Below are positions 1 to 64,000 of a stretch of DNA of 64,000 bases, in pieces. Positions within the stretch are counted from its first letter, which is position 1. Every line of letters begins with the position of its first letter. The position numbers were made by a program, and so were the translations under genes. The notes under the pieces were generated by a model that saw nothing but the letters and a program-made list of their open reading frames with translations, had not been told where the DNA came from and did not search any database. Source of the DNA: Prevotella nigrescens (GTDB lineage: Bacteria; Bacteroidota; Bacteroidia; Bacteroidales; Bacteroidaceae); the NCBI RefSeq assembly GCF_031191185.1, contig NZ_CP133464.1, positions 124,001-188,000 of the forward strand, read 5' to 3'.

Positions 1-248
1 CGATTACGGAGATTACGGAGGACACGAAACTGAAGGATTTGCTAAGGCAACACCCCTTCCTGAAGAAGCGTTTAGCCGAGATTACGCCCTCGTTCCGCAT
101 GCTGCAGACTCCTTTGGGCAAGCTCGTTGCATCGCGCGCAACCATAAAAATGATGAGCGAAAAAAGTGGTTTAGCCATCGAAAGAATAATCAATGGCATA
201 ACCGATATTATTAAAGACGAAGCACAAAAACAGAAAGCGAACAAGTAG
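1..248 (+). CDS. DUF1858-type small domain protein, 3' part only
   Basis: The reading frame is open from base 3 to the stop at 246-248, so the 5' end lies outside the window; the apparent TTG start at 39 is internal. The visible residues (ITEDTKLKDLLRQHPFLKK and following) match the DUF1858 pattern: a short N-terminal 'I-T-x-D-T' strand, a helix around 'LLxxHP' and a conserved 'GKLV' stretch, as in small stand-alone proteins and in the N-terminal domain of ScdA/RIC iron-sulfur repair proteins. The lysine-rich tail (DEAQKQKANK) ends the protein. No catalytic residues are visible. The family assignment rests on pattern similarity only, and the function is unknown. Confidence 0.6.
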   Translation, partial: ITEITEDTKLKDLLRQHPFLKKRLAEITPSFRMLQTPLGKLVASRATIKMMSEKSGLAIERIINGITDIIKDEAQKQKANK

Positions 249-250
249 AA

Positions 251-296
251 TGCACATGGCTCCGTCTGCCGAAACATCGGTCAGACGGAGTGTGCA
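251..296. terminator. hairpin after the DUF1858 gene
   Basis: TGCACA (251-256) pairs with TGTGCA (291-296), and CTCCGTCTG (260-268) pairs with CAGACGGAG (282-290). The stem begins three bases after the stop codon. There is no T-run, so it may act as an mRNA 3'-end stabiliser or as a weak terminator between the convergent genes. Confidence 0.5.
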
Positions 297-308
297 CATT
301 GTCCCGGT

Positions 309-422
309 TTGTAAAACAGGCTCTTTTGGAAAGCAAAACAGGCTCTTTTGGGAGGCAAGACAGGCGTTTTTGCAATGCCAATCCCACTGTTTCGCCATGC
401 ACTGATAATGAATGAGTTACAT
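309..422. repeat. intergenic 22-bp unit repeat, copy R1
   Basis: Three units of about 22 bp with core AAAACAGGCTCTTTT or a variant occupy 309-370. A degenerate unit and the flank ACTGATAATGAATGAGTTAC (401-420) follow; this flank resembles the CTGACAATGAGATGGTTGCA flank of copy R7. The copy lies between the convergent DUF1858 and queG genes. Confidence 0.8.
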
Positions 423-544
423 GAAGTCTATTCTTGTGAAAACACTTACACTTTTCTTAGGTGTCAGAAATATAACGGACGCAAGGCAGCCGGGAATGTA
501 GGAGTGGCATTCATCGCATTCCTGACAGCCACGACAAGCAAAAA

Positions 545-1495
545 TCAGGTTTTGTCCTTGGCGGAAATGTTCCGCTTCAGACCGTCGAACTTGGCACGTT
601 TCACTGCCGAACCCTTGAAAAGGGCACGATATTGCTCGACGGTAAGGTTGTGCCAATCGGCTTTCGTCATGGCAAGCAGCTCGGACTTGGGCTGAAACTC
701 GGGCGTAGTATTGGGCGTTGCAAACTTGTTCCATGGGCAGGCGGTCTGACAGCGGTCGCACCCATAGATGGTTGAACCCATGCTCTGTTTGGCTTGTTCG
801 GAGAGTTCGCCACGGTTTTCGATGAGCTGATAGGACAGACAACGCTCGCTGTCGAAATTAAAGTCATCGGTTATTGCACAGGTCGGACAGGCTTCTATGC
901 AACGGCGGCACTTGCCACAGCGGCTCGGCATGGGGCTGTCGTAGCTGTCGAACTCGAAAGGCAGGAAGATTTCGCCGAGAAAAAACATCGAACCGGCATG
1001 GGGAATGATGAGCTGATGGTTCTTTCCTATCCACCCTAAACCTGCCCGCTGCGCCCAATAGCGTTCCAAAACGGGAGCTGTATCTACAAAAACACGTATC
1101 TCTCCGGTGGGTTCTTCATGGTTATTGGTGTGAAAGTTGTTGATGATAATGGCAGCAAGCTGTCGTAGTTTCGCCTTCATCACATCGTGATAGTCCTGCC
1201 CGTAGGCGTAGGCAGCCAGCTGATACTCGGTTTCGGGCATGGTCTTGGCAGGTGCATAGTTCATGGCGAGCGACACGATGGACTTCGTTCCGGGCACGAG
1301 CAAGCAGGGATTGAGCCGCTTTTCGGTGTAGTTCGCCATGTAGTCCATCGTGGCTTGGCTGCCTTTGCTTATCCAACGGCGCACGGCAGCAGCCGTTTCG
1401 GCATCTACCGGTGCTGCAGGTACAACGCCACAAGCAAAAAAGCCGAGACTTTCTGCCTCGGCTTTAATCTCCTTCCTTGAATATTTTAAACTCAT
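545..1495 (-). CDS. queG: epoxyqueuosine reductase QueG
   Basis: QueG catalyses the last step of queuosine synthesis, the cobalamin- and iron-sulfur-dependent reduction of epoxyqueuosine to queuosine in tRNA, in the cytoplasm. At 316 residues it is near the usual bacterial length, though some family members carry extra C-terminal HEAT repeats that are absent here. The N-terminal half contains the DUF1730 domain (VSLAMNYAP). Two ferredoxin-type clusters follow: CGKCRRCIEACP near residue 190 and CDRCQTACPW near residue 245. The start codon at 1495 lies 32 bases inside the 3' end of the upstream deacetylase gene, so the two are probably co-transcribed and translationally coupled. The product is clear; the partnership with the deacetylase is a transcription arrangement only. 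Confidence 0.95.
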   Translation of the reverse strand: MSLKYSRKEIKAEAESLGFFACGVVPAAPVDAETAAAVRRWISKGSQATMDYMANYTEKRLNPCLLVPGTKSIVSLAMNYAPAKTMPETEYQLAAYAYGQDYHDVMKAKLRQLAAIIINNFHTNNHEEPTGEIRVFVDTAPVLERYWAQRAGLGWIGKNHQLIIPHAGSMFFLGEIFLPFEFDSYDSPMPSRCGKCRRCIEACPTCAITDDFNFDSERCLSYQLIENRGELSEQAKQSMGSTIYGCDRCQTACPWNKFATPNTTPEFQPKSELLAMTKADWHNLTVEQYRALFKGSAVKRAKFDGLKRNISAKDKT

Positions 1496-2084
1496 ATCCT
1501 TCGTGTTTCAGCCACTCCAAAGCATGCGGCAAGGCGTAATGAAGCTTGTCGATGCTCTTCAACGAATCGTGAAACGTAATGATAGACCCATTGCGTGCGT
1601 ACCTGCGGACGTTGCGGAGAACGTCGTGTCCCGTAAGCCATTTGGAGTAATCGCGGGTTACAAGGTCCCACATAACCACCCTGTACCTCCGTTTCACCCA
1701 CCGATAGACACTATGGCGGAGCCACCCATGCGGCGGACGGAAGAACTTTGACTTGATAAGGGCGTTGGCTTCGGTTACGTCAACGGCATAGGTAAGGGTG
1801 AAATGCTTGAACGAACCCAGGTGATGATAGGTGTGGTTGCCCACCAGATGCCCCCTGCGCACCACTTCTTCGTAGAGTTCAGGATACTTCCTTACGTTGT
1901 CGCCAACCACAAAGAAGGTTGCTTTCGCACCATATTTGTCGAGCGTGTCGAGTATGAAAGGCGTTGCTTCGGGTATCGGACCGTCGTCGAATGTGAGGTA
2001 GACGGCATGTTCGTCGGGCGACATTCGCCACAAAGCGTGTGGGTAAAGCCATCGCAACCAGCGTGCAGATTGTTCTATAAACAT
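1464..2084 (-). CDS. polysaccharide deacetylase family protein (NodB domain, CE4)
   Basis: This 206-residue protein is essentially one NodB homology domain, which removes N- or O-acetyl groups from cell-wall or surface sugars using a metal ion. Visible catalytic features are TFDDGP (catalytic Asp plus metal Asp), GNHTYHH (the metal His pair), RPPHGW and a late HDS motif (FHDSLKS). No clear signal peptide is present; the N-terminus (MFIEQSARWLRWLYPHALWR) is short, aromatic and basic and may be membrane-associated. The gene runs 32 bases into queG downstream. The substrate cannot be read from the sequence; peptidoglycan, chitooligosaccharide-like and exopolysaccharide substrates are all known for the family. 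Confidence 0.9.
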   Translation of the reverse strand: MFIEQSARWLRWLYPHALWRMSPDEHAVYLTFDDGPIPEATPFILDTLDKYGAKATFFVVGDNVRKYPELYEEVVRRGHLVGNHTYHHLGSFKHFTLTYAVDVTEANALIKSKFFRPPHGWLRHSVYRWVKRRYRVVMWDLVTRDYSKWLTGHDVLRNVRRYARNGSIITFHDSLKSIDKLHYALPHALEWLKHEGYEFKIFKEGD

Positions 2085-2251
2085 AAGTAAATGTGTACTC
2101 GTTGTGCCATATAACAGCAGTTTGAAAATATTGTTTTTATGTGGCTGATCGAGAATAACCTATCTCTATCCTATCCGTAACCGCATATAAACAACTGGAA
2201 ATAAGTACTGTTGCAGTTCTGTTGTGTATCAAAGCCTGTGCTAAAAAACGT

Positions 2252-2275
2252 AGAGGCGGACAAAAATCCGCCTCT
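2252..2275 (-). terminator. rho-independent terminator of the DUF2723 gene
   Basis: A perfect 9-bp stem AGAGGCGGA / TCCGCCTCT with the 6-nt loop CAAAAA starts 8 bases past the DUF2723 stop codon. On the minus strand it is followed by TACGTTTTTT. The plus strand also has a short T-run, so it may work in both directions. Confidence 0.85.
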
Positions 2276-2282
2276 TTTACGC

Positions 2283-5200
2283 TTATTGCATCTTGCCTCC
2301 GCGTGTCTCGTAGGCTTTCAACATACCCAAAAATTCGTTGTTATGTGCTGCAGCCCAGCGTGGATTGTTCTGCTCGTTTGCACGAATATACTGATACAAT
2401 ATCTGCAAGTGCATTGCACAAGAACTCATATTCATATTGAATGTACGTTCAGGAAGACTGAGATAATAGCGAATGTATTGTGCAGAAGTCTTCCACATGT
2501 CGTTGTACATAGCCTCTGCCTTAGCCTTCTTTCCTAACATATAGTAGGCATCAGCCATTATCGGACCACCCTTTACATACGAGAACGAAAGCGGAATATT
2601 ATAGGTTGGCAACACTTTTTCGGCTTTTTCGAGCACCTTCAGTGCCTTGTCTTTCTTGCCTTCCAGTATCAAATTCATTGCCAGCTGCGCCATTTCGCGA
2701 CGGTGTGTGTAGCACATTCGTATCACAGTTTCGTCGAGATAGACTCCCTTTGTGGCTACTCCACCCCATCGGAACTTGTTCATCATCACGTTATAAGTCT
2801 TCTCCGAGTCGAAGCTGCCGCCCTTTCGTGTGTTGAAAGGAGTGATGCGGTTCAGCAATCCTTCCTGTATGAAGTTGTCGCCAAGGTTCATGAAGTTGTC
2901 GCTACCTACGGTAACAGCCACGTAAAGCGGGCGTGTCCAGTTGCAGTTGGCAATCATTTCGAGCATCATGATGTCGTTCTTCAACAGTCCTTCCTTACCT
3001 GCGAGCGAGATAACCATACGGTCTGGAATGCTGTCGGCAGGCATCATCATGCCACTTCGGCGCACTGCTGCCTTGTCGATGGTCATATATAAGGTGTCAG
3101 TAGGTATGCGGTGGAACTGCGGATCCTTGGCGCGCACCCAATATTTCAGCACGTTCTTCAGTTCGAACGGGTCTTCGCCAAACTGTTTCCGAGCCTGTTC
3201 GGGGTTCTCTTTATACATCTCCTGAACTTGCTGTTTAAGGTTTGGTTCAATCGGAACGTACTCGTTTGTGCCACTTATATAGTCGAGACGGTTCCACCTG
3301 ATAGGCACACTTGGCGATGTGTAGGCAGGTCGGCGCATCTGGTCGATGTACCAGTCGGTCTGCAAGTATGACAGGTTGCAGACGCGAGTATCGGTGCGCA
3401 CGCCCTCAACATCTTGGTTGTACCACAGCGGGAAGGTATCGTTGTCGCCGTTGGTGAATACGATTGGATTGCCCTTTTCCTGCATGGAGTTCAGGTAGTT
3501 CTGTCCAAAGTCGCGGCAAGTGTAGCGATTTGAGCGGTCGTGATCGTCCCAAGTCTGCGATGCCATCTGTATCGGAACGATGATAGAGGCTGCCGATGCG
3601 ATGGCAGCAGCAGTTGTTCCGGAGAGTTTCAGCTTCTTCAGCCAGTCGTAAATGGCAAGCACTCCGAGTCCGCACCATATTGCGTAAGCATAGAAAGAGC
3701 CTGCATACGCATAGTCGCGCTCACGCGGTTGCCCCGGCGTTTGGTTCAGATAGATGACGATGGCAAGCCCCGTCATGAAGAAAAGGAAGAACACTACCCA
3801 GAACTGTTGTATGCCTCTGCGACCTCTCCATGCCTGCCAGAACAGACCGAACAGACCGAGCAAGAGTGGCAGACAGTAGAAAACGTTGTGCCCCTTGTTG
3901 GCTTTCAGCTCGTCGGGCAGCAGGTCCTGGTCGCCATAGAGCATGTTGTCGATGAACGAAATACCCGTAATCCAGTTGCCGTGTTCGGGTTCTCCGAAGC
4001 TTGGCAAGTCGTTCTGGCGTCCGGCAAAGTTCCAAAGGAAGTATCGCCAGTACATAAAGTTGCACTGATAAGACAGGAAGAAGCGCATGTTCTCCATCTG
4101 TGTGGGCATCTTCACGCCGTCTACGTCGTGTCCTTCAATGCCTCCCATAATCTGTTCGTAGTCCTGTGCGTGTGCATTGTCCCACATACGAGGGAAGAAC
4201 ATGTTCTGTTCGAACACCTGCGAAGTCTTGTTCCGCACAAGGAAATAAGCGTCCGGCTCGTTTGGCGATGCCTTTTCCTTGCGTTCGTAAACAGGTTTCC
4301 CCTTCTTGATTTCGTAGTGTCTGCCGTCTTCTGCCACCTTTGGCTGGCTGGTATAAGCCTGTCCGTAGAGCTTAGGAGAGTCCTCATACTGGTCGCGTGC
4401 AAGGTAACTGCCGAGCGTGAAGATGTCTTCCGGCGAGTTCTGATCCATTGGAGGGTTCGCCGTCGAGCGTATTACGATTTCGGCATACGATGCGTATCCG
4501 ATTATCATCATGAGCATACAGAGCAGCGCGGTGTTCTTCATGCGAGCCGAAACGAGCAGTTCCTTGCCACGTTTCATATTCAGCACGAAGTAGAAAACCG
4601 TAAGAATGACGACTCCGACGATGAATGCCGACCACCCGTAGCCTACGAATGGAATACCAATCAGTGCGAAAGCTATCAGGAAAGCAATGTTCTGTCGGCG
4701 CAGATTGCTGTCCTTGTACGTCTCGGCAATTGCCCAAATGAAGCTGCCGATGAGCAGCAAGATGTAGAGAATGGTACCCGTGTTGAAAGGCATACCGAGC
4801 GTATTGGTAAACAGAAGCTCGAAAAATCCCCCCACAGTAATAATGCCCGGCACCACGCCCCAGAGCACTGCGGCTACCAAAACGATAGATATTGCGAGCG
4901 CAACGAGCGACCCTTTGAGGTCCGCATTGGGCACACGCTTGTAGTAATAAACCAGAACAATGGCAGGAATACATAGCAAGTTGAGCAAATGGACGCCGAT
5001 GGAAAGACCCGTCATGTAGGCTATCAGCACCAGCCAGCGGTCGGCATGCGGCTTGTCGGCATTGTCTTCCCACTTCAATATGAGCCAGAACACCACCGCG
5101 GTGAATGCCGACGAATAGGCATAAACTTCGCCTTCGACAGCCGAGAACCAGAAAGTGTCGCTGAAAGTGTATATCAATGCGCCCACCATGGCTGCCCCTT

Positions 5201-5561
5201 CGATGGCTATGAGCTTGCCCATCGAGATGTCTTCGCCGTCGCGCACGATGAGCTTACGGGCGAGATGGGAGATTGTCCAGAACAAAAACATGATGCAAGT
5301 TGCCGACAACAGTGCGCTCATAGTGTTCACCATGCGTGCCACTTGGGTCGCATCGCTTGCAAAATGCGAGAAAAGATTGGCTGTAAGGGCAAAGAACGGT
5401 GCCCCGGGAGGGTGCCCTACTTCAAGCTTATAGCCTGTTGTTATGAACTCGGGACAGTCCCAGAAACTTGCCGTTGGTTCTATTGTGGAACAGTAAACAA
5501 AGGCGGCTATCAGGAAAGCGAGCCACCCCAGCGTGTTGTCCACTAATCTAAACTTCTTCAT
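2283..5561 (-). CDS. DUF2723 multi-spanning membrane protein, probable protein O-glycosyltransferase (GT117-like)
   Basis: The 1092-residue protein opens with a membrane helix and the DUF2723 signature FWDCPEFITTGYKLEVGHPP, in which Asp and Glu sit in the first extramembrane loop as in GT-C glycosyltransferases. About ten or more hydrophobic helices fill residues 1-375; two or three more lie near residues 545-660, and a soluble 400-residue C-terminal part has TPR-like helices (LILEGKKDKALKVLEKAEK). The human DUF2723 protein TMEM260 is a protein O-mannosyltransferase (family GT117), so a role in O-glycosylation of exported proteins is the best inference; sugar donor and targets are unknown. 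The gene stands alone, with a TACCTTTG box about 70 bases upstream and a strong terminator downstream. Confidence 0.85.
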   Translation of the reverse strand: MKKFRLVDNTLGWLAFLIAAFVYCSTIEPTASFWDCPEFITTGYKLEVGHPPGAPFFALTANLFSHFASDATQVARMVNTMSALLSATCIMFLFWTISHLARKLIVRDGEDISMGKLIAIEGAAMVGALIYTFSDTFWFSAVEGEVYAYSSAFTAVVFWLILKWEDNADKPHADRWLVLIAYMTGLSIGVHLLNLLCIPAIVLVYYYKRVPNADLKGSLVALAISIVLVAAVLWGVVPGIITVGGFFELLFTNTLGMPFNTGTILYILLLIGSFIWAIAETYKDSNLRRQNIAFLIAFALIGIPFVGYGWSAFIVGVVILTVFYFVLNMKRGKELLVSARMKNTALLCMLMMIIGYASYAEIVIRSTANPPMDQNSPEDIFTLGSYLARDQYEDSPKLYGQAYTSQPKVAEDGRHYEIKKGKPVYERKEKASPNEPDAYFLVRNKTSQVFEQNMFFPRMWDNAHAQDYEQIMGGIEGHDVDGVKMPTQMENMRFFLSYQCNFMYWRYFLWNFAGRQNDLPSFGEPEHGNWITGISFIDNMLYGDQDLLPDELKANKGHNVFYCLPLLLGLFGLFWQAWRGRRGIQQFWVVFFLFFMTGLAIVIYLNQTPGQPRERDYAYAGSFYAYAIWCGLGVLAIYDWLKKLKLSGTTAAAIASAASIIVPIQMASQTWDDHDRSNRYTCRDFGQNYLNSMQEKGNPIVFTNGDNDTFPLWYNQDVEGVRTDTRVCNLSYLQTDWYIDQMRRPAYTSPSVPIRWNRLDYISGTNEYVPIEPNLKQQVQEMYKENPEQARKQFGEDPFELKNVLKYWVRAKDPQFHRIPTDTLYMTIDKAAVRRSGMMMPADSIPDRMVISLAGKEGLLKNDIMMLEMIANCNWTRPLYVAVTVGSDNFMNLGDNFIQEGLLNRITPFNTRKGGSFDSEKTYNVMMNKFRWGGVATKGVYLDETVIRMCYTHRREMAQLAMNLILEGKKDKALKVLEKAEKVLPTYNIPLSFSYVKGGPIMADAYYMLGKKAKAEAMYNDMWKTSAQYIRYYLSLPERTFNMNMSSCAMHLQILYQYIRANEQNNPRWAAAHNNEFLGMLKAYETRGGKMQ

Positions 5562-5865
5562 TTATTATATATATAATAATGTGTAAATCGGTTTTTACTA
5601 CTCGTAAGCCTACTTATTCAAAGTAGAATGCAAAGGTAATGCTTTTTTCCTGTTACCTTTTAAAGGCTGTATAAAAATAAGTTAAAGGCAGGTTTTTAAA
5701 GTTATCGCCGATGTCTTTTTGTCTTTTAATCGAACGGAGGCTGCCTTCTTGTTGAAAGGACATGGCAGAACATACAAATAAAAGACAAGGCAACGATGCC
5801 ACGTTCACCCTCTGCAGGGGCATGTCTCATGGCATTCCTGACAATCACGGACAACAAACGGACGC
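5562..5865. other. intergenic region between DUF2723 and SGNH hydrolase genes
   Basis: It contains the DUF2723 leader with a minus-strand TACCTTTG box at 5631-5638. A GCATTCCTGACA motif at 5832-5843, about 23 bases beyond the hydrolase stop, also occurs at 516-527 and 19932-19943. I see no gene here. Confidence 0.6.
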
Positions 5866-7065
5866 CTAATTAGTGCCCAGCTCGTGTGCCAAAACCTTTG
5901 CGGCGTGCTCGCCCATCGCCTTGTATCCTTCAGGGTTAGGGTGCAGCCAGTCGCCACTTTGCCATTCCTTGCGCAGCTGTCCGGGCTTTTGTGGATTGCG
6001 CATGACGGCATCGAAGTCGATAAAGCCGTCGGTCTCGTGTGTCGTCCTTATCCATTCGTTCACGGTCTGGCGTGCCTTCTCGCGTGCCTTGGTGTAATAA
6101 CCTTTACACCCTTTAAACGGAGTTATCGTGCCCATATACACTTTCAGTCCTCGCGCATGCGCCTTTTGGGTCATTTCCCGATAGGCTTCTATCAGCTGAC
6201 GTGCCGTTTCTGCGGGATTCTTTGAAGTGCCAATATCGTTGATTGCCTCGAATATGATAACCGAGCGCAGTCCGTTCTGTCCAAGAATATCGCGGTCGAA
6301 GCGTTCCCGTCCGGGTGTTCCCAAGCCTACAGACAGTATGCGGTTGTCGCCAATGCCGAGGTTCAGCACGCCCGTTCCAGCTTTTCCGGGTGTGTTGATG
6401 GCCGCCGAAAAGATGTCGGTCCAGCGGTCTTGTGCATTGTCGATACTCGCTTTTCCGTCGGTAATGCTGTTTCCGAGAATGGCAATTGCCGATGCGTTGG
6501 TGCCAAGCACTTCTATTCCGGCTATGTTAAACCAGTGTTTTTCGCGGAAAGCGGTGCTGAAACTGGTATTGCCGTCGGCTTTTCCTTTCAGAATGTAGGT
6601 GGTTGTGCGCGACCCCATGTGCACGGTGGGCAGCTTGGGTGCCTTCAGGTAGTTGATGGTAATGGCTATTCGCTCCAATGGTTGCAGTCTGAAGCGTAGG
6701 GAATCGGAGTACACTGCCTTTCCAGCAGGCAGGGTAACGCCGTCTCTGCCGTTGAATTTAAGATACCTAACCGTTTCTTTGTCTATGTCGTACTCGTTTT
6801 CTGCCCGTGCAACATACACGCTTTCCATCTCCACAGGTTCGTCTGACAGCTCGTTGCTCAGCTTCAGTCGGATTGTGTTTCCGCCGATGCTCACCTTTAC
6901 AATTTGCCTTACTGCCCTGTCGTCCAGCTGGTTGTTGTAGGGCATGAACCTTTTATCGACGGTTTGCGGGGCGCAAGTCCATGTGCCCACCCAGCGTTCT
7001 TGCTGTGCGAATGTGGCAATGCCGGAAAGCAGCAGCAGTGCCGTCATAAAGCTACGTATATACAT
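5866..7065 (-). CDS. exported SGNH/GDSL-family hydrolase
   Basis: A 399-residue protein with a clear signal peptide (MYIRSFMTALLLLSGIATFA). The SGNH blocks are in order: nucleophile block ILGNSITDG near residue 200, Gly block NLGIGDNR, Asn block EAINDIG near residue 270, and the Asp-His block DWLHPNPEG near the C-terminus. Such enzymes deacetylate or de-esterify carbohydrates or lipids; here the location is periplasmic or surface. About 170 residues before the catalytic domain form a beta-rich accessory region, common in Bacteroidota members and possibly carbohydrate-binding. A minus-strand TAACTTTG box lies at 7097-7104. The gene appears monocistronic and the substrate is unknown. Confidence 0.88.
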   Translation of the reverse strand: MYIRSFMTALLLLSGIATFAQQERWVGTWTCAPQTVDKRFMPYNNQLDDRAVRQIVKVSIGGNTIRLKLSNELSDEPVEMESVYVARAENEYDIDKETVRYLKFNGRDGVTLPAGKAVYSDSLRFRLQPLERIAITINYLKAPKLPTVHMGSRTTTYILKGKADGNTSFSTAFREKHWFNIAGIEVLGTNASAIAILGNSITDGKASIDNAQDRWTDIFSAAINTPGKAGTGVLNLGIGDNRILSVGLGTPGRERFDRDILGQNGLRSVIIFEAINDIGTSKNPAETARQLIEAYREMTQKAHARGLKVYMGTITPFKGCKGYYTKAREKARQTVNEWIRTTHETDGFIDFDAVMRNPQKPGQLRKEWQSGDWLHPNPEGYKAMGEHAAKVLAHELGTN

Positions 7066-7197
7066 TATTCTAAACAGTTTATTCGTCTTGTCGCCACAAA
7101 GTTACGAAATTATTTCAAGAAAGTGCGCTGCATGCACCACCAAAAGCAGCCCTCCACAGAACGACAGGTGCTCCGTGCCAGCCCGATGCCTACGGAA

Positions 7198-7226
7198 AAG
7201 GGAGTACAAATCCCTTGCACTCCCTA
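7198..7226 (-). terminator. hairpin ending the orphan unit at 7.2-7.7 kb
   Basis: On the minus strand GGGAGT-G-CAA pairs with TTG-T-ACTCCC, about 10 bp including one wobble, followed by TTTT. It lies about 55-80 bases beyond the stop of the minus-strand open frame at 7280. Confidence 0.6.
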
Positions 7227-7279
7227 AACTCATTATAAAATACTTCTAATGAATAATTTTAAAAAACAACTTTATTAAA

Positions 7280-7603
7280 TCAAAATGTCTCTTTCCCATA
7301 TATGGAGGGGGTAGCGGGAATGCCCGTGTTGCATTCCACTGCCCAGCCGGTCATGGCCTTGCTACCTCCCCTCCGCCTGACAATGCAGAGGCCTCGGGAT
7401 AGCTGGTTAGGCTCAGCTGACAGGCATGCACCGCTGACTGAACATGTGGGTTGTATGGTCGTGGCTGTCCGACAGGCTTGCTTGCCCATGCAAGCAGGGG
7501 CAGCAGCGACGGCAACCAGACTTGCCGCAACCTTTCCCGATGTGCCTGCAGCAAATGGGTACGCACCCTGTTTAGGCGCAGCGTGCATTGCACTATCGGT
7601 CAT
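7280..7603 (-). ncRNA. G+C-rich structured transcription unit, RNA or 107-residue protein
   Basis: This G+C-rich block sits between A/T-rich flanks and is preceded on the minus strand by an excellent promoter (7642-7673). Paired segments include 7304-7315 with 7361-7374 (12 bp, 2-nt bulge), hairpin 7317-7323/7331-7337 (GGAATGC/GCATTCC), hairpin 7401-7405/7414-7418, hairpin 7480-7485/7490-7495 (GCTTGC/GCAAGC) and hairpin 7509-7515/7522-7528. The same strand also has an open frame of 107 codons (begins MTDSAMHAAPKQGAYPF; six Cys, Ala-rich) whose ATG lies about 30 nt after the predicted transcription start. That composition is unlike a known domain. I see no tmRNA tag codons and no RNase P core motif. 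I favour a structured RNA; the exact ends are unknown. Confidence 0.45.
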
Positions 7604-7641
7604 TTCTGCTATTTTCTTTTTTTACTATTAAGTTAATACAG

Positions 7642-7673
7642 CAAATTTAAATAAAAATAATGATACTGCCAAA
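7642..7673 (-). promoter_or_regulatory. promoter of the G+C-rich orphan unit
   Basis: On the minus strand TTTG (7670-7673), a 20-nt spacer and TAAATTTG (7642-7649) match the Bacteroidota sigma-ABfr consensus. Transcription should start near 7635. Confidence 0.75.
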
Positions 7674-8099
7674 TATTTTTCACAGAATTTTCATGCTTTT
7701 TTCATCTTTCTTCAGGAATTGTATCAGTTTGTAACCTTTTTGTCTTTACGATACGTTAAAAATGCTTTCACTTCCTGACTTGCAAACGATTGCATATGAA
7801 AATATGCGAAAAGTTGATACTTTCTATAGGTTATTCCGCCACGTGTGTGTACCTTTGCACGCAGAGAACCCCAATATAGGGATTCAGTGATTAGGTAAAT
7901 AGGTTTTTTTCATGATAATTATTAACAGGTTATTTTTGTTCGATGAAGAGGTAAAAGTAAATGAAACATTTTGAATACTTCATGTAAATAGTTTTTCATA
8001 GGTATAAATTCAGATTATATTTTTGGTTCAACGGGGCTCGTAGGCTGTGAAGCAAGCGAGCTCTTTTTGTGTATATGGCTGTGGCTGCTCTGCCAGGGC
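7674..8099. other. intergenic stretch upstream of repeat R2
   Basis: A/T-rich sequence with a lone plus-strand TACCTTTG box at 7850-7857 and no good -33 box. The only open frame behind it is about 20 codons (from ATG 7911), which I do not accept as a gene. Confidence 0.5.
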
Positions 8100-8187
8100 A
8101 CTGTGCAAGACGGTCTGTCTGGCTGTGCAAAAGAGCCTGTTTTGCATGGTAAAACAGTGCCTTTTACCGTGCAAAAGGCACTGTTTT
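8100..8187. repeat. intergenic 22-bp unit repeat, copy R2
   Basis: Four units (8100-8120, 8121-8143, 8144-8165, 8166-8187). Unit 2 carries the inverse core AAAAGAGCCTGTTTT, unit 3 AAAACAGTGCCTTTT and unit 4 AAAAGGCACTGTTTT, so units 3 and 4 are exact reverse complements over the core and can form a hairpin. Confidence 0.8.
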
Positions 8188-8326
8188 GTTTTTCAAGGGC
8201 GTGGGGGCTGTTGCCTTCCATGGTGCTCCGTGGGTTCCATTACGCCTACGGGCAACTGCCAGTTTCAGGGTTTAGGGTGCACACTTTCCGTGCGCATACG
8301 TACACAAACAAGGCGAAGTTTTCTTG

Positions 8327-8354
8327 TTTGGCAGCCATCTTTTTCGTAACTTTG
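8327..8354 (+). promoter_or_regulatory. probable mtgA promoter
   Basis: TAACTTTG at 8347-8354, with TTTG at 8327-8330 (spacer 16) or TTG at 8324-8326 (spacer 20). It ends only 8 bases before the chosen ATG at 8363, which predicts a nearly leaderless message. Confidence 0.5.
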
Positions 8355-8362
8355 TGCTTCGT

Positions 8363-9052
8363 ATGGTAAAGAAAGTCATTAAATTTGCAAAATGGATAGC
8401 CGGTTTGCTGTTCGTTTCCTCTATATTGAGCGTGGTGGCATACCGCTTCATACCTGTCTATTTCACGCCCCTGATGTTTTCGCGCTGCTTCGAACAGATT
8501 GTGAACGGAGAGAAAATAAAGTTGTATCACCACTGGATTTCGTTAGAAGAAATGCCCCCATCAATGCCCGTTGCCGTAATGGCGAGCGAAGACCAGCGCT
8601 TTCTTACGCACCACGGCTTTGACTACAAGGCGATAGAACAGGCGGCGAAAAGCAACCTGAATGGCGGAAAGAAGCTGCGCGGTGGCTCTACCATTTCGCA
8701 ACAAACGGCAAAGAACGTGTTCCTGTGGCAGGGACGGTCGTGGCTGCGCAAGGGATTGGAAGCGTACTTCACTTTCCTTATCGAGACTTTCTGGAGCAAA
8801 CAGCGCATCATGGAGGTGTATCTCAACTCCATAGAGATGGGCGACGGCATCTACGGAGTGCAGGCTTGTGCAGAGAAAAACTTCGATGTGGACGCACGAA
8901 ACCTTACCCGTTCGGACTGCGCACTGATTGCTGCGACGCTGCCCAATCCCCGCCGCTTCTCGTCGAAAGCACCGGGACCGTACATGCGCAAGCGGCTAAG
9001 GCAGATTGAAACACAGATGAAGCACATACCGGCATTCCCGTCAGACAAATAG
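8363..9052 (+). CDS. mtgA: monofunctional peptidoglycan glycosyltransferase MtgA
   Basis: A GT51 enzyme that polymerises lipid II into glycan strands at the inner membrane. I chose ATG 8363 over the in-frame start at 8324 because a TAACTTTG promoter box lies between them and [17 protein letters not shown] gives a normal signal anchor; the product is 229 residues. Conserved GT51 motifs are [12 protein letters not shown] (catalytic Glu) near residue 75, [13 protein letters not shown], the KxRI-type segment [17 protein letters not shown] (second Glu) and FGVQA-like [13 protein letters not shown]. No transpeptidase domain follows, so this is the monofunctional type. The helicase gene starts 24 bases downstream and is probably co-transcribed. 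Confidence 0.95.
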
Positions 9053-9076
9053 AAAAGAGGACTACAGACTACTGAA

Positions 9077-11512
9077 ATGCAAGAGAAAACAGAAAAAAAG
9101 ATAAAGGAACTGCTCGCCCAACTGAACGAAAGCCAGCGCGAAGCAGTGGAATATTGCAACGGACCATCGTTGGTTGTGGCAGGCGCAGGCTCGGGAAAGA
9201 CACGCGTCCTGACTTATAAGATTGCCTATCTGATAATGTACGGCGTGCTGCCTTACCGCATTCTTGCGCTCACTTTCACCAACAAGGCAGCGCGGGAAAT
9301 GAAGGAACGCATCGGAAATTTAGTCGATAAAGACCTTGCCGACCGTCTTTACATGGGCACGTTCCACTCGGTTTTCTCCCGCATTCTCCGTGCAGAGGCA
9401 CAGCGCATAGGCTACAACAGCAACTTTACCATATACGACGAAACCGATTCGAGGTCGCTCCTGAAGTCGATTATCAAGACTTTGGGACTGAGCGACAAGG
9501 ACTACAAGCCGTCCACGGTGCACAGCATCATATCGATGGCGAAGAACCAGCTCGTCGGTGCCGATGCTTTTGCTGTCAGCAATGGCGGACAGAGTGGCTT
9601 AAAAGGGGCAAAACTGAAAGCCGTTTCGCAAATCTATGCTGCCTATCAGGCTCGTTGCAGGCAGGCAAACGCCATGGATTTCGATGATTTGCTGGTGAAC
9701 ACGTTCCGCCTTTTCAACGAAAATGCCGACATTCGCAACAAGTATGCCGAGCGCTTCCAGTATATTCTGGTAGACGAATACCAGGACACGAACTTCGTGC
9801 AAGTGGCTATCGTGAAACTCCTGACAGCCAAGCACCAGCGCATTTGCGTGGTGGGCGACGACTACCAGAGCATCTATTCGTTCCGGGGAGCGAGCATCGA
9901 CAACATCTTGGACTACCAAAAGAAGTTCGACAACGTACAGGTTTTCAAGCTGGAACGCAACTATCGGTCTACCCGGAAGATAGTGGAAGCTGCAAACTCG
10001 CTCATGAAACACAACGCCCGACAGATACCGAAAGACGTTTATTCGGAGGAAAGCGAAGGGGCAAAAATAAGCTACCGACCTTGCTACAGCGACAAAGAAG
10101 AAGCCATGGTGGTGGTGAAAGAGATTAAAAAGCTAAAGCGTTCGCAATCGTTTGGCTATGACGGCTTTGCCATTCTCTACCGAACCAACGCACAAAGCCG
10201 CAGCTTTGAGGACGAATTACGCAAGTCGGCTATTCCCTATAAGATATTTGGCGGACTGTCGTTCTATCAGCGCAAGGAGATAAAAGACATCATAGCCTAC
10301 TTCCGTCTGGTGGCTAACCCGAACGACGAAGAAGCCTTCAAGCGCATCATAAACTATCCGGCACGAGGCATCGGAGGCACTACGCTGATGAAAATAATAG
10401 ACTGTGCCAGTGCCAACGAAGCCAGTCTGTGGGACGTTATAGGCAACGCTGCACGCTACAATTTGGACATTAACAAGGGAACGGCGGCGAAACTAACGGC
10501 GTTCGTCGAGCTAATCAATGGCTTTATCCGCGATTTGGCTATGTCAGACGCCTACACCTTGGGGGCGAAAATAATAAAAGAAAGTGGCATCTGGGCGGAT
10601 TTGGCACAGGGAACAGCCCCCGACGACGTGGCACGACGCGAGAACCTGGAGGAGCTTCTGGCAGGAATGCAAGCCTTTGTGGACGAAAGAAGAGAGGAAG
10701 GACGGGCAGACGAAACCTTCCTGACCGACTTTCTGCAAGAGGTGGCGCTCTATTCCGACTTGGACAAGGCGGACGATGGCAGCCCCAAAGTGTCGCTCAT
10801 GACTATCCATGCCGCCAAAGGCTTGGAGTTTCCGGTGGTGTTTGTCGTTGGCTTGGAAGAGAATATATTTCCTAACGCAATGGCTGCCGGCTCGCGAAAG
10901 GAGCTTGAAGAGGAACGCCGACTGCTCTATGTGGCAATAACAAGGGCAGAACGGTTCTGCTATCTCACCAATGCGAAGAACCGCTACCACTTCGGCACGA
11001 TGCAATTCAACAATCCCAGCCGCTTCCTGAAGGACATAGACCCTGCCTATATAGACACAGAGGGCGAACCCTATAGTGGCAGTGGCAACCGAATGCCGTG
11101 GGACGAACCTGCCAGAAGCAGCCGATGGCAGAACGCAAACCCCGTGGCAAGTCAGTTTAAAGCCGACCCCCGACCGAAAATAACGTCTCCACGGACTCCT
11201 GAACGTGCCGCAGATCCATTGTCGGAACGCACGAAACAGCGACTGATAAGCGAGGGCGGAAACTTCAGAAAGCTGTCGGCAGCCCTCTCAAACGGTGGCA
11301 GACAATCTGCAGCACCCTCCCGGACAACCGCTCCGGACGCAGTTTCAGGGAATGGACTTACAGTTGGCGCGACCATTGAACACCAGCGTTTCGGCATCGG
11401 CGTAGTAGAAGCAATGGAAGGAACAGGCGAGAACGCAAAAGCAACCGTAACGTTCCGCAATGCAGGAACGAAACAGTTGCTTCTGAAGTTTGCCAAATAT
11501 AAAATATTGTAG
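9077..11512 (+). CDS. pcrA: UvrD/PcrA/Rep-family DNA helicase
   Basis: A superfamily 1A 3'-5' DNA helicase of 811 residues, acting in repair, replication restart and clearing of RNA polymerase or recombinase filaments. Motifs are: Q-motif LNESQREAVEY (residues 17-27), Walker A GAGSGKT (36-42), motif Ia TFTNKAAREM, motif II VDEYQDTN, motif III GDDYQSIYSFRGA, motif IV ERNYRST, motif V TIHAAKGLEFPVVFVVG and motif VI ERRLLYVAITRA. The last 50 residues (VGATIEHQRFGIGVVEAMEG onward) resemble the Tudor-like tail that in PcrA/UvrD contacts RNA polymerase; about 100 low-complexity residues separate it from the helicase core. The gene is probably co-transcribed with mtgA; the link between the two functions is unclear. 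Confidence 0.93.
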   Translation: MQEKTEKKIKELLAQLNESQREAVEYCNGPSLVVAGAGSGKTRVLTYKIAYLIMYGVLPYRILALTFTNKAAREMKERIGNLVDKDLADRLYMGTFHSVFSRILRAEAQRIGYNSNFTIYDETDSRSLLKSIIKTLGLSDKDYKPSTVHSIISMAKNQLVGADAFAVSNGGQSGLKGAKLKAVSQIYAAYQARCRQANAMDFDDLLVNTFRLFNENADIRNKYAERFQYILVDEYQDTNFVQVAIVKLLTAKHQRICVVGDDYQSIYSFRGASIDNILDYQKKFDNVQVFKLERNYRSTRKIVEAANSLMKHNARQIPKDVYSEESEGAKISYRPCYSDKEEAMVVVKEIKKLKRSQSFGYDGFAILYRTNAQSRSFEDELRKSAIPYKIFGGLSFYQRKEIKDIIAYFRLVANPNDEEAFKRIINYPARGIGGTTLMKIIDCASANEASLWDVIGNAARYNLDINKGTAAKLTAFVELINGFIRDLAMSDAYTLGAKIIKESGIWADLAQGTAPDDVARRENLEELLAGMQAFVDERREEGRADETFLTDFLQEVALYSDLDKADDGSPKVSLMTIHAAKGLEFPVVFVVGLEENIFPNAMAAGSRKELEEERRLLYVAITRAERFCYLTNAKNRYHFGTMQFNNPSRFLKDIDPAYIDTEGEPYSGSGNRMPWDEPARSSRWQNANPVASQFKADPRPKITSPRTPERAADPLSERTKQRLISEGGNFRKLSAALSNGGRQSAAPSRTTAPDAVSGNGLTVGATIEHQRFGIGVVEAMEGTGENAKATVTFRNAGTKQLLLKFAKYKIL

Positions 11513-11533
11513 GCTGGTTCCGGAATTATCTTT

Positions 11534-11566
11534 GTAACGTGGATCCGACATAAGAACCCACGTTAC
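11534..11566. terminator. hairpin after the helicase gene
   Basis: GTAACGTGG (11534-11542) pairs perfectly with CCACGTTAC (11558-11566), 22 bases after the stop codon, followed by ATTTAATC rather than a true T-run. TATCTTTG boxes flank it at 11527-11534 and 11584-11591; the second is a plausible promoter box for the protease gene. Confidence 0.5.
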
Positions 11567-11616
11567 ATTTAATCAAATTTGCGTATCTTTGTACACAATC
11601 ATTAAGTTTGAGACTG

Positions 11617-12816
11617 ATGTCATACATAAAACAGCTCTTTTGTACCTTGATTCTGATTGCCACCATAGCCACAAATGGTATGGCTTTCGGTAATGAAAAG
11701 GATTACCTTTCCTTTGATGTGAAGGAAAAGAACTTCGTTGATACAATTCCAATTGTCTATAGGTATGGTCAGATCTTGATGCCTGTAACCATCGAAGGTA
11801 GGGCATACAATTTTCTGTTGGATACAGGTGCCGGGTTAGGACTTATCAATCTACCAACAGATATTAAATTTAACGAAAGCCAGAAGAGTATTTCGTTCAG
11901 CGATGCCAACAGCCAGTCGCTCGTTCGAAAGACGGTTACATTGCCTGAATTAAAGATTGGAAACCTCACCTTACGCAATTATCCCTGTGTCATCTCCAAG
12001 ACTCCATTCTCATGTGCCAATGATGGAATAATAGGTTTCAACCTTATTCGCAAGGGGATTATCATAAAGATAGACCTTCGCGCAGGTCATATTATCCTCA
12101 CTGACAAGAAGAAATTCTTTAAGAATGAGCCAGGATACAAATCCAAATATATATGTACCGATGTGCCAATCGTGCAATTCGCGACTTCTTATGGCAAGTC
12201 TCGTGAATTAGCTGTATTCGATACAGGCTATAATCAGATGTTTTCAATAAACCTGCGAGAGGTTTATGATTTGTGGGCAAATCCTAATATCAATAAAGAA
12301 GCTGTAGAATTCTCAGCACAGACAGTGTGGACAGGAATGGGATCTTCGGGTTCAATCTCTGTAAGTGGTACAGTTGAAAACGAAGAACACTTTATGAACT
12401 TGAAGCATCTCAATACTTTTGGTGTTTCATTCGACTCTGTTCCATGTACTGCGAGTCCAAACTTTTGCAACATTGGAGGTAAATTGCTTAAATATGGAAC
12501 AATGATTATTGATAACAATACGCATCGTATGATCTTTCAACCTTATACCAACAGCAATCATATAGATGTCAATGAACGTGTTCAGAACTTTACAGTTTCA
12601 TTGAGAGATAACACCCTTTTCGTTTCAAAGATTAATGAAGCATCAGACGAGTACGCCCAAGGATTGCGTGTCAATGATGCCATTACCGAAGTGGAAGGCA
12701 TTGCTGTTTCCAATTATTGTGATTTAATAGAAGCAGTAGCAGATATCAAACGTTCTTATTTTGTAAAATTCAGAGGAACCGATGGAAAGGAAAAGCAGGT
12801 TCTAATAACTAAGTAA
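11617..12816 (+). CDS. exported aspartyl protease with C-terminal PDZ domain
   Basis: I start at ATG 11617, giving 399 residues and a signal peptide (MSYIKQLFCTLILIATIA). Two aspartic-protease motifs are visible: LLDTGAGLGLINLP near residue 70 and AVFDTGYNQMF near residue 200. This implies a bilobal, pepsin-like arrangement in one chain, as in Bacteroidota retropepsin-like/pepsin-like proteases. The last 80 residues (LFVSKINEASDEYAQGLRVNDAITEVEG) form a PDZ-like domain that may bind protein C-termini. The likely location is periplasm or outer membrane. Sequence and codon use look more A/T-rich than in the helicase next door. It stands alone; its targets are unknown. Confidence 0.85.
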   Translation: MSYIKQLFCTLILIATIATNGMAFGNEKDYLSFDVKEKNFVDTIPIVYRYGQILMPVTIEGRAYNFLLDTGAGLGLINLPTDIKFNESQKSISFSDANSQSLVRKTVTLPELKIGNLTLRNYPCVISKTPFSCANDGIIGFNLIRKGIIIKIDLRAGHIILTDKKKFFKNEPGYKSKYICTDVPIVQFATSYGKSRELAVFDTGYNQMFSINLREVYDLWANPNINKEAVEFSAQTVWTGMGSSGSISVSGTVENEEHFMNLKHLNTFGVSFDSVPCTASPNFCNIGGKLLKYGTMIIDNNTHRMIFQPYTNSNHIDVNERVQNFTVSLRDNTLFVSKINEASDEYAQGLRVNDAITEVEGIAVSNYCDLIEAVADIKRSYFVKFRGTDGKEKQVLITK

Positions 12817-12836
12817 ATCAGACAGCAGTATAGCTA

Positions 12837-12947
12837 TTGCATAACCGTCTGATGTATAGTGCATTATAGCTCCCACCGTCTTACACGGCAAAACAGCCCC
12901 TTTTACACGGCAAAAACAGGCCTTTTGCAGTGCAAAACAGCCTGTTT
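12837..12947. repeat. intergenic 22-bp unit repeat, copy R3
   Basis: A left flank TTGCATAACCGTCTGATGTA is followed by three units (12883-12904, 12905-12926, 12927-12947). Flank and units are near-identical to copy R9 at 63440-63551 over about 110 bp. The copy lies between the convergent protease and DUF6377 genes. Confidence 0.85.
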
Positions 12948-13078
12948 CAGAACACAAAACCATATTTTAAGCTTTTCGTTGGAATTATCCTTACAAATCG
13001 GAAATCATTTCAAGGCTGGTTCTAAAAATGGTTTTCGCCTCCTGCCTGCACCTGTTTGATGCTCCAAAAAGGTAGCCT

Positions 13079-14722
13079 CTACCCTATCCTTTTTACTGCA
13101 CTTTCAAACGAGCCGTGGTCGAACGCACGTGCCTTCAGCTTGGAACGATAAGTATAAACGGTGGTCAGGCTGGCTCGGAGGATAGACGAGATACGGACAT
13201 TGTCGCTGATACCCAGCCTGATAAGAGCCAGAATGCGCAGTTCGGTGGTAAGACGCTCGTCGCCTTTCGGAACTATCTGTGCGTCTTTGCGCAGCAACAA
13301 GTTCACTTCTGCAACGAAATTAGGAAATATATTCAGGAAAGCTGTATCGAAATTGATATAGTATTCGTGCGTGGCAATCTGTGTAAAAGAATTGTTTTTC
13401 AGTTCCGTATAGAGTTCTTCCATACGTTTTTCGCGTGCCAGACGGTTGTAAATCTTCCGCTTGGCTTCAGCTTGGTCTATTAAATTCGATGCCAATTCCA
13501 GGAAGCGGGCAATGTATTCTTCCTTGATATTATTGGCTTCGCAAAGCTGTGCATTCACTTTGCTAAGGTCTTCCACGGCTTTGTTCAGCTGCTTGTTCAT
13601 CAAAACCATTTGTGCATGCGTCTTTCGGTAGCGTCGAAGATACCTCCAAATGAAGAAGACCGCCACGACGAGGGCGATGGCAACGACACTTACGGCAAGC
13701 AGGAGCCCGAAGATGTGCATGCGCTGGGCACGCTGCTGTACGCTGTAAGCCGAGAAGATGCGGGGCAAGATGTACGCATTCTGGACGTTGCGCAGGCGTG
13801 TGCCATAGAAATTGGCATCTTCTATCGAGATGTTCAGACAGTTATAAGCCCGCTCTATGTCGCCTTGCTCGAACAGTACAGCCGCCAAAAGGCGCATGGA
13901 GTTGTTCTCCTTGGACGACGAACAGATGTCGCTCATTGCGCTTTGCACAAGATAAGCGTGCTGTTGCCGGGTATTCCCAAGCTTGGAATAAAGTTCCGAC
14001 AGGTCGAAACAGATCATTGCGTATTCGTGATCGTCCTTCTTCCATCGCTTCAGGTAGTTTTTCAGTATGTCGATGGCTTTCTGCGTGTGTCCCCTCTTGC
14101 TCAGTTCGGCTGCCTCTGCACGCACATACGCATACGTATCCTTATACGGACTGGACAGGATAAGCCTTCTGAAGTGTTCTGCCCGAGCCTCGTACGAAGC
14201 GTGCAACTGGGTTCCTGCAGTGTATTCGGACATCAACGACATCAGCAGATACCATTCGTCGTAGAACTCCTGGAGCAATCTGTCGTCGAGAACCGACACA
14301 TTTATGCTGTCCAACAAGTCGCGCGATTTATCAAAAAGTGCTGCCAGCGTATGCACATGCACCTTTTTAAGTTGCGCTTCAGCCAACCATTTCGCATCGT
14401 TCATACGCTTTGCGTAGAGAATGGTACGGTCGGCGTAAGCCAAAGCCGAGTCGAACCGGAAAGATTCGTACTCTTCGTAGAGCTGCATACATATTTCGTA
14501 GCGTTGCCTGTCGGTAAGATGTGGAGTAGAAAGGCGTTGGCGTATGTCGCCTATCCGTGCCAGCTTCTTGTCGGTTATGGCTTTGCTTTGTTCTATAAGA
14601 CGGTCCAACGCATCGTATTCAGCGGTTGCCATTACGGCAGAGCTATGCAATAATGCGAAGAAAAGAAGTAGACACCAACACAGAAACGTGGCTTTGTTTT
14701 TTTGGAGGTCTTTTTGTTTCAT
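13079..14722 (-). CDS. DUF6377-type membrane-bound TPR regulator
   Basis: From ATG 14722 the product is 547 residues; a longer in-frame start at 14779 would lie in the promoter. Order of parts: a signal-like hydrophobic segment (CWCLLLFFALLHSSAVMA), about 300 residues of TPR-like helices that should be periplasmic, one membrane helix (LLLAVSVVAIALVVAVFF) near residue 325, a cytoplasmic coiled coil (QLNKAVEDLSKVNAQLCEAN), and a C-terminal helix-turn-helix-like region (ELRILALIRLGISDNVRISS). This is the layout of Bacteroidota DUF6377 proteins, thought to be one-component transmembrane regulators related to SusR-like sensors. Ligand and target genes are unknown. A perfect TTTG-N20-TACCTTTG promoter precedes it. 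Confidence 0.82.
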   Translation of the reverse strand: MKQKDLQKNKATFLCWCLLLFFALLHSSAVMATAEYDALDRLIEQSKAITDKKLARIGDIRQRLSTPHLTDRQRYEICMQLYEEYESFRFDSALAYADRTILYAKRMNDAKWLAEAQLKKVHVHTLAALFDKSRDLLDSINVSVLDDRLLQEFYDEWYLLMSLMSEYTAGTQLHASYEARAEHFRRLILSSPYKDTYAYVRAEAAELSKRGHTQKAIDILKNYLKRWKKDDHEYAMICFDLSELYSKLGNTRQQHAYLVQSAMSDICSSSKENNSMRLLAAVLFEQGDIERAYNCLNISIEDANFYGTRLRNVQNAYILPRIFSAYSVQQRAQRMHIFGLLLAVSVVAIALVVAVFFIWRYLRRYRKTHAQMVLMNKQLNKAVEDLSKVNAQLCEANNIKEEYIARFLELASNLIDQAEAKRKIYNRLAREKRMEELYTELKNNSFTQIATHEYYINFDTAFLNIFPNFVAEVNLLLRKDAQIVPKGDERLTTELRILALIRLGISDNVRISSILRASLTTVYTYRSKLKARAFDHGSFESAVKRIG

Positions 14723-14748
14723 TCTATAATAACCGTAATTCGGATATA

Positions 14749-14780
14749 CAAAGGTAGACAGAATTATTGGAAAGTACAAA
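14749..14780 (-). promoter_or_regulatory. promoter of the DUF6377 gene
   Basis: On the minus strand TTTG (14777-14780), 20 nt, then TACCTTTG (14749-14756). The start codon lies 26 bases beyond the -7 box. Confidence 0.8.
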
Positions 14781-14792
14781 TTTTGACATGAA

Positions 14793-14829
14793 AAAAGTGT
14801 ACCATGAAAGCATCATACCCCTGGTACAC
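14793..14829 (-). terminator. intrinsic terminator of the putative small RNA
   Basis: On the minus strand AAGTGTACCA pairs with TGGTACACTT, a 10-bp stem that runs into a T6 tail. Confidence 0.75.
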
Positions 14830-14971
14830 TTCACGTTTAGTTACGTTTTGATTGAGAGCGTTCACTCTTGCACCTATTCTGCAAGGTCTCAATTCCTTGT
14901 TTCCTGAAACATCTTTTCTACCATTAAATGTTATTTCATCACATTGCCTCACGGCAGCTCTTTTGTTAAAT
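14793..14971 (-). ncRNA. putative small RNA or leader between a promoter and a terminator
   Basis: A minus-strand promoter (14978-15007) and an intrinsic terminator (14793-14829) bracket about 175 nt with no accepted gene. Local hairpins include CAAGG/CCTTG around 14882-14899 and GCCGTGAGGC near 14950. The only clean short frame with an ATG is 11 codons (MVEKMFQETRN). It ends just before the separate promoter of the DUF6377 gene. I do not recognise an RNA family. Confidence 0.45.
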
Positions 14972-14977
14972 CTGTTG

Positions 14978-15007
14978 CAAAGATAAGCAATAAAATCGGT
15001 GTTGCAA
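14978..15007 (-). promoter_or_regulatory. promoter of the putative small RNA
   Basis: On the minus strand TTG (15005-15007), a 19-nt spacer and TATCTTTG (14978-14985). Confidence 0.65.
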
Positions 15008-15354
15008 TGCGTTGCAAACATAAATCTAAGTCGCCATATAGCCTATAAAAATCATATATCACTTATTTTCAGATATTTATATATATTAATAGAGATTTCA
15101 CATGGTTGAAAAATCTAAACTAATTCGCAATATAGAAAGCGCGGAACGAAACAAATTGGGGTATAGCAGAACAAGAATAACCGTAAAAACAAAGAGTGGA
15201 AACAACATAGAAAGATGGTATTTCCTTCTGCAAAAAACATATATCATGTCCATTCCAAGCCAGGAAAAGCATCTGCTCTGGCGCATTTCGTGCCACGATT
15301 GTTCTTCCGTAATCTAATAAATATCATACGCCTAAAAACGGCCATCATGCTTCC
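15008..15354. other. A/T-rich intergenic stretch without a recognisable gene
   Basis: Short frames exist on both strands, for example 15102-15317 plus, but none has a convincing promoter, ribosome site or domain. Confidence 0.5.
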
Positions 15355-15420
15355 GCAATGCAATAGAGGCTCTTTTACAACGCAAAACAGGCTCTTTTAC
15401 CGTGCAAAAGAGCCTGTTTT
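15355..15420. repeat. intergenic 22-bp unit repeat, copy R4
   Basis: Three exact 22-nt units (15355-15376, 15377-15398, 15399-15420). Units 2 and 3 carry AAAACAGGCTCTTTT and its exact reverse complement, so they can form a 15-bp hairpin. Confidence 0.85.
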
Positions 15421-15478
15421 GATTTATAGGGGTGTGGAGATTTTCTGGAGCATGGGTATCATAGAGTCATGGTTTCCC

Positions 15479-15547
15479 CATGACGCCAAGTGTCTTAGGC
15501 GTCATGGAAGGGGCTGTTTGCACCCAGGCTCCATAGGCTTCCTATGG
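15479..15547. terminator. two hairpins beyond the prolyl oligopeptidase gene
   Basis: CCATAGG/CCTATGG (15531-15547, loop CTT) lies 24 bases past the minus-strand stop. A perfect 10-bp stem CCATGACGCC/GGCGTCATGG lies at about 15478-15507. Neither has a long T-run on the minus strand, so the terminator call is moderate. Confidence 0.45.
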
Positions 15548-15570
15548 TTTCTATGCGTCCGAAGTCCCGT

Positions 15571-17676
15571 TTATTTAAACTTCATGCCCAAGTTCCACAT
15601 AATAAAGCTGTAGATGTCGGCTTGTTCCTCTAATTGCTTGGCAAGCGGTTTGCCGCCTCCGTGCCCTGCCTTGCTGTCGATGCGAATGAGAACGGGGGCT
15701 GTTCCGCCCTGGCATTCCTGCAATGTCGCAGCGAACTTGAACGAGTGTGCAGGTACAACACGGTCGTCGTGGTCGGCTGTGGTTACGAGTGTTGCAGGGT
15801 AGCTGACGCCTTTCTTCAGGTTGTGCAGCGGCGAATAAGAATACAAGTATTCGAACATCTCCTTGCTGTCTTCGCTCGTACCGTAGTCGGGAGCCCAGTT
15901 CCAGCCGATGGTAAACTTGTGGTAGCGCAGCATATCCATTACGCCCACTTGCGGAATGCACACCTTAAACAGGTCGGGACGCTGTGTCATGCAGGCACCA
16001 ACGAGCAATCCGCCGTTGCTGCCGCCCATGATGGCGATGTGGTCCTTGCTCGTGAAGCTGTTGGTAACAAGCCATTCGGCAGCCGAAATAAAGTCGTCGA
16101 ACACGTTTTGCTTCTGCATCTTCGTGCCTGCAACGTGCCATTCCTCGCCGTATTCGCTTCCGCCACGAAGGTTTACCTGCACGTAGATGCCGCCATTCTC
16201 AAGGAATGGTATGCGCATAGACGAGAAATTGGGGGACAGAGAGATGTTAAAGCCACCGTATCCGTAGATTAATACGGGGTTCTTGCCGTTGTGTTTCAGT
16301 CCTTTACGGTAGGTAAGGAACATTGGAACGTGCGTTCCGTCCTTGCTGATGAAGAACACTTGCTCGGTGGTGTACTTGCCAAGGTCGAACTTAACCTTGG
16401 GTTCGGTGTAGACGGTGCTCTTGTTCTGTGCCATGTCGTACTGGTAGATGGTGCCCGGAACGGTGAACGATGCAAAGCTGTAGAAGCATTCCTTTTGTCC
16501 ACGTTCGCCGCTGAAGCCGGCTCTTCCAACCGTCGGCAGCTTTATTTCGTTGAGTTCCTTGCCTTCTAAAGAGTAGACATAAAGGTGCGTAGAGGCATCT
16601 TGGCTGTAGGTAAGCACGAGCTTGTCGTCGGCAAACTGGACGTCTTCGAGCACGCCTTTGCTTTCTCCGATGAGTTCTTTCCAGTCTTTGAAGCCCGGCT
16701 TATGTATGTCGGCAACCATTACCCTGCCCCGTGGTGCCCCGTCGTTGGTAAGCAAGTAGATGTTGTCGCCGACGGTTTCGATGGGGCTGTACTGCAAATC
16801 CATGTTGGAAGTCATCTGTATGAACTGTGCATCGGGCACACGAAGGTCTCGCACGTACAGGTTCATTCCCGAGCCTGCACCGCTTTCGTGGAGGAACATC
16901 ATGGTCTCTTCCTTGTTCAGCGATACCGAATAGAAGCGCAAGGGGTGGGCCGGGTTCTGGTAGAACAACACGTCCTGCCCCTGTGGCGCGCCTATTTTGT
17001 GGTAGTAAACCTTGTGTACCTCGTTCTTCGAGCTATACTCCTTACCCTTCTCGGGGGCATCGTAGGCACTGTAGTAGAAGCCGTTGCCACACCATTGCGC
17101 ACCTCCGAACTTCGCCCATTTTATGTGGTCGGACAGCAGTTCGCCCGTCGCCACGTCCTTAACGTATATTTCTTGCCAGTCGCTGCCGCTGCGCGAGATG
17201 ACGTAAGCCATGTATCTGCCATCTTTAGAGAAGCTTATTCCTTGCAGAGCCACGGTGCCGTCGGTGCTCAACTTGTTCGGATCGAGAAACTCGTGGAGTG
17301 CTCCTCCGAGTTCGTCCATCTGGTAGAGGACGCTCTGGTTCTGCAGTCCGTTGTTCTTAAACACATACCATTTGCCGTTCTTTTTGAAGGGAGCGCCTAC
17401 CTTTTCGTAGTCTGCCACCTCCTTTAACCGCTTCAGAAGTTTGCCACGGAAGGGTATCTTTGCCAAGTATTCGTTGGTTATCTTGTTCTCGGCAGCCACC
17501 CATTCTGCCGTTTCTTTGCTTCTGTCGGCTTCCAAGGGACGGAAGGGGTCGGGTATTTTTACCCCGAAGTAGGTGTCCACCGTACCATCTTTGGGTGCGT
17601 TAGGGTAAATTTTCTTTTGTGCCGTCATTGTTGTTGCGGTCAGCGCAAGTGCCGACAATACTATAAAATGTTTCAT
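15571..17676 (-). CDS. exported prolyl oligopeptidase family serine peptidase (S9A)
   Basis: Translation from ATG 17676 gives 701 residues with a signal peptide (MKHFIVLSALALTATTMTAQ); the longer in-frame start at 17721 is rejected because it adds 15 residues upstream of that signal. The first 400 residues form the seven-bladed propeller typical of S9A enzymes. The hydrolase domain has ILIYGYGGFNISL, the nucleophile motif GGSNGGLLVG near residue 545, the acid DHDDRVVPAHSF and the histidine AGHGGGKP near the C-terminus. These enzymes cleave after proline in peptides of about 30 residues or less. A periplasmic role in using proline-rich peptides is inferred, fitting an asaccharolytic or peptide-using bacterium. 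A minus-strand TATCTTTG box lies at 17719-17726. Confidence 0.92.
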   Translation of the reverse strand: MKHFIVLSALALTATTMTAQKKIYPNAPKDGTVDTYFGVKIPDPFRPLEADRSKETAEWVAAENKITNEYLAKIPFRGKLLKRLKEVADYEKVGAPFKKNGKWYVFKNNGLQNQSVLYQMDELGGALHEFLDPNKLSTDGTVALQGISFSKDGRYMAYVISRSGSDWQEIYVKDVATGELLSDHIKWAKFGGAQWCGNGFYYSAYDAPEKGKEYSSKNEVHKVYYHKIGAPQGQDVLFYQNPAHPLRFYSVSLNKEETMMFLHESGAGSGMNLYVRDLRVPDAQFIQMTSNMDLQYSPIETVGDNIYLLTNDGAPRGRVMVADIHKPGFKDWKELIGESKGVLEDVQFADDKLVLTYSQDASTHLYVYSLEGKELNEIKLPTVGRAGFSGERGQKECFYSFASFTVPGTIYQYDMAQNKSTVYTEPKVKFDLGKYTTEQVFFISKDGTHVPMFLTYRKGLKHNGKNPVLIYGYGGFNISLSPNFSSMRIPFLENGGIYVQVNLRGGSEYGEEWHVAGTKMQKQNVFDDFISAAEWLVTNSFTSKDHIAIMGGSNGGLLVGACMTQRPDLFKVCIPQVGVMDMLRYHKFTIGWNWAPDYGTSEDSKEMFEYLYSYSPLHNLKKGVSYPATLVTTADHDDRVVPAHSFKFAATLQECQGGTAPVLIRIDSKAGHGGGKPLAKQLEEQADIYSFIMWNLGMKFK

Positions 17677-17800
17677 TCTGTATAATAGGTTTATGTTATT
17701 TCGCCGATTTGAATGGCACAAAGATACTAATATTTTTCTTATTCTGAACGGCTATTGCCAAACTTTTGACTTACAGTTTCGCCGTACAAACTTTAATAAC

Positions 17801-17808
17801 TACCTTTG
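17801..17808 (+). promoter_or_regulatory. -7 box upstream of the four-helix-bundle gene
   Basis: TACCTTTG ends 22 bases before ATG 17831. No TTTG is seen at the usual spacing. It is divergent from the oligopeptidase promoter. Confidence 0.5.
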
Positions 17809-17830
17809 CAGAACATACGTTACAAGTACT

Positions 17831-18520
17831 ATGAACAGACAAAAAGATGAGACACAACCTTCGAAGGAAAACATTTTGCGGCAGAGCGTCCCTTACACTG
17901 AACTGTTTTTCTACCAAAAGGCAGATGCCATATACCGGCTGACTTACATTTTTTGTCAGCGTTTTCTGCCCAAATATGGCGACCGCACAGTAGACCAAAT
18001 GGTACAGGCAGCCCGTTCGGGTAAGCAAAATATCGTGGAAGGAATAGAAGATGGCAACACATCGACGGAGATGGAGCTTAAGCTTCTCAATGTTTCGCGC
18101 AGCTCATTGCAGGAGTTACGCGAAGACTACAACGACTTTTTACACACGCGCGGTCTTGCTCGCTGGACATCGGAACACCATCGTTACGATGCAATGCTTG
18201 GCTTTTGCAAGCGTCATAACAAGGCAGAAGATTATCTTTCGTATGCCAACAGGTGGACGGCAGAGGAATTTTGCAACACGTTGCTCACACTTTGCCACAT
18301 CACAGACAAGATGATGTGCAACTATCTTGCCCGTTTGGAGAAGCAGTTTGTAGAGCAAGGCGGCATCAAAGAACGCATGCACGCTGCCCGTACAGGCTAC
18401 AGAAAGGAACAAGACGAGCTGTTGAAAAGGCTACAGACAGAGAACATACAGCTGAAAGAAGAAGTGAAGAGGTTGCAAGCGGAAGTGAAAAGGCTACAAG
18501 AAAGGTTGGCGCAGCGGTAG
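17831..18520 (+). CDS. four-helix-bundle (23S rRNA IVP-like) protein with coiled-coil tail
   Basis: I use ATG 17831 (MNRQKDETQPSKENILRQSV), just after a promoter box, giving 229 residues. Residues 20-180 have the pattern of the four-helix bundle family first found in proteins encoded inside 23S rRNA intervening sequences (YQKADAIYRLTYIFCQRFLP, QAARSGKQNIVEGIEDG, LLNVSRSSLQELREDYNDFL). The last 50 residues (LKRLQTENIQLKEEVKRLQ) are a heptad coiled coil. This fits the Bacteroidota 'four helix bundle suffix domain' proteins. Molecular function is unknown; nucleic-acid association is only suggested by the family history. It is monocistronic, convergent with the msr gene across a strong hairpin. 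Confidence 0.8.
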   Translation: MNRQKDETQPSKENILRQSVPYTELFFYQKADAIYRLTYIFCQRFLPKYGDRTVDQMVQAARSGKQNIVEGIEDGNTSTEMELKLLNVSRSSLQELREDYNDFLHTRGLARWTSEHHRYDAMLGFCKRHNKAEDYLSYANRWTAEEFCNTLLTLCHITDKMMCNYLARLEKQFVEQGGIKERMHAARTGYRKEQDELLKRLQTENIQLKEEVKRLQAEVKRLQERLAQR

Positions 18521-18569
18521 CGCAACGCCCCTTGAAGCTTGCAGGGATAGTAGGAATGCCAGTTTTCCT

Positions 18570-18606
18570 AGTATCCCTAGGGTTCCTAGGAATACTAGGA
18601 ACCCTA
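18570..18606. terminator. bidirectional hairpin within a TCCTAG repeat
   Basis: TAGGGTTCCTAG (18578-18589) pairs perfectly with CTAGGAACCCTA (18595-18606) around the loop GAATA. It sits between two convergent genes and belongs to the 9-nt-period TCCTAG family also seen at 51235-51270. Confidence 0.7.
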
Positions 18607-18637
18607 CAAAAGCTTATGCCCATAAGAAAGCTAACCC

Positions 18638-19798
18638 CTACTTCTCCCTCGCTTTCCTTGCATATTCGAACAGCGAAGAGGGCAGGTGGCAATATCCGCC
18701 GGGGTTCTTGTCGAGATAGTCCTGGTGGTATTCTTCCGCCCGATAGAAGTTTTTCAGGGGCAGGAGTTCCACTTCGAGCGGCACGGAGTGCTTGCGTGCT
18801 TCGGCATCGAACACCTTTTTAATAACAGCACGGTCGGCTGGGTCGGTGTAATACACGCCAGTCCTGTACTGCGAACCACGGTCGTTGCCCTGCTTGTTGT
18901 AGCTTGTGGGGTCGATAGAGGCAAAGTACAGCTTTACAAGGAAGCTCAGCGACACCACCGTAGGGTCGTACTTGATGTGCACAGCCTCGGCAAAGCCGGT
19001 GCCGTCGGTGCACACTTCCTTGTAGGTAGGGTTCTTTGTGTGCCCGTTGGCATAGCCCACTTCGGTAGACAGCACGCCCTTCACCTGCTTTATGTAGTGC
19101 TCCGTACCCCAGAAACAGCCGCCTGCCACGTATATTTCCTTTTCTTTCCTCACCAATTTGGTATAGTCTCCGTAGCCTTCCTTCTCCATTTGGTCGAGCG
19201 GAACGAAGCGCAGCGATGCACTGTTTATGCAGTAGCGCAGCCCACCCCGGTCTGCCGGACCGTCGTCGAACACGTGTCCAAGGTGCGCATTGCCCGTCTT
19301 GCTCCTTACTTCGGTGCGCTGCATGCCGTGCGAATTGTCGGATTTCTCCACCAAGAGTTGCTTGTCTATAGGCTTGGAGAAGGCTGGCCAGCCGCACCCC
19401 GAATCGTATTTGTCGGTGGACGAGAACAGCGGTTCGCCCGTGGTAATGTCTACATAGATGCCCGGGCGGAACTCCTTGTCGTACTCGTTGGTGTACGGAC
19501 GTTCGGTTGCAGCCTGCTGCGTAACGGCGTATTGCTCGGCTGTGAGCTGGCGACGCAACGTTTCGTCGCTGGGTCGCGTAAATGTTTTCTCTGTCATTTT
19601 TGTTGTTTTAATAGTTGTATCGTTGTCTTCATGGGTGGCTGACGGTGCACGGTGGGTGCACGATGTACCTGCTGAAGCGAACAGCAAAACCCACAACGAA
19701 GTCAGCAAACAGCTCACTCGCAGTGTGGGCAGCATGTTTCTAAACTTGTTCAGAAGCAGCAAAGCCATTGTTGCCATAGTGTTTTTGTTTTGTATCAT
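18638..19798 (-). CDS. msrAB: MsrB-MsrA fusion methionine sulfoxide reductase, probable lipoprotein
   Basis: A bifunctional enzyme that reduces both diastereomers of methionine sulfoxide in damaged proteins. The MsrB domain comes first: [28 protein letters not shown] and the catalytic Cys in [13 protein letters not shown]. The MsrA domain follows with the nucleophile in [16 protein letters not shown] and a C-terminal Cys in GGYCHLPS. The paired CxxC zinc ligands of metal-type MsrB are absent, as is usual in such fusions. The N-terminus is hydrophobic ([17 protein letters not shown]) and ends in a possible lipobox Cys, so envelope location is likely. The true start may be one of several ATGs (19798, 19777, 19735); the last gives the most typical lipoprotein signal. 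Confidence 0.93.
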
Positions 19799-20001
19799 AG
19801 TTCATCAGCATTTTTGTTTTGTGCTCGCTAAATTACTAAAAAGTATCCATTCGGTTGCATTCCGTTCGTTTTATTTAACTAAAATAATTACAATATGCCT
19901 TCCATGCGGTTTCTTTGCCTGCCTGCAACAGGCATTCCTGACATTCCGTTGAATTTAAAATGACTTTTAAAAAAGTGAAAGAAAAACGAAAAGATAAAAG
20001 A
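19799..20001. other. intergenic sequence between msrAB and an orphan unit
   Basis: It holds a small TGCCTG/CAGGCA hairpin near 19920 and the GCATTCCTGACA motif at 19932-19943. No gene is seen. Confidence 0.5.
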
Positions 20002-20005
20002 TTTG

Positions 20006-20037
20006 TTTGCCCCATTCAATAAATACGACTATATTTG
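20006..20037 (+). promoter_or_regulatory. promoter of an orphan unit
   Basis: TTTG (20006-20009), a 20-nt spacer and TATATTTG (20030-20037), an exact match to the Bacteroidota promoter pattern. Confidence 0.75.
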
Positions 20038-20043
20038 CAGATG

Positions 20044-20379
20044 CATATTTTCTATCAACAGGCACGGTCCGACTTTGCGAAAAAGTCAGGGTTCCATTAT
20101 GCAAAAAGCTTTCACAACCTGCTTTTTTGGCTTGCCAACATGGCGAAGACCGTTGCCTCTATACCAACCAACAGGCGTATTGGTTTAAGACAAAATAGGT
20201 TTAGATTTGGTTTTTAAAGTATAGATGTTCCATTCTGGTGCATTGCGATGCCATAAAAGAATGGTTATAGTTTTCATTACATACCGATCGGGAGGTTAGT
20301 ATGTTTTCATTGACGATATAAAATAAAGGAAATTATGTAGATGGACGAAGGCTAACCGTGAGGTCGGCTTTCGTTTTTT
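20044..20379 (+). ncRNA. putative non-coding or very short coding transcript of about 335 nt
   Basis: It runs from the promoter above to the terminator at 20345-20379. Open frames inside are short (58 codons from ATG 20041; 29 from 20099) and overlap in different frames, so none is compelling. A GACTT/AAGTC hairpin occurs near 20072-20087. A GGAGG site precedes a six-codon frame (MFSLTI) near 20300, which could be a leader peptide. No RNA family is recognised. Confidence 0.4.
20345..20379 (+). terminator. rho-independent terminator of the orphan unit
   Basis: ACGAAGGCTAACC and GGTCGGCTTTCGT form a 13-bp stem with two wobbles and one mismatch around the loop GTGA, followed directly by T6. Confidence 0.8.
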
Positions 20380-20430
20380 CATGGCATTCGTGTGCAGAAC
20401 ATTCCACGGAGAAACAGAGGTGGTTGTCCC

Positions 20431-20560
20431 CAAGAGCCTGTCTTGCGCATCAAAACAGTGCCTTTTACACATCAAAACAGGCTCTTTTACACTGCAAAAG
20501 GGTGGGTTTTGCAGCGCAAAAACGGCTCTTCTGTATAGTATTGGCAATGAGATAGTTGCA
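20431..20560. repeat. intergenic 22-bp unit repeat, copy R5
   Basis: A half unit is followed by four exact 22-nt units (20445-20532), then the right flank TTGGCAATGAGATAGTTGCA (20541-20560), nearly the same as in copy R7. Confidence 0.88.
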
Positions 20561-20744
20561 ATATACGACTTTTCGTTGAGAATATTTATATATTTCTCAC
20601 CCAGTCTGTACGTTCCTACAAGATGATGGTTTTGCGTTTCGTGCACTGCATTTTCGCTATTTCTGATAGATTTGTGCGTGCTCATCATTCTGTGGTGAAT
20701 AATCTAAAAAGGTGTAAAAAACTATCTTTTTAAATATTTTTTTA

Positions 20745-20752
20745 TAACTTTG
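20745..20752 (+). promoter_or_regulatory. -7 box of the PCMD operon
   Basis: TAACTTTG lies 27 bases before the lipoprotein ATG. The -33 region is poor. Confidence 0.5.
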
Positions 20753-20779
20753 CACACAGAAAATTTTTCTTATAAGAAT

Positions 20780-21904
20780 ATGAAACACATGAAAATATTG
20801 TTGCAAAACATGCTTTGCCTGCTGCTCGTGCTGTCGTTTGCATCGTGCATCAAGGACGAAGCACCCAACCAGGAAGCCGACATCGTGGCAGCAAAGGCGG
20901 GCAGCGAAGGTCTGCTGATACGCGAACCGCTGATTACGAACAACGAAGTGAAGTTCTTTGTCAATGGTGGCAACGACCTCACCCACCTGGCACCACAGTT
21001 CGAACTTACGCCGGGAGCCACCATCGAGCCTGTCAGCGGAACCGTGCGCAACTTCCTGACGCCCCAGACCTACACCGTTACGTCGCAAGATGGGCAGTGG
21101 AAGAAACAATACAAGGTGTCGTTCGTCAGCAACGACGTGGCTACCGAATACCACTTCGAGAACATGCGGTGGTACAAAGCCAAACGACAGTGGGACGACA
21201 AGGAGGAAAGCAGCTTCTTCCACATATTCTACGAGCTGCCTGCACCGAAAGACACGATGGACTGGGGCAGCGGAAACGCAGGCTTCCTGATAACCAACCA
21301 GGACGCAAAAGCCGAGGAATATCCTACCAGTCAGGCAGATGGCGGAGTCGTGGGCAAGTGCGCCAAGCTGCAGACAGTAAGCACTGGCAGCTTCGGAAAG
21401 ATGGTCAATGCGCCCATTGCAGCAGGCAACTTGTTTACGGGTTCGTTCCAGATAGACATTGCAAATCCAGCCAAATCGACACGGTTCGGGCTGCCTTTCC
21501 GCAAAATCCCTACCCGACTGGCAGGCTACTACAAGTATAAGGCAGGACCATCGTACACCGACAAGAACAGCAAAGTGGTGGAAGGAAAGCACGACGACTT
21601 TGCCATCTATGCCGTTCTCTACGAAGTTACACCGCAAGTGCCCTATCTCGACGGAACAAACTCGCTTTCGAGCGACAACATCGTGCTGAAAGCCGAACTT
21701 GAAAACCGCAAGGAAACGAATGCGTGGACGCATTTCGCCATAGACTTCAAAGCCGTAGACGGACGCAAAATAGACGCCAAGAAGCTGGCAGAGGGCAAAT
21801 ACAACCTTGCCATCATCATGTCGTCGAGCAAGGACGGTGCCGTTTTCAACGGTGCAGTGGGCAGTACGCTCTATGTAGACGAAATGGAACTCTACTACAA
21901 ATAA
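20780..21904 (+). CDS. PCMD domain-containing lipoprotein
   Basis: ATG 20780 gives a 374-residue lipoprotein: signal MKHMKILLQNMLCLLLVLSF then ASC with the lipidated Cys at 23. Residues 55-130 form an Ig-like fold (VNGGNDLTHLAPQFELTPGA, QTYTVTSQDGQWKKQYKVSF) of the kind found before PCMD domains; the rest is the PCMD (putative carbohydrate metabolism) domain with beta-rich jelly-roll character, ending in STLYVDEMELYYK. It is probably on the cell surface or outer membrane. The next gene, a beta-barrel, begins 23 bases later and the two are surely co-transcribed. Binding of a glycan is inferred from the family name and not seen in the sequence. Confidence 0.85.
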   Translation: MKHMKILLQNMLCLLLVLSFASCIKDEAPNQEADIVAAKAGSEGLLIREPLITNNEVKFFVNGGNDLTHLAPQFELTPGATIEPVSGTVRNFLTPQTYTVTSQDGQWKKQYKVSFVSNDVATEYHFENMRWYKAKRQWDDKEESSFFHIFYELPAPKDTMDWGSGNAGFLITNQDAKAEEYPTSQADGGVVGKCAKLQTVSTGSFGKMVNAPIAAGNLFTGSFQIDIANPAKSTRFGLPFRKIPTRLAGYYKYKAGPSYTDKNSKVVEGKHDDFAIYAVLYEVTPQVPYLDGTNSLSSDNIVLKAELENRKETNAWTHFAIDFKAVDGRKIDAKKLAEGKYNLAIIMSSSKDGAVFNGAVGSTLYVDEMELYYK

Positions 21905-21927
21905 ACCCTAAATCTACCGACAAAGAA

Positions 21928-22695
21928 ATGAAAACAATAAATATTATTGCGAAAGTTGCAACATCAACTCTGCTTTTCTGCATAGCCGTAACCGCCTTGG
22001 CACAACAGGAAACCCCATCTGACTGGGAGTTTGAAGTAAAGGCTGGCGTCAATATAGGAGGGGCTTCGCCACTGTCTATGCCACGCGAAATAAGAAAAAT
22101 CGACAGTTATAGTCCGCGACTGAATGCATCTATCGAGGGCGTAGCTACCAAATGGCTCGGCACAGACCACAGATGGGGCGTATCGGCAGGACTGAAATTT
22201 GAACAAAAGGGTATGATAACGGGCGCAACCACAAAGGGTTACAGCATGGAAATCATCAACGACGGCGAACGTGTGTCGGGCTTTTGGACGGGCTATGTGA
22301 AGACACGGTACAACAGTACCTTCCTTTCCGTTCCCGTGATGGCCAACTATCGCTTCTGCCAGAAGTGGAAAGTGCGCGCCGGACTGTTCGCTTCGTTCCG
22401 CCTGGACGGCGAATTTAACGGACAAGTCAGCGACGGTTATTTGCGGGAAGGCACTCCAGTGGGCGAAAAACTTGTCTATGAAGGCGGCAAGACAGCTCCT
22501 TACGACTTTTCATCGCACCTCAATCACTTTCATTGGGGCATACAAATAGGTGGTACGTGGCAGGCTTTCAGCCACCTGACACTTAATGCCGACCTTACGT
22601 GGGCAGTGAAAGACATATTCGAAAGCAACTTTAAAACCATTACTTTCAATATGTATCCCATCTATCTGAACCTTGGTTTTGGCTACAAATTCTGA
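21928..22695 (+). CDS. outer membrane beta-barrel protein (PorT-like)
   Basis: From ATG 21928 the product has 255 residues with a signal peptide (MKTINIIAKVATSTLLFCIA) and then alternating amphipathic beta strands typical of small Bacteroidota outer membrane barrels (FEVKAGVNIGGA, WGVSAGLKFEQKG, FLSVPVMANYRF, WKVRAGLFASFRLDGEF), ending in aromatic YPIYLNLGFGYKF as a C-terminal insertion signal. It follows the PCMD lipoprotein in one operon, so the two may act as an outer membrane pair. The specific function is unknown. Confidence 0.82.
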   Translation: MKTINIIAKVATSTLLFCIAVTALAQQETPSDWEFEVKAGVNIGGASPLSMPREIRKIDSYSPRLNASIEGVATKWLGTDHRWGVSAGLKFEQKGMITGATTKGYSMEIINDGERVSGFWTGYVKTRYNSTFLSVPVMANYRFCQKWKVRAGLFASFRLDGEFNGQVSDGYLREGTPVGEKLVYEGGKTAPYDFSSHLNHFHWGIQIGGTWQAFSHLTLNADLTWAVKDIFESNFKTITFNMYPIYLNLGFGYKF

Positions 22696-23035
22696 ACTTT
22701 TAGAATACAAGACAGCAGCTGTCTAAACATATCCACGAATATTCCACAGGGCATAAAGGTCGATTTGCCGTGCCATCACGCCGGCGAAACGTCATTGCAG
22801 CGTATGGTTGCAACGACGCAGGGCGTAATCTATCACGTTCCTAACCACAAAGAGACACCACAAAAATGCCAAAAAGAACATGAGCAACGGGATAAATCAC
22901 GCCTCTACAACGAATGTTTTCCGTTTTCCCTACAATCATTTAGGACTTTCCCGATGGCAGTCTCACATTTTACCATTACCTTTGCCCTATCGTAAAACAA
23001 ACCCCTACGGGCATAAAACATGAAAGGAAAAATCT
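22696..23035. other. intergenic region upstream of the DKNYY gene
   Basis: It has a perfect inverted repeat AGACAGC-A-GCTGTCT at 22710-22724, just after the barrel gene, and a TACCTTTG box at 22977-22984 that probably serves the next gene. Nothing else is recognised. Confidence 0.5.
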
Positions 23036-23599
23036 ATGAAACAGAAGAAATCAAACCGCCTACGCTGCAGCGCACTCTTGCTTTTCGCTGCTTTCACACT
23101 TGCAGCAAACGCACAAGCACCACAGAAAAATACCAAACTCTATTCGCTTAACCGCAACGGTGTGTACTACCAAAGACAGCCAATTGTAGACGCCGACTAC
23201 CGCTCGTTCGTCGATTTAGGCTTCGGTTACGCCAAAGATCGCTATAACGTGTACTACTTGGGGCGCATTCTTCCGTATGTAGACCCTATGACTTTCGGAC
23301 TTAAAATAGCTCAGCCCTATCCGGGCGACTATCCAACAGACGAAGACTGGTACGAATCCGATGACGGCTACTACCGCTATCGCATAACATCGAACGCCGT
23401 TCTGTTTCGTGGAAAGAAGATAAGCGACTCGCCACGGAGCTTCAAAGACCTTGGCTGGGGCTACGGAAAAGACGCTTTCGACGTGTATTATATGGGACGA
23501 AAAATAGAAGGCGCATTCACAAGCACCTTTAAAGTGCTCGAAGATGGCTATGCCGAAGACTCGTTCGAAACATATTACAAGGGCAAGAAAGTAAAGTAA
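23036..23599 (+). CDS. exported DKNYY-repeat protein
   Basis: A 187-residue protein with a signal peptide (LRCSALLLFAAFTLAANA). It contains repeats of the DKNYY type, recognisable as 'GYAKDRYNVYYLGRIL', 'GYGKDAFDVYYMGRKI' and 'GYAEDSFETYYKGKKV', each preceded by a 'SFxxLGxG' stretch. The DKNYY family occurs in exported proteins of Bacteroidota and Fusobacteria and has no known activity. A TACCTTTG box lies about 50 bases before the start. It is monocistronic, just before the tRNA genes. Confidence 0.85.
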   Translation: MKQKKSNRLRCSALLLFAAFTLAANAQAPQKNTKLYSLNRNGVYYQRQPIVDADYRSFVDLGFGYAKDRYNVYYLGRILPYVDPMTFGLKIAQPYPGDYPTDEDWYESDDGYYRYRITSNAVLFRGKKISDSPRSFKDLGWGYGKDAFDVYYMGRKIEGAFTSTFKVLEDGYAEDSFETYYKGKKVK

Positions 23600-23743
23600 A
23601 AGATTTCCAAGAGGCATGGTTTCCCATAGGATTCATAGATGCTCTATTTCTCCCAGAATACCCATGGCTCCAATAAAGAGACACAACTGTCCTGCATAAA
23701 TAACCCAGGTGGGCACCATTTCATGAAAAAACCTACCAGAAAA

Positions 23744-23775
23744 TTTGTGCGGACAGAAAATAAATAGTACCTTTG
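23744..23775 (+). promoter_or_regulatory. promoter of the tRNA-Ser/tRNA-Glu unit
   Basis: TTTG (23744-23747), a 20-nt spacer and TACCTTTG (23768-23775). Predicted start near 23782, 43 bases before tRNA-Ser. Confidence 0.8.
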
Positions 23776-23824
23776 CACCGCATTTGAAAGAATGTTTGGC
23801 AACTCGAAATATCGAGCCCTGACT

Positions 23825-23911
23825 GGAAGGATGGGTGAGTGGCTGAAACCACCAGTTTGCTAAACTGACGTGCGGGTTACCGTACCGGGGGTTCGAATCC
23901 CCCTCCTTCCG
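23825..23911 (+). tRNA. tRNA-Ser (anticodon GCU)
   Basis: An 87-nt class II tRNA. Acceptor GGAAGGA (23825-23831) pairs with TCCTTCC (23904-23910), with discriminator G. The anticodon loop TTGCTAA carries GCT; a long variable arm (GACGTGCGGGTTACCGTACC) precedes the T arm GGGGGTTCGAATCCCCC. CCA is not encoded. Confidence 0.95.
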
Positions 23912-23942
23912 CACCTAATTTAAGGTTTGTTTGCTACAATGG

Positions 23943-24014
23943 GGTCGGTTCATCTAACGGTTAGGATACAAGATTCTCAATCTTGGCATACGAGTTCGAT
24001 TCTCGTACCGACTA
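23943..24014 (+). tRNA. tRNA-Glu (anticodon CUC)
   Basis: A 72-nt tRNA. Acceptor GGTCGGT (23943-23949) pairs with ACCGACT (24007-24013). The anticodon stem CAAGA/TCTTG encloses loop TTCTCAA, giving anticodon CTC. The T arm is ACGAG-TTCGATT-CTCGT. CCA is not encoded. It lies 31 bases after tRNA-Ser in the same unit. Confidence 0.92.
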
Positions 24015-24054
24015 CAAAGAAGTCTGTAAACAGATGTTTACAGACTTCTTTGTA
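24013..24054. terminator. perfect 19-bp hairpin after tRNA-Glu
   Basis: Bases 24013-24031 and 24036-24054 are perfectly complementary around the loop AGAT. The left arm uses the last bases of tRNA-Glu, and the right arm contains CTTCTTTG rather than a clean T-run. Confidence 0.8.
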
Positions 24055-24221
24055 GCCATTAAGTTTCTTAAAGTCTGCTTCTTAAGTCTTCATAAGTTCT
24101 CGGAGCACTTGCAGAATGCCTTCTTACAGGATACCTATCCTACTTGGTATAACGATAAAATGCCCTTACGTCCAGTACACTCCGATGGCAAATGCCCTGC
24201 TAAACAAACAACCCTATAACA

Positions 24222-24253
24222 CAAAAAAACGCCTACACATCACGTGCAGGCGC
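24222..24253 (-). terminator. terminator of the nqr operon
   Basis: On the minus strand CGCCTGCAC...GTGTAGGCG is followed by seven T residues, about 50 bases beyond the nqrF stop. Confidence 0.8.
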
Positions 24254-24300
24254 AAATAAGAAACTAAATTTACTGAAATGTACGTCTTGACAACGTTTAT

Positions 24301-25569
24301 TTATCCGAAATCGTCGAAGCGAATGGCATCTTTCTCCACGCCAAGACTGTCCAAATAGTCGGTAACGGTCTTTATAAGCATGGGAGGTCCGCAGAGATAA
24401 TACTCACAATCTTCAGGCGCTTCGTGGTTTTTCAAGTAAGTGTCGCATATACAGTTCACTGCAAAACCCTGATAATACTTCACTCCTTCGGCATCTGCCA
24501 CAGGGTCGGGACGGTCGAGCGAGAGGTGCATATGGAAGTTTGGATATTCCTTTTCGAGCTTCCAGAAGTCGTCAAGGAAGAATGCTTCGCTTAGCGAACG
24601 GGCACCATAGAAGAAGTGCATCTCCCTGTCGCGAGTGTGCAACGTGCACAACATGTGCATAATCTGGCTACGCAACGGAGCCATACCGGCACCACCACCA
24701 ATCCAAATCATCTCCTTTCCCGATGTAAAGTTGGGGGCAAACTCTCCGTAAGGACCGCTCATCATTACCTTATCGCCCGGTTTTAAGCTGAAAATGTATG
24801 ATGACCCGATACCCGAAGGTACATTCTGGAAACCTACTTGTGGGCGAGGCAGGAACGGAGGAGTGGCAATACGCACGGTAAGCGTAATGATGTCGCCCTC
24901 TGCAGGATAGTTTGCCATGGAGTAGGCACGCACCGTGTCTTCAGGATTGCTGGCTTTCAGCGAGAACAAATTGAACTTTTCCCATGTTGGGAGGTATTCT
25001 TTGCCAATGAGTTCCTTATCGAAATCCTTATCGTAGTCTATGCAATCGTACTTCGGAATACGTATCTGTGCATACGAACCCGGCACAAAGTCCATGTGTT
25101 CGCCCGGGGGTAGCGCCACCTTAAACTCTTTGATGAACGATGAAACATTCGAGTTGGAGATAACAGTGCACTCCCATTCCTTAACGCCCAGTACAGCTTC
25201 AGGCACTTTTATGGAAAGATCGCCTTTCACTTTTGCCTGACAACCAAGACGCCAATGGTTCTTTATCTCTTTACGAGTGAAGTGCGGACGTTCCGAATCG
25301 AGTATTTCGCCACCACCTTCGAGTACCTGGCACTTGCACTGACCGCAGCTTCCCTTACCTCCGCACGCCGAAGGCAGATGCACGTCGTTCTCGTTCAGTG
25401 TTGCCAAAATGGTGCCGCCTTGTTCCACTTCCAATTCTTTCTCGCCGTTAATAGTTATCTTAACCTTTCCGCTCGGGCTTAGATACTTCTTCGCAACAAG
25501 TAGAAGAACAACCAAGAAAAGTATTGTAACCAAGAAAACAGCAATGCTGTATAATATAAACTCTGCCAT
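24301..25569 (-). CDS. nqrF: Na+-translocating NADH:quinone reductase subunit F
   Basis: The entry point for electrons into Na+-NQR: it oxidises NADH with FAD and passes electrons to a 2Fe-2S centre. The 422 residues start with a membrane helix (YSIAVFLVTILFLVVLLL). The ferredoxin domain follows with CGGKGSCGQCKCQV near residue 70 and a fourth Cys in LGCQAK. The reductase half has the FAD motif RAYSMANYP and the NADH-binding segment IWIGGGAGMAPLRSQI, ending with YYLCGPPMLIK. It is the last gene of the operon, 8 bases after nqrE. Confidence 0.97.
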   Translation of the reverse strand: MAEFILYSIAVFLVTILFLVVLLLVAKKYLSPSGKVKITINGEKELEVEQGGTILATLNENDVHLPSACGGKGSCGQCKCQVLEGGGEILDSERPHFTRKEIKNHWRLGCQAKVKGDLSIKVPEAVLGVKEWECTVISNSNVSSFIKEFKVALPPGEHMDFVPGSYAQIRIPKYDCIDYDKDFDKELIGKEYLPTWEKFNLFSLKASNPEDTVRAYSMANYPAEGDIITLTVRIATPPFLPRPQVGFQNVPSGIGSSYIFSLKPGDKVMMSGPYGEFAPNFTSGKEMIWIGGGAGMAPLRSQIMHMLCTLHTRDREMHFFYGARSLSEAFFLDDFWKLEKEYPNFHMHLSLDRPDPVADAEGVKYYQGFAVNCICDTYLKNHEAPEDCEYYLCGPPMLIKTVTDYLDSLGVEKDAIRFDDFG

Positions 25570-25577
25570 TTTGTATT

Positions 25578-26204
25578 CTATATTTTAAGTCCAGAGAAGC
25601 ACATCATAGCCAAAGCCATGAGCCCCACGGTGATAAACGTAATGCCAAGCCCTTGCAAAGGCTTTGGAACATCGGAATATTCCATCTTCTCTCGTATGGC
25701 TCCCATCAGCACGATGGCAAGGCACCAGCCTATACCGGAACCGAGTCCATAGACGAGGGCGTCCCAGACGGAACCTATATACTGCGAACTTGAAGGGTCG
25801 AGACCTATGCGTTGCTGCATAAAAAGGCTTGCGCCCATTATCGCACAGTTCACTGCGATGAGCGGAAGGAATATTCCCAACGCGCCATATAGCGATGGCG
25901 AGTAGCGTTCTACAGCCATTTCGACTATCTGCACGATGCCCGCAATAACGGCAATGAAAAGAATAAAGCTAAGATAAGAGAGGTCCACACCTTCTATTAA
26001 GCAGTCGGGTCCGAGCACTTTCGTTTGCAGAAGATAGTTAACAGGCACGGTAACGACCAGCACAAAGGTAACGGCGGCACCGAGCCCGAACGATGTCTTG
26101 ACGTTTTTAGATACGGCTAAGAACGAACACATTCCAAGGAAGAATGCGAAAATCATATTGTCCACGAAGATGGACCTGAAGAATAAGCTTACTAAATGTT
26201 CCAT
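25578..26204 (-). CDS. nqrE: Na+-translocating NADH:quinone reductase subunit E
   Basis: An integral membrane subunit of Na+-NQR, 208 residues with six predicted helices. It is homologous to NqrD, with the two forming a pseudo-symmetric pair that coordinates an intramembrane iron centre. The family motifs [20 protein letters not shown] and [11 protein letters not shown] are present with their cysteines. It starts two bases after the nqrD stop, which suggests translational coupling. Confidence 0.97.
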
Positions 26205-26206
26205 AA

Positions 26207-26836
26207 TTATTTCCCTTCTTCTTTATAGAAAAATGCTCGATGAGCCCATATTACACAACCAAGAAGTATCAACGCCATGGCAGGCATAGCCATCATGCCG
26301 TTGTCTACATAGCCCATATCGTACAAACTCTGCGGAATAACTTTGAAACCGAGCAGACTTCCACGTCCGAAAAACTCGCGGACAGCTCCTACCAACACAA
26401 GAATGAGCGCATAACCTAATCCGTTTCCTATTCCATCGAGGAAGCTCGGCCATGGTCTGTTCGTCATTGCGAACGCCTCTAAACGTCCCATCAGGATACA
26501 GTTGGTAATGATAAGCCCCACGTAAACCGACAGCTGGACACTGACATCGTAGGCAAACGCCTTCAATATCTGACTGACAATGGTAACCAATGCCGCCACG
26601 ACAACAAGCTGGACGATAATGCGAATGCGGTTAGGAATGGTTTTTCTGATAATCGAAATAATCACGTTCGAGAAGCCAGTAATAATGGTTACCGCCAGTC
26701 CCATGACTATTGAAGGCTTCAATTGAGAGGTTACAGCCAATGCCGAACATATACCTAACACTTGAACAAGTATTGGATTGTCGAGGTTTAGTGGGTTTAT
26801 GAAAACCTCTCTATTTTGTTTTGAGAACAAACTCAT
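26207..26836 (-). CDS. nqrD: Na+-translocating NADH:quinone reductase subunit D
   Basis: A 209-residue membrane subunit paralogous to NqrE. Visible are [20 protein letters not shown] in helix 1 and [13 protein letters not shown] in the helix that mirrors the NqrE sequence NCAIMG; both Cys residues match the ligands of the intramembrane iron site. It sits in the conserved A-B-C-D-E-F order. Confidence 0.97.
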
Positions 26837-26871
26837 AATCTTTTTGTTTTATATTAATTTATTTCTCAATG

Positions 26872-27582
26872 TTACTTTGCAGTCAGAAAATTAAGGTATG
26901 GGGCAAGTCCACCCTTCTCGTTGTGGAACATTTCCGACACGCCATTGCTTGTCAGAGTAGCTCCCGTAACGGCATCTACCTGGCAGTTCGGCTGTTCCAC
27001 CTTCTTTGTTACACTGAAAATAATATGCTGTTTCTGTGCATCTAAGATGTTTTTCCCCTTGAATTTATCTTGCCAAGCCTTGTTATCCTTTATCTCTGCA
27101 CCCAGTCCTGCAGTCTCGCTCTCATGGTTAAAGTACACACCAAAGATGGTTGTCTTGTCCCCATTCAGGGCTATGAAACCATTAATGGGTCCCCAAAGTC
27201 CGTTTCCATAGACCGGAACAACATACTTATCCTGTCCATCTACCTTGCAGCGGAACAGTGCCAACCTGCCTTCCTTGGCATCTTTACTGTCCAATTTAAA
27301 GCCGGCTTTCACTCCACCTCGCTCTCCTTGCTGCACAACCTTGCCAGTTTCATTGATGATATCATCGGAAAGAATAATCTTGTGCCACAGTTTCTGCGCC
27401 GTTCCGTTGGTCATATCGCGGTCCTGATTGAGTGCAAAAAGAATCTGCTTCTGGTGGTCTAACCGCACGTTGGCGTCTTGCAAAGCTTTCAATGCCTGGG
27501 AAACAAACGCCAGCAAGAATGCCACAACAAGCACAAGAACCACAGAATAGATGATTGTATACGAATTGCTATTAGTCTTCAT
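26872..27582 (-). CDS. nqrC: Na+-translocating NADH:quinone reductase subunit C
   Basis: Start ATG 27582 (MKTNSNSYTIIYSVVLVLVV) is preferred over the in-frame 27618 because AGGAGAG precedes it and because the longer form would overlap nqrB. The 236-residue subunit has one N-terminal membrane helix and a periplasmic FMN-binding domain. The covalent FMN site is VDAVTGATLTSNGV, with the flavinylated Thr in SGAT-like TGATLTS. It needs an ApbE flavin transferase, which is not in this window. Confidence 0.96.
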   Translation of the reverse strand: MKTNSNSYTIIYSVVLVLVVAFLLAFVSQALKALQDANVRLDHQKQILFALNQDRDMTNGTAQKLWHKIILSDDIINETGKVVQQGERGGVKAGFKLDSKDAKEGRLALFRCKVDGQDKYVVPVYGNGLWGPINGFIALNGDKTTIFGVYFNHESETAGLGAEIKDNKAWQDKFKGKNILDAQKQHIIFSVTKKVEQPNCQVDAVTGATLTSNGVSEMFHNEKGGLAPYLNFLTAK

Positions 27583-27595
27583 CGGTCTTCTCTCC

Positions 27596-28750
27596 TTACA
27601 TTTTAGCACGTTTAGCACGCTTGTTTATATTAGATTGAACCACACAATAGTCTATTAGAGGAGCGCACATATTGCCAAAGAGTATGGCAAGCATCATTCC
27701 TTCTGGATAACCACGGTTCAATACACGAATAATAACTGCCATAGCACCTATTAAGAAGCCATAAATCCATTTGCCTTGCTCTGTTCTTGCAGAGGTAACA
27801 GGGTCGGTTGCCATGAAGACAGCACCGAAACAGAAGCCTCCCAACACGACATGTTCGTACCATTGGAGTGGACTTGCACCTGCAGAATGGAAGATTAAAG
27901 CCATGACAATGCCGCCTGCGAAGACGCTGAGCATGGTTTTCCAGCTTGCAATGTTCGTCCAAATCAAGATGATTGCACCGATTGCGATTGCGATAACCGA
28001 CGTTTCGCCCACCGAACCCGGCATTAATCCGACCACCATATCGCTCAACGACGTGTTCATGGCAGTTCCTTGAGCAATCTCTCCTAACGGTGTTGCCATG
28101 GTAAAGCCGTCTGGCAGCGTATAACCAAGACCACAAATCTGGTCGGTAGCAGCCCAAACCTTATCTCCCGTCATGCTTCCGGGATAAGAAAAGAACAGGA
28201 ATGCACGTGCAGCAAGCGCCACATTAAAGGTATTCATGCCCGTTCCGCCAAATATTTCCTTTGTGAATATCACGGCAAAAGCCACTGCCAAAGCCAGCAT
28301 CCAAAGCGGTAACGTGATGGGAATGATAAGCGGAATAAGGATACCACTTACCAAATAACCCTCCTGAATTTCCTCTCCTTTCCACTGTGCCCAGGCAAAT
28401 TCGATGCCCAGCCCCACGATGTAAGATACTAAAATCTTGGGTAGCAGCATTAAAGCACCATACAGAAACATATCCATGCAGGTTGTTTCTGCCAGCTTCC
28501 CTGCAGCTGATGCATTCTGATAGCCTATATTATACATGCCAAACAGCATTGCCGGAATCAGCGAAATTACCACAATGCTCATTATCCGCTTCGAATCGAT
28601 GGCGTCATGAATAGACGTTCCACTCTTCGAAGTTTCGTTTGGGACATACAAGAAGGTGTCCAAGCCATCATAGATACTCTTGAAAGCGTGCAGCTTTCCG
28701 CCTTTCTCGAATTGCGGGCGCACCTTGTCAAGCCAATTTCTTAAGCTCAT
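27596..28750 (-). CDS. nqrB: Na+-translocating NADH:quinone reductase subunit B
   Basis: The main membrane subunit (384 residues, about ten helices) that carries a covalent FMN and riboflavin and forms the Na+ path. The segment FSYPGSMTGDKVW holds the expected FMN-linked Thr, and GGTGMNTFNVALAARAFLFF is family-specific. Its stop lies 13 bases before the nqrC start. Confidence 0.97.
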   Translation of the reverse strand: MSLRNWLDKVRPQFEKGGKLHAFKSIYDGLDTFLYVPNETSKSGTSIHDAIDSKRIMSIVVISLIPAMLFGMYNIGYQNASAAGKLAETTCMDMFLYGALMLLPKILVSYIVGLGIEFAWAQWKGEEIQEGYLVSGILIPLIIPITLPLWMLALAVAFAVIFTKEIFGGTGMNTFNVALAARAFLFFSYPGSMTGDKVWAATDQICGLGYTLPDGFTMATPLGEIAQGTAMNTSLSDMVVGLMPGSVGETSVIAIAIGAIILIWTNIASWKTMLSVFAGGIVMALIFHSAGASPLQWYEHVVLGGFCFGAVFMATDPVTSARTEQGKWIYGFLIGAMAVIIRVLNRGYPEGMMLAILFGNMCAPLIDYCVVQSNINKRAKRAKM

Positions 28751-28798
28751 ATTGTATCTCTTAAAGTTTTTAAATCTCTATTATAATATAAGGTGTAC

Positions 28799-30151
28799 TT
28801 ACGCATTCTCCTTCCGTAGCGTGTTCAGACCATTGCGTACAATCTGCTGTAATGGTTGCTTCGAACTGTCAACGAATTCCGCCAAGGCGAAGTCTTCGGG
28901 GCTTACTTCGTATATTCCCAGTTCTTCCTGCTTGTCGATGTTGCCCGTTATAATCGCCTTGATAAGGTATTCGCCATATATATCCATCGGCAACACGGAA
29001 TCATACTCGCCACTCATGATGATATTACGCCTTCCGCCTTTGATGCGCGCATCGAGATTGTATTCCTTTTTCTTGCCAAAGAGCCAGCTGAAATAGCTTC
29101 GCGAGGTTGAGAACTGGTCGAGACGGGGCATTATCCAGCCTGCAAACTCGTTCACATTGTCGCCTTCCGGCATTGCCACAACCTCCGATGTGTGTGCACC
29201 CAGGAAGGTATTGTCGTCTGCTATGGTGCCTGTCAGTGGGTTTCCGTTCAGAATACGCACGTGGTCTGTGTCGGTTAGTCGTCCTGCAACAATGTCCCTA
29301 ATGGGCGTTCCCACCAAGACTTTCACATACGAAGGGTCTTTCACCTTGCTGCCTGCTACGGCAACAACCCGTGTCAGGTCTACCTTTCCGGTCAGGAAGA
29401 GCTTTCCGAAGAAGATAACGGCAGTTGGGTCTACCGTCCAAACCACCTCTCCTTTGTTCACAGGAGACAGGTGATTGACTTGCACCCCTACGTTTCCAGC
29501 CGGACAAGGTCCGTCGAATACGGTAAGTTCAACGTTCTCTGCATTCGTCAGAGCCTCGCTTTCCTGCTGTGCACCAATAGATAAATAAACCTTTGCAAGC
29601 TTGGACAGTGCGGTTAATCCGGTCTGAAAGGCTTTCTCTTGCCCTTTCAGTTCATATTCAAAGTTGCCTTCCAGCGGCTTGTCTCTTAGTGCAGAGACGA
29701 ATATTGCCTTTGGTTTCGTGTCGGGAGTGGTAGACACTGCGTAGGGCAACTGGTTGATATAGCCAAACAGCCCGGCTTCCAAAAGTGCCTTCTTCACGCC
29801 TTCTCCATCGATTGTCTGCACGTCTTTCGCACCGAAATCGGCAAATATCTGTTCGCCGTCAGGCTCTATACTTACATACAAGACCTTTCTGCGATCTCCT
29901 CGCTCTATCGATTTTACAACACCACTGACAGGAGAGGCAAAGCCAACTTCCTCCGAATTTTTGTTCACGAACAGCGTATCTCCCACCTTGACATGGTCGC
30001 CTGGCTTCACTTTAAGCCTCGGAATGATTCCTACAAAATCGTCCGGGACAAGCCCATACAGCTTCGATGGTTCTTGTGGCATGGTCTTTTCCTTGGCACG
30101 TCCTTTTAGTCTTAGGTCCAAACCCTTACGCAATCTTATCTGTTTTGTCAT
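28799..30151 (-). CDS. nqrA: Na+-translocating NADH:quinone reductase subunit A
   Basis: The peripheral cytoplasmic subunit of Na+-NQR, implicated in quinone binding. ATG 30151 (MTKQIRLRKGLDLRLKGRA) fits the family N-terminus and gives 450 residues; an in-frame ATG at 30190 would lie on the promoter box. A biotinyl-lipoyl-like segment (VKVGDTLFVNKNSEEVGFAS) lies near residue 70 and ends the N-terminal domain. It is the first gene of the operon, with a minus-strand TATATTTG box at 30188-30195, and is divergent from tamB. Confidence 0.96.
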   Translation of the reverse strand: MTKQIRLRKGLDLRLKGRAKEKTMPQEPSKLYGLVPDDFVGIIPRLKVKPGDHVKVGDTLFVNKNSEEVGFASPVSGVVKSIERGDRRKVLYVSIEPDGEQIFADFGAKDVQTIDGEGVKKALLEAGLFGYINQLPYAVSTTPDTKPKAIFVSALRDKPLEGNFEYELKGQEKAFQTGLTALSKLAKVYLSIGAQQESEALTNAENVELTVFDGPCPAGNVGVQVNHLSPVNKGEVVWTVDPTAVIFFGKLFLTGKVDLTRVVAVAGSKVKDPSYVKVLVGTPIRDIVAGRLTDTDHVRILNGNPLTGTIADDNTFLGAHTSEVVAMPEGDNVNEFAGWIMPRLDQFSTSRSYFSWLFGKKKEYNLDARIKGGRRNIIMSGEYDSVLPMDIYGEYLIKAIITGNIDKQEELGIYEVSPEDFALAEFVDSSKQPLQQIVRNGLNTLRKENA

Positions 30152-30187
30152 AAACTTGAATAATGAAAACGTCTCTAATTGAGTGTG

Positions 30188-30195
30188 CAAATATA
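30188..30195 (-). promoter_or_regulatory. -7 box of the nqr operon
   Basis: Minus-strand TATATTTG, 36 bases before the nqrA start codon. No TTTG is seen at the standard distance. Confidence 0.5.
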
Positions 30196-30242
30196 CTTAT
30201 TTTTAATCAGTTTAGAAAACTTTTCGCTTCATTAATTTCACC

Positions 30243-33200
30243 ATGCAACAGAAAAATAGTAGTTTTGCACTTGCTTTGAAGATATTGAAGACGCTTATTC
30301 GCTGGGGTGTATGGACGGCAATCGGACTATACTTGCTTATAATTATACTGTTACACCTTCCTTCCGTGCAACGTTTCGTGGGTGCGCAGGTGGCTGATGC
30401 GCTTGCCAAAAAGTTGGGAACAAAGGTCAGGATAGAGCGTGTAGACTTAGGTTTCCTTAACCATTTCATAGTAGACGGATTGGTTATAGACGACCAGAAC
30501 GGCAGGCAAATGGCAAAAGCTTCGCGTGTTGCGGCTCAAGTAGACTTGCTTTCGCTTGTCAATGGGGACAAGGTGCGCATTTCGTCGGCACAGATTTTCG
30601 GACTGAATGCACAGCTCTATCGTGCCACGCCAGACGCCAAGGCTAACTTCCAGTTCGTTATCGACTCGCTGAAATCGCGCGACACAACCCACCAGACGCC
30701 TTTGGATCTTCGCATTCAGAGCCTCATCATAAGGCACGGAAATGTGCGCTACGACCTTCTTTCGGCTCCTGCTACTCCCAACAGACTTAATTTCAACCAC
30801 CTCAACGTAAGCAACATATCGGCTCATATCAACTTGAATACGCTTACGGACAACCGTACTGACATCAACGTTCGCAACCTTTCATTTGCCGAAGCCTCGG
30901 GATTAGATGTGCGCAACCTGCGCTTACACCTGAAAGCCAACAAGCAACTGGCAGAAATATCCAACCTTCTTGTCCAGCTGCCTCAATCCAAAATCAATGT
31001 CCCTGCCTACAAAGTGCGTTTCAATGATAAGTCCAAAAACTTCAATTTTGCCACGGCTCACCATCTGCTGCGCATCGAAAAATCGTATCTCACTCCCTCC
31101 GACATTGCTTGTTTGTTGCCTTCCTTGCAAACATTCAACCAAAAACTGTATCTCAACACGAATGTTTCGGGAACGGCTAACCAACTGAAAATTAAAATGC
31201 TTGCACTGCGTTATGGCAACAACGAGGCTGCCATGACTTGTAAGGGCGGGCTTGCCCGGCTCACCACACAGCCGGCTTGGAACTTCAACGCCATGTCTGT
31301 TCTGCTGAAAGGCAAACTCCTTCAGCACATTAACAATGCCTTTCAGCTAAAACTTCCTGCCGAGGTTTCGCGTTTGGGCGACGTCCGTTTCAGGGGGGAA
31401 GTACGGGGAGCGCAAAACTATCACCACGCCAAGGGTACGCTCATGCTTGCCCATGGCAATGCCGACATAGACTTCCTGCTGCGTGGAAAGACTATTAACG
31501 CCGAACTGCATACACCGCATTTCACGCTCGGAAATATTCTTACCTCTTCTCAACTCGGCACTATTGCAGCCGACATCAAGGTGGAAGCCTCTTCCAATTT
31601 GCGCCACATCAACGCCAAAGGCATTGTTCCCCGTCTCGATTATAACGGATATAGCTATCGGAACATTGCCGTAAATGGCAATTATACCAACGATACGTTC
31701 AGCGGAAAAGCGTCCATCAACGACCTCAACGGCAAGCTTGCCATTGATGGAACGGTGGGAAACATTCGCCACTTCATAGAGAAAAAAGGAACGTTAATGG
31801 TGAATGCACGCATCGATGCCGACCGTCTTAACTTGCATAACATGCACATTACCGATGCCCTGGGCGACCGGACGCTTTCGTTCCAGACCACCTTGGCAGG
31901 CAGCGGAGCATCGGTAAACGACCTGATAGGCAAACTTACGCTCGACAATTTTGTCATGCAAGAAAGCAACAGCCATCGTTTCAAGTTGGACCATTTGGAA
32001 CTTAAAGCTGCCAACAGGCTCATGGGCAGGTCGGTGGACCTTCTGTCTGACTTTGGAACGCTGTCGGTTTCCGGTCGTTTCAACTATACTTCCATGGTGC
32101 AAAGCGTGCGAAATGTGGTGGGCATCTACCTTCCTGCGCTCACGGGCACGCCTCAACAATGGGGCAAAACCACGGGTAACAATGTGTTCCACATAGAAGC
32201 CGACATAACGAACACGCAACTTTTGCACGAACTGACAGGACTCCAGGTGGGGCTTTCGCCCTCTCTTCGGGTGTTTGGCGACGTCAACGAGGCGCACAAA
32301 ACGGTGGCTCTCAACGTTTCCGCACCACGTGCCGACTATTCGGGATACCACTTCGAAAACCTTTCCTTGGCACTTTCTACGCACAACAATGCACTGAACA
32401 TCGGTCTGAAAGGCGAATGGATAGATGGCGCCGGACGCCGTTTAGCATTGCAGACCATAGCCACCGCAAAGCACAACGAACTGAACACGCTTTCGTCGTT
32501 CAATGCTTTTGCACAGAAAACACTTAGAGGACAGATTGATTGTTCTGCCCAATTCGAACGCCAAAATGGTAAATTAGCTACGCATCTGCACTTTGCACCG
32601 TCCAAAATACGCATCGACACGATAGACTTGCAGGTACAACCGTCGGAACTTACCTATGTCCAGAACAATTTAAACATAAAGCACTTCGAACTATCCAACA
32701 AGGAACAACACATCATCATAAACGGACTGACATCGGGAAACCCAGCCGATTCGCTCACCGTACAGCTCAAAGACATTGACGTTCCGTACATTTTGGACAT
32801 CGTAAACTTCCATAGCGTGGCGTTCAATGGGCTTGCTTCGGGCAGGGTTGTGCTGAAATCGGTTTTCAACCACCCACGCGCAAGTGCCAATCTGATTGTC
32901 AAACAGTTCCAATTCGAGCGGGGCGACATGGGCACACTCTATGCACAGGCGGACTATTCGAACGCTGAAGGGCGCATAAACATAAGCGCCGAAGCCATAG
33001 ACGAGGGGGCATCGACCAACATTGAAGGCTATATCAACTTGCGACATGGCTATATCAACCTTCCCATCTATGCACACGACACGCGCCTGACCTTCATGAA
33101 GAAGTTCTGCGGCAGCTTCATGGACGACATAAAGCTGCGTGGAAACGGCTGGGTGAAGGTGGTTGGTTCACTCTCCGGCGTCAATCTCGAAGGCGACATG

Positions 33201-34703
33201 CTGGCTTCCGGCTCGGTACGCATAAAGCCTTTGGGCACCACCTACACCGTGCAAGACGGCAGGGTAACGCTTGTTCCAAACGAAATCAGCCTCAACCACA
33301 TAGTCATCACCGACCCCGAGGGACACAAAGGTGTGATTACGGGCGGACTGCACCATCGGGCTTTGCGACGCCTGACGTTCGACATTGACGTACAAACCAA
33401 GAATTTACTTACCTACAACTTTGCCCGCAGGGCATCGTCGGGCACTTTCTGGGGGCGCATATACGGTACGGGCAAGTGCGAAATAATCGGTCGCAACAAC
33501 GAAATCACGATGAATGTCGATGTAACGCCGAACCGAAACTCGTTCATAACCTACAATGCGGCAAAGAACGCAATAGACGAAAACTCCTTCATACGTTGGC
33601 GCGACATGACGCCAGACTCGTTACAGCCTACTCTGAAACAAGATACTGCGTGGCTGAAACGACCTGCCAAAGATGAATATAACACAAACTTAGCCAGCGA
33701 CTTGCACATCAACTTCCATCTGAACACCACTCCCGACTTTACAATGAAGGTGCTTATGGACGAGAACACAGGCGATAATATCACCCTGAATGGCTCGGGC
33801 GTGCTTCGCGCCACCTATTATAATAAAGGTGCTTTCCAGCTCTTCGGCAACTACAATGTGGAGCGTGGAGCCTACAATCTTACCATTCAGAACGTCATAA
33901 AACGACAATTCACATTCAGCGAAGGCTCGCTCATAGCCTTCGGCGGCGACCCCTACGCTGCAACATTAAAGCTGAAAGGGCACTACACACTGAATTCCGT
34001 ACCACTCTCCGACCTGCAAATGGGCAGCTCGTTCCGCACCAGCAACACCAAGGTAGACTGCCTGTTGGACATCAACGGTACGCCCGAAGCACCCTCGATA
34101 ACCTTCGGGCTGAACCTGCCGGAGCTTTCTTCCGACGCAAGACAGATGGTGCTGTCGGTATTGAACTCCGAGCAAGACCTCAACCAGCAGGTGTTGTATC
34201 TGTTGGCAGTGGGTCGTTTCTACCCTCAAACAGCCAACAATGCCGGACAGCGCGACCCTAACCAGTCGGGGCAAGCCTCGCTCGTAATGCAGAGTATCTT
34301 GTCGGGAACGCTCTCGCAACAAATAAACACCGTGCTGTCCAACGTCATAAAGGACAACCATTGGAACTTTGGCGCAAACATAGCCACCGGAAACGATGGC
34401 TTCAGCAATGCCGAATACGAAGGCATACTGTCGGGCAGCCTGCTCAACAACCGCCTGCTTATCAACGGCGAGTTTGGCTATCGCGACAACGTTGCCACCA
34501 ACACATCGGCTTTCATCGGAGACTTCGACATAAAATACCTGCTCCTGCCCAACGGAAACATAGCCCTGAACTTCTACAACAGAGCCAACGACCGCTACTT
34601 TACACGCAACTCTCTGAACACACAGGGTATTGGCGTGATAATGAAAAAAGACTTCACCAACCTCCGCGAACTGTTCCACTGGAGAAAGAAAAAGAAGAAA
34701 TAA
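30243..34703 (+). CDS. tamB: TamB-like AsmA-family envelope protein (DUF490)
   Basis: A 1486-residue protein with one N-terminal inner membrane helix (WTAIGLYLLIIILLHLP), a long series of beta repeats, and the C-terminal TamB/DUF490 domain (GSGVLRATYYNKGAFQLFGN, LNLPELSSDARQMVLSVLNS, YLLAVGRFYP, YDIKYLLLPNGNIALNFYN-like end). TamB-type proteins span the periplasm as a hydrophobic groove and move lipids, or assist barrel assembly with TamA, at the outer membrane. No TamA homologue is in this window. It is divergent from nqrA with only 91 bases between the starts. Confidence 0.92.
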   Translation: MQQKNSSFALALKILKTLIRWGVWTAIGLYLLIIILLHLPSVQRFVGAQVADALAKKLGTKVRIERVDLGFLNHFIVDGLVIDDQNGRQMAKASRVAAQVDLLSLVNGDKVRISSAQIFGLNAQLYRATPDAKANFQFVIDSLKSRDTTHQTPLDLRIQSLIIRHGNVRYDLLSAPATPNRLNFNHLNVSNISAHINLNTLTDNRTDINVRNLSFAEASGLDVRNLRLHLKANKQLAEISNLLVQLPQSKINVPAYKVRFNDKSKNFNFATAHHLLRIEKSYLTPSDIACLLPSLQTFNQKLYLNTNVSGTANQLKIKMLALRYGNNEAAMTCKGGLARLTTQPAWNFNAMSVLLKGKLLQHINNAFQLKLPAEVSRLGDVRFRGEVRGAQNYHHAKGTLMLAHGNADIDFLLRGKTINAELHTPHFTLGNILTSSQLGTIAADIKVEASSNLRHINAKGIVPRLDYNGYSYRNIAVNGNYTNDTFSGKASINDLNGKLAIDGTVGNIRHFIEKKGTLMVNARIDADRLNLHNMHITDALGDRTLSFQTTLAGSGASVNDLIGKLTLDNFVMQESNSHRFKLDHLELKAANRLMGRSVDLLSDFGTLSVSGRFNYTSMVQSVRNVVGIYLPALTGTPQQWGKTTGNNVFHIEADITNTQLLHELTGLQVGLSPSLRVFGDVNEAHKTVALNVSAPRADYSGYHFENLSLALSTHNNALNIGLKGEWIDGAGRRLALQTIATAKHNELNTLSSFNAFAQKTLRGQIDCSAQFERQNGKLATHLHFAPSKIRIDTIDLQVQPSELTYVQNNLNIKHFELSNKEQHIIINGLTSGNPADSLTVQLKDIDVPYILDIVNFHSVAFNGLASGRVVLKSVFNHPRASANLIVKQFQFERGDMGTLYAQADYSNAEGRINISAEAIDEGASTNIEGYINLRHGYINLPIYAHDTRLTFMKKFCGSFMDDIKLRGNGWVKVVGSLSGVNLEGDMLASGSVRIKPLGTTYTVQDGRVTLVPNEISLNHIVITDPEGHKGVITGGLHHRALRRLTFDIDVQTKNLLTYNFARRASSGTFWGRIYGTGKCEIIGRNNEITMNVDVTPNRNSFITYNAAKNAIDENSFIRWRDMTPDSLQPTLKQDTAWLKRPAKDEYNTNLASDLHINFHLNTTPDFTMKVLMDENTGDNITLNGSGVLRATYYNKGAFQLFGNYNVERGAYNLTIQNVIKRQFTFSEGSLIAFGGDPYAATLKLKGHYTLNSVPLSDLQMGSSFRTSNTKVDCLLDINGTPEAPSITFGLNLPELSSDARQMVLSVLNSEQDLNQQVLYLLAVGRFYPQTANNAGQRDPNQSGQASLVMQSILSGTLSQQINTVLSNVIKDNHWNFGANIATGNDGFSNAEYEGILSGSLLNNRLLINGEFGYRDNVATNTSAFIGDFDIKYLLLPNGNIALNFYNRANDRYFTRNSLNTQGIGVIMKKDFTNLRELFHWRKKKKK

Positions 34704-34767
34704 AGCGGCAAAAACGGCAGTGTAGCAGTAAAAATATTGTTTTTATTTACTCCCATAAAGAGCATAG

Positions 34768-34798
34768 TATTTCTAGAAAATATAGTATTCCTATACTC
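34768..34798. repeat. degenerate TCCTAG-type 9-nt repeat
   Basis: A/T-rich stretch with TTTCTAGA and GTATTCCTATACTCCCTA, similar in spacing to the better copies at 18570-18606 and 51235-51270. Confidence 0.4.
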
Positions 34799-34833
34799 CC
34801 TAAATACTTTGAATTTTCAAGCAATTTTCCACT

Positions 34834-34921
34834 GCATTCCAAAACCTACCCTTTTGCGTTTCAAAAGAGCCTGTTTTGCATCGTAAAACAGGCTCTTTTG
34901 AAATGCAGGACAACCTTGCTT
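34834..34921. repeat. intergenic 22-bp unit repeat, copy R6
   Basis: Four exact 22-nt units. Units 2 and 3 carry AAAAGAGCCTGTTTT and its exact reverse complement AAAACAGGCTCTTTT, giving a perfect 15-bp stem. It lies between the convergent tamB and membrane protein genes. Confidence 0.88.
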
Positions 34922-34939
34922 GTCTTTCGGTATATATAT

Positions 34940-35647
34940 TTATTCGAAATCGTCGGTGCGGTAGCACTTTAGCCTATAATACGAAAGGGTTAATGCCAAC
35001 ACGCCCATTGCGAGGAGAAAGACGATTACTTCCCACGAAGTATCTTCCATTCCACCATACCAGAACACGGCTCGTGGAATAAAGATTAAGCTTATAATAA
35101 TAACAATAGCAAGTATTAGCAAACCCGCAAAGAACGAAAGGAAGGGGAAATAGACTGACACGGCAAAGAAAAACGACATGATAAAGAAAACGAAGGGCAA
35201 CGTATAGCTTCCTGGGAATGGTTCCAAGCCTACTTCCCACGGTGCCGGCTGATGCGTCGGTGTAGCAACAAAAATATCGAGCAGATGGGTTACAAACAAG
35301 AAAAAGAAGAATGGCAAAAGCACAAAAATTATCCAACGCACCACCCATTCGCCCCAAACAGGCACGCGCAACACTGGTATTTCGTATTTACGACTCATAC
35401 CAAACGAAGCTGCAATGCAGCAAACAAGTATAAATAGTGGGTAGATTACATATATAACCGAGCCGCCTCCGCCGTTTCCGGTGGGCGAACCAAAGCCACG
35501 AAATGCAGCGGTTACCATCTCTAACAATACCATTGGTATAATAATAGCTATTGCTGTGTTGCGTCTTTTCTTCTTTGTTGCAGCCCATAAGGCTCTTGCG
35601 TAAGCTACTATATTTACATGTGCACGTCTATTACAATTTCTTTCCAT
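34940..35647 (-). CDS. uncharacterised polytopic membrane protein
   Basis: A 235-residue protein with about six hydrophobic helices (AIAIIIPMVLLEMVTAAF, VIYVIYPLFILVCCIAASFG, WIIFVLLPFFFFLFVTHLLD, LPFVFFIMSFFFAVSVYFPF, GLLILAIVIIISLIFI, VIVFLLAMGVLALTL), a basic N-terminus and an acidic tail (CYRTDDFE). A glycine-rich loop (GSPTGNGGGGS) follows helix 1. I recognise no family. Its start overlaps the end of the upstream 300-residue gene by 17 bases, so the two are one operon and may form a complex. Confidence 0.75.
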   Translation of the reverse strand: MERNCNRRAHVNIVAYARALWAATKKKRRNTAIAIIIPMVLLEMVTAAFRGFGSPTGNGGGGSVIYVIYPLFILVCCIAASFGMSRKYEIPVLRVPVWGEWVVRWIIFVLLPFFFFLFVTHLLDIFVATPTHQPAPWEVGLEPFPGSYTLPFVFFIMSFFFAVSVYFPFLSFFAGLLILAIVIIISLIFIPRAVFWYGGMEDTSWEVIVFLLAMGVLALTLSYYRLKCYRTDDFE

Positions 35648-36533
35648 AAGGCTTTGCTATTTTTATCATTGGTTCGGTGTCGTATCCGAATGTTATATCT
35701 CCTCGTTTCTTTTCTGACACTTCTATTGTTTTATACGACTCGCGTGTGAAAAACGGCAGGTTTCCCTTACCTGTCAGCAGCAGCGTATCTACCTTGCACT
35801 GTTCGTCGTAGTAGTCTGTTTCGCCGTCAAGGTCTATGCGCATGTTCCTGATATGGGCTTTTCCAAGATCCATTTTGTAGGTAACCCACTGTGTCCAGAA
35901 CTCGCCTAACTCCGTTTTGCCATAGAAACGAAGGAAGGTATTGTAGGCAGCTGTGAAGTAGAGCGACGGTAAATGTGCATCAATCAGATAGAAACAGAAT
36001 CCCGGACTATCGGTTCTGATGGCACAGAAGTCTTTCATCACCGTCATGTAAACAAAGATAGTGTAGGTGTCTTCCTGCTCTACCATATCTATAAGTCGGT
36101 CGTTAGAGCTGTTTGTTTTCCAGCCCGTAAGCAATTGTTCATCGAAATTGGTGTAAGTATGAATCAGCCTATGCTTCCTGGTGTCAAGTACCTCTCCATC
36201 TTGAGTAGCCTTTCCGTAGAGTACATCGCCATTTTTTGTTATCTGCACCAAATCTTTTGGATATTTAATACAGCATTTGTTAGGGTCGTCAGTAAACGAT
36301 ATTGCCACAACAAACGAAACATCTGGCATATCGCGAAACCACAATTCTTTTGTACCAGTAATACGACTGATGGTGTAATTGTCTACATCAACGTTTACAC
36401 GTTTGGCTTCCGTTTCTGCCATTTCGTAGTCAAAGGGAGGCGGTCCTTGCGGTGCATTATTGCCAATAACCACCATTCCAAGAATGAGTAGTACTATATA
36501 GGCAACTCCAAAAATGTTCGAGGTTGTTTTCAT
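35631..36533 (-). CDS. uncharacterised membrane-anchored protein
   Basis: A 300-residue protein with one N-terminal helix (FGVAYIVLLILGMVVIGN) followed by a soluble beta-rich domain, probably periplasmic. Distinct segments are NYTISRITGTKELWFRDMPD, DFCAIRTDSPGFCFYLIDAH and KGNLPFFTRESYKTIEVSEK; two Cys near the middle could form a disulfide. No domain is recognised. It is the first gene of a two-gene operon with the polytopic protein behind it. No clean promoter is seen. Confidence 0.72.
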   Translation of the reverse strand: MKTTSNIFGVAYIVLLILGMVVIGNNAPQGPPPFDYEMAETEAKRVNVDVDNYTISRITGTKELWFRDMPDVSFVVAISFTDDPNKCCIKYPKDLVQITKNGDVLYGKATQDGEVLDTRKHRLIHTYTNFDEQLLTGWKTNSSNDRLIDMVEQEDTYTIFVYMTVMKDFCAIRTDSPGFCFYLIDAHLPSLYFTAAYNTFLRFYGKTELGEFWTQWVTYKMDLGKAHIRNMRIDLDGETDYYDEQCKVDTLLLTGKGNLPFFTRESYKTIEVSEKKRGDITFGYDTEPMIKIAKPYGKKL

Positions 36534-36676
36534 ATTGTTTCTATTTATAAGTTATAGCAGTCTCAAGCGTTATAAGAAACCCATGTGGTGCACTGCATCA
36601 ACGGTCTGGCATGCCATGAAAAGCAACAGGGACACAGTCAGTTTCTCGTCAGACTGCCCCCCTGTTTCTCTATTTC

Positions 36677-37780
36677 CTATTCGTTTTTCACACCCACTTT
36701 CTTCGTCGGAGCCTGCTCCTTGTTGCGCCGGTTCACCACCGTTACCACGGCTTGGGCAAGGTTTATGAATGCCTGCCCGGTGATGCTGTCGATGTTTACT
36801 GCCGAAGGTTCGCCCTTGTCTCCGTTCTCGCAGATGCTTTGCACGAGCGGAATCTGTGCCAAAAGTGGGCAGTTCATTTCCTTAGCCAATTGTTTTGCGC
36901 CCTCTTTGCCGAATATGTAGTATTTGTTGTTGGGCAATTCGGCTGGTGTAAAGTACGCCATGTTCTCCACCAAGCCCAGTATGGGCACGTTTACTTTGTC
37001 GTTCCGGTACATGTCTATCCCCTTACGGGCATCGGCAAGCGCCACTTTCTGCGGCGTGGAAACGATTACTGCACCCGTGATAGCCAAGGTTTGCAGCAGC
37101 GTAAGGTGTATGTCGCTCGTTCCGGGCGGCGTATCGAGAATGAAATAGTCCAACTCTCCCCAGTCGGCGTCGGCAATCAGCTGCTTCAAAGCATTGCAAG
37201 CCATGCTGCCGCGCCACAGTGTAGCGGTGTCGGGATTGACGAAAAAGCCGATGGAAAGCAGCTTTACGCCATACTTTTCTATGGGTTCTATGAGCTGTCT
37301 GCCGTCTTTTTCTATGGCGTAGGGGCGTTCTTGCTCCACTCCAAACATCTTTGGCATGCTGGGACCGAACACGTCCGTGTCCAACAAACCCACTTTATAG
37401 CCCAATCGTGCCAGAGCTATGGCAAGATTGGCAGACACCGTGCTCTTGCCTACCCCACCCTTTCCGGAGCTGACGGCGATGATGTTCTTCACCTGTGGCA
37501 GCAGTTTTCCTACCTCGGGGCGCGGTGTAGACTTGTATTCGGTCTTTATTTCAACCTCCACGTCCTTGCCCACGGAGTAGTGTATCTGCGCTTCGGCAGC
37601 CTTGACAGTAGACTTCAGGAAAGGGTCGGTGTCTCTGGGGAACACCAAAGTGAAGCTAACCTTGTTTCCATCAATGCGTATATCGTCGGCAAGCATGTCG
37701 CTTTCTATGATGTTTTTCTTTGTTCCGGGGTACATCACCTGCTCCAAGGCTTTGGTAATGAGTTTTGGATATAATTCCAT
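36677..37780 (-). CDS. mrp: Mrp/NBP35-family P-loop ATPase
   Basis: The 367-residue product (from ATG 37780, MELYPKLITKALEQVMYPGT) has an N-terminal MIP18/DUF59-like domain of about 90 residues and a deviant Walker A SSGKGGVGKSTVSANLA near residue 105, with DTDVFGPSMPKMFG and LDTPPGTSDIHLTLLQ. Family members load or carry iron-sulfur clusters. The CxxC pair that bridges a cluster between subunits in ApbC is not present; the segment reads MAYFTPAELPNNKYYIFGKE. The gene has its own TTG-N20-TATCTTTG promoter. Confidence 0.92.
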   Translation of the reverse strand: MELYPKLITKALEQVMYPGTKKNIIESDMLADDIRIDGNKVSFTLVFPRDTDPFLKSTVKAAEAQIHYSVGKDVEVEIKTEYKSTPRPEVGKLLPQVKNIIAVSSGKGGVGKSTVSANLAIALARLGYKVGLLDTDVFGPSMPKMFGVEQERPYAIEKDGRQLIEPIEKYGVKLLSIGFFVNPDTATLWRGSMACNALKQLIADADWGELDYFILDTPPGTSDIHLTLLQTLAITGAVIVSTPQKVALADARKGIDMYRNDKVNVPILGLVENMAYFTPAELPNNKYYIFGKEGAKQLAKEMNCPLLAQIPLVQSICENGDKGEPSAVNIDSITGQAFINLAQAVVTVVNRRNKEQAPTKKVGVKNE

Positions 37781-37809
37781 ATTCGTCTGTTTATGTTGTA
37801 TAGTGCCTG

Positions 37810-37840
37810 CAAAGATACAGAAAAAAAGTTGAAGTTGCAA
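37810..37840 (-). promoter_or_regulatory. promoter of mrp
   Basis: On the minus strand TTG (37838-37840), a 20-nt spacer, TATCTTTG (37810-37817). Confidence 0.75.
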
Positions 37841-38010
37841 GCCACCACGAACAAGATTGCTGTTGTGGCAGGGTTAATCTTTCAGCCCGATGCCTTGTGC
37901 CTGCGTTGCGGAATGGCAGGAAAGCGCAAGCCATACAAAGGCAGGCACACTGTAACCGGGGGCTGTCCTCGTTGCCAAACAACGCCCTTGCGCAGCTTGT
38001 TGTGGGGCAG

Positions 38011-38126
38011 GACACTGCAAAAGAGCCTGTTTTACGGCTCAAAACAGGCTCTTTTGCAGTGTAAAACAATGGGTTTTGCAGCTCCAAGACGTGCGTTTCG
38101 TATCTTTCTGACAATGAGATGGTTGC
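38011..38126. repeat. intergenic 22-bp unit repeat, copy R7
   Basis: Four exact 22-nt units (38011-38098). Units 1 and 2 are inverse to each other over a 15-bp core. The right flank CTGACAATGAGATGGTTGCA is at 38107-38126. This is the best-preserved copy for the right end. Confidence 0.9.
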
Positions 38127-38372
38127 ACAATCTGGAAATTTACGGAATATGTTTACGGATTTTTCATGTCGCAGCCATCAGTCCGCTTGCCTGTTACTTT
38201 ACATTCATTACATTGCTTCCTGCAATCTTTTATCTGTCTGTTGCCATCTTGGCTGCCATTCATTCTCGGCGTAGTTCGCTACGTTTTCGAGTGAATGACA
38301 GTCCAATCCGGCTAACAATGAAACAAAATACACCGAAGTTCTAATGTCGATTTGGGGCTAAAAGGCACGTCG
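38127..38372. other. intergenic stretch beyond the DUF2436 gene
   Basis: No gene, terminator or RNA is recognised between repeat R7 and the stop codon at 38373. Confidence 0.5.
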
Positions 38373-40214
38373 CTATGGCTTTACAACCTTTCTTCCGTTA
38401 ACGATATAGACACCTTTTGGCAGGTTCTTGAATTCGCCCGACAGGCGTACTCCGCTAACAGAGTATATGCTTTGTGGGACAGTAGGCTCGGCTGTAGCTG
38501 CAGAAATGCCCGTAGGGTCTTTCTTAATGGTTACCTTCGTCTTCACAGGGTCGCCATTCAGCACGATGCCATGCTTGGCTGGGTCGAACGTTGCGCCCTC
38601 TGGTTGAACTACATTACACCCTATGAGCGTGAGCGAAGCGAAGTCGCTGACAGAGCCATACTGCGTTCCTATAGCCGTAACGTCGGCGTTCTTGATGGTA
38701 AGATGTTCCTTCTCGCCTCCGTCACCTGCTATTCCGTACACCGTGCTCTCGGCATTCACGGTGCAATTGTCAATCGTGAGGTCGGTCTGATTGGCATAGA
38801 TGGCACAGTCTTTCAGACTTTTCGCATTGAGCGTCCCACCGCCTGTAATGGTGAGCGGAGCTGTAAAGCTGAGTACAACATACTCCGTTGTAAGATTGTT
38901 GTTGCCAACCAGCTTTATGGTAAGCCCGTCGGAGTGCGACACCACCGCATTGATAGTACCGGCGACAGATACATCTTGGAAAGTAAGAACGTTGGTTGCA
39001 GGGTCGTAAAGAATGATTCCGCTGACGTTGTCGAGCTTGGAAAGTGTTTTATAATTGGCAGAAGTAACGCGTGTGCCAGCCACTTCGATGTCGTAGTAGG
39101 TAAGTTCCTGCGCCTTGATAACCACCTCGTCCTTTACCAATTGTCCGTTCAATGCTACGCCAGCAAGACTTGCGTCGAAGCAAGCACCCTTAGGCTGCAC
39201 AATGGAACAGCCGTTGAGCGAGAGCGTCTGTATGCCGCACATACTGGCGTAGGTGTTTCCTTTTGCCCTGACCGAAGCGTTGTTGATGGTGATTTCGGCT
39301 CCTGCGAGTTCGTTTCCGACAGAGCCTTTGCTTTCAATTCCGCAGTTATCGATGGTCAGCGAGGTGTTGGGCGCAACGTAGAGCCCGAAGTTCTTGCCCG
39401 TGAGTTCCATCTTTCCACCGCCCGTAATGGTACAATTCCCCTTTTCAATGTTAAGCGCATGTCCGTCGGTAGAGGCGAGTGTGTTTGTTCCTTCCATGCG
39501 AATGGTGAGGTCGTTCATCGATGTTTTAATGGCTTCGTCGGTTCCGTACACGTTGATGGTGGCGTCGTAGAGACTTAAAACCTTCGTTGAGGGGTCGTAA
39601 AGCACTATGCCCTTGGTGTGTGGAAGGTCGTTGCAGTTGTCGGAAGTAACCTGCGTGCCAGCCACCCACAGCTGGTAGGTTTCTATTTTTCCATCTTCCG
39701 TAATCAGGAGCTTTGCCCCATCGTTGTTCACATCGTGCACTATGTGCATCGTAAAGCGGTAGGTCTTGCCCGCTTCAAACTTGTAATCGTTGCCCCGTGT
39801 GGGTCCGTCGGCATCGCCGGCAATCCATATCTTGGTGCCAGCCTGTGGGGCTGCAATACAGAAATCGTATATTCCGGCAGGTATTTCTATGCTTTCCTCG
39901 CCATCTACCACCATGTGCTTCGGTGTGGTAGAGGGGTCGGCACCGACAGGAATGGTATATTCGAAACCGTTGTATAGGTCGGCTGGCGGATTGTTGTTGT
40001 CCCAAATCGGTCCTTCTACGGGTATTTTGTCGCCGTAAAGGTTGTGGTCGGCATCGAGCAACAGCTGGTATCCGCTGCCGTCTCCCCACACATCGTGTGC
40101 TTCAAGAATAATTTTTGCCGTACCTTGCGCCCAAGAATGGACAGGCATTGCAAGCATAGTAATGAACAAGACGGCTATTGCCGCAAACATTTTTCTACGT
40201 AGTTTTAGTTCCAT
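38373..40214 (-). CDS. surface protein with gingipain-type DUF2436 domain, duplicated beta modules and sorting tail
   Basis: Translation from ATG 40214 gives 613 residues. A signal peptide ends near residue 30 (MLAMPVHSWAQ). Residues 31-175 match DUF2436, the domain of gingipain and HagA adhesin regions (IILEAHDVWGDGSGYQLLLD, NDYKFEAGKTYRFTM). Two repeats of about 195 residues follow, each with 'GI(V/I)LYDP', 'LTI', 'ITGGG' and an ending like GCSIVQPKGACFDASLAGVA / GCNVVQPEGATFDPAKHGIV, as expected of a beta-helix. The last 40 residues (IYSVSGVRLSGEFKNLPKGV) look like a T9SS type A sorting tail. Surface adhesion or haem/protein binding is inferred from DUF2436 relatives; no peptidase domain is present. 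Confidence 0.87.
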   Translation of the reverse strand: MELKLRRKMFAAIAVLFITMLAMPVHSWAQGTAKIILEAHDVWGDGSGYQLLLDADHNLYGDKIPVEGPIWDNNNPPADLYNGFEYTIPVGADPSTTPKHMVVDGEESIEIPAGIYDFCIAAPQAGTKIWIAGDADGPTRGNDYKFEAGKTYRFTMHIVHDVNNDGAKLLITEDGKIETYQLWVAGTQVTSDNCNDLPHTKGIVLYDPSTKVLSLYDATINVYGTDEAIKTSMNDLTIRMEGTNTLASTDGHALNIEKGNCTITGGGKMELTGKNFGLYVAPNTSLTIDNCGIESKGSVGNELAGAEITINNASVRAKGNTYASMCGIQTLSLNGCSIVQPKGACFDASLAGVALNGQLVKDEVVIKAQELTYYDIEVAGTRVTSANYKTLSKLDNVSGIILYDPATNVLTFQDVSVAGTINAVVSHSDGLTIKLVGNNNLTTEYVVLSFTAPLTITGGGTLNAKSLKDCAIYANQTDLTIDNCTVNAESTVYGIAGDGGEKEHLTIKNADVTAIGTQYGSVSDFASLTLIGCNVVQPEGATFDPAKHGIVLNGDPVKTKVTIKKDPTGISAATAEPTVPQSIYSVSGVRLSGEFKNLPKGVYIVNGRKVVKP

Positions 40215-40375
40215 AATCGTAAAATCTCCCTGTTTTACTCTCTTTTCAGAGCAACGCCGTATCGGAGATGAGGGCGTAGTGTTAGGTTGATGGGAATATA
40301 TTTCTTGCTGAATGAATATTTTTTCTGCACGTTTCGTGAAGTGCACTTCATTAAAAATGTAACTATGTAATGGCA
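40215..40375. other. 5' leader of the DUF2436 gene
   Basis: About 155 nt of untranslated leader predicted from the promoter at 40376-40407. No known riboswitch is recognised. Confidence 0.45.
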
Positions 40376-40407
40376 CAAAGATAGTGCTTTTACAATTAAA
40401 TAACAAA
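40376..40407 (-). promoter_or_regulatory. promoter of the DUF2436 surface protein gene
   Basis: On the minus strand TTTG (40404-40407), a 20-nt spacer, TATCTTTG (40376-40383): an exact match to the consensus. Confidence 0.8.
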
Positions 40408-40654
40408 TATTCAGTAAGTTTTTTCGTGGCATTTTTGCAACAATTACAAGGTTGCGACACACTTTCTGTAGATGCAATCTTCCATTTTTGGAGACACATT
40501 GGCAGGAATTGCCATAAAAGACTTGTCTTTTTGCCATTACGCCGTGTGCATTTCGCTTGCAAAACCAAGTTTGTGTAGACCGCAATAAAACATCTTTAAA
40601 ACTATCGTTTGCAAAGTAGGCTTTACAAAAGAGACTCTTTTTTTTAATCTTTTC

Positions 40655-40686
40655 TTGCAACATTAATAATTATTTTCGTATCTTTG
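40655..40686 (+). promoter_or_regulatory. promoter of the nuo operon
   Basis: TTG (40655-40657), a 21-nt spacer, TATCTTTG (40679-40686), about 60 bases before nuoA. Confidence 0.75.
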
Positions 40687-40752
40687 CAATCGCTTTAAGA
40701 TATCTTATACATTAACAATTAGATGTAATAATATTATAGCTATATAGAATTT

Positions 40753-41103
40753 ATGTATTTTACACTTTTAATCACCGTCTTCATAACGGCAGCCTTCTTG
40801 GTCGTTGCAGCCTATGTTACTGCAAAGCTATTGGGTCCCCGTTCTTACAATCCGACGAAAGGTGAACCTTACGAGTGTGGTATTCCTACCTACGGCACGT
40901 CTTGGTTGCCGATGCACGTGGGCTACTACCTGTTCGCTATCCTTTTTTTGATGTTCGATGTTGAGACTGTTTTCCTCTACCCATGGGCGGTAGTGGTGAA
41001 AACTTACGGCGTTCTGGCATTGGCAACGATAGGATTTTTTATGTTGGTGTTGGTTTTTGGCTTGGCTTACGCTTGGCGGAAAGGAGCGCTTGAATGGAAA
41101 TAA
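40753..41103 (+). CDS. nuoA: complex I subunit NuoA
   Basis: A 116-residue membrane subunit with three helices, located at the junction of the membrane and peripheral arms. The signature segment [18 protein letters not shown] and the acidic helix [15 protein letters not shown] are intact. First gene of an 11-gene operon without nuoE, nuoF or nuoG; its end overlaps nuoB by 10 bases. Confidence 0.97.
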
Positions 41104-41966
41104 GGAAACCGAAAATTAAGGCTATGCCTTACGAAGAGTGGAAAGACAACGACACTCTGGAGAAGATGGCAGACGACCTGAACGACGGAGGTACAAACCT
41201 TGTGCTGGGAAATCTCGACCAACTTATAAACTGGGGGCGCAGCAACTCGCTGTGGTCGCTTACGTTTGCTACCTCTTGCTGTGGCATTGAGTTCATGGCT
41301 GTAGGCTGTGCACGGTACGATTTCTCACGGTTTGGGTTCGAAGTAACACGTAACTCGCCACGTCAGGCAGACTTAATTATGTGCGCCGGCACCATAACGA
41401 ACAAGATGGCACCTGCCCTGAAACGTCTGTACGACCAGATGGCAGAGCCAAAATACGTAATAGCAGTGGGCGGATGCGCCATTTCGGGCGGTCCTTTCAA
41501 GGACAGCTACCACGTGATGCGCGGCATCGACGAGATTATTCCGGTGGACGTTTACATTCCCGGCTGTCCCCCACGCCCCGAAGCCATCATCTACGGAATG
41601 ATGCAATTGCAACGAAAAGTGAAGATTGAGAAGTTCTTTGGCGGTGCCAACCACAAGCAGACAGCTGCAGAAAGCAAGCTCGGAGTAAGTAACGAAGAGC
41701 TTATCTTTGAAGAAAAACTTGGCATTTCAGCCGAGGAAATCAAGGAAAAGCGCGAAACTGCATGGGAAGAGAAACACAAACCGGCTCCGAAAACTGCACG
41801 CCCAGCCGCTGCAAAGCCGGCTGCCGCAGCACCAAAGAAGGAAACCATCGTTGTAGACAAGCCTGTAACGAAAGAAGATGTGGAGAAGTTAGGCAAGGAA
41901 TTGGACAAGCTCGACAAAGCAACACCTGAACAACAGCCTACCGAAAACAATACAGCAGCTAACTAA
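41094..41966 (+). CDS. nuoB: complex I subunit NuoB with long C-terminal extension
   Basis: This subunit carries the last 4Fe-4S cluster (N2), which hands electrons to quinone. The core shows the adjacent cysteines in [20 protein letters not shown] and the final IPGCPPRPE. The core ends near residue 185; about 100 more residues follow ([20 protein letters not shown], then [20 protein letters not shown]), a Pro/Ala/Lys linker plus a charged helix. That makes 290 residues compared with about 160-220 in most bacteria. Why it is extended is unknown; contact with a non-standard electron-input module is one possibility. Confidence 0.96.
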
Positions 41967-41984
41967 TAAATAAGGTACGGAAAA

Positions 41985-43559
41985 ATGAAATTAGAAAACA
42001 AAGAGTTTGGTTTTGAGCGTTTTGCCGACGAAATGGCGAAACTGAGAAAGGAACAGCATTTCGACTACCTTGTAACAATCGTTGGAGAAGACTTCGGAAC
42101 AGACGAAGGTCTTGGCTGTATCTATATACTCGAAAATACGCAAACACACGAACGCTGCTCGGTTAAGCAGCTTGCGAAACAGGTAGAACAGGATTACGTG
42201 ATACCATCAGTATATAAACTGTGGGCAGACGCCGACCTGCTGGAACGTGAAGTCTACGATTTCTTCGGCATAAAGTTCCTCGGACACCCCGACATGCGAC
42301 GCCTTTTCTTAAGGAACGACTTCGTGGGCTATCCGCTTCGCAAGGACTATGACATGGATCCGGCGAAGAATATGTACACCACGAAAGACGATATCGAAGT
42401 GGATACAACTACGGAATGGAACCTGAATGCCGACGGACGACTGACCGCAACCACGCATCGGCTCTTCACAAACGACCAGTTCGTGGTGAACATCGGTCCG
42501 CAACACCCTTCAACACACGGTGTATTGCGACTTCAGACGGTGCTCGACGGTGAGAAAGTAGAACACATCTACCCACATCTCGGCTACATTCATCGTGGCA
42601 TAGAGAAGATGTGCGAGTCTTATACTTATCCGCAGACATTGGCTTTGACCGACCGCATGAACTATCTTTCGGCGATGATGCACCGCCATGCATTGGTTGG
42701 CGTCATAGAAGAAGCCATGGGCATAGAGCTGTCGGAACGCATTCTGTACATTCGTACCATCATGGACGAGTTGCAACGCATAGACAACCACTTGCTCTAC
42801 ACATCGTGCTGCGCACAGGACTTAGGTGCTCTTACAGCCATGCTCTACGGTATGCGCGACCGCGAACACGTGTTGAACGTGATGGAAGAAACTACGGGTG
42901 GACGACTGATTCAGAACTATTATAGAATAGGTGGACTGCAAGACGACATCGACCCGAACTTTGTGGAGAACACAAAGAAGCTCTGCAAGTATCTGAGACC
43001 GATGATTCAAGAATATCTCGACGTCTTCGGCGACAACGTCATCACACACCAGCGTTTCGTAGGCATAGGTCCGATGGACGAAGAAGAGTGTATCAGCTAT
43101 GGCGTAACAGGTCCTGCCGGTCGTGCAAGCGGCTGGCACAACGACGTTCGCAAGCATCACCCATACACCGTTTACGACAAAGTGGACTTCGAAGAGGTGG
43201 TTATGACGGGCGGAGACTCTATGGATCGCTACTATTGCCACATTAAAGAGATGTATCAGAGCCTCAACATCATTGAGCAACTCATCGACAACATTCCTGA
43301 GGGAGACTTCTATATCAAGCAAAAGCCTGTGATTAAGGTTCCGGAAGGTCAGTGGTACTTCTCTGTAGAGGGCGCAAGCGGCGAGTTTGGTGCCTATCTC
43401 GACTCACGAGGAGACAAGAGTCCGTACCGATTGAAGTTCCGTCCGATGGGTTTAACCTTGGTGGGGGCAATGGACAAGATGCTGAAAGGTCAGAAAGTAG
43501 CCGACCTTGTAACAACCGGTGCAGCCCTCGACTTCGTCATTCCCGACATCGACCGCTAA
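41985..43559 (+). CDS. nuoCD: complex I fused subunit NuoCD
   Basis: A 524-residue fusion of the 30-kDa (NuoC) and 49-kDa (NuoD) subunits. The NuoC part ends with REVYDFFGIKFLGHPDMRRL and YPLRKDYDM near residue 125. The NuoD part begins at NIGPQHPSTHGVLRL and retains LTDRMNYLSAM and MTGGDSMDRYYCHIKEM. NuoD forms most of the quinone site. The fusion is common in Bacteroidota and Gammaproteobacteria; 18 bases separate it from nuoB. Confidence 0.97.
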   Translation: MKLENKEFGFERFADEMAKLRKEQHFDYLVTIVGEDFGTDEGLGCIYILENTQTHERCSVKQLAKQVEQDYVIPSVYKLWADADLLEREVYDFFGIKFLGHPDMRRLFLRNDFVGYPLRKDYDMDPAKNMYTTKDDIEVDTTTEWNLNADGRLTATTHRLFTNDQFVVNIGPQHPSTHGVLRLQTVLDGEKVEHIYPHLGYIHRGIEKMCESYTYPQTLALTDRMNYLSAMMHRHALVGVIEEAMGIELSERILYIRTIMDELQRIDNHLLYTSCCAQDLGALTAMLYGMRDREHVLNVMEETTGGRLIQNYYRIGGLQDDIDPNFVENTKKLCKYLRPMIQEYLDVFGDNVITHQRFVGIGPMDEEECISYGVTGPAGRASGWHNDVRKHHPYTVYDKVDFEEVVMTGGDSMDRYYCHIKEMYQSLNIIEQLIDNIPEGDFYIKQKPVIKVPEGQWYFSVEGASGEFGAYLDSRGDKSPYRLKFRPMGLTLVGAMDKMLKGQKVADLVTTGAALDFVIPDIDR

Positions 43560-43605
43560 GAGAGAAACGATATATAAGTAATGAATTAAGAAATAAATCA
43601 TATAC

Positions 43606-44700
43606 ATGTTCGATTTTAGTATAGTAACAAGATGGTTCGACGAGCTGCTAAGACAAACCTTGGGGCTCGGCAATTTCAGCACCATTCTTATAGAGTGCGT
43701 GCTCGTAGGCTTGGCAATCATCATTGGTTATGCCGTGCTCGCCATCATTCTTATTTTCATGGAACGTAAGGTTTGTGCTTATTTCCAGTGCCGTATCGGA
43801 CCCGTCCGTGTGGGCTGGTGGGGTACGCTGCAGGTGTTTGCAGACGTGTTGAAGATGCTTATCAAGGAGATTTTCACCGTAGACAAAGCCGACAAGCTGC
43901 TTTACTACCTTGCACCTTTTCTTGTAATAGCTGCTTCTATCGGTACTTTCTCGTTCCTTCCATGGAACAAGGGCGCAGCAGTGCTCGACTTCAACGTCGG
44001 AATATTCCTTGTAACAGCCATCAGTTCCATCGGCGTGCTGGGCATTTTCATCGCTGGCTGGGCAAGTAACAACAAGTACTCTGTCCTCTCTGCCATGCGT
44101 GCAGCAGTCCAAATGATTTCTTACGAACTCTCATTGGGCATCTGCCTTATCTCAGCCGTGGTACTTACGCGTACCATGCAGATATCTGGCATCGTTGAAG
44201 CACAGACCGGTCCATGGCAATGGCTCATCTTCCAAGGGCACATTCCTGCCCTGTTAGGCTTCATCGTGTTCTGTATTGCAGGTAACGCAGAGGCAAACCG
44301 TGGTCCGTTCGACCTTGCCGAAGCTGAAAGTGAGCTTACTGCCGGATACCACACAGAGTATAGTGGTATGGGATTTGGCTTCTACTATTTGGCAGAATAC
44401 CTCAATCTCTTTGTTATTTCAGGTCTTGCCGCAACGGTTTTCCTTGGCGGTTGGGCACCTATTAATATAGGTATAGAAGGCTTCGACAACCTTATGAACC
44501 TCATTCCGGGTATCGTCTGGTTCCTTGGAAAGACCTTTGTAGTAGTATTTCTTCTTATGTGGATACGCTGGACATTCCCCCGTTTGCGTGTAGACCAGAT
44601 ACTGAAGCTCGAGTGGAAATACCTTATGCCGCTCAGTTTGGTTATCTTGGTGCTCATGACAGTGTGCGTAGCATTCGGCTGGACATTCAAAATCGCATAA
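43606..44700 (+). CDS. nuoH: complex I subunit NuoH
   Basis: A 364-residue, eight-helix membrane subunit that completes the quinone cavity. Motifs are AYFQCRIGPVRVGWWGTLQV, the acidic loop FDLAEAESELTAGYHTEYSG and LMWIRWTFPRLRVDQ. Bacterial complex I usually has RxGPN at the first motif; here Asn is replaced (RIGPVRVG). Confidence 0.97.
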   Translation: MFDFSIVTRWFDELLRQTLGLGNFSTILIECVLVGLAIIIGYAVLAIILIFMERKVCAYFQCRIGPVRVGWWGTLQVFADVLKMLIKEIFTVDKADKLLYYLAPFLVIAASIGTFSFLPWNKGAAVLDFNVGIFLVTAISSIGVLGIFIAGWASNNKYSVLSAMRAAVQMISYELSLGICLISAVVLTRTMQISGIVEAQTGPWQWLIFQGHIPALLGFIVFCIAGNAEANRGPFDLAEAESELTAGYHTEYSGMGFGFYYLAEYLNLFVISGLAATVFLGGWAPINIGIEGFDNLMNLIPGIVWFLGKTFVVVFLLMWIRWTFPRLRVDQILKLEWKYLMPLSLVILVLMTVCVAFGWTFKIA

Positions 44701-44738
44701 CAAGATAATCTAAAGTAAATTAAGAATTCATTATTCTA

Positions 44739-45272
44739 ATGGAAAAAAAGGAATCATATTTCGGTGAAATAGGGAGTGCTTTCAAGACATTGGCGACTGG
44801 TTTGAAGACCACAATGAAGGAATACTTCACGCCAAAGTCTACCGAGCAGTATCCAGAAAACCGCAAAACAACGCTGCACGTGGCTCCACGGCACCGCGGA
44901 CGCTTGGTTTTTAAGCGAGACGAAAGCGAGAACTATAAGTGCGTAGCCTGCCTTATGTGCGAGAAAGCATGTCCAAACGGTACTATTCGCATAACGAGCG
45001 AAATGCAACAAGACCCTGAAACAGGTAGAAAGAAGCGTGCATTGCTCGACTATCAATACGATTTGGGCGACTGTATGTTCTGCCAATTGTGTGTAAATGC
45101 CTGCAATTTCGATGCCATCAAGTTTACAAACGACTTTGAGAATGCAGTTTTCGACCGTTCAAAACTCGTCCTACATCTGAACGAAGAGGTTTATAAGGGC
45201 GGCTCATTGCCTAACCTTGTAGACGGCGGAGCCGACTGGGAAGTAGGAACTTTCAACACTAAAAAGAAATAA
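44739..45272 (+). CDS. nuoI: complex I subunit NuoI
   Basis: A 177-residue ferredoxin-like subunit carrying two 4Fe-4S clusters (N6a, N6b). The first set is CVACLMCEKACP and the second CMFCQLCVNACN, in which the Pro after the last Cys is replaced by Asn. An N-terminal amphipathic helix (FKTLATGLKTTMKEYF) anchors it to the membrane arm. In this operon it is the first cluster-carrying subunit an external donor could reach. Confidence 0.97.
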   Translation: MEKKESYFGEIGSAFKTLATGLKTTMKEYFTPKSTEQYPENRKTTLHVAPRHRGRLVFKRDESENYKCVACLMCEKACPNGTIRITSEMQQDPETGRKKRALLDYQYDLGDCMFCQLCVNACNFDAIKFTNDFENAVFDRSKLVLHLNEEVYKGGSLPNLVDGGADWEVGTFNTKKK

Positions 45273-45288
45273 AAGAGGAGATAAAGTT

Positions 45289-45828
45289 ATGGCTAATTTA
45301 ATTGTTTTTGCAGTTTTAGCAGTAGTAATACTCGCCTCAGCAGTATTCTGCGTGTCTACAAAGCGCATCATGCGTGCTGCAACGGCACTGCTTTTCGTGC
45401 TCTTTGGCGTAGCAGGGCTTTATTTCCTGCTTGACTATACATTCCTTGGTGCAGCCCAAATAAGTATCTATGCAGGCGGTATCACGGTAATGTACGTGTT
45501 CGCTATCCAGTTGGTAAGCAAGCGAACGCTTCAGGGTTTGTCTGAAAGATGGCTCGGAAAGCGTACCATTCTTGCTGCCTTAATTGCGCTTGTAGGACTT
45601 GCTACGGTATTAGGCGTGTTCCTGAAGAACAAGATTTTCAGCGAATTAGCATCTGCCAACACTGCCGATACGGAGGTTTCAATGCAAGTTATAGGCAAAA
45701 AACTTATGAGCGCAGACAAGTATGGCTATGTATTGCCGTTCGAATTCATTTCTGTTTTCTTGCTGGCGTGCATCATCGGAGGTTTGGTTATTTTGAATAA
45801 ACAGAAGAAAGAGGAGGTAAAAGAATAA
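45289..45828 (+). CDS. nuoJ: complex I subunit NuoJ
   Basis: A 179-residue membrane subunit with five helices. The conserved segment GAAQISIYAGGITVMYVFAI is present. It overlaps nuoK by one base (TAATG). Confidence 0.96.
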   Translation: MANLIVFAVLAVVILASAVFCVSTKRIMRAATALLFVLFGVAGLYFLLDYTFLGAAQISIYAGGITVMYVFAIQLVSKRTLQGLSERWLGKRTILAALIALVGLATVLGVFLKNKIFSELASANTADTEVSMQVIGKKLMSADKYGYVLPFEFISVFLLACIIGGLVILNKQKKEEVKE

Positions 45829-46136
45829 TGATACCAGTAGAATATTTCTTTGTCCTTAGTGGCTTATTGTTCTTTATAGGAGTCTTTGGCTTTGTTACTC
45901 GTCGCAATTTGGTAGCGATGCTCATCTCCATAGAGTTAGTTCTCAATAGCGTAGACCTAAATTTTGCGGCTTTCAACCGTCTGCTTTATCCCGATGGATA
46001 CGAAGGTATGTTCTTCACTATCTTCTCTATTGGCGTGAGTGCAGCCGAGTCTGCCGTTGCGTTAGCTATTATTATTAATGTTTACCGACACCTGCACAGC
46101 GATCAGGTGAACAGTATTGAAAATATGAAATTATAA
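45828..46136 (+). CDS. nuoK: complex I subunit NuoK
   Basis: A 102-residue, three-helix subunit with the two conserved membrane Glu residues in LVAMLISIELVLNSVDLNF and SAAESAVALAIIINVYRH, part of a proton path. Confidence 0.97.
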   Translation: MIPVEYFFVLSGLLFFIGVFGFVTRRNLVAMLISIELVLNSVDLNFAAFNRLLYPDGYEGMFFTIFSIGVSAAESAVALAIIINVYRHLHSDQVNSIENMKL

Positions 46137-46145
46137 AAAAGAACT

Positions 46146-48170
46146 ATGTTTGATTACGCATTTTTGATACTTCTTCTACCTTTTCTGAGCGCAATCGTAT
46201 TAGGATTGGCAGGTATGAAGATGCCTAAACCGGTGGCAGGTATCATCGGCACATGTATTGTGGGCGTGCTTTTTGTCTTGAGTCTCTACACGGCTTACCA
46301 GTATTTCTTCTACACTGGCGAATATACCGCTATGGGACAGACCTTCCATGTCGTAGATGGTCGCTTGGCAAGTGGCGTTTATCCCACTGTAACCGTCTTC
46401 AATCTAACATGGTTGAAGTTCTCCGAGTTATTGACATTTAATATTGGTTTCCGTCTAAGTCCCATCAGTGTGATGATGCTTATCGTCATTACCACGGTCA
46501 GCTTCATGGTCCATATCTATTCGTTTGGCTATATGGCGGAACGCGACAAGAACTATAAGTTCGAGGAATACGAGCACGGTTTCCAACGTTTCTATGCATA
46601 TCTGTCGTTGTTTACAATGTCAATGTTAGGTCTTGTGGTAGCAACCAACGTGTTCCAGATGTATCTTTTCTGGGAGTTGGTGGGTGTTTGCTCTTATTTG
46701 CTCATTGGTTTCTACTATCCAAAGCACACTGCCGTGCATGCAAGCAAGAAGGCTTTCATTGTTACTCGCTTTGCCGATTTGTTCTTTTTAATAGGTATTC
46801 TGTTCTTCAGTTTCTATGTAAAGACGTTCAATTTCGACCTTTCGGCAGACGGTGCCCTATCTACTCAATTGCACAACTTGGCTTCCGACCCTGTAACAGC
46901 GTGGGCTATACCAACAGCACTGTTCCTAATGTTCATCGGTGGTGCGGGTAAATCGGCTATGTTCCCCCTTCATATCTGGCTTCCAGATGCCATGGAGGGT
47001 CCAACACCGGTGTCAGCGCTTATCCATGCTGCCACCATGGTGGTTGCGGGTGTGTTCCAAGTAGCAAGTTTATTCCCCATTTATATTAAGTATGGTGCTA
47101 TCGAGCAACTCCACTGGATTGCTTACATTGCAGCGTTTACGGCTTTCTATGCAGCAGCCGTAGCATGTTGTCAGCGCGATATAAAGCGTGGTTTAGCCTT
47201 TTCAACCATTTCTCAGATTGCCTACATGCTCGTTGCGCTCGGCGTTTGCTATGCCATCGACAACGAGGAAGGCGGTTTGGGCTACATGGCTTCCATGTTC
47301 CACCTGTTCACTCACGCCATGTTCAAGGCGTTGCTGTTCCTCTGTTCCGGTGCCATCATCGTTATCATTGGCAGCAACTTCAAGGAATATATGGGCGGAT
47401 TGCACAAGTATATGCCGATAACAAATGCCTGCTTCCTCGTTGGTTGTATCGCCATCAGCGGTGTTTGGCCGTTCGCCGGTTTCTTCTCCAAGGACGAAAT
47501 CGTCAGTGCCTGCTTCCAATTCTCACCCGCTTTAGGCTGGTTCATGACCTTGGTTTCGGGTATGACGGCTTTCTATATGTTCCGTTTGTACTACGTTATC
47601 TTCTGGGGCAAGTCCTATTACGAGGAAGATCCGGAGAACAGACGCCGCCCGAAGGAAGTTCCTTTCGTTATGTGGGGTCCGTTGGTGTTCCTCTCTATCA
47701 TTTCAATATTTGCCGGTTGGATTCCTTTCGGGCACTTTGTTTCAGCTACGGGACAGAGCGCCGACATTCACTTGCAGCACTTCCAGTTCTCAAGTGTAGC
47801 TTGGTTCAGCCTCTTGGCAGCAGCCATCGGCATTGCGCTTGCTACGTGGATGTATATGCCCAAGAGCAATCCTGTGCCCGACATGCTTGCGAAACGTATG
47901 CCGAAACTCCACAAGGCAGCTCTCAACAGATTCTATATTGACGACGCCTGGCAGTTCTTTACCCACAAGATTGTTTTCCGTTGCTTCTCCATTCCAATCG
48001 CTTGGTTCGACCGTCATGTCATTGATGGCACTTTCAATTTCCTTGCTTGGGGAACTCAGGAGGCTGGCGAGAGCATTCGTCCATGGCAGAGTGGCGACGT
48101 CCGCCAGTATGCAATATGGTTCATTACAGGAACTGTGGCTTTAACATTAGTAATACTTTGCTTGATATAA
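46146..48170 (+). CDS. nuoL: complex I antiporter-like subunit NuoL
   Basis: The 674-residue distal antiporter-like subunit, including the long lateral helix that runs along the membrane arm. Key parts are FWELVGVCSYLLIGFYY (Glu of the first ion channel), KSAMFPLHIWLPDAMEGPTP and LIHAATMVVAGVFQ, and HAMFKALLFLCSGAIIV. It starts 9 bases after nuoK. Confidence 0.97.
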   Translation: MFDYAFLILLLPFLSAIVLGLAGMKMPKPVAGIIGTCIVGVLFVLSLYTAYQYFFYTGEYTAMGQTFHVVDGRLASGVYPTVTVFNLTWLKFSELLTFNIGFRLSPISVMMLIVITTVSFMVHIYSFGYMAERDKNYKFEEYEHGFQRFYAYLSLFTMSMLGLVVATNVFQMYLFWELVGVCSYLLIGFYYPKHTAVHASKKAFIVTRFADLFFLIGILFFSFYVKTFNFDLSADGALSTQLHNLASDPVTAWAIPTALFLMFIGGAGKSAMFPLHIWLPDAMEGPTPVSALIHAATMVVAGVFQVASLFPIYIKYGAIEQLHWIAYIAAFTAFYAAAVACCQRDIKRGLAFSTISQIAYMLVALGVCYAIDNEEGGLGYMASMFHLFTHAMFKALLFLCSGAIIVIIGSNFKEYMGGLHKYMPITNACFLVGCIAISGVWPFAGFFSKDEIVSACFQFSPALGWFMTLVSGMTAFYMFRLYYVIFWGKSYYEEDPENRRRPKEVPFVMWGPLVFLSIISIFAGWIPFGHFVSATGQSADIHLQHFQFSSVAWFSLLAAAIGIALATWMYMPKSNPVPDMLAKRMPKLHKAALNRFYIDDAWQFFTHKIVFRCFSIPIAWFDRHVIDGTFNFLAWGTQEAGESIRPWQSGDVRQYAIWFITGTVALTLVILCLI

Positions 48171-48174
48171 AGAG

Positions 48175-49686
48175 ATGAGTTGGATTTTAACAATATTTGT
48201 AATAATCCCCGTACTGATGCTTTGCGGCCTCTGGGTTGCTAAGAACGACAATCAGGTACGCGGCGTGATGGTAGCAGGAGCCTCTGCCTTGTTGATTGGT
48301 GCTATATGGCTCACCGTCTATTTTGTACAACAACGTGCTGCAGGAAATACCGATACAATGCTATTGGCAGACTCTGTTACGTGGTTCAAACCGCTGAACA
48401 TAGCCTTTGCAGTGGGCGTTGACGGCATTTCTGTGGTAATGATTTTGCTTTCAGCAATCATTGTTTTCACGGGCACATTTGCCAGTTGGCAACTCGAACC
48501 AATGAAGAAGGAGTACTTCCTTTGGTTCGTCTTGCTCTCGTCAGGTGTCTTCGGTTTCTTTATTTCAACCGATATGTTCACCATGTTCATGTTCTACGAG
48601 GTGGCATTGATACCTATGTACCTTCTCATTGGAGTATGGGGAACAGGTGCAAAAGAGTACTCTGCCATGAAACTTACCCTTATGCTGATGGGTGGTTCGG
48701 GCTTGCTCATCTTCGGTTTCCTCGGTATCTACTACTTCAGTGGTGGTTCTACGATGGACGTTATCGAACTTGCGAAGATGCACGCTATGTCGAAGACGGC
48801 TCAAAACGTCTTCTTCCCATTCGTGTTCATAGGCTTTGGCGTTCTCGGAGCGTTGTTCCCATTCCACACATGGTCGCCCGACGGACATGCTTCTGCCCCT
48901 ACGGCAGTGTCAATGCTCCATGCCGGTGTATTGATGAAATTGGGAGGCTACGGCTGTTTGCGCATTGCCATGTACATAATGCCTGATGCTTTAGAGATGT
49001 GGGCACCTGTATTCCTTATCCTTACAACCATCTCTGTGGTTTACGGTGCACTTTCTGCCTGTGTGCAGACCGACTTGAAGTACATCAATGCTTACTCTTC
49101 GGTTTCCCACTGTGGCATGGTTCTCTTTGCTTTGCTTATGACAACGCAGACCGCTATAACGGGTGCTATACTCCAAATGCTCTCTCACGGATTGATGACA
49201 GCCTTGTTCTTCGCCTGCATTGGTATGATTTACCACCGTGCCGGAACGCGCGACGTCCGCTATCTTGGCGGTTTAATGAAGGTGATACCATTCCTTGCCG
49301 TGTCTTACGTGGTTGCAGGTTTAGCCAATCTCGGCTTGCCGGGCTTCTCAGGCTTCGTTGCTGAGATGACAATCTTTATTGGTTCGTTCGAAAACGGGGG
49401 CATGTTCCACCGTGTCTGCACCATCATTGCCTGTACGTCTATCGTAATTACGGCAGTCTACATACTGCGCGTGGTGGGCAAGATACTCTTCCAAGCCATT
49501 CCAAACAAGAAGTTCTACGAGCTGCACGATGCCACTTGGGACGAGCGTTTCGCCGTTGCAGGTCTTATTTTCTGTGTAGCAGGTCTTGGTCTTTTCCCAT
49601 TATTCTTCGAGAATATGATTATCGATGCGGTTGGTCCAATCTTCAACCACATCATCGAATACGTTCCACAATTAGGTAATCTCTAA
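48175..49686 (+). CDS. nuoM: complex I antiporter-like subunit NuoM
   Basis: A 503-residue antiporter-like subunit with the conserved FMFYEVALIPMYLLIGVWG (Glu), FPFHTWSPDGHASAPTAVSM (Lys replaced in the usual LPxHTWLPDAH; here it reads WSPDGHA) and HGLMTALFFACIGMIYHR. It starts 4 bases after nuoL. Confidence 0.97.
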   Translation: MSWILTIFVIIPVLMLCGLWVAKNDNQVRGVMVAGASALLIGAIWLTVYFVQQRAAGNTDTMLLADSVTWFKPLNIAFAVGVDGISVVMILLSAIIVFTGTFASWQLEPMKKEYFLWFVLLSSGVFGFFISTDMFTMFMFYEVALIPMYLLIGVWGTGAKEYSAMKLTLMLMGGSGLLIFGFLGIYYFSGGSTMDVIELAKMHAMSKTAQNVFFPFVFIGFGVLGALFPFHTWSPDGHASAPTAVSMLHAGVLMKLGGYGCLRIAMYIMPDALEMWAPVFLILTTISVVYGALSACVQTDLKYINAYSSVSHCGMVLFALLMTTQTAITGAILQMLSHGLMTALFFACIGMIYHRAGTRDVRYLGGLMKVIPFLAVSYVVAGLANLGLPGFSGFVAEMTIFIGSFENGGMFHRVCTIIACTSIVITAVYILRVVGKILFQAIPNKKFYELHDATWDERFAVAGLIFCVAGLGLFPLFFENMIIDAVGPIFNHIIEYVPQLGNL

Positions 49687-49701
49687 TAATAAAGTAGCAA
49701 A

Positions 49702-51141
49702 ATGAATTATAATGATTTCTTTAAGATGATACCAGAGGCAAGTCTTGTTGCCATTCTGATAATCCTTTTCGTTGCTGACTTTATTTCAGCAAAGACCGAA
49801 GAGCGTAAATGGTTCAATCCTTTGGCTTCCGTTCTCTTGCTTGCCAACACTGTGGTTTGCATGCTTCAGCTACAGCCCGAAGACGCTTTCGGTTGTATGT
49901 ATGTTACCTCTACTGCGGTAAATGTAATGAAGGCTATCCTTGCTTTCGGTACTTTCATCGTGGTGTTGCAAAGTCGGGTGTGGGCAGAAAAGAGCGGAAA
50001 GGAAGGCGAATTCTACATGCTTGTCGTCTCTACCCTGCTGGGTATGGAGGCAATGATGAGTGCAGGCAACTTCCTTATGTTCTTCCTTGGCTTGGAAATG
50101 GCATCTGTTCCCATGGCGTGCGTCATCGCTTTCGATGCCTATCGCAACAATTCTGCCGAGGCGGCAGCCAAGTTTATACTTACAGCAACCTTCTCGAGCG
50201 GTGTAATGCTCTACGGTATCAGCTTCCTTTATGGAGCTTACGGCACGATGTACTTTAGCGACATCACTGACAATCTGCAGGCTACGCCGTTCACCATTAT
50301 GGGTTTGGTGTTCTTCTTCAGCGGTCTTGGCTTCAAGATTTCGCTTGTTCCGTTCCACTTCTGGACAGCCGATACCTATCAAGGCGCGCCAACCACGGTT
50401 ACGGGCTACCTCAGCGTAATCTCAAAAGGTGCTGCAGCCTTCACGCTCTTAAGCATCTTGTTCCACGTCTTTGGCAGTATGATGGCCTATTGGCACGTGC
50501 TCATGATGATTGTCGTTGCACTTTCCATCACCGTTGCCAACCTCTTCGCTATCCGTCAGGGCGAACTGAAACGCTTCATGGCGTTCAGTTCCATCTCGCA
50601 GGCGGGCTACATCATGCTTGCTGCATTGGGCAACAACTGGGCTTCTTCAGTTGCTGCACTCAGCTACTACGTGCTTATTTATGTGGTTGCCAATATGGCT
50701 GTGTTCACCATTATCTCGGTTGTAGAACAGAACAATGGCGGCAAGACCAACATTGCCGACTATAACGGCTTCTACAAAACCAACCCACGGCTCAGCTTCC
50801 TCATGACCATTGCCATGTTCTCGCTGGGTGGTATTCCTCCGTTTGCGGGCATGTTCTCCAAGTTCTTCGTGTTCATGTCGGGCGTAGACGGTGCCGACAT
50901 TGCCACGACCGAGGGAGCATGGACCTACGTCATCTTGTTTGTTGCACTTATCAACACCGTCGTTTCGCTCTACTACTATCTCAAGATAGTCAAGGCAATG
51001 TACATTATCCGTTGCGATACGCCTATGCCAACATTCAAGAGCGACTGCAACACCAAGTTCACCCTTGCCCTCTGCACGGCAGGCATCGTACTCTTCGGTG
51101 TATGCAGCTGTGTTTACGATTGGATTGCAGCAGCTATCTAA
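49702..51141 (+). CDS. nuoN: complex I antiporter-like subunit NuoN
   Basis: The 479-residue antiporter-like subunit adjacent to NuoK. Motifs are FFLGLEMASVPMACVIAFDA (Glu), LVPFHFWTADTYQGAPTTVT and MAFSSISQAGYIMLAALGN. Last gene of the operon, followed 32 bases later by a strong terminator. Confidence 0.97.
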   Translation: MNYNDFFKMIPEASLVAILIILFVADFISAKTEERKWFNPLASVLLLANTVVCMLQLQPEDAFGCMYVTSTAVNVMKAILAFGTFIVVLQSRVWAEKSGKEGEFYMLVVSTLLGMEAMMSAGNFLMFFLGLEMASVPMACVIAFDAYRNNSAEAAAKFILTATFSSGVMLYGISFLYGAYGTMYFSDITDNLQATPFTIMGLVFFFSGLGFKISLVPFHFWTADTYQGAPTTVTGYLSVISKGAAAFTLLSILFHVFGSMMAYWHVLMMIVVALSITVANLFAIRQGELKRFMAFSSISQAGYIMLAALGNNWASSVAALSYYVLIYVVANMAVFTIISVVEQNNGGKTNIADYNGFYKTNPRLSFLMTIAMFSLGGIPPFAGMFSKFFVFMSGVDGADIATTEGAWTYVILFVALINTVVSLYYYLKIVKAMYIIRCDTPMPTFKSDCNTKFTLALCTAGIVLFGVCSCVYDWIAAAI

Positions 51142-51173
51142 GCAGGCAAAAAGATATTTTTTAAAATAAAAAG

Positions 51174-51206
51174 AAAACGCCTAAAGGGAAATCCTTGGGG
51201 CGTTTT
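51174..51206 (+). terminator. terminator of the nuo operon
   Basis: AAAACGCC (51174-51181) pairs with GGCGTTTT (51199-51206), with an inner AAGG/CCTT pairing, followed by more T residues. Confidence 0.85.
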
Positions 51207-51234
51207 TTTTATTTTAGAATAGAGTTTATAGTTT

Positions 51235-51270
51235 TTCTAGGGTTCCTAGTTCTCCTAGAATACCTAACCC
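51235..51270. repeat. TCCTAG-type 9-nt-period repeat
   Basis: Reading TTCTAGGGT-TCCTAGTTC-TCCTAGAAT-ACCTAACCC, four 9-nt units. TTCTAGG (51235-51241) pairs with CCTAGAA (51254-51260). It closely resembles the reverse strand of 18570-18606. Confidence 0.65.
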
Positions 51271-51322
51271 ACCCACCCCTTCATTATTATAATATTCCAC
51301 CCAAAAACACGTTATCAAGAAT

Positions 51323-51910
51323 ATGAAGCAACTTTTACTCTTGCCCTTGCTGCTGTTTTGCGCCCCTGCATTTGCGCAAAGCTCTACGGCTACCGAGCAC
51401 CTGCCGCTTACTTTCTGTGGTATCTCGCTCGACAACACCGCTGCCGCCTTTGCCGATTCGCTCTCTGCAAAAGGTTTCAAGCCCGAAACTGCCCCACTCC
51501 GCCTACCCATTTCTAAGGGCAACGCAACATTTCGCGGACGCTTCGAAAACATTCCGTGCATTGTGGAAGTAGGAAAAAATCATGCCGACAGAGTGGACAC
51601 GGTGCGTGTTTTCTTCCTAAACGTAAACAATCCGCTGCGAAGCTACAACATACTCACCAACATTTACCGCAACCGTTACGGCACTCCCATCTTCGAAAAC
51701 TACTACGACACGCACCTTCTGCCACACGATGCGCAACAGCAGTTGGCTTCCGACCCTTTCGTTACCACTTTTTCGGTCAATGGCAACACCGCCCAGTTCT
51801 CTTTATGCTACGACGTCCGCCTGCGTGAATACATCTACTGCCTGCTGCTCATCGACACTAAAAACGCACAACCCGTACTCTCCAACACCGACGAGGTCAT
51901 AGAATGGTAA
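51323..51910 (+). CDS. uncharacterised exported protein
   Basis: A 195-residue protein with a signal peptide (MKQLLLLPLLLFCAPAFAQS). After it come a helix (AAFADSLSAKGFKPE) and alternating beta strands with GNATFRGRFENIPCIVEVGK and a Tyr/Arg-rich middle (YNILTNIYRNRYGTPIFENY). The 'xxFxDSLxAKGF' start resembles small secreted Bacteroidota proteins of unknown function. No catalytic motif is seen. It is monocistronic; no perfect promoter is visible. Confidence 0.75.
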   Translation: MKQLLLLPLLLFCAPAFAQSSTATEHLPLTFCGISLDNTAAAFADSLSAKGFKPETAPLRLPISKGNATFRGRFENIPCIVEVGKNHADRVDTVRVFFLNVNNPLRSYNILTNIYRNRYGTPIFENYYDTHLLPHDAQQQLASDPFVTTFSVNGNTAQFSLCYDVRLREYIYCLLLIDTKNAQPVLSNTDEVIEW

Positions 51911-52056
51911 AATCACACCTCGCCCACCGTTCCACCTCTTCCAATTATGCAGACTGAAAACACGTGGCAGACAGCTCGTTAGCGGTGTTTAAACAGTATA
52001 GAAGTTAAATTACGTTAAACCAATACTTTTGTGTAAGCATTATAACTCTTTTTGTT

Positions 52057-52064
52057 TATTTTTG
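52057..52064 (+). promoter_or_regulatory. possible -7 box of the LRR gene
   Basis: TATTTTTG, about 97 bases before the start codon; TTTG at 52028-52031 is 25 nt away, longer than usual. Confidence 0.35.
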
Positions 52065-52161
52065 CAATAGTATTATAATATTTCATTAAATTCTTGTCAG
52101 CAGTACTGTATTGCTGCAGAGAATTTAACGAAACCTTGTTTAATTTAATTATCAAGAGATT

Positions 52162-55100
52162 ATGAAGAGACTGCTATTTCTTTTATCGATGCTCGTATGC
52201 GCCGTGCTCGACGCTGCGGCAGAGCAGAGCATCGTTACCATCACCACGAGCAAGGCGTATGGCGATACTTTCGTTTTCAACCCGGTACCGATGGCAGAAG
52301 GCATCATATCGGTGGATTGGGGAGACGGCAACAAAGTAGATTATAAACTGAGTCCGGACATGATGCCGTACAAGCTACGCAGGGAAGGAGTGCTGAAAGG
52401 CAACACCGTGAAGATATACGGAGCACTGTCCGAACTGTCCGTAACCGGACAAGGAGTTACCGCAATAAAGCTTGAGGGACAGTCAGGACTGAAGAGTCTC
52501 GACCTGAACAATAACCAGCTTACGTACACGACACTCGACCTTGGCGATGCAAAGAACCTTCAGCGGCTGTCGCTTTCAAAGAACAAGATAAACATGCTCA
52601 ACCTCCGCGAGTTCTCAAAGCTGGAATTTTTCGACATCTACGAGAACCCGCAACTCTCCACTGTGGCTTTTGCCGACGTCAATCCGAATATGAAAATGAT
52701 TACCATGTACAACTGCGACATAGTCCATTTCTACGATACATACCTGTTTCCGAACCTGACAAGCATAGACCTACATGGCAATTCGCTGATGGACATAAGC
52801 CTTCCGGCAGAGAAATACCCATCGCTGAAATCGCTGAACGTGAGCAAAAACATGATTTCGACAATCGATGTGAGCGGACTGACAAAGTTGGAGAACCTCG
52901 CCGTAGCATACAACAAGCTCACCAAACTGAACGTTGCTGCGAACACGGAACTGCAGAGCCTGTCGATAGGACACAACGATATAAGCACAATCGGGCTGTC
53001 GAAGAACCTCAAACTGTCGAGCCTCAACGTGAGCAAAACCAAACTTACGGAACTCGATGTGTCGAAGATGGAAACGCTGAAGTCGCTCTATTGCGACTCA
53101 ATACGCATCAACCGGCTCGAAGTGAGCGGTCTGAAATGGCTGCAGACACTGTCGGCAAAGGCGTGCGACCTTGAGTTCCTCGACTTCACGGCAAACTATT
53201 TCGCACTGCGATACCTCTACCTGCAGGGCAACAAAAACTTCACACCGCAGTCTCTGAACTTCATGTATCAGACCATACAAGACCCCAACCGTACGGGATA
53301 CATGTATGTAAAGGACTCTAACGGAGAGACGGCAGATGCAGAAAAATACCTTATGTTCAACAATCCGGAGTCGCATTGGAGGATTGACGTAAAGGGCGAC
53401 GGAACCTGTTCGATGGCAGAAGTAGTGATAACGCAGAAGCCTGCGACAGGCGGAACCTACAAGGTGATGAAACGCGACATGGTGTATTCGCCCGACAAAA
53501 GTGCCTTTGAACGGCACTACAACGAAGTGGGCAGCGACGGAAAGGTCGTTCCCGGCTCGATATTGTGCGTGCGCTACACTGCCGAAGAGGGCAAGCAGTA
53601 CAAGGGAATAATGGTTAATGGAAAACTTGTGCAGGACACCTTGTTCGCCGTTACCGCAGATGCAGAGGTCAAGGCTGTGTTCGAGGAACAGCAAGACGAG
53701 CGGTGCATAACGCTCACCGTACCGGCAGGGCAGCCCAGCACTTACGGTATAGGGGCAGACAACGACAACACTCCCGTGAAGATAGACTGGGGAGACGGTG
53801 CCCTGAAAGAATATACGGCAAAGACATCGTGGACTTTCATTGACGGAACAACGGAAGGAACGCAGGTCAAGATATACGGCGACGTAACCTATCTGAACTG
53901 CGAAAGCTACCCGGACTACGCCACAGACAACAAGATTTCGGCAATAGACCTGACCAAGAACAACAAGATGAAGTACATAGACATGTACTTCAACCAGCTG
54001 AAAGCCATAGACGTAACGAACCAAGCCGACCTTCTGTACCTCGACGTGTCCATGAACGAGGAAATAAAAAGCATAGATGTAACGAAGTGTCCGCTGTTGC
54101 TGCAACTGAAGGCGTACGGACTGGGCACGCTGAACAGCATCGACGTGAAGAACAATCCCGAGCTGCAGCTCATCAACATGAAGAATACGGCACTGAAAGA
54201 CATAGACCTGTCGAACAACGGAAAGCTGATAGAGCTGAACCTTACAAACTGTAAGCTGACAGAAATCAACGTGTCGAACATGCCGGAACTGAAGCAGCTG
54301 CACCTCAGCAACAACGCCATAAAGAGCATAGACCTGAAGAACAACACGAAGTTGCTCGACTGCTCGGTGATGAAAAACAAACTCACGTCGCTCGATTTGT
54401 CGAAGAACGTGTTGCTCGAAAAGCTCGATGCGGCAGAAAACACGCTCGAAGGGCTCGACCTGTCGGCAAACACTGCCATCTGGTACATCGACGTACGCGG
54501 AAACAAATGGAACGCTTGCCAGCTCAACGACTTCTATTATGCACTGCCGAAATACGTCGATCCGGGCGAAGAAGCATCGGGCAGCACCACTCCAACGAAG
54601 CTCTGGATAGCATTCGGAGCCAACGCAAACGACGTGGAACACTCCGAGACACTGCTCGCCAAGGCGAAACTGTGGGTCATGAACTATACCGAGAACGGCG
54701 ACGGAACGGGCTGCAACGAGGCATACATAACCATTCTGCCTTGCGAGAACGGAGAAGTAGCCGTGAAAGACCCTTCCGACAAGGTTGTGAAAAGCGGCAC
54801 TAAGGTGCAGAAGAACACCGAGCTCACCGTCTATGCAACACCAGACAGTGGTTACGAAGTAGTTTCGATGAAAGCCAACGGACAGGATATTACAGACAAG
54901 AAGTTCATCATTAAACAAGCCACTGAAGTTGCTGTAATGTTCTCATTGGCATCTTCCATCAATGGCACAGAACGTGTTGTGGCAACCGCAGAGGGCGGAA
55001 ACCACAAAATAAACATCTATACGAACAGCCCTGTCAAGGCAACCGTAGTAGGTGCAAACGGCAAGATACTCTTCACTGACACCCTGTCTGCCGACACGTC

Positions 55101-55182
55101 ATTGGGTTTCCCAGCCGGCATCTACATCGTAACGTTGCAGAACGGCACCGACACCGTAACCCACAAGCTACTCGTCAGATAA
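52162..55182 (+). CDS. large leucine-rich-repeat surface protein with sorting tail
   Basis: A 1006-residue protein with a signal peptide (MKRLLFLLSMLVCAVLDAAA). It shows the same block twice: a beta segment with DWGDG (VDWGDGNKVDYK near residue 53 and IDWGDGALKEYTA near residue 540), a run of short LRRs of about 21 residues (LKSLDLNNNQLTYTTLDLGD; ELKQLHLSNNAIKSIDLKNN), then an Ig/B-repeat-like segment (KPATGGTYKVMKRDMVYSPD; LPCENGEVAVKDPSDKVVKS). The final 80 residues (INIYTNSPVKATVVGANGKI, FPAGIYIVTLQNG) form a T9SS-type sorting domain. The LRRs resemble internalin J, so protein binding or adhesion is inferred. It has its own strong terminator. Confidence 0.88.
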   Translation: MKRLLFLLSMLVCAVLDAAAEQSIVTITTSKAYGDTFVFNPVPMAEGIISVDWGDGNKVDYKLSPDMMPYKLRREGVLKGNTVKIYGALSELSVTGQGVTAIKLEGQSGLKSLDLNNNQLTYTTLDLGDAKNLQRLSLSKNKINMLNLREFSKLEFFDIYENPQLSTVAFADVNPNMKMITMYNCDIVHFYDTYLFPNLTSIDLHGNSLMDISLPAEKYPSLKSLNVSKNMISTIDVSGLTKLENLAVAYNKLTKLNVAANTELQSLSIGHNDISTIGLSKNLKLSSLNVSKTKLTELDVSKMETLKSLYCDSIRINRLEVSGLKWLQTLSAKACDLEFLDFTANYFALRYLYLQGNKNFTPQSLNFMYQTIQDPNRTGYMYVKDSNGETADAEKYLMFNNPESHWRIDVKGDGTCSMAEVVITQKPATGGTYKVMKRDMVYSPDKSAFERHYNEVGSDGKVVPGSILCVRYTAEEGKQYKGIMVNGKLVQDTLFAVTADAEVKAVFEEQQDERCITLTVPAGQPSTYGIGADNDNTPVKIDWGDGALKEYTAKTSWTFIDGTTEGTQVKIYGDVTYLNCESYPDYATDNKISAIDLTKNNKMKYIDMYFNQLKAIDVTNQADLLYLDVSMNEEIKSIDVTKCPLLLQLKAYGLGTLNSIDVKNNPELQLINMKNTALKDIDLSNNGKLIELNLTNCKLTEINVSNMPELKQLHLSNNAIKSIDLKNNTKLLDCSVMKNKLTSLDLSKNVLLEKLDAAENTLEGLDLSANTAIWYIDVRGNKWNACQLNDFYYALPKYVDPGEEASGSTTPTKLWIAFGANANDVEHSETLLAKAKLWVMNYTENGDGTGCNEAYITILPCENGEVAVKDPSDKVVKSGTKVQKNTELTVYATPDSGYEVVSMKANGQDITDKKFIIKQATEVAVMFSLASSINGTERVVATAEGGNHKINIYTNSPVKATVVGANGKILFTDTLSADTSLGFPAGIYIVTLQNGTDTVTHKLLVR

Positions 55183-55199
55183 ACCAATTCACTTATATT

Positions 55200-55233
55200 G
55201 CTGTCCGGCAGAATACTGCCGGGCAGCTTTTTT
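55200..55233 (+). terminator. terminator of the LRR protein gene
   Basis: GCTGTCCGGCAG and CTGCCGGGCAGC form a 12-bp stem with one T-G wobble around AATA, followed by T6. Confidence 0.92.
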
Positions 55234-55287
55234 CATGCCGAAAAGAAGACGACAACAGTGTAAATATCTTTCAGAACAATGGCAGTC

Positions 55288-55419
55288 GTGCAACCATCTA
55301 ATAACCAATACCTTGCGTTACCCTTTCCCTTATTTCTTAAAACCTACCCTTTTATACGGCAAAAGCGGTTGTTTTGCACCGCAAAACCCATGCCTTTGCA
55401 ATGCAAAAGTGCAGCCATC
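55288..55419. repeat. intergenic 22-bp unit repeat, copy R8
   Basis: The left flank GTGCAACCATCTAATAACCA (55288-55307) is the reverse complement, with few changes, of the right flank of R7. Four 22-nt units (55332-55419) follow after 20 bases. Confidence 0.85.
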
Positions 55420-55756
55420 GCCTTTTAAGAAAATAATCTTTACAAAACAAACACTGGGTTGGCTGTTTTATATGTGTATATATAGTAGGCTAAAAGCCAT
55501 AGTATCAGGCAGAAAGACCACCGTTTTCTGTTTGTTTATAGATAGCCATTGCCACCTTTTGCAGCTGCAAAGCCGCTGGCAGATGTAGGGGATTGTTCAT
55601 TGGTTTCGTATACCTTTATTCTACGGCTTACTTGTTTTGCAACGCAACTATATATATAGGTGTAAATAATATTGATGAAACCAGAACAAAAAAGTTTTTC
55701 TATGGTTTTACAAAAAATACCCTTATAAAGATACGTAGATATTCGGATATTTTGTG
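55420..55756. other. A/T-rich intergenic stretch
   Basis: A 69-codon frame (55593-55802) is present but crosses the next promoter box and has no recognisable content. No gene is accepted. Confidence 0.5.
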
Positions 55757-55835
55757 TAAGTTTGCAAACAGAGTTGTAACAGGTGGCATCTGCCGATGTT
55801 AAACCACACCAGTTGCTCTTGCTGTTTGGTTTAAC
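55757..55835 (+). promoter_or_regulatory. -7 box and leader hairpin of the paralogous membrane pair
   Basis: TAAGTTTG at 55757-55764 is followed by a leader of about 140 nt. In the leader GTTAAACCA and TGGTTTAAC (within 55798-55835) pair perfectly over 9 bp. It could be a regulatory or stabilising stem. Confidence 0.4.
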
Positions 55836-55913
55836 TCAACTGTCAAACACAACTTTTGCAAACAAAAAATTGCATTTAAACAGAAAGAAAGAGAGCGAAA
55901 AAAGAACAAAACT

Positions 55914-56555
55914 ATGGATACTACATTAACAATAATAACCTTTACAGCGGCTGTATATGGGCTTGTAATGGGCATAATTATGGCATTCAGCATACGTCCG
56001 CAGTTGCTTCATCAAGAAAAGCTATATATTAGCCATAACAAAATTACTGGTTTCACTCAGCTTTACGTACTGGCTATGATGGTTTCTTTTGCAACTGTAA
56101 CCCTATTTAATAATATATTTTCGTTCATAGGTCCCATTTGTATTGTTGGCTTTATACTGGTTATGAACATTGTTTTGATAAAAACCATACAGCGGAAACG
56201 GCAATGGTTACGTAAAAATCCTAACTATGCAACACTAACTTTCAAGGTTGGAGGTAGTTTTCTTGTACCTAATATACCTATGATTGTGTCGGTAGACGAA
56301 GATGAATATGCCTTCGACACCGTTTGTTGGATAGGAAAGAAATGTTTAATAACAGCTGGAACACATCGCATTAAGTTTAAGTTAGAAAAGCGTCCCCCTA
56401 GAAGATACAACAACAGAGTTCAACTTTTTAAACAATATATAGAGGCCGATTTCCAACCAGGAAACATATATTGCGTTGAAGAAGATATACCAAACGAGCA
56501 TCTTACCTTACATTCTATATATAAAGAAGTGGTAGACCAAAAACAAAAAGTATGA
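55914..56555 (+). CDS. uncharacterised membrane protein, paralogue A
   Basis: A 213-residue protein with three hydrophobic segments (ITFTAAVYGLVMGIIMAFSI, LYVLAMMVSFATVTLFNNIF, PICIVGFILVMNIVLI) and a soluble C-terminal half. The C-terminal part matches the next gene: QWLRKNPNYATLTFK compared with RWINANRGYATLLFK, then KKCLITAGTHRIKF compared with NKCLIASGKHQIKL, and FQPGNIYCVEEDI compared with MAPMGKYIIEEDR. The domain seems beta-rich and cytoplasmic or periplasmic. I do not recognise the family. It overlaps the next gene by 4 bases (ATGA). Confidence 0.72.
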   Translation: MDTTLTIITFTAAVYGLVMGIIMAFSIRPQLLHQEKLYISHNKITGFTQLYVLAMMVSFATVTLFNNIFSFIGPICIVGFILVMNIVLIKTIQRKRQWLRKNPNYATLTFKVGGSFLVPNIPMIVSVDEDEYAFDTVCWIGKKCLITAGTHRIKFKLEKRPPRRYNNRVQLFKQYIEADFQPGNIYCVEEDIPNEHLTLHSIYKEVVDQKQKV

Positions 56556-57253
56556 TAAACACCATTTTAAACATACCTCTTTTCTCGCCCATAACAACTG
56601 TAGATTATGTTTCTTGGCTATTTTTCATTTGTTTTTTCTATGCTATTGTAGGCTTATTTTTCCTGCGTTCGAAGTTTAGACATCAGGAAAATAGAAAAAA
56701 ATTAATGTACATTCTTGTTTTCGGAGGGTGTGTTCTTATTGGCGCATCGCTCGTTTCGGCATACTGTGCAAATAGTTCTTTTAAAATAGGCATATACACA
56801 TTGCCCTTTGTTCTTATAGTTTCTTTCATTGCAGGAAATATTGCCATTGTTAGATATATAGTGAAAACACAACGCTGGATAAACGCTAATAGGGGCTATG
56901 CAACACTGTTGTTCAAAGAAGAATGGTTTGTTAGAGAGATACACAGAATAGTTATTTTAGAAATAGATGGTGTACCCTATGGTAAAGGACTTATATATTG
57001 GGCTATGAACAAATGCCTTATTGCATCGGGCAAACACCAGATAAAACTGGCTGTAAAGGTGTTAGACAGCTATAAAAGTAAGCCTAAAACAAAAGAATAC
57101 ACCCAAGACGTGCTCTTAAATATGGCGCCAATGGGTAAATATATTATAGAAGAAGACAGAGAAAAACAGTGTTTAAATGTGCGCTCGCTATTCAAAGTAG
57201 TAACTAATAGCACCGAAGTGCCACACAAAAGTAGCTCAACTCCACCCACATAA
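56552..57253 (+). CDS. uncharacterised membrane protein, paralogue B
   Basis: A 233-residue protein with hydrophobic segments (YVSWLFFICFFYAIVGLFFL, MYILVFGGCVLIGASLVSAY, YTLPFVLIVSFIAGNIAIVR) and the same C-terminal module as the preceding protein. The start ATG overlaps the stop of paralogue A, so the two are translationally coupled and likely form a hetero-complex after tandem duplication. Low sequence conservation and A/T-rich composition suggest fast evolution. No known motif is found. Confidence 0.72.
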   Translation: MINTILNIPLFSPITTVDYVSWLFFICFFYAIVGLFFLRSKFRHQENRKKLMYILVFGGCVLIGASLVSAYCANSSFKIGIYTLPFVLIVSFIAGNIAIVRYIVKTQRWINANRGYATLLFKEEWFVREIHRIVILEIDGVPYGKGLIYWAMNKCLIASGKHQIKLAVKVLDSYKSKPKTKEYTQDVLLNMAPMGKYIIEEDREKQCLNVRSLFKVVTNSTEVPHKSSSTPPT

Positions 57254-57279
57254 GCACCGCACAACATTGCAGTTTAGGG

Positions 57280-57311
57280 TTGCTTGCCATTGGAAATATG
57301 CACTACCTTTG
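57280..57311 (+). promoter_or_regulatory. promoter of the exporter operon
   Basis: TTG (57280-57282), a 21-nt spacer, TACCTTTG (57304-57311), about 60 bases before the first gene. Confidence 0.7.
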
Positions 57312-57371
57312 CACCATAAAGCCACATTTACATTCGCTTAAACAACAAAACATAAGCATAAACAAACATAA

Positions 57372-58643
57372 ATGAGAACTAAATTCATAGTTGCAATATT
57401 GCTAATATTAGCATCTAACACCACAGCACAAACGTTAGAAGAGTGCCAAAAGGCGGCTGAGAAGAACTATCCCCTTATCAAACAGTATGGCTTAATAGCC
57501 CGGACAACCGAGCTGACAGTCAGGAACATTCAGAAAGGGTGGCTGCCACAGATTGCCGCTTCGGCGCAGGCAACCTGCCAAAGCGACGTTGTGTCGTGGC
57601 CCGAGCGCATGAAAAGCATGTACCAACAGATGGGAATAGCGATGAAAGGACTGGCAAAGGACCAGTACAAGGTAGCCATCAACCTTCAGCAGACACTCTA
57701 CGACGGCGGTGCAATAAGCAGTCAGAGTGCCGTTACCCGTCAGGAAGGAACGGTGCAGGAGGCACAGAACAATGTAAACCTGTATCAGGTGCACCGTCGT
57801 GTCAATGAAATGTACTTCTCGCTCCTGCTGCTCGACGAACAAATCAGGCTGAACAGCGATATTAAAAACCTTCTGCTGTCGAGCGAAAACAAACTTGCTG
57901 CCATGGTAAAGAGCGGTACGGCAGCCGCAAGCGACCTTGACAACGTAAGGGCAGAACGCCTTGGCGCAGAGCAGCAGAACGCAAGTCTGAAAGCCCAGCG
58001 GCAGATGTTGCAGCGCATGTTAAGCGTCTTTTGCGGCATAGAGGTAAGCAAACTCCGAAAACCGGCGGCTGTCAAAGCCACCGCTTCGGCAAACAACCGA
58101 CCGGAACTCCGGCTGTTCGACAGCCAGCTGAAGCTCTCCGAAGTGCAGGAGAGAGCCTTGGACGCACGCCTACGCCCCACGTTGGGACTCTTTGCACAGG
58201 GCTATTACGGCTATCCGGGGCTGAATATGTTCGAAGATATGATAAGCCGTAAGTGGCGGCTCAACGGCATCGTGGGCGTAAGACTGTCGTGGAACGTGGG
58301 CGCTCTCTACACGCGCAAGAACGACAAGGCACGATTGAGGGTGCAACGCGAACTGATTGAGAACGCACGCGACGTGTTCCTGTTCAACAATAACATGGAA
58401 CAGATACAGCAGACAGACAACATCAGCCGCTTCCGAACGATGATGCAAGGCGACGACGAGATAATTGTGCTGCGCACAAACGTACGCAAAGCTGCCGAAT
58501 CGAAGCTGGTTCACGGCATCATAGACGTGAACAGTCTGCTGCGAGAAATAAACAACGAGAATGCGGCAAAGGTGCAGCAGGCTATCCACGAGATAGATAT
58601 GCTCAAGGAAATGTACAACCTGAAGTACACCAACAACGAATAA
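57372..58643 (+). CDS. TolC-family outer membrane efflux protein
   Basis: A 423-residue protein with a signal peptide (MRTKFIVAILLILASNTTAQ) and the two long coiled-coil repeats of the TolC/OEP family (SQSAVTRQEGTVQEAQNNVN, ASDLDNVRAERLGAEQQNAS, then EVQERALDARLRPTLGLFAQ and NNENAAKVQQAIHEIDMLKE). It forms the outer membrane channel of a tripartite exporter. First gene of the five-gene operon; the periplasmic adaptor starts 17 bases later. Confidence 0.92.
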   Translation: MRTKFIVAILLILASNTTAQTLEECQKAAEKNYPLIKQYGLIARTTELTVRNIQKGWLPQIAASAQATCQSDVVSWPERMKSMYQQMGIAMKGLAKDQYKVAINLQQTLYDGGAISSQSAVTRQEGTVQEAQNNVNLYQVHRRVNEMYFSLLLLDEQIRLNSDIKNLLLSSENKLAAMVKSGTAAASDLDNVRAERLGAEQQNASLKAQRQMLQRMLSVFCGIEVSKLRKPAAVKATASANNRPELRLFDSQLKLSEVQERALDARLRPTLGLFAQGYYGYPGLNMFEDMISRKWRLNGIVGVRLSWNVGALYTRKNDKARLRVQRELIENARDVFLFNNNMEQIQQTDNISRFRTMMQGDDEIIVLRTNVRKAAESKLVHGIIDVNSLLREINNENAAKVQQAIHEIDMLKEMYNLKYTNNE

Positions 58644-58660
58644 ACAACCAACCGAAAGAT

Positions 58661-59677
58661 ATGAAGAAGATAGTACCATTAGCCGTTCTTGCCTTTATGA
58701 TGGCATCTTGCGGAGAGGAAAAGAAGGATTATGACGCAACGGGAACGTTCGAAGCGACGGAAGTTACCGTGTCTGCAGAGTCTTCGGGACAGCTTATCAG
58801 CTTCAATGTTACCGAAGGACAGCTGCTCAACGGCGGACTGACGGTGGGACAGATAGACTCGCGCCAACTGGCACTGAAGCGCGAGCAGCTGGCAACAAGC
58901 AACCAGCAGCTCGATGCAAACCACGGTCTGCTCGAAGCAAACAAGCGACAGCTGGCTGCCAACCGACAGGCTACGGCAAGCAAACAGCTCGATTTGAAGA
59001 AGCAAGTGGCGTCCATTCGCCAGCAGATAGCCAACCTGCAGCGGGAGCGTCAGCGCTTTTCGGAACTCCTGCACGACGGTGCCGTACCACGGAAGCAGGT
59101 CGATGACATCGACTATCAGATTGAAGTGCTGCGCAAACAGCTCGCTGCCACCACCGAACAGATAGCCAGCCAGAACGCCGCATTGGCAGAACAGGACAAG
59201 GGAATAGCCGCACAGATAGACGGAATCAGCTCGCAACAGGCTGGCGTAACCGCCCAGCAGGCAGGCGTCCGCACCCAGCAGGCACAGATAGACGACCAGA
59301 TTGCCCATACTTTCGTGAAGACTCCGCTCGCCGGAACAGTATTGGAGAAGTATGCAGAGCAGGGAGAATTCGTTTCCGTAGGCAAGCCGTTGTTCAAGAT
59401 TGCAGACACCAAGAGCATGTTCATACGGGCATACATCACCTCCGAACAGCTGAAAAACGTCAGGCTCGGGCAAAGGGTTACGGTGCTGGCAGACTACGGA
59501 AAGGGGCAGAAAAAGAAGTATTCGGGGGTTGTTACATGGATTTCGAGCCGGTCGGAGTTTACGCCCAAGACCATCGTAACCGACGACGAGCGTGCCGATT
59601 TGGTCTATCCCATCAAGGTAAAGTTCCAAAACGACGGCTACGCAAAGATTGGAATGTACGGCGAAATAAAGTTCTAA
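58661..59677 (+). CDS. HlyD-like membrane fusion protein, lipoprotein type
   Basis: A 338-residue periplasmic adaptor. The signal MKKIVPLAVLAFMMAS ends in Cys17 (lipobox), so it is anchored by lipid rather than a helix. Order: lipoyl-like strand (FEATEVTVSAESSGQLISFN), a long Gln/Ala-rich coiled coil (residues 60-205), the second lipoyl half (TFVKTPLAGTVLEKYAEQGE) and a beta-barrel domain with FIRAYITSEQLKNVRLGQRV. The closest known architecture is E. coli YbhG, in the ybhGFSR exporter. It links the inner membrane ABC pump to the TolC-like channel. Confidence 0.93.
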   Translation: MKKIVPLAVLAFMMASCGEEKKDYDATGTFEATEVTVSAESSGQLISFNVTEGQLLNGGLTVGQIDSRQLALKREQLATSNQQLDANHGLLEANKRQLAANRQATASKQLDLKKQVASIRQQIANLQRERQRFSELLHDGAVPRKQVDDIDYQIEVLRKQLAATTEQIASQNAALAEQDKGIAAQIDGISSQQAGVTAQQAGVRTQQAQIDDQIAHTFVKTPLAGTVLEKYAEQGEFVSVGKPLFKIADTKSMFIRAYITSEQLKNVRLGQRVTVLADYGKGQKKKYSGVVTWISSRSEFTPKTIVTDDERADLVYPIKVKFQNDGYAKIGMYGEIKF

Positions 59678-59692
59678 GCATTGCGGCTGACT

Positions 59693-61159
59693 ATGAATGC
59701 CATCGAAGTAAACAATATATCGAAGCATTACGGCAAGGTGCAGGCGTTGCAGAACGTGAGCTTTTCCGTTGGCGAAGGCGAGGTTTTCGGACTGATTGGT
59801 CCCGACGGAGCAGGCAAGACGTCCATGTATCGCATACTCTGTTCGCTGCTTCTGCCCGATGCAGGCACGGCTTCGGTTGCGGGATACGACGTTGTAAGCC
59901 AGCTGAAAGAGATACGCAAGCGGGTTGGATACATGCCCGGCAAGTTCTCGCTCTACCAGGATTTGACGGTGGAAGAGAACCTAAAGTTCTTCGCAACGCT
60001 GTTCAATACAACGGTAGAAGAGAACTACGATTCCATCAAGGCCATCTATTCGCAGATTGAACGCTTCAGAAAAAGAAAGGCAGGGGCACTCTCGGGCGGC
60101 ATGAAACAGAAGCTTGCGCTCTGCTGTGCACTCGTTCACAAGCCGCAAATACTATTCCTCGACGAACCGACAACGGGCGTAGACCCAGTCAGCCGCACCG
60201 AATTCTGGGACATTCTGGCACATTTAAAGGAACATCAGATAACCGTTGTTGCATCGACTCCGTACTTGGACGAGGTGAGAAGATGCGAGCGCGTGGCGTT
60301 CCTTTCCGAAGGTATTGTAAAGGGAACAGGCACGCCCGACGAGATATTAACCGAGTTCAGAGCCGTCTTTAACCCTCCGCCCGTAGAACATAAACATAGC
60401 AGCGAGGTGGAAGAAACCACCGGAAACGTCATCGAGGTAGAGCATCTTGTCAAGGCTTTCGGCAATTTCCGTGCGGTGGACGACATATCTTTCACGGTCA
60501 GGAAAGGCGAAATATTCGGCTTCCTCGGGGCTAACGGAGCCGGAAAGACCACTGCCATGCACATGCTGACGGGCTTAAACCAACCCACAAGCGGCACCGG
60601 CAGGGTGTTAGGCTACGACATTCGCACCCAATACGAGCAGATAAAGCAACACATTGGCTACATGAGCCAGCGGTTTTCGCTATACGAAGACCTCACCGTT
60701 GCCCAGAACATACGCTTGTTTGCAGGCATCTACGGCATGCAAGACGACGAAATCCACCGTAAGACCGACGAACTTCTGCAGCGTCTCAACTTCGCCGAGC
60801 ACCGCAACAGCTTGGTGTCCGGTCTGCCGTTGGGGTGGAAACAGAAGCTGGCTTTCTCCGTCAGCATCTTCCACAACCCGGGCATTGTGTTCCTCGACGA
60901 GCCTACGGGAGGGGTCGATCCTGCCACTCGCCGCCAGTTCTGGGAACTGATTTACGATGCCTCGGAGCAGGGAATAACCGTCTTTGTAACCACCCACTAC
61001 ATGGACGAAGCCGAATATTGCGACCGCATAACGATTATGGTGGACGGCAAAATCAAGGCTTTGGGGACACCCGACGAACTGAAACAGAAGCTCAATCAGC
61101 CCGACATGTACCACGTGTTCACCTATCTGGCACGCCAGGCAACACGCAGCTCCGACTAA
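59693..61159 (+). CDS. ABC exporter ATPase with two fused nucleotide-binding domains (YbhF-like)
   Basis: I choose ATG 59693 (MNAIEVNNISKHYGKVQAL); 488 residues. NBD1 has Walker A GPDGAGKTS near residue 40, signature LSGGMKQKLAL and Walker B ILFLDEPTTGVDP, but its H-loop reads ASTPYLDE with no switch His. NBD2 has GANGAGKTTAMH near residue 280, FLDEPTGGVDP and an intact TTHYMDEAEY, but a degenerate signature SGLPLGWKQKL. The domain pair drives the two permeases encoded next. Similar to E. coli YbhF, which is in an exporter for drugs and cations; the substrate here is unknown. Starts 15 bases after the adaptor gene. Confidence 0.94.
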   Translation: MNAIEVNNISKHYGKVQALQNVSFSVGEGEVFGLIGPDGAGKTSMYRILCSLLLPDAGTASVAGYDVVSQLKEIRKRVGYMPGKFSLYQDLTVEENLKFFATLFNTTVEENYDSIKAIYSQIERFRKRKAGALSGGMKQKLALCCALVHKPQILFLDEPTTGVDPVSRTEFWDILAHLKEHQITVVASTPYLDEVRRCERVAFLSEGIVKGTGTPDEILTEFRAVFNPPPVEHKHSSEVEETTGNVIEVEHLVKAFGNFRAVDDISFTVRKGEIFGFLGANGAGKTTAMHMLTGLNQPTSGTGRVLGYDIRTQYEQIKQHIGYMSQRFSLYEDLTVAQNIRLFAGIYGMQDDEIHRKTDELLQRLNFAEHRNSLVSGLPLGWKQKLAFSVSIFHNPGIVFLDEPTGGVDPATRRQFWELIYDASEQGITVFVTTHYMDEAEYCDRITIMVDGKIKALGTPDELKQKLNQPDMYHVFTYLARQATRSSD

Positions 61160-61234
61160 AAAGCAAAGAAGAAGAAACAAGAAAGATATGCAGGCAGTTC
61201 GTTACACACACGCCATTACAATGTTCAATATACA

Positions 61235-62293
61235 ATGAAGCAGTTTATTTCGTTCGTTATCAAGGAAACAAAGCACATTGTCCGCGACAAGCGCACCATG
61301 CTTATCCTGTTTGGCATGCCGATAGTCATGATGCTGCTGTTTGGCTTTGCCATTACCACCGACGTGAAAAACGTGCGCACCATAGTGGTTATGGGCAATG
61401 CAAACCATGCCACACAGCAGGCGGCAGACTGCCTGGCAGCATCGGAAAACTTTACGCTTACACAGGTAGTGGCTACCCCTGACGAGGCAAAACGGCTCAT
61501 TCGCAACCAGAAAGCAGACATGGCTGTGGTGTTTCCGAAAGACTATGGCGGCACAACACAGTCGGTCCAGTTTATTGTAGACGGCTCCGACCCGAACATG
61601 GCACAGCTCTGGACGAACTATGCGGGGGCGGTCTTGACCAATCCGAAAGAAGGTCTGGTAAACTCGAAGCTGCTTTACAATCCGCAGATGAAGTCGGCAT
61701 ACAACTTCGTTCCTGCCATCATGGGAACGCTGCTGATGCTGGTCTGCGCCATGATGACGTCGATTTCCATTGTCCGCGAAAAAGAAAGGGGCACCATGGA
61801 GGTGTTGCTTGTCTCGCCCATACGTCCGCTTCTCATCATCGTTGCCAAGGTTGTTCCCTACTTGGTGCTTGCCTTTGTCATCTTGATTGCCATACTGCTC
61901 ATGGCTATTTTCGTGCTGGGCGTACCGCTGCAGGGGTCGTTGGGCTGGATATTTCTTATCTCCACGATATACATTCTCTTGGCACTCTCGTTGGGTTTGC
62001 TGGTTTCCAACGTTGCAAAAACGCAGCTCGTGGCACTTCTTTTGTCGGCTATGGTGCTGCTGATGCCCATTGTCATGCTTTCCGGAATGATATTTCCCAT
62101 CGAGTCGATGCCACGTATTTTGCAGTATGTATCTGCCATAATACCTACCCGATACTACATCAGTGCAATGCGAAAACTAATGATTATGGGTGTTGGAATA
62201 GAGCAAGTGTATCGCGAACTGGCCGTTCTTGTGGGCATGTTCGTCATACTTTTGTCGCTTTCGCTTGCCAAGTTCAATAAACGATTAGAATAG
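61235..62293 (+). CDS. ABC-2 type exporter permease (YbhS-like)
   Basis: A 352-residue ABC-2 permease: one N-terminal helix (TMLILFGMPIVMMLLFGFAI), a periplasmic domain of about 140 residues, then five helices beginning with IMGTLLMLVCAMMTSISIVR, and the family motif REKERGTMEVLLVSPIRP. It pairs with the next permease to form the membrane pore. It starts 75 bases after the ATPase gene and ends 6 bases before the next gene. Confidence 0.92.
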   Translation: MKQFISFVIKETKHIVRDKRTMLILFGMPIVMMLLFGFAITTDVKNVRTIVVMGNANHATQQAADCLAASENFTLTQVVATPDEAKRLIRNQKADMAVVFPKDYGGTTQSVQFIVDGSDPNMAQLWTNYAGAVLTNPKEGLVNSKLLYNPQMKSAYNFVPAIMGTLLMLVCAMMTSISIVREKERGTMEVLLVSPIRPLLIIVAKVVPYLVLAFVILIAILLMAIFVLGVPLQGSLGWIFLISTIYILLALSLGLLVSNVAKTQLVALLLSAMVLLMPIVMLSGMIFPIESMPRILQYVSAIIPTRYYISAMRKLMIMGVGIEQVYRELAVLVGMFVILLSLSLAKFNKRLE

Positions 62294-62299
62294 AAACAC

Positions 62300-63385
62300 A
62301 TGACGCTGAAATATCTTTTACGGAAGGAATTTACCCAAATTCGTCGCAATTCGTTTATTCCCCGCCTCATCATCGTCTTTCCAATAATGGTTATGTGTGT
62401 GCTTCCGTGGGTGATGAACATGGAGGTGAAGAACATCGTTGTAGATGTTGTGGACAACGACCGCACTACTACGTCGCAGCGATTGGTACACGAAATCGAG
62501 GCGAGCAGGTACTTTGTCTTCCACGGACAGCAGCCTGACTACGCGTCAGCACTCGGCAACATAGAGCATTCAGAGGCTGATATGGCAGTGGTCATACCCC
62601 GAAACTACAGCCACGACCTTGCCTTGGGACACATGCCTCAAGTGCTGATAGCTGCCAATGCAGTGAATGGAACAAAGGGAGCAATGGGTTCTGCCTATCT
62701 GTCGCAGATTGTTCTGTCGAGCGTGATGCCCACTGCTCCAGCCATGAAGTCGAAAATCGACACGCTGTTTCTATACAACGAGCACCTTAACTACAAGCTT
62801 TTCATGATTCCTGCCCTCTTTACTATCGTGCTGATGCTGATAACCGGCTTCCTGCCGACGCTGAACATAGTGAGCGAAAAGGAGACGGGCACGATAGAAC
62901 AGATTAACGTTACCCCCGTAAACAAGTGGATTTTTATTCTTGCCAAGCTTGTTCCCTACTGGCTCATCGCCTTCTTCATCATCACCGTCTGCCTCGCATT
63001 GGCTTGGGCTGTATACGGTATAACCCCGGTGGGGAGTGTCGCGCTCATCTATCTGCTGGCTATGTTGCTTGCCGTTTTCTTCTCTTCGTTCGGGCTAATC
63101 ATATCCAATTACTCCGAAACAATGCAACAAGCGGTTTTGGTTATGTGGTTTTTCGTGGTCATACTTTTGCTGCTTTCGGGCTTGTTTACGCCCACCCGGT
63201 CCATGCCGCAGGCAGCTTATCTCACCACGTATGTCAATCCCGTGTGCTACTTTATAGAAGCCATGCGCACCGTGTTCATACGTGGCGGCAACCTCGGCAG
63301 CATTGCCCACCAGGTGCTGGCACTCTCCGTAATCGGACTCTTTATGGGCTGCTGGGCTGTACTGAGCTACAAGAAGAACCATTAA
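62300..63385 (+). CDS. ABC-2 type exporter permease (YbhR-like)
   Basis: A 361-residue paralogue of the preceding permease with the same topology: N-terminal helix (LIIVFPIMVMCVLPWVMNME), extracytoplasmic domain, then five helices and the motif SEKETGTIEQINVTPVNKW. Last gene of the five-gene exporter operon. No T-run terminator is seen after it; repeat R9 follows. Confidence 0.92.
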   Translation: MTLKYLLRKEFTQIRRNSFIPRLIIVFPIMVMCVLPWVMNMEVKNIVVDVVDNDRTTTSQRLVHEIEASRYFVFHGQQPDYASALGNIEHSEADMAVVIPRNYSHDLALGHMPQVLIAANAVNGTKGAMGSAYLSQIVLSSVMPTAPAMKSKIDTLFLYNEHLNYKLFMIPALFTIVLMLITGFLPTLNIVSEKETGTIEQINVTPVNKWIFILAKLVPYWLIAFFIITVCLALAWAVYGITPVGSVALIYLLAMLLAVFFSSFGLIISNYSETMQQAVLVMWFFVVILLLLSGLFTPTRSMPQAAYLTTYVNPVCYFIEAMRTVFIRGGNLGSIAHQVLALSVIGLFMGCWAVLSYKKNH

Positions 63386-63439
63386 AGACAGCCGTCGGCA
63401 GGCTGTTCGGAATGTAAATATATTCCAGAAATGTGGCAA

Positions 63440-63590
63440 TTGCATAACCGTCTGACGTACAGCGCATTAAAGTTCCTACATTTTCATACGGCAAAACAGC
63501 CCCTTTTACACGGCAAAAACATGCCTTTTGCAGTGCAAAACAGCCTGTTTTGCATTGGAAGACAACAGGTATTGACAATGTGTGGATATT
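63440..63590. repeat. intergenic 22-bp unit repeat, copy R9
   Basis: The left flank TTGCATAACCGTCTGACGTA (63440-63459) is followed by three exact 22-nt units (63486-63551), a degenerate one, and a right flank with GTATTGACAATG (63569-63580). It shares about 110 bp with copy R3 and lies between convergent genes. Confidence 0.88.
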
Positions 63591-63729
63591 AGATTGTCAT
63601 ACGGTTATCATTATTTAGGAAATCATCTGCAATCTTGGCGAATGCTTGCAGCATGGCTCTTGCGTGTAGTCTGGCAACAAAAACCTCTGCCACATCGCTG
63701 CAGACACCTGCCGTAAGGGCGATAAACAT
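63589..63729 (-). CDS. possible small protein of 46 residues
   Basis: A minus-strand frame reading MFIALTAGVCSDVAEVFVAR and ending DDFLNNDNRMTI. Its amino acid composition looks protein-like, and the frame stays open upstream into the end of the nuclease gene. No ribosome site or promoter supports it. It may be a remnant of a longer gene. Confidence 0.2.
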   Translation of the reverse strand: MFIALTAGVCSDVAEVFVARLHARAMLQAFAKIADDFLNNDNRMTI

Positions 63730-63830
63730 GAAATCGTTCGGGTGGTTTATGGATATGAGGGGGCAAACAAATCGACCTCTCCATGCTGCCTGCCTAAAGT
63801 GGCAATGAGGGTTGCACGGGCTGCTCACCC

Positions 63831-64000
63831 CTACCCTCGCCCGCAGAGCTGGTTGTATGGGCAGTACTCGCATATTCTCTGGTTGCCCGTGGGTACGAAA
63901 GTTTCGCTGCCAAAGAGTTCTTCCAACTTTGCCTTCAAGAAGTTTTCAAAGTCGGCTTCGTAGGCTACGGCATTCGTAACAGGCTCTCCACCCAATGTAA
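63831..64000 (-). CDS. PD-(D/E)XK nuclease family protein, C-terminal fragment
   Basis: The frame enters from the right edge of the window and ends at the stop at 63831-63833; 55 codons are visible. The tail reads ...VAYEADFENFLKAKLEELFG then FVPTGNQRICEYCPYNQLCG. The C-x2-C-x5-C pattern at the end of such a segment is typical of RecB/AddB- and Cas4-type nucleases, where these Cys residues join a distant N-terminal Cys to hold a 4Fe-4S cluster. A Bacteroidota AddB-like nuclease is most likely; the catalytic part lies outside the window. Confidence 0.7.
   Translation of the reverse strand, partial: TLGGEPVTNAVAYEADFENFLKAKLEELFGSETFVPTGNQRICEYCPYNQLCGRG

What the first reader, a model, noticed from the sequence alone, without database searches (positions are those of the whole stretch)
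309..63590. Nine-copy modular intergenic repeat family built from a 22-bp quasi-palindromic unit
Arrays at 309-422, 8100-8187, 12837-12947, 15355-15420, 20431-20560, 34834-34921, 38011-38126, 55288-55419 and 63440-63590 consist of three or four head-to-tail 22-bp units (about 32 in total). The core AAAACAGGCTCTTTT is almost its own inverse, so neighbouring units appear in either orientation and form hairpins of up to 15 bp. Positions 1-6 of the unit vary (ACACGG, GCAGTG, ACACTG, GCATCG) while the A-run, centre and T-run are kept. All copies are intergenic, mostly between convergent genes or after a gene. They are not CRISPR arrays because no unique spacers separate the units. A role as mobile REP/MITE-like elements, mRNA 3'-end structures or protein-binding sites is inference.
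Basis: seen in the sequence. Interest (0 to 1): 0.75.

Follow-up and report, generated by a model that had tools for sequence, protein, structure and literature searches.

The report
Helically phased repeat arrays in Prevotella
Between the genes of the mouth bacterium Prevotella nigrescens lie short arrays whose A-runs and T-runs alternate every 11 base pairs, about one turn of DNA; relatives keep this spacing at matching sites while the letters in between have often changed, and the arrays are predicted to bend DNA and likely serve as a docking platform for an unknown protein.

Summary
All nine arrays are present, and the core gives 182 genome-wide matches against 15 for the reversed control. 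The window lies in a Prevotella nigrescens replicon, and the element is almost certainly the known 188-bp intergenic repeat PINSR (Naito et al., PMC4755523).

New against what I could read: (1) The unit is a 22-bp lattice, AAAA-N7-TTTT-RCNNNGY. Neighbouring full units are 22 bp apart in 80 of 80 cases here and 201 of 203 in relative G392; the palindrome TTTTRCNNNGYAAAA lies in arrays 289 of 290 times. (2) The 7-bp words change while the lattice stays: at five diverged orthologous pairs tracts are identical at 147/160 positions, words at 63/140, flanks at 401/600. (3) The lattice reaches beyond the intermedia/nigrescens group, including P. pallens; outside the genus no genome had more than two matches.

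Arrays avoid called genes and are predicted to be curved. Best reading: a curved docking platform for an architectural protein, working like E. coli BIMEs. Hairpins occur but are not universal, and no REP-type transposase was found in five array-rich genomes. Function remains inferred.

The parts
313..371 (.). Array 1, 3 units, words CAGGCTC, CAGGCTC, CAGGCGT; convergent genes
8129..8187 (.). Array 2, 3 units, words GAGCCTG, CAGTGCC, GGCACTG (units 2 and 3 complementary); divergent genes
12890..12970 (.). Array 3, 4 units (the last degenerate), words CAGCCCC, ACAGGCC, CAGCCTG, CCATATT; convergent genes; 86% identical over 125 bp to array 9 with its left flank
15362..15420 (.). Array 4, 3 units, words GAGGCTC, CAGGCTC, GAGCCTG (units 2 and 3 complementary); tandem genes
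20452..20532 (.). Array 5, 4 units, words CAGTGCC, CAGGCTC, GGGTGGG, ACGGCTC, with a degenerate unit before it from 20430; divergent genes
34841..34899 (.). Array 6, 3 units, words CCTACCC, GAGCCTG, CAGGCTC (units 2 and 3 complementary, stem extended by the spacers); convergent genes
38019..38077 (.). Array 7, 3 units, words GAGCCTG, CAGGCTC, CAATGGG (units 1 and 2 complementary, 22-bp stem); tandem genes; overlaps annotated hypothetical CDS 37829-38344
55339..55397 (.). Array 8, 3 units, words CCTACCC, GCGGTTG, CCCATGC; tandem genes; outer flanks of the PINSR type on both sides
63493..63573 (.). Array 9, 4 units (the last degenerate), words CAGCCCC, ACATGCC, CAGCCTG, CAACAGG; convergent genes

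Best explanation
Each array is a tandem row of mostly three to five 22-bp units in which A4 and T4 runs alternate every 11 bp around variable 7-bp words, and it likely works as an intrinsically curved intergenic DNA platform on which an as yet unknown dimeric architectural protein would dock. Shown by calls or by the sequence: the 22-bp phase; the palindrome TTTTRCNNNGYAAAA confined to arrays; absence from called genes; tracts kept and words changed at orthologous sites; different word sets in different species groups. Predicted: strong curvature (wedge model, parameters recalled). Inferred: a dimer reads the conserved dyad TTTTRCNNNGYAAAA, its copies sit on one face of the helix, and the bound array organises or insulates intergenic DNA, as BIMEs are thought to do in E. 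coli. The words would be little constrained by the protein and would be renewed among copies by template switching or conversion.
For: Offsets between neighbouring full units, looked for from 16 to 30 bp, are 22 in 80 of 80 (G000) and 201 of 203 (G392) cases; TTTTRCNNNGYAAAA lies in arrays 79 of 80 and 210 of 210 times, Markov controls 1 and 0. The spacer starts with a purine in 98-100% and has C second in 75-82% in G000 and G392 arrays found by tracts alone. 0 of 58 and 0 of 57 arrays lie in called genes. Of 138 comparable intergenic regions 6 have an array in both G392 and G000, 2 only in G392, none only in G000, 130 in neither. In all eight shared pairs (seven loci) tract identity is 241/256, word 144/224, flank 727/959; in the five pairs (four loci) whose words changed, 147/160, 63/140, 401/600. 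A4/T4 runs elsewhere in orthologous intergenic DNA are 81-83% identical, so tracts exceed that control too (P 0.002-0.004 for the five pairs, 9e-7 to 2e-6 for the eight). The property shared by groups with unrelated words is phase: mean curvature percentile 99.0-99.8 among genomic windows of G000 in four groups.
Against: No protein is known and none was searched for. The curvature result is partly circular, because the lattice defines the arrays, and in the same model a period of 10 bp would be more curved than 11 (1.485 against 1.374). Words are not simply free: in three genomes words of one array are complementary more often than shuffles allow, which a pure docking model does not need. Many species of the genus lack the arrays, and close relatives G250 and G224 have 0 and 3 matches, so the function is dispensable. 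The bias to convergent genes is mild. Orthologous pairs are few, and three of the eight keep their words.
Confidence: 0.4

Rival explanations
1. A dispersed selfish (MITE-like) repeat without host function: an unknown enzyme spreads it, the lattice is what that enzyme needs, and copies survive only between genes.
For: Patchy copy number between close species: forward counts 667, 553, 255, 158, 134, 3 and 0 in G392, G017, G622, G000, G663, G224 and G250; near-identical element copies in G017 and G392 with shared flanks ending in GTAAA/TTTAC; never in called genes.
Against: Tracts of resident old copies are kept better than flanks and than other A/T runs. Naito et al. report no terminal inverted repeats and about three-quarters of sites shared by two strains (section 3.4). 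No parent transposon was found in the stretches read.
Confidence: 0.28
2. RNA 3'-end elements: the arrays are transcribed and complementary units form hairpins that end or protect messages from both sides.
For: Seven of nine window arrays fold better than shuffles. Complementary word pairs exceed column shuffles: 25 of 42 word sets in G000 (expected 10.1), 18 of 21 in G392 (13.4), 16 of 16 in G017 (12.2), 6 of 8 neighbour pairs in G004 (1.2). At two orthologous loci the partners change but a complementary pair remains.
Against: No excess of complementarity in G307, G012 and G233, and only a weak one in G010; in G006 neighbours are direct repeats, 14 of 22, with 1 of 22 complementary. In G392 perfect pairs are not in excess (9 against 7.7). 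Two of nine window arrays do not fold well. At two loci a separate terminator-like hairpin by the gene persists where the array is absent. Some arrays lie between divergent genes. The terminator scan of window 30000-40000 gave 12 against 11.0 and did not list the array hairpins.
Confidence: 0.12
3. Strong gyrase sites: the phased A/T and G/C pattern lets gyrase wrap the array and relax positive supercoils between genes.
For: The E. coli gyrase motif is 130 bp with two 47-bp flanks of 10.75-bp periodic GC content, and gyrase cleavage sites are over-represented in BIME-2 (passages of PMC6379681). The arrays alternate A/T runs and GC-rich words every 11 bp.
Against: The lattice is continuous over about 60-105 bp without the unphased 36-bp centre, and does not continue into the flanks. 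The period is 11, not 10.75.
Confidence: 0.1
4. Substrates of a site-specific recombinase: T4/A4 arms around a 7-bp overlap, with words exchanged or converted during strand exchange.
For: Words are replaced in register while arms stay. CTnPg1-family elements of P. intermedia use the att site TTTTCNNNNAAAA (section 3.2.3 of PMC4755523).
Against: The spacing differs (5 against 7 between T4 and A4). In the G017 and G392 copies listed, word orientation at a given position is consistent rather than flipped. No rearranged product was looked for or seen.
Confidence: 0.07

Closest known systems
[quoted passage not shown] 2015, PMC4755523; abstract, sections 3.2.3 and 3.4 and passages read)
   Same: Intergenic, non-coding, high copy number, present in P. 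nigrescens; a copy downstream of tnaA in P. intermedia, and an array about 280 bp past tnaA in G392.
   Different: The text I could read gives no internal 22-bp unit, no word turnover and a narrower host range. Their PCR positives did not include P. pallens, whose genome (G663) has 134 lattice matches. The consensus figure was not held.
BIME / REP elements with RAYT transposases (Nunvar et al. 2010, PMC2817692; passages read)
   Same: Extragenic palindromic units, regularly spaced, in alternating orientation, with proposed protein docking.
   Different: No constant GTAG/GTGG tag. No Y1 transposase in G000, G392, G017, G622, G663 or G224; the one hit is in G250, which had no lattice match.
BrickBuilt MITE of Porphyromonas gingivalis (Klein et al. 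2015, PMC4596501; abstract and passages read)
   Same: Intergenic element with a tandem minisatellite flanked by leader and tail, predicted stem-loops, order Bacteroidales.
   Different: Unit of 23 nt with consensus AGAYCATARTATCCTCTCRTRTG, not the A4/T4 lattice. The same passages mention 22-nt repeats of P. gingivalis without sequence; not compared.
Strong gyrase sites (Sutormin et al. 2018, PMC6379681; passages read)
   Same: Helically phased A/T and G/C content, bending, intergenic repeats among the targets.
   Different: 130-bp two-arm pattern with an unphased centre and a 10.75-bp period; not met here.

Membership tests
PINSR | A copy downstream of tnaA in P. intermedia | tested here: met
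   Array at L233:1031-1111, tnaA ends at 1390; that G392 is P. intermedia is inferred. The G000 tnaA locus has no array within the 1.5 kb fetched (L234).
PINSR | Intergenic and non-coding, high copy number, present in P. nigrescens | tested here: met
   0 of 58 arrays in called genes; 182 core matches in the P. nigrescens genome; one of nine window arrays overlaps an annotated hypothetical CDS.
PINSR | Match to the published 188-bp consensus | not testable with these tools
   The consensus is in a figure that is not held.
PINSR | No terminal inverted repeats | tested here: inconclusive
   Aligned G017 copies end in GTAAA ... TTTAC, a short imperfect inverted end.
REP/BIME with RAYT | Y1 (RAYT-type) transposase in the genome | tested here: not met
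   PF01797 absent from G000, G392, G017, G622, G663 and G224; one match in G250.
REP/BIME with RAYT | Constant GTAG or GTGG tag at the palindrome foot | tested here: not met
   The unit begins with A4; words such as CAGGCTC hold no GTAG in either orientation.
BrickBuilt | 23-nt unit AGAYCATARTATCCTCTCRTRTG | tested here: not met
   Unit is 22 bp with A4/T4 runs.
Gyrase strong site | Two periodic 47-bp arms around a 36-bp centre | tested here: not met
   Lattice is continuous and does not extend into the flanks.
Gyrase strong site | Gyrase cleavage in vivo | not testable with these tools
   Needs Topo-Seq.
Known RNA family | Rfam match above gathering score | tested here: not met
   Only two tRNAs in the window.

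The most novel reading that the evidence does not exclude
A Prevotella DNA lattice that keeps its geometry and rewrites its text: T4-RC...GY-A4 dyads stay exactly two helical turns apart at old sites, while the 7-bp words between them turn over in concert into species dialects, either because a co-evolving DNA-binding partner reads the words or because an unknown enzyme swaps them as cassettes.
Probability: 0.3. Interest if true: 0.8.

Novelty: new variant of a known kind. Interest (0 to 1): 0.6.

Why it matters
PINSR has been on record since 2015 as a repeat of unknown function. The lattice gives it an anatomy and a sharp, testable prediction: phase and tracts matter, words do not (or matter only to a partner of the same species). 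If a protein is found, it would be an architectural DNA system of the Bacteroidota comparable to BIMEs. If word exchange is real, it would be a visible case of concerted evolution of dispersed 7-bp cassettes in a constant frame. It may also explain why primers built on one species' consensus did not detect the family in P. pallens.

Tried and rejected
Membership in Rfam families, BrickBuilt and REP/RAYT was tested and dropped; CRISPR was dropped because the units follow each other without unique spacers. A G392 element (361 bp) had no match in 50,697 phage records; among 72,556 plasmid records only the P. nigrescens replicon matched. Looking for a parent transposon in the stretches read gave only nested TIR modules and no transposase. 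No target-site duplication of the array element could be read: the array-less G000 orthologues differ too much outside the array. The idea that hairpins are the universal property failed. Extension of the lattice into the flanks was not seen. The orthologue search with window protein 34940-35647 found 2 of 249 genomes, its own included, so I changed to the prolyl oligopeptidase gene. The terminator scan gave no excess. Free combination of 3-bp half-words, as in G010, was noted from listings and but not tested.
Full report
WHAT WAS CHECKED. In one frame each is AAAA-N7-TTTT-N7 repeated, 22 bp per unit, three or four units in the window. The exact core AAAACAGGCTCTTTT or its reverse complement occurs ten times in the window, and with up to two mismatches there are 182 matches in the genome against 15 for the reversed control. 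The two-unit lattice gives 274/270 matches (forward/reverse) against 69/63 with two mismatches and 158/156 against 5/7 with one; the lattice is nearly its own reverse complement, so the two strands largely report the same places.

WHAT IT IS. A 15-kb piece of the window is identical to NZ_CP082843.1, a 567,798-bp replicon of Prevotella nigrescens FDAARGOS_1486 labelled a plasmid. Naito et al. 2015 (PMC4755523; abstract, sections 3.2.3 and 3.4 and passages read) describe PINSR: a 188-bp non-coding intergenic repeat with 177 and 184 copies in two P. intermedia strains, also in P. nigrescens, with a copy downstream of tnaA, no terminal inverted repeats and no known function. In G392, a near-complete relative in two contigs, an array lies about 280 bp past tnaA; the G000 tnaA locus has none in the 1.5 kb fetched. 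The arrays are almost certainly the core of PINSR; the published consensus is in a figure that I could not see.

ANATOMY. In arrays found by their tracts alone, the spacer starts with a purine in 98% (G000) and 100% (G392) and has C second in 75% and 82% (other genomes agree broadly, but most of their loci were fetched with a pattern that asks for these bases). The conserved thing is thus a 15-bp palindrome, TTTTRCNNNGYAAAA, repeated at two helical turns. It occurs 80 times in 1.26 Mb of G000, 79 in arrays, and 210 times in 0.94 Mb of G392, all in arrays; Markov controls gave 1 and 0. Neighbouring full units, looked for at offsets 16-30, are 22 bp apart in 80 of 80 and 201 of 203 cases. In the first 540 kb of G392, 50 of 62 detected arrays have exactly four units. 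Around the array G017 and G392 share flanks of about 60 bp a side ending in GTAAA/TTTAC; many P. nigrescens copies have lost or changed these flanks.

PLACEMENT. With a simple hexamer gene caller, 0 of 58 arrays in 864 kb of G000 and 0 of 57 in 540 kb of G392 lie in genes, at coding fractions of about 0.77. Contexts in G000 (54 placed) are convergent 19, tandem 27, divergent 8 (expected by length 15.4, 27.6, 10.9), and in G392 (55 placed) 22, 26, 7 (15.2, 29.1, 10.7): a mild lean to convergent genes. By RefSeq annotation the window has 4 convergent, 3 tandem and 2 divergent, and one array overlaps a hypothetical CDS. Arrays are denser on the small replicon: 45 in 464 kb against 15 in 400 kb of the large one.

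DISTRIBUTION. In one search (one mismatch allowed) 22 of 60 genomes had a match, 17 of 36 of the genus and 5 of 24 from other families, the latter with at most 2 matches on a strand. In one search (no mismatch) 21 of 298 had one, 17 of 72 of the genus and 4 of 226 of other genera, each with a single place; one of these (G075) carries PINSR-type words, CCTATTG and CAATAGG. Many matches in the genus are at control level. Clear excess was seen in G392 (667 forward, control 0), G017 (553, 0), G622 (255, 4), G000 (158, 5), G663 = P. pallens (134, 1), G010 (73, 28), G004 (30, 5), G006 (29, 0), G027 (23, 2), G012 (18, 0) and G028 (13, 1); near relatives G224 and G250 have 3 and 0. Words differ by group: two words from different arrays match at 6 of 7 or better in 0.07-1.00 of draws within a genome and mostly 0.00-0.04 between distant genomes, with exceptions such as G307-G012 0.25 and G006-G017 0.18. 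Inside the close group the dialects overlap: G000 scores 0.12 with itself, 0.11 with G392 and 0.17 with G622, whereas P. pallens shares 0.00-0.01 with all of them (several genomes have fewer than six arrays).

SAME SITE, NEW WORDS. Of 138 comparable intergenic regions between G392 and G000, 6 have an array in both, 2 only in G392, none only in G000, 130 in neither. Of 11 regions of G622/G663 compared with G392, 2 have it in both; of 16 compared with G000, 1 in both and 1 only in G622. In the eight G392 pairs (seven loci) tracts are identical at 241/256 positions, words at 144/224 and flanks at 727/959. Three pairs keep their words nearly or wholly; in two of those the neighbouring genes are 92-98% identical. 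In the other five (four loci) tracts are 147/160, words 63/140, flanks 401/600. A ninth pair, G622 with G000 at a site already counted, was left out of the pool and reads 29/32, 9/28 and 72/120. A4/T4 runs elsewhere in orthologous intergenic DNA are 81-83% identical (116 array-less regions, those under 55% identity dropped, and 9 array loci); tracts exceed this control (P 0.002-0.004 for the five pairs, 9e-7 to 2e-6 for the eight). At one site G622, G392 and G000 each carry a four-unit array in register with word identities of 6, 9 and 11 of 28. Ascertainment is limited: each compared G392 array either had a detectable G000 partner or lay in a region much shorter in G000.

HAIRPINS. Words of one four-unit array are complementary more often than column-wise shuffles allow in G000 (25 of 42 distinct word sets, expected 10.1), G392 (18 of 21; 13.4) and G017 (16 of 16; 12.2); perfect pairs alone are in excess in G000 and G017, not in G392 (9 against 7.7). 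G004 shows it strongly (6 of 8 neighbour pairs, 1.2 expected). In G006 neighbours are direct rather than complementary (14 of 22 direct, 1 of 22 complementary), and G307, G012 and G233 show no excess. Hairpins therefore belong to some lineages, the lattice to all that have arrays. Seven of nine window arrays fold better than shuffles. At two loci an ordinary terminator-like hairpin next to the gene is separate from the array and survives where the array is absent.

MECHANISM. The shared, word-independent property is phase. A wedge model with recalled parameters gives array windows a mean curvature percentile of 99.0-99.8 among genomic windows of G000 in four groups, one of them of distant species; the result is partly circular, the model would curve more at period 10, and the lattice does not run on into the flanks. 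With the conserved dyad, the 22-bp step and the tract conservation, I read the array as a curved docking platform for a dimeric architectural protein, like BIMEs in working but not in descent. The protein, the effect on the chromosome and the engine of word turnover are inferred. Gyrase is a specific candidate (passages of PMC6379681), but its 130-bp two-arm motif is not met.

LITERATURE LIMIT. Searches and 80 of an open-access library found no account of the 22-bp lattice or of word dialects in Prevotella; subscription papers and figures were not covered. Klein et al. (PMC4596501) and Nunvar et al. (PMC2817692) were seen as abstract and passages, PMC12393610 as outline and abstract, PMC516772 and PMC3940949 (A-tract phasing in bacteria) in the search listing only.

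Noticed in passing
L067:5174-5254, L070:2211-2313, L077:10204-10390 (G000 contig C2): A second, AT-rich lattice with the same 22-bp step, AAAAGTATATACTTT-N7; 5 exact AAAGTATATACTTT in 1.26 Mb of G000, two pairs 22 bp apart, none in 0.94 Mb of G392.
   Followed up: partly
window 18551-18615 and 51229-51266: Runs of 9-bp units such as TAGGAACCC / TAGGAATAC in both orientations (family D4).
   Followed up: no
G000 C1 against C2: Arrays are about 2.6 times denser on the 568-kb replicon than on the sampled 2.1-Mb one: 45 in 464 kb against 15 in 400 kb.
   Followed up: no
L086:800-1336; also L093, L094, L180: In G017 and G392 some arrays sit inside a larger element with terminal inverted repeats like ACGTGAGTTCGRYATAAGAAT; in L086 it is flanked by TAATATT on both sides, a possible target duplication.
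   Followed up: partly
G392 arrays (L173-L199): Words 2 and 3 are almost never alike: 1 of 21 distinct sets against 8.8 expected by column shuffling, as if each array must hold one word of each kind.
   Followed up: partly
window 37829-38344: RefSeq annotates a 171-aa hypothetical protein across array 7; 11 database relatives, none with a Pfam domain.
   Followed up: yes
G392 L188/L189 against G000 L230/L229: Orthologous regions whose genes are 92-98% identical, against about 85% for the prolyl oligopeptidase gene, suggesting recent exchange of DNA between the two species.
   Followed up: no
PMC4755523 section 3.2.3: CTnPg1-family att site TTTTCNNNNAAAA resembles the T4...A4 dyad of the arrays but with a 5-bp interior.
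   Followed up: partly
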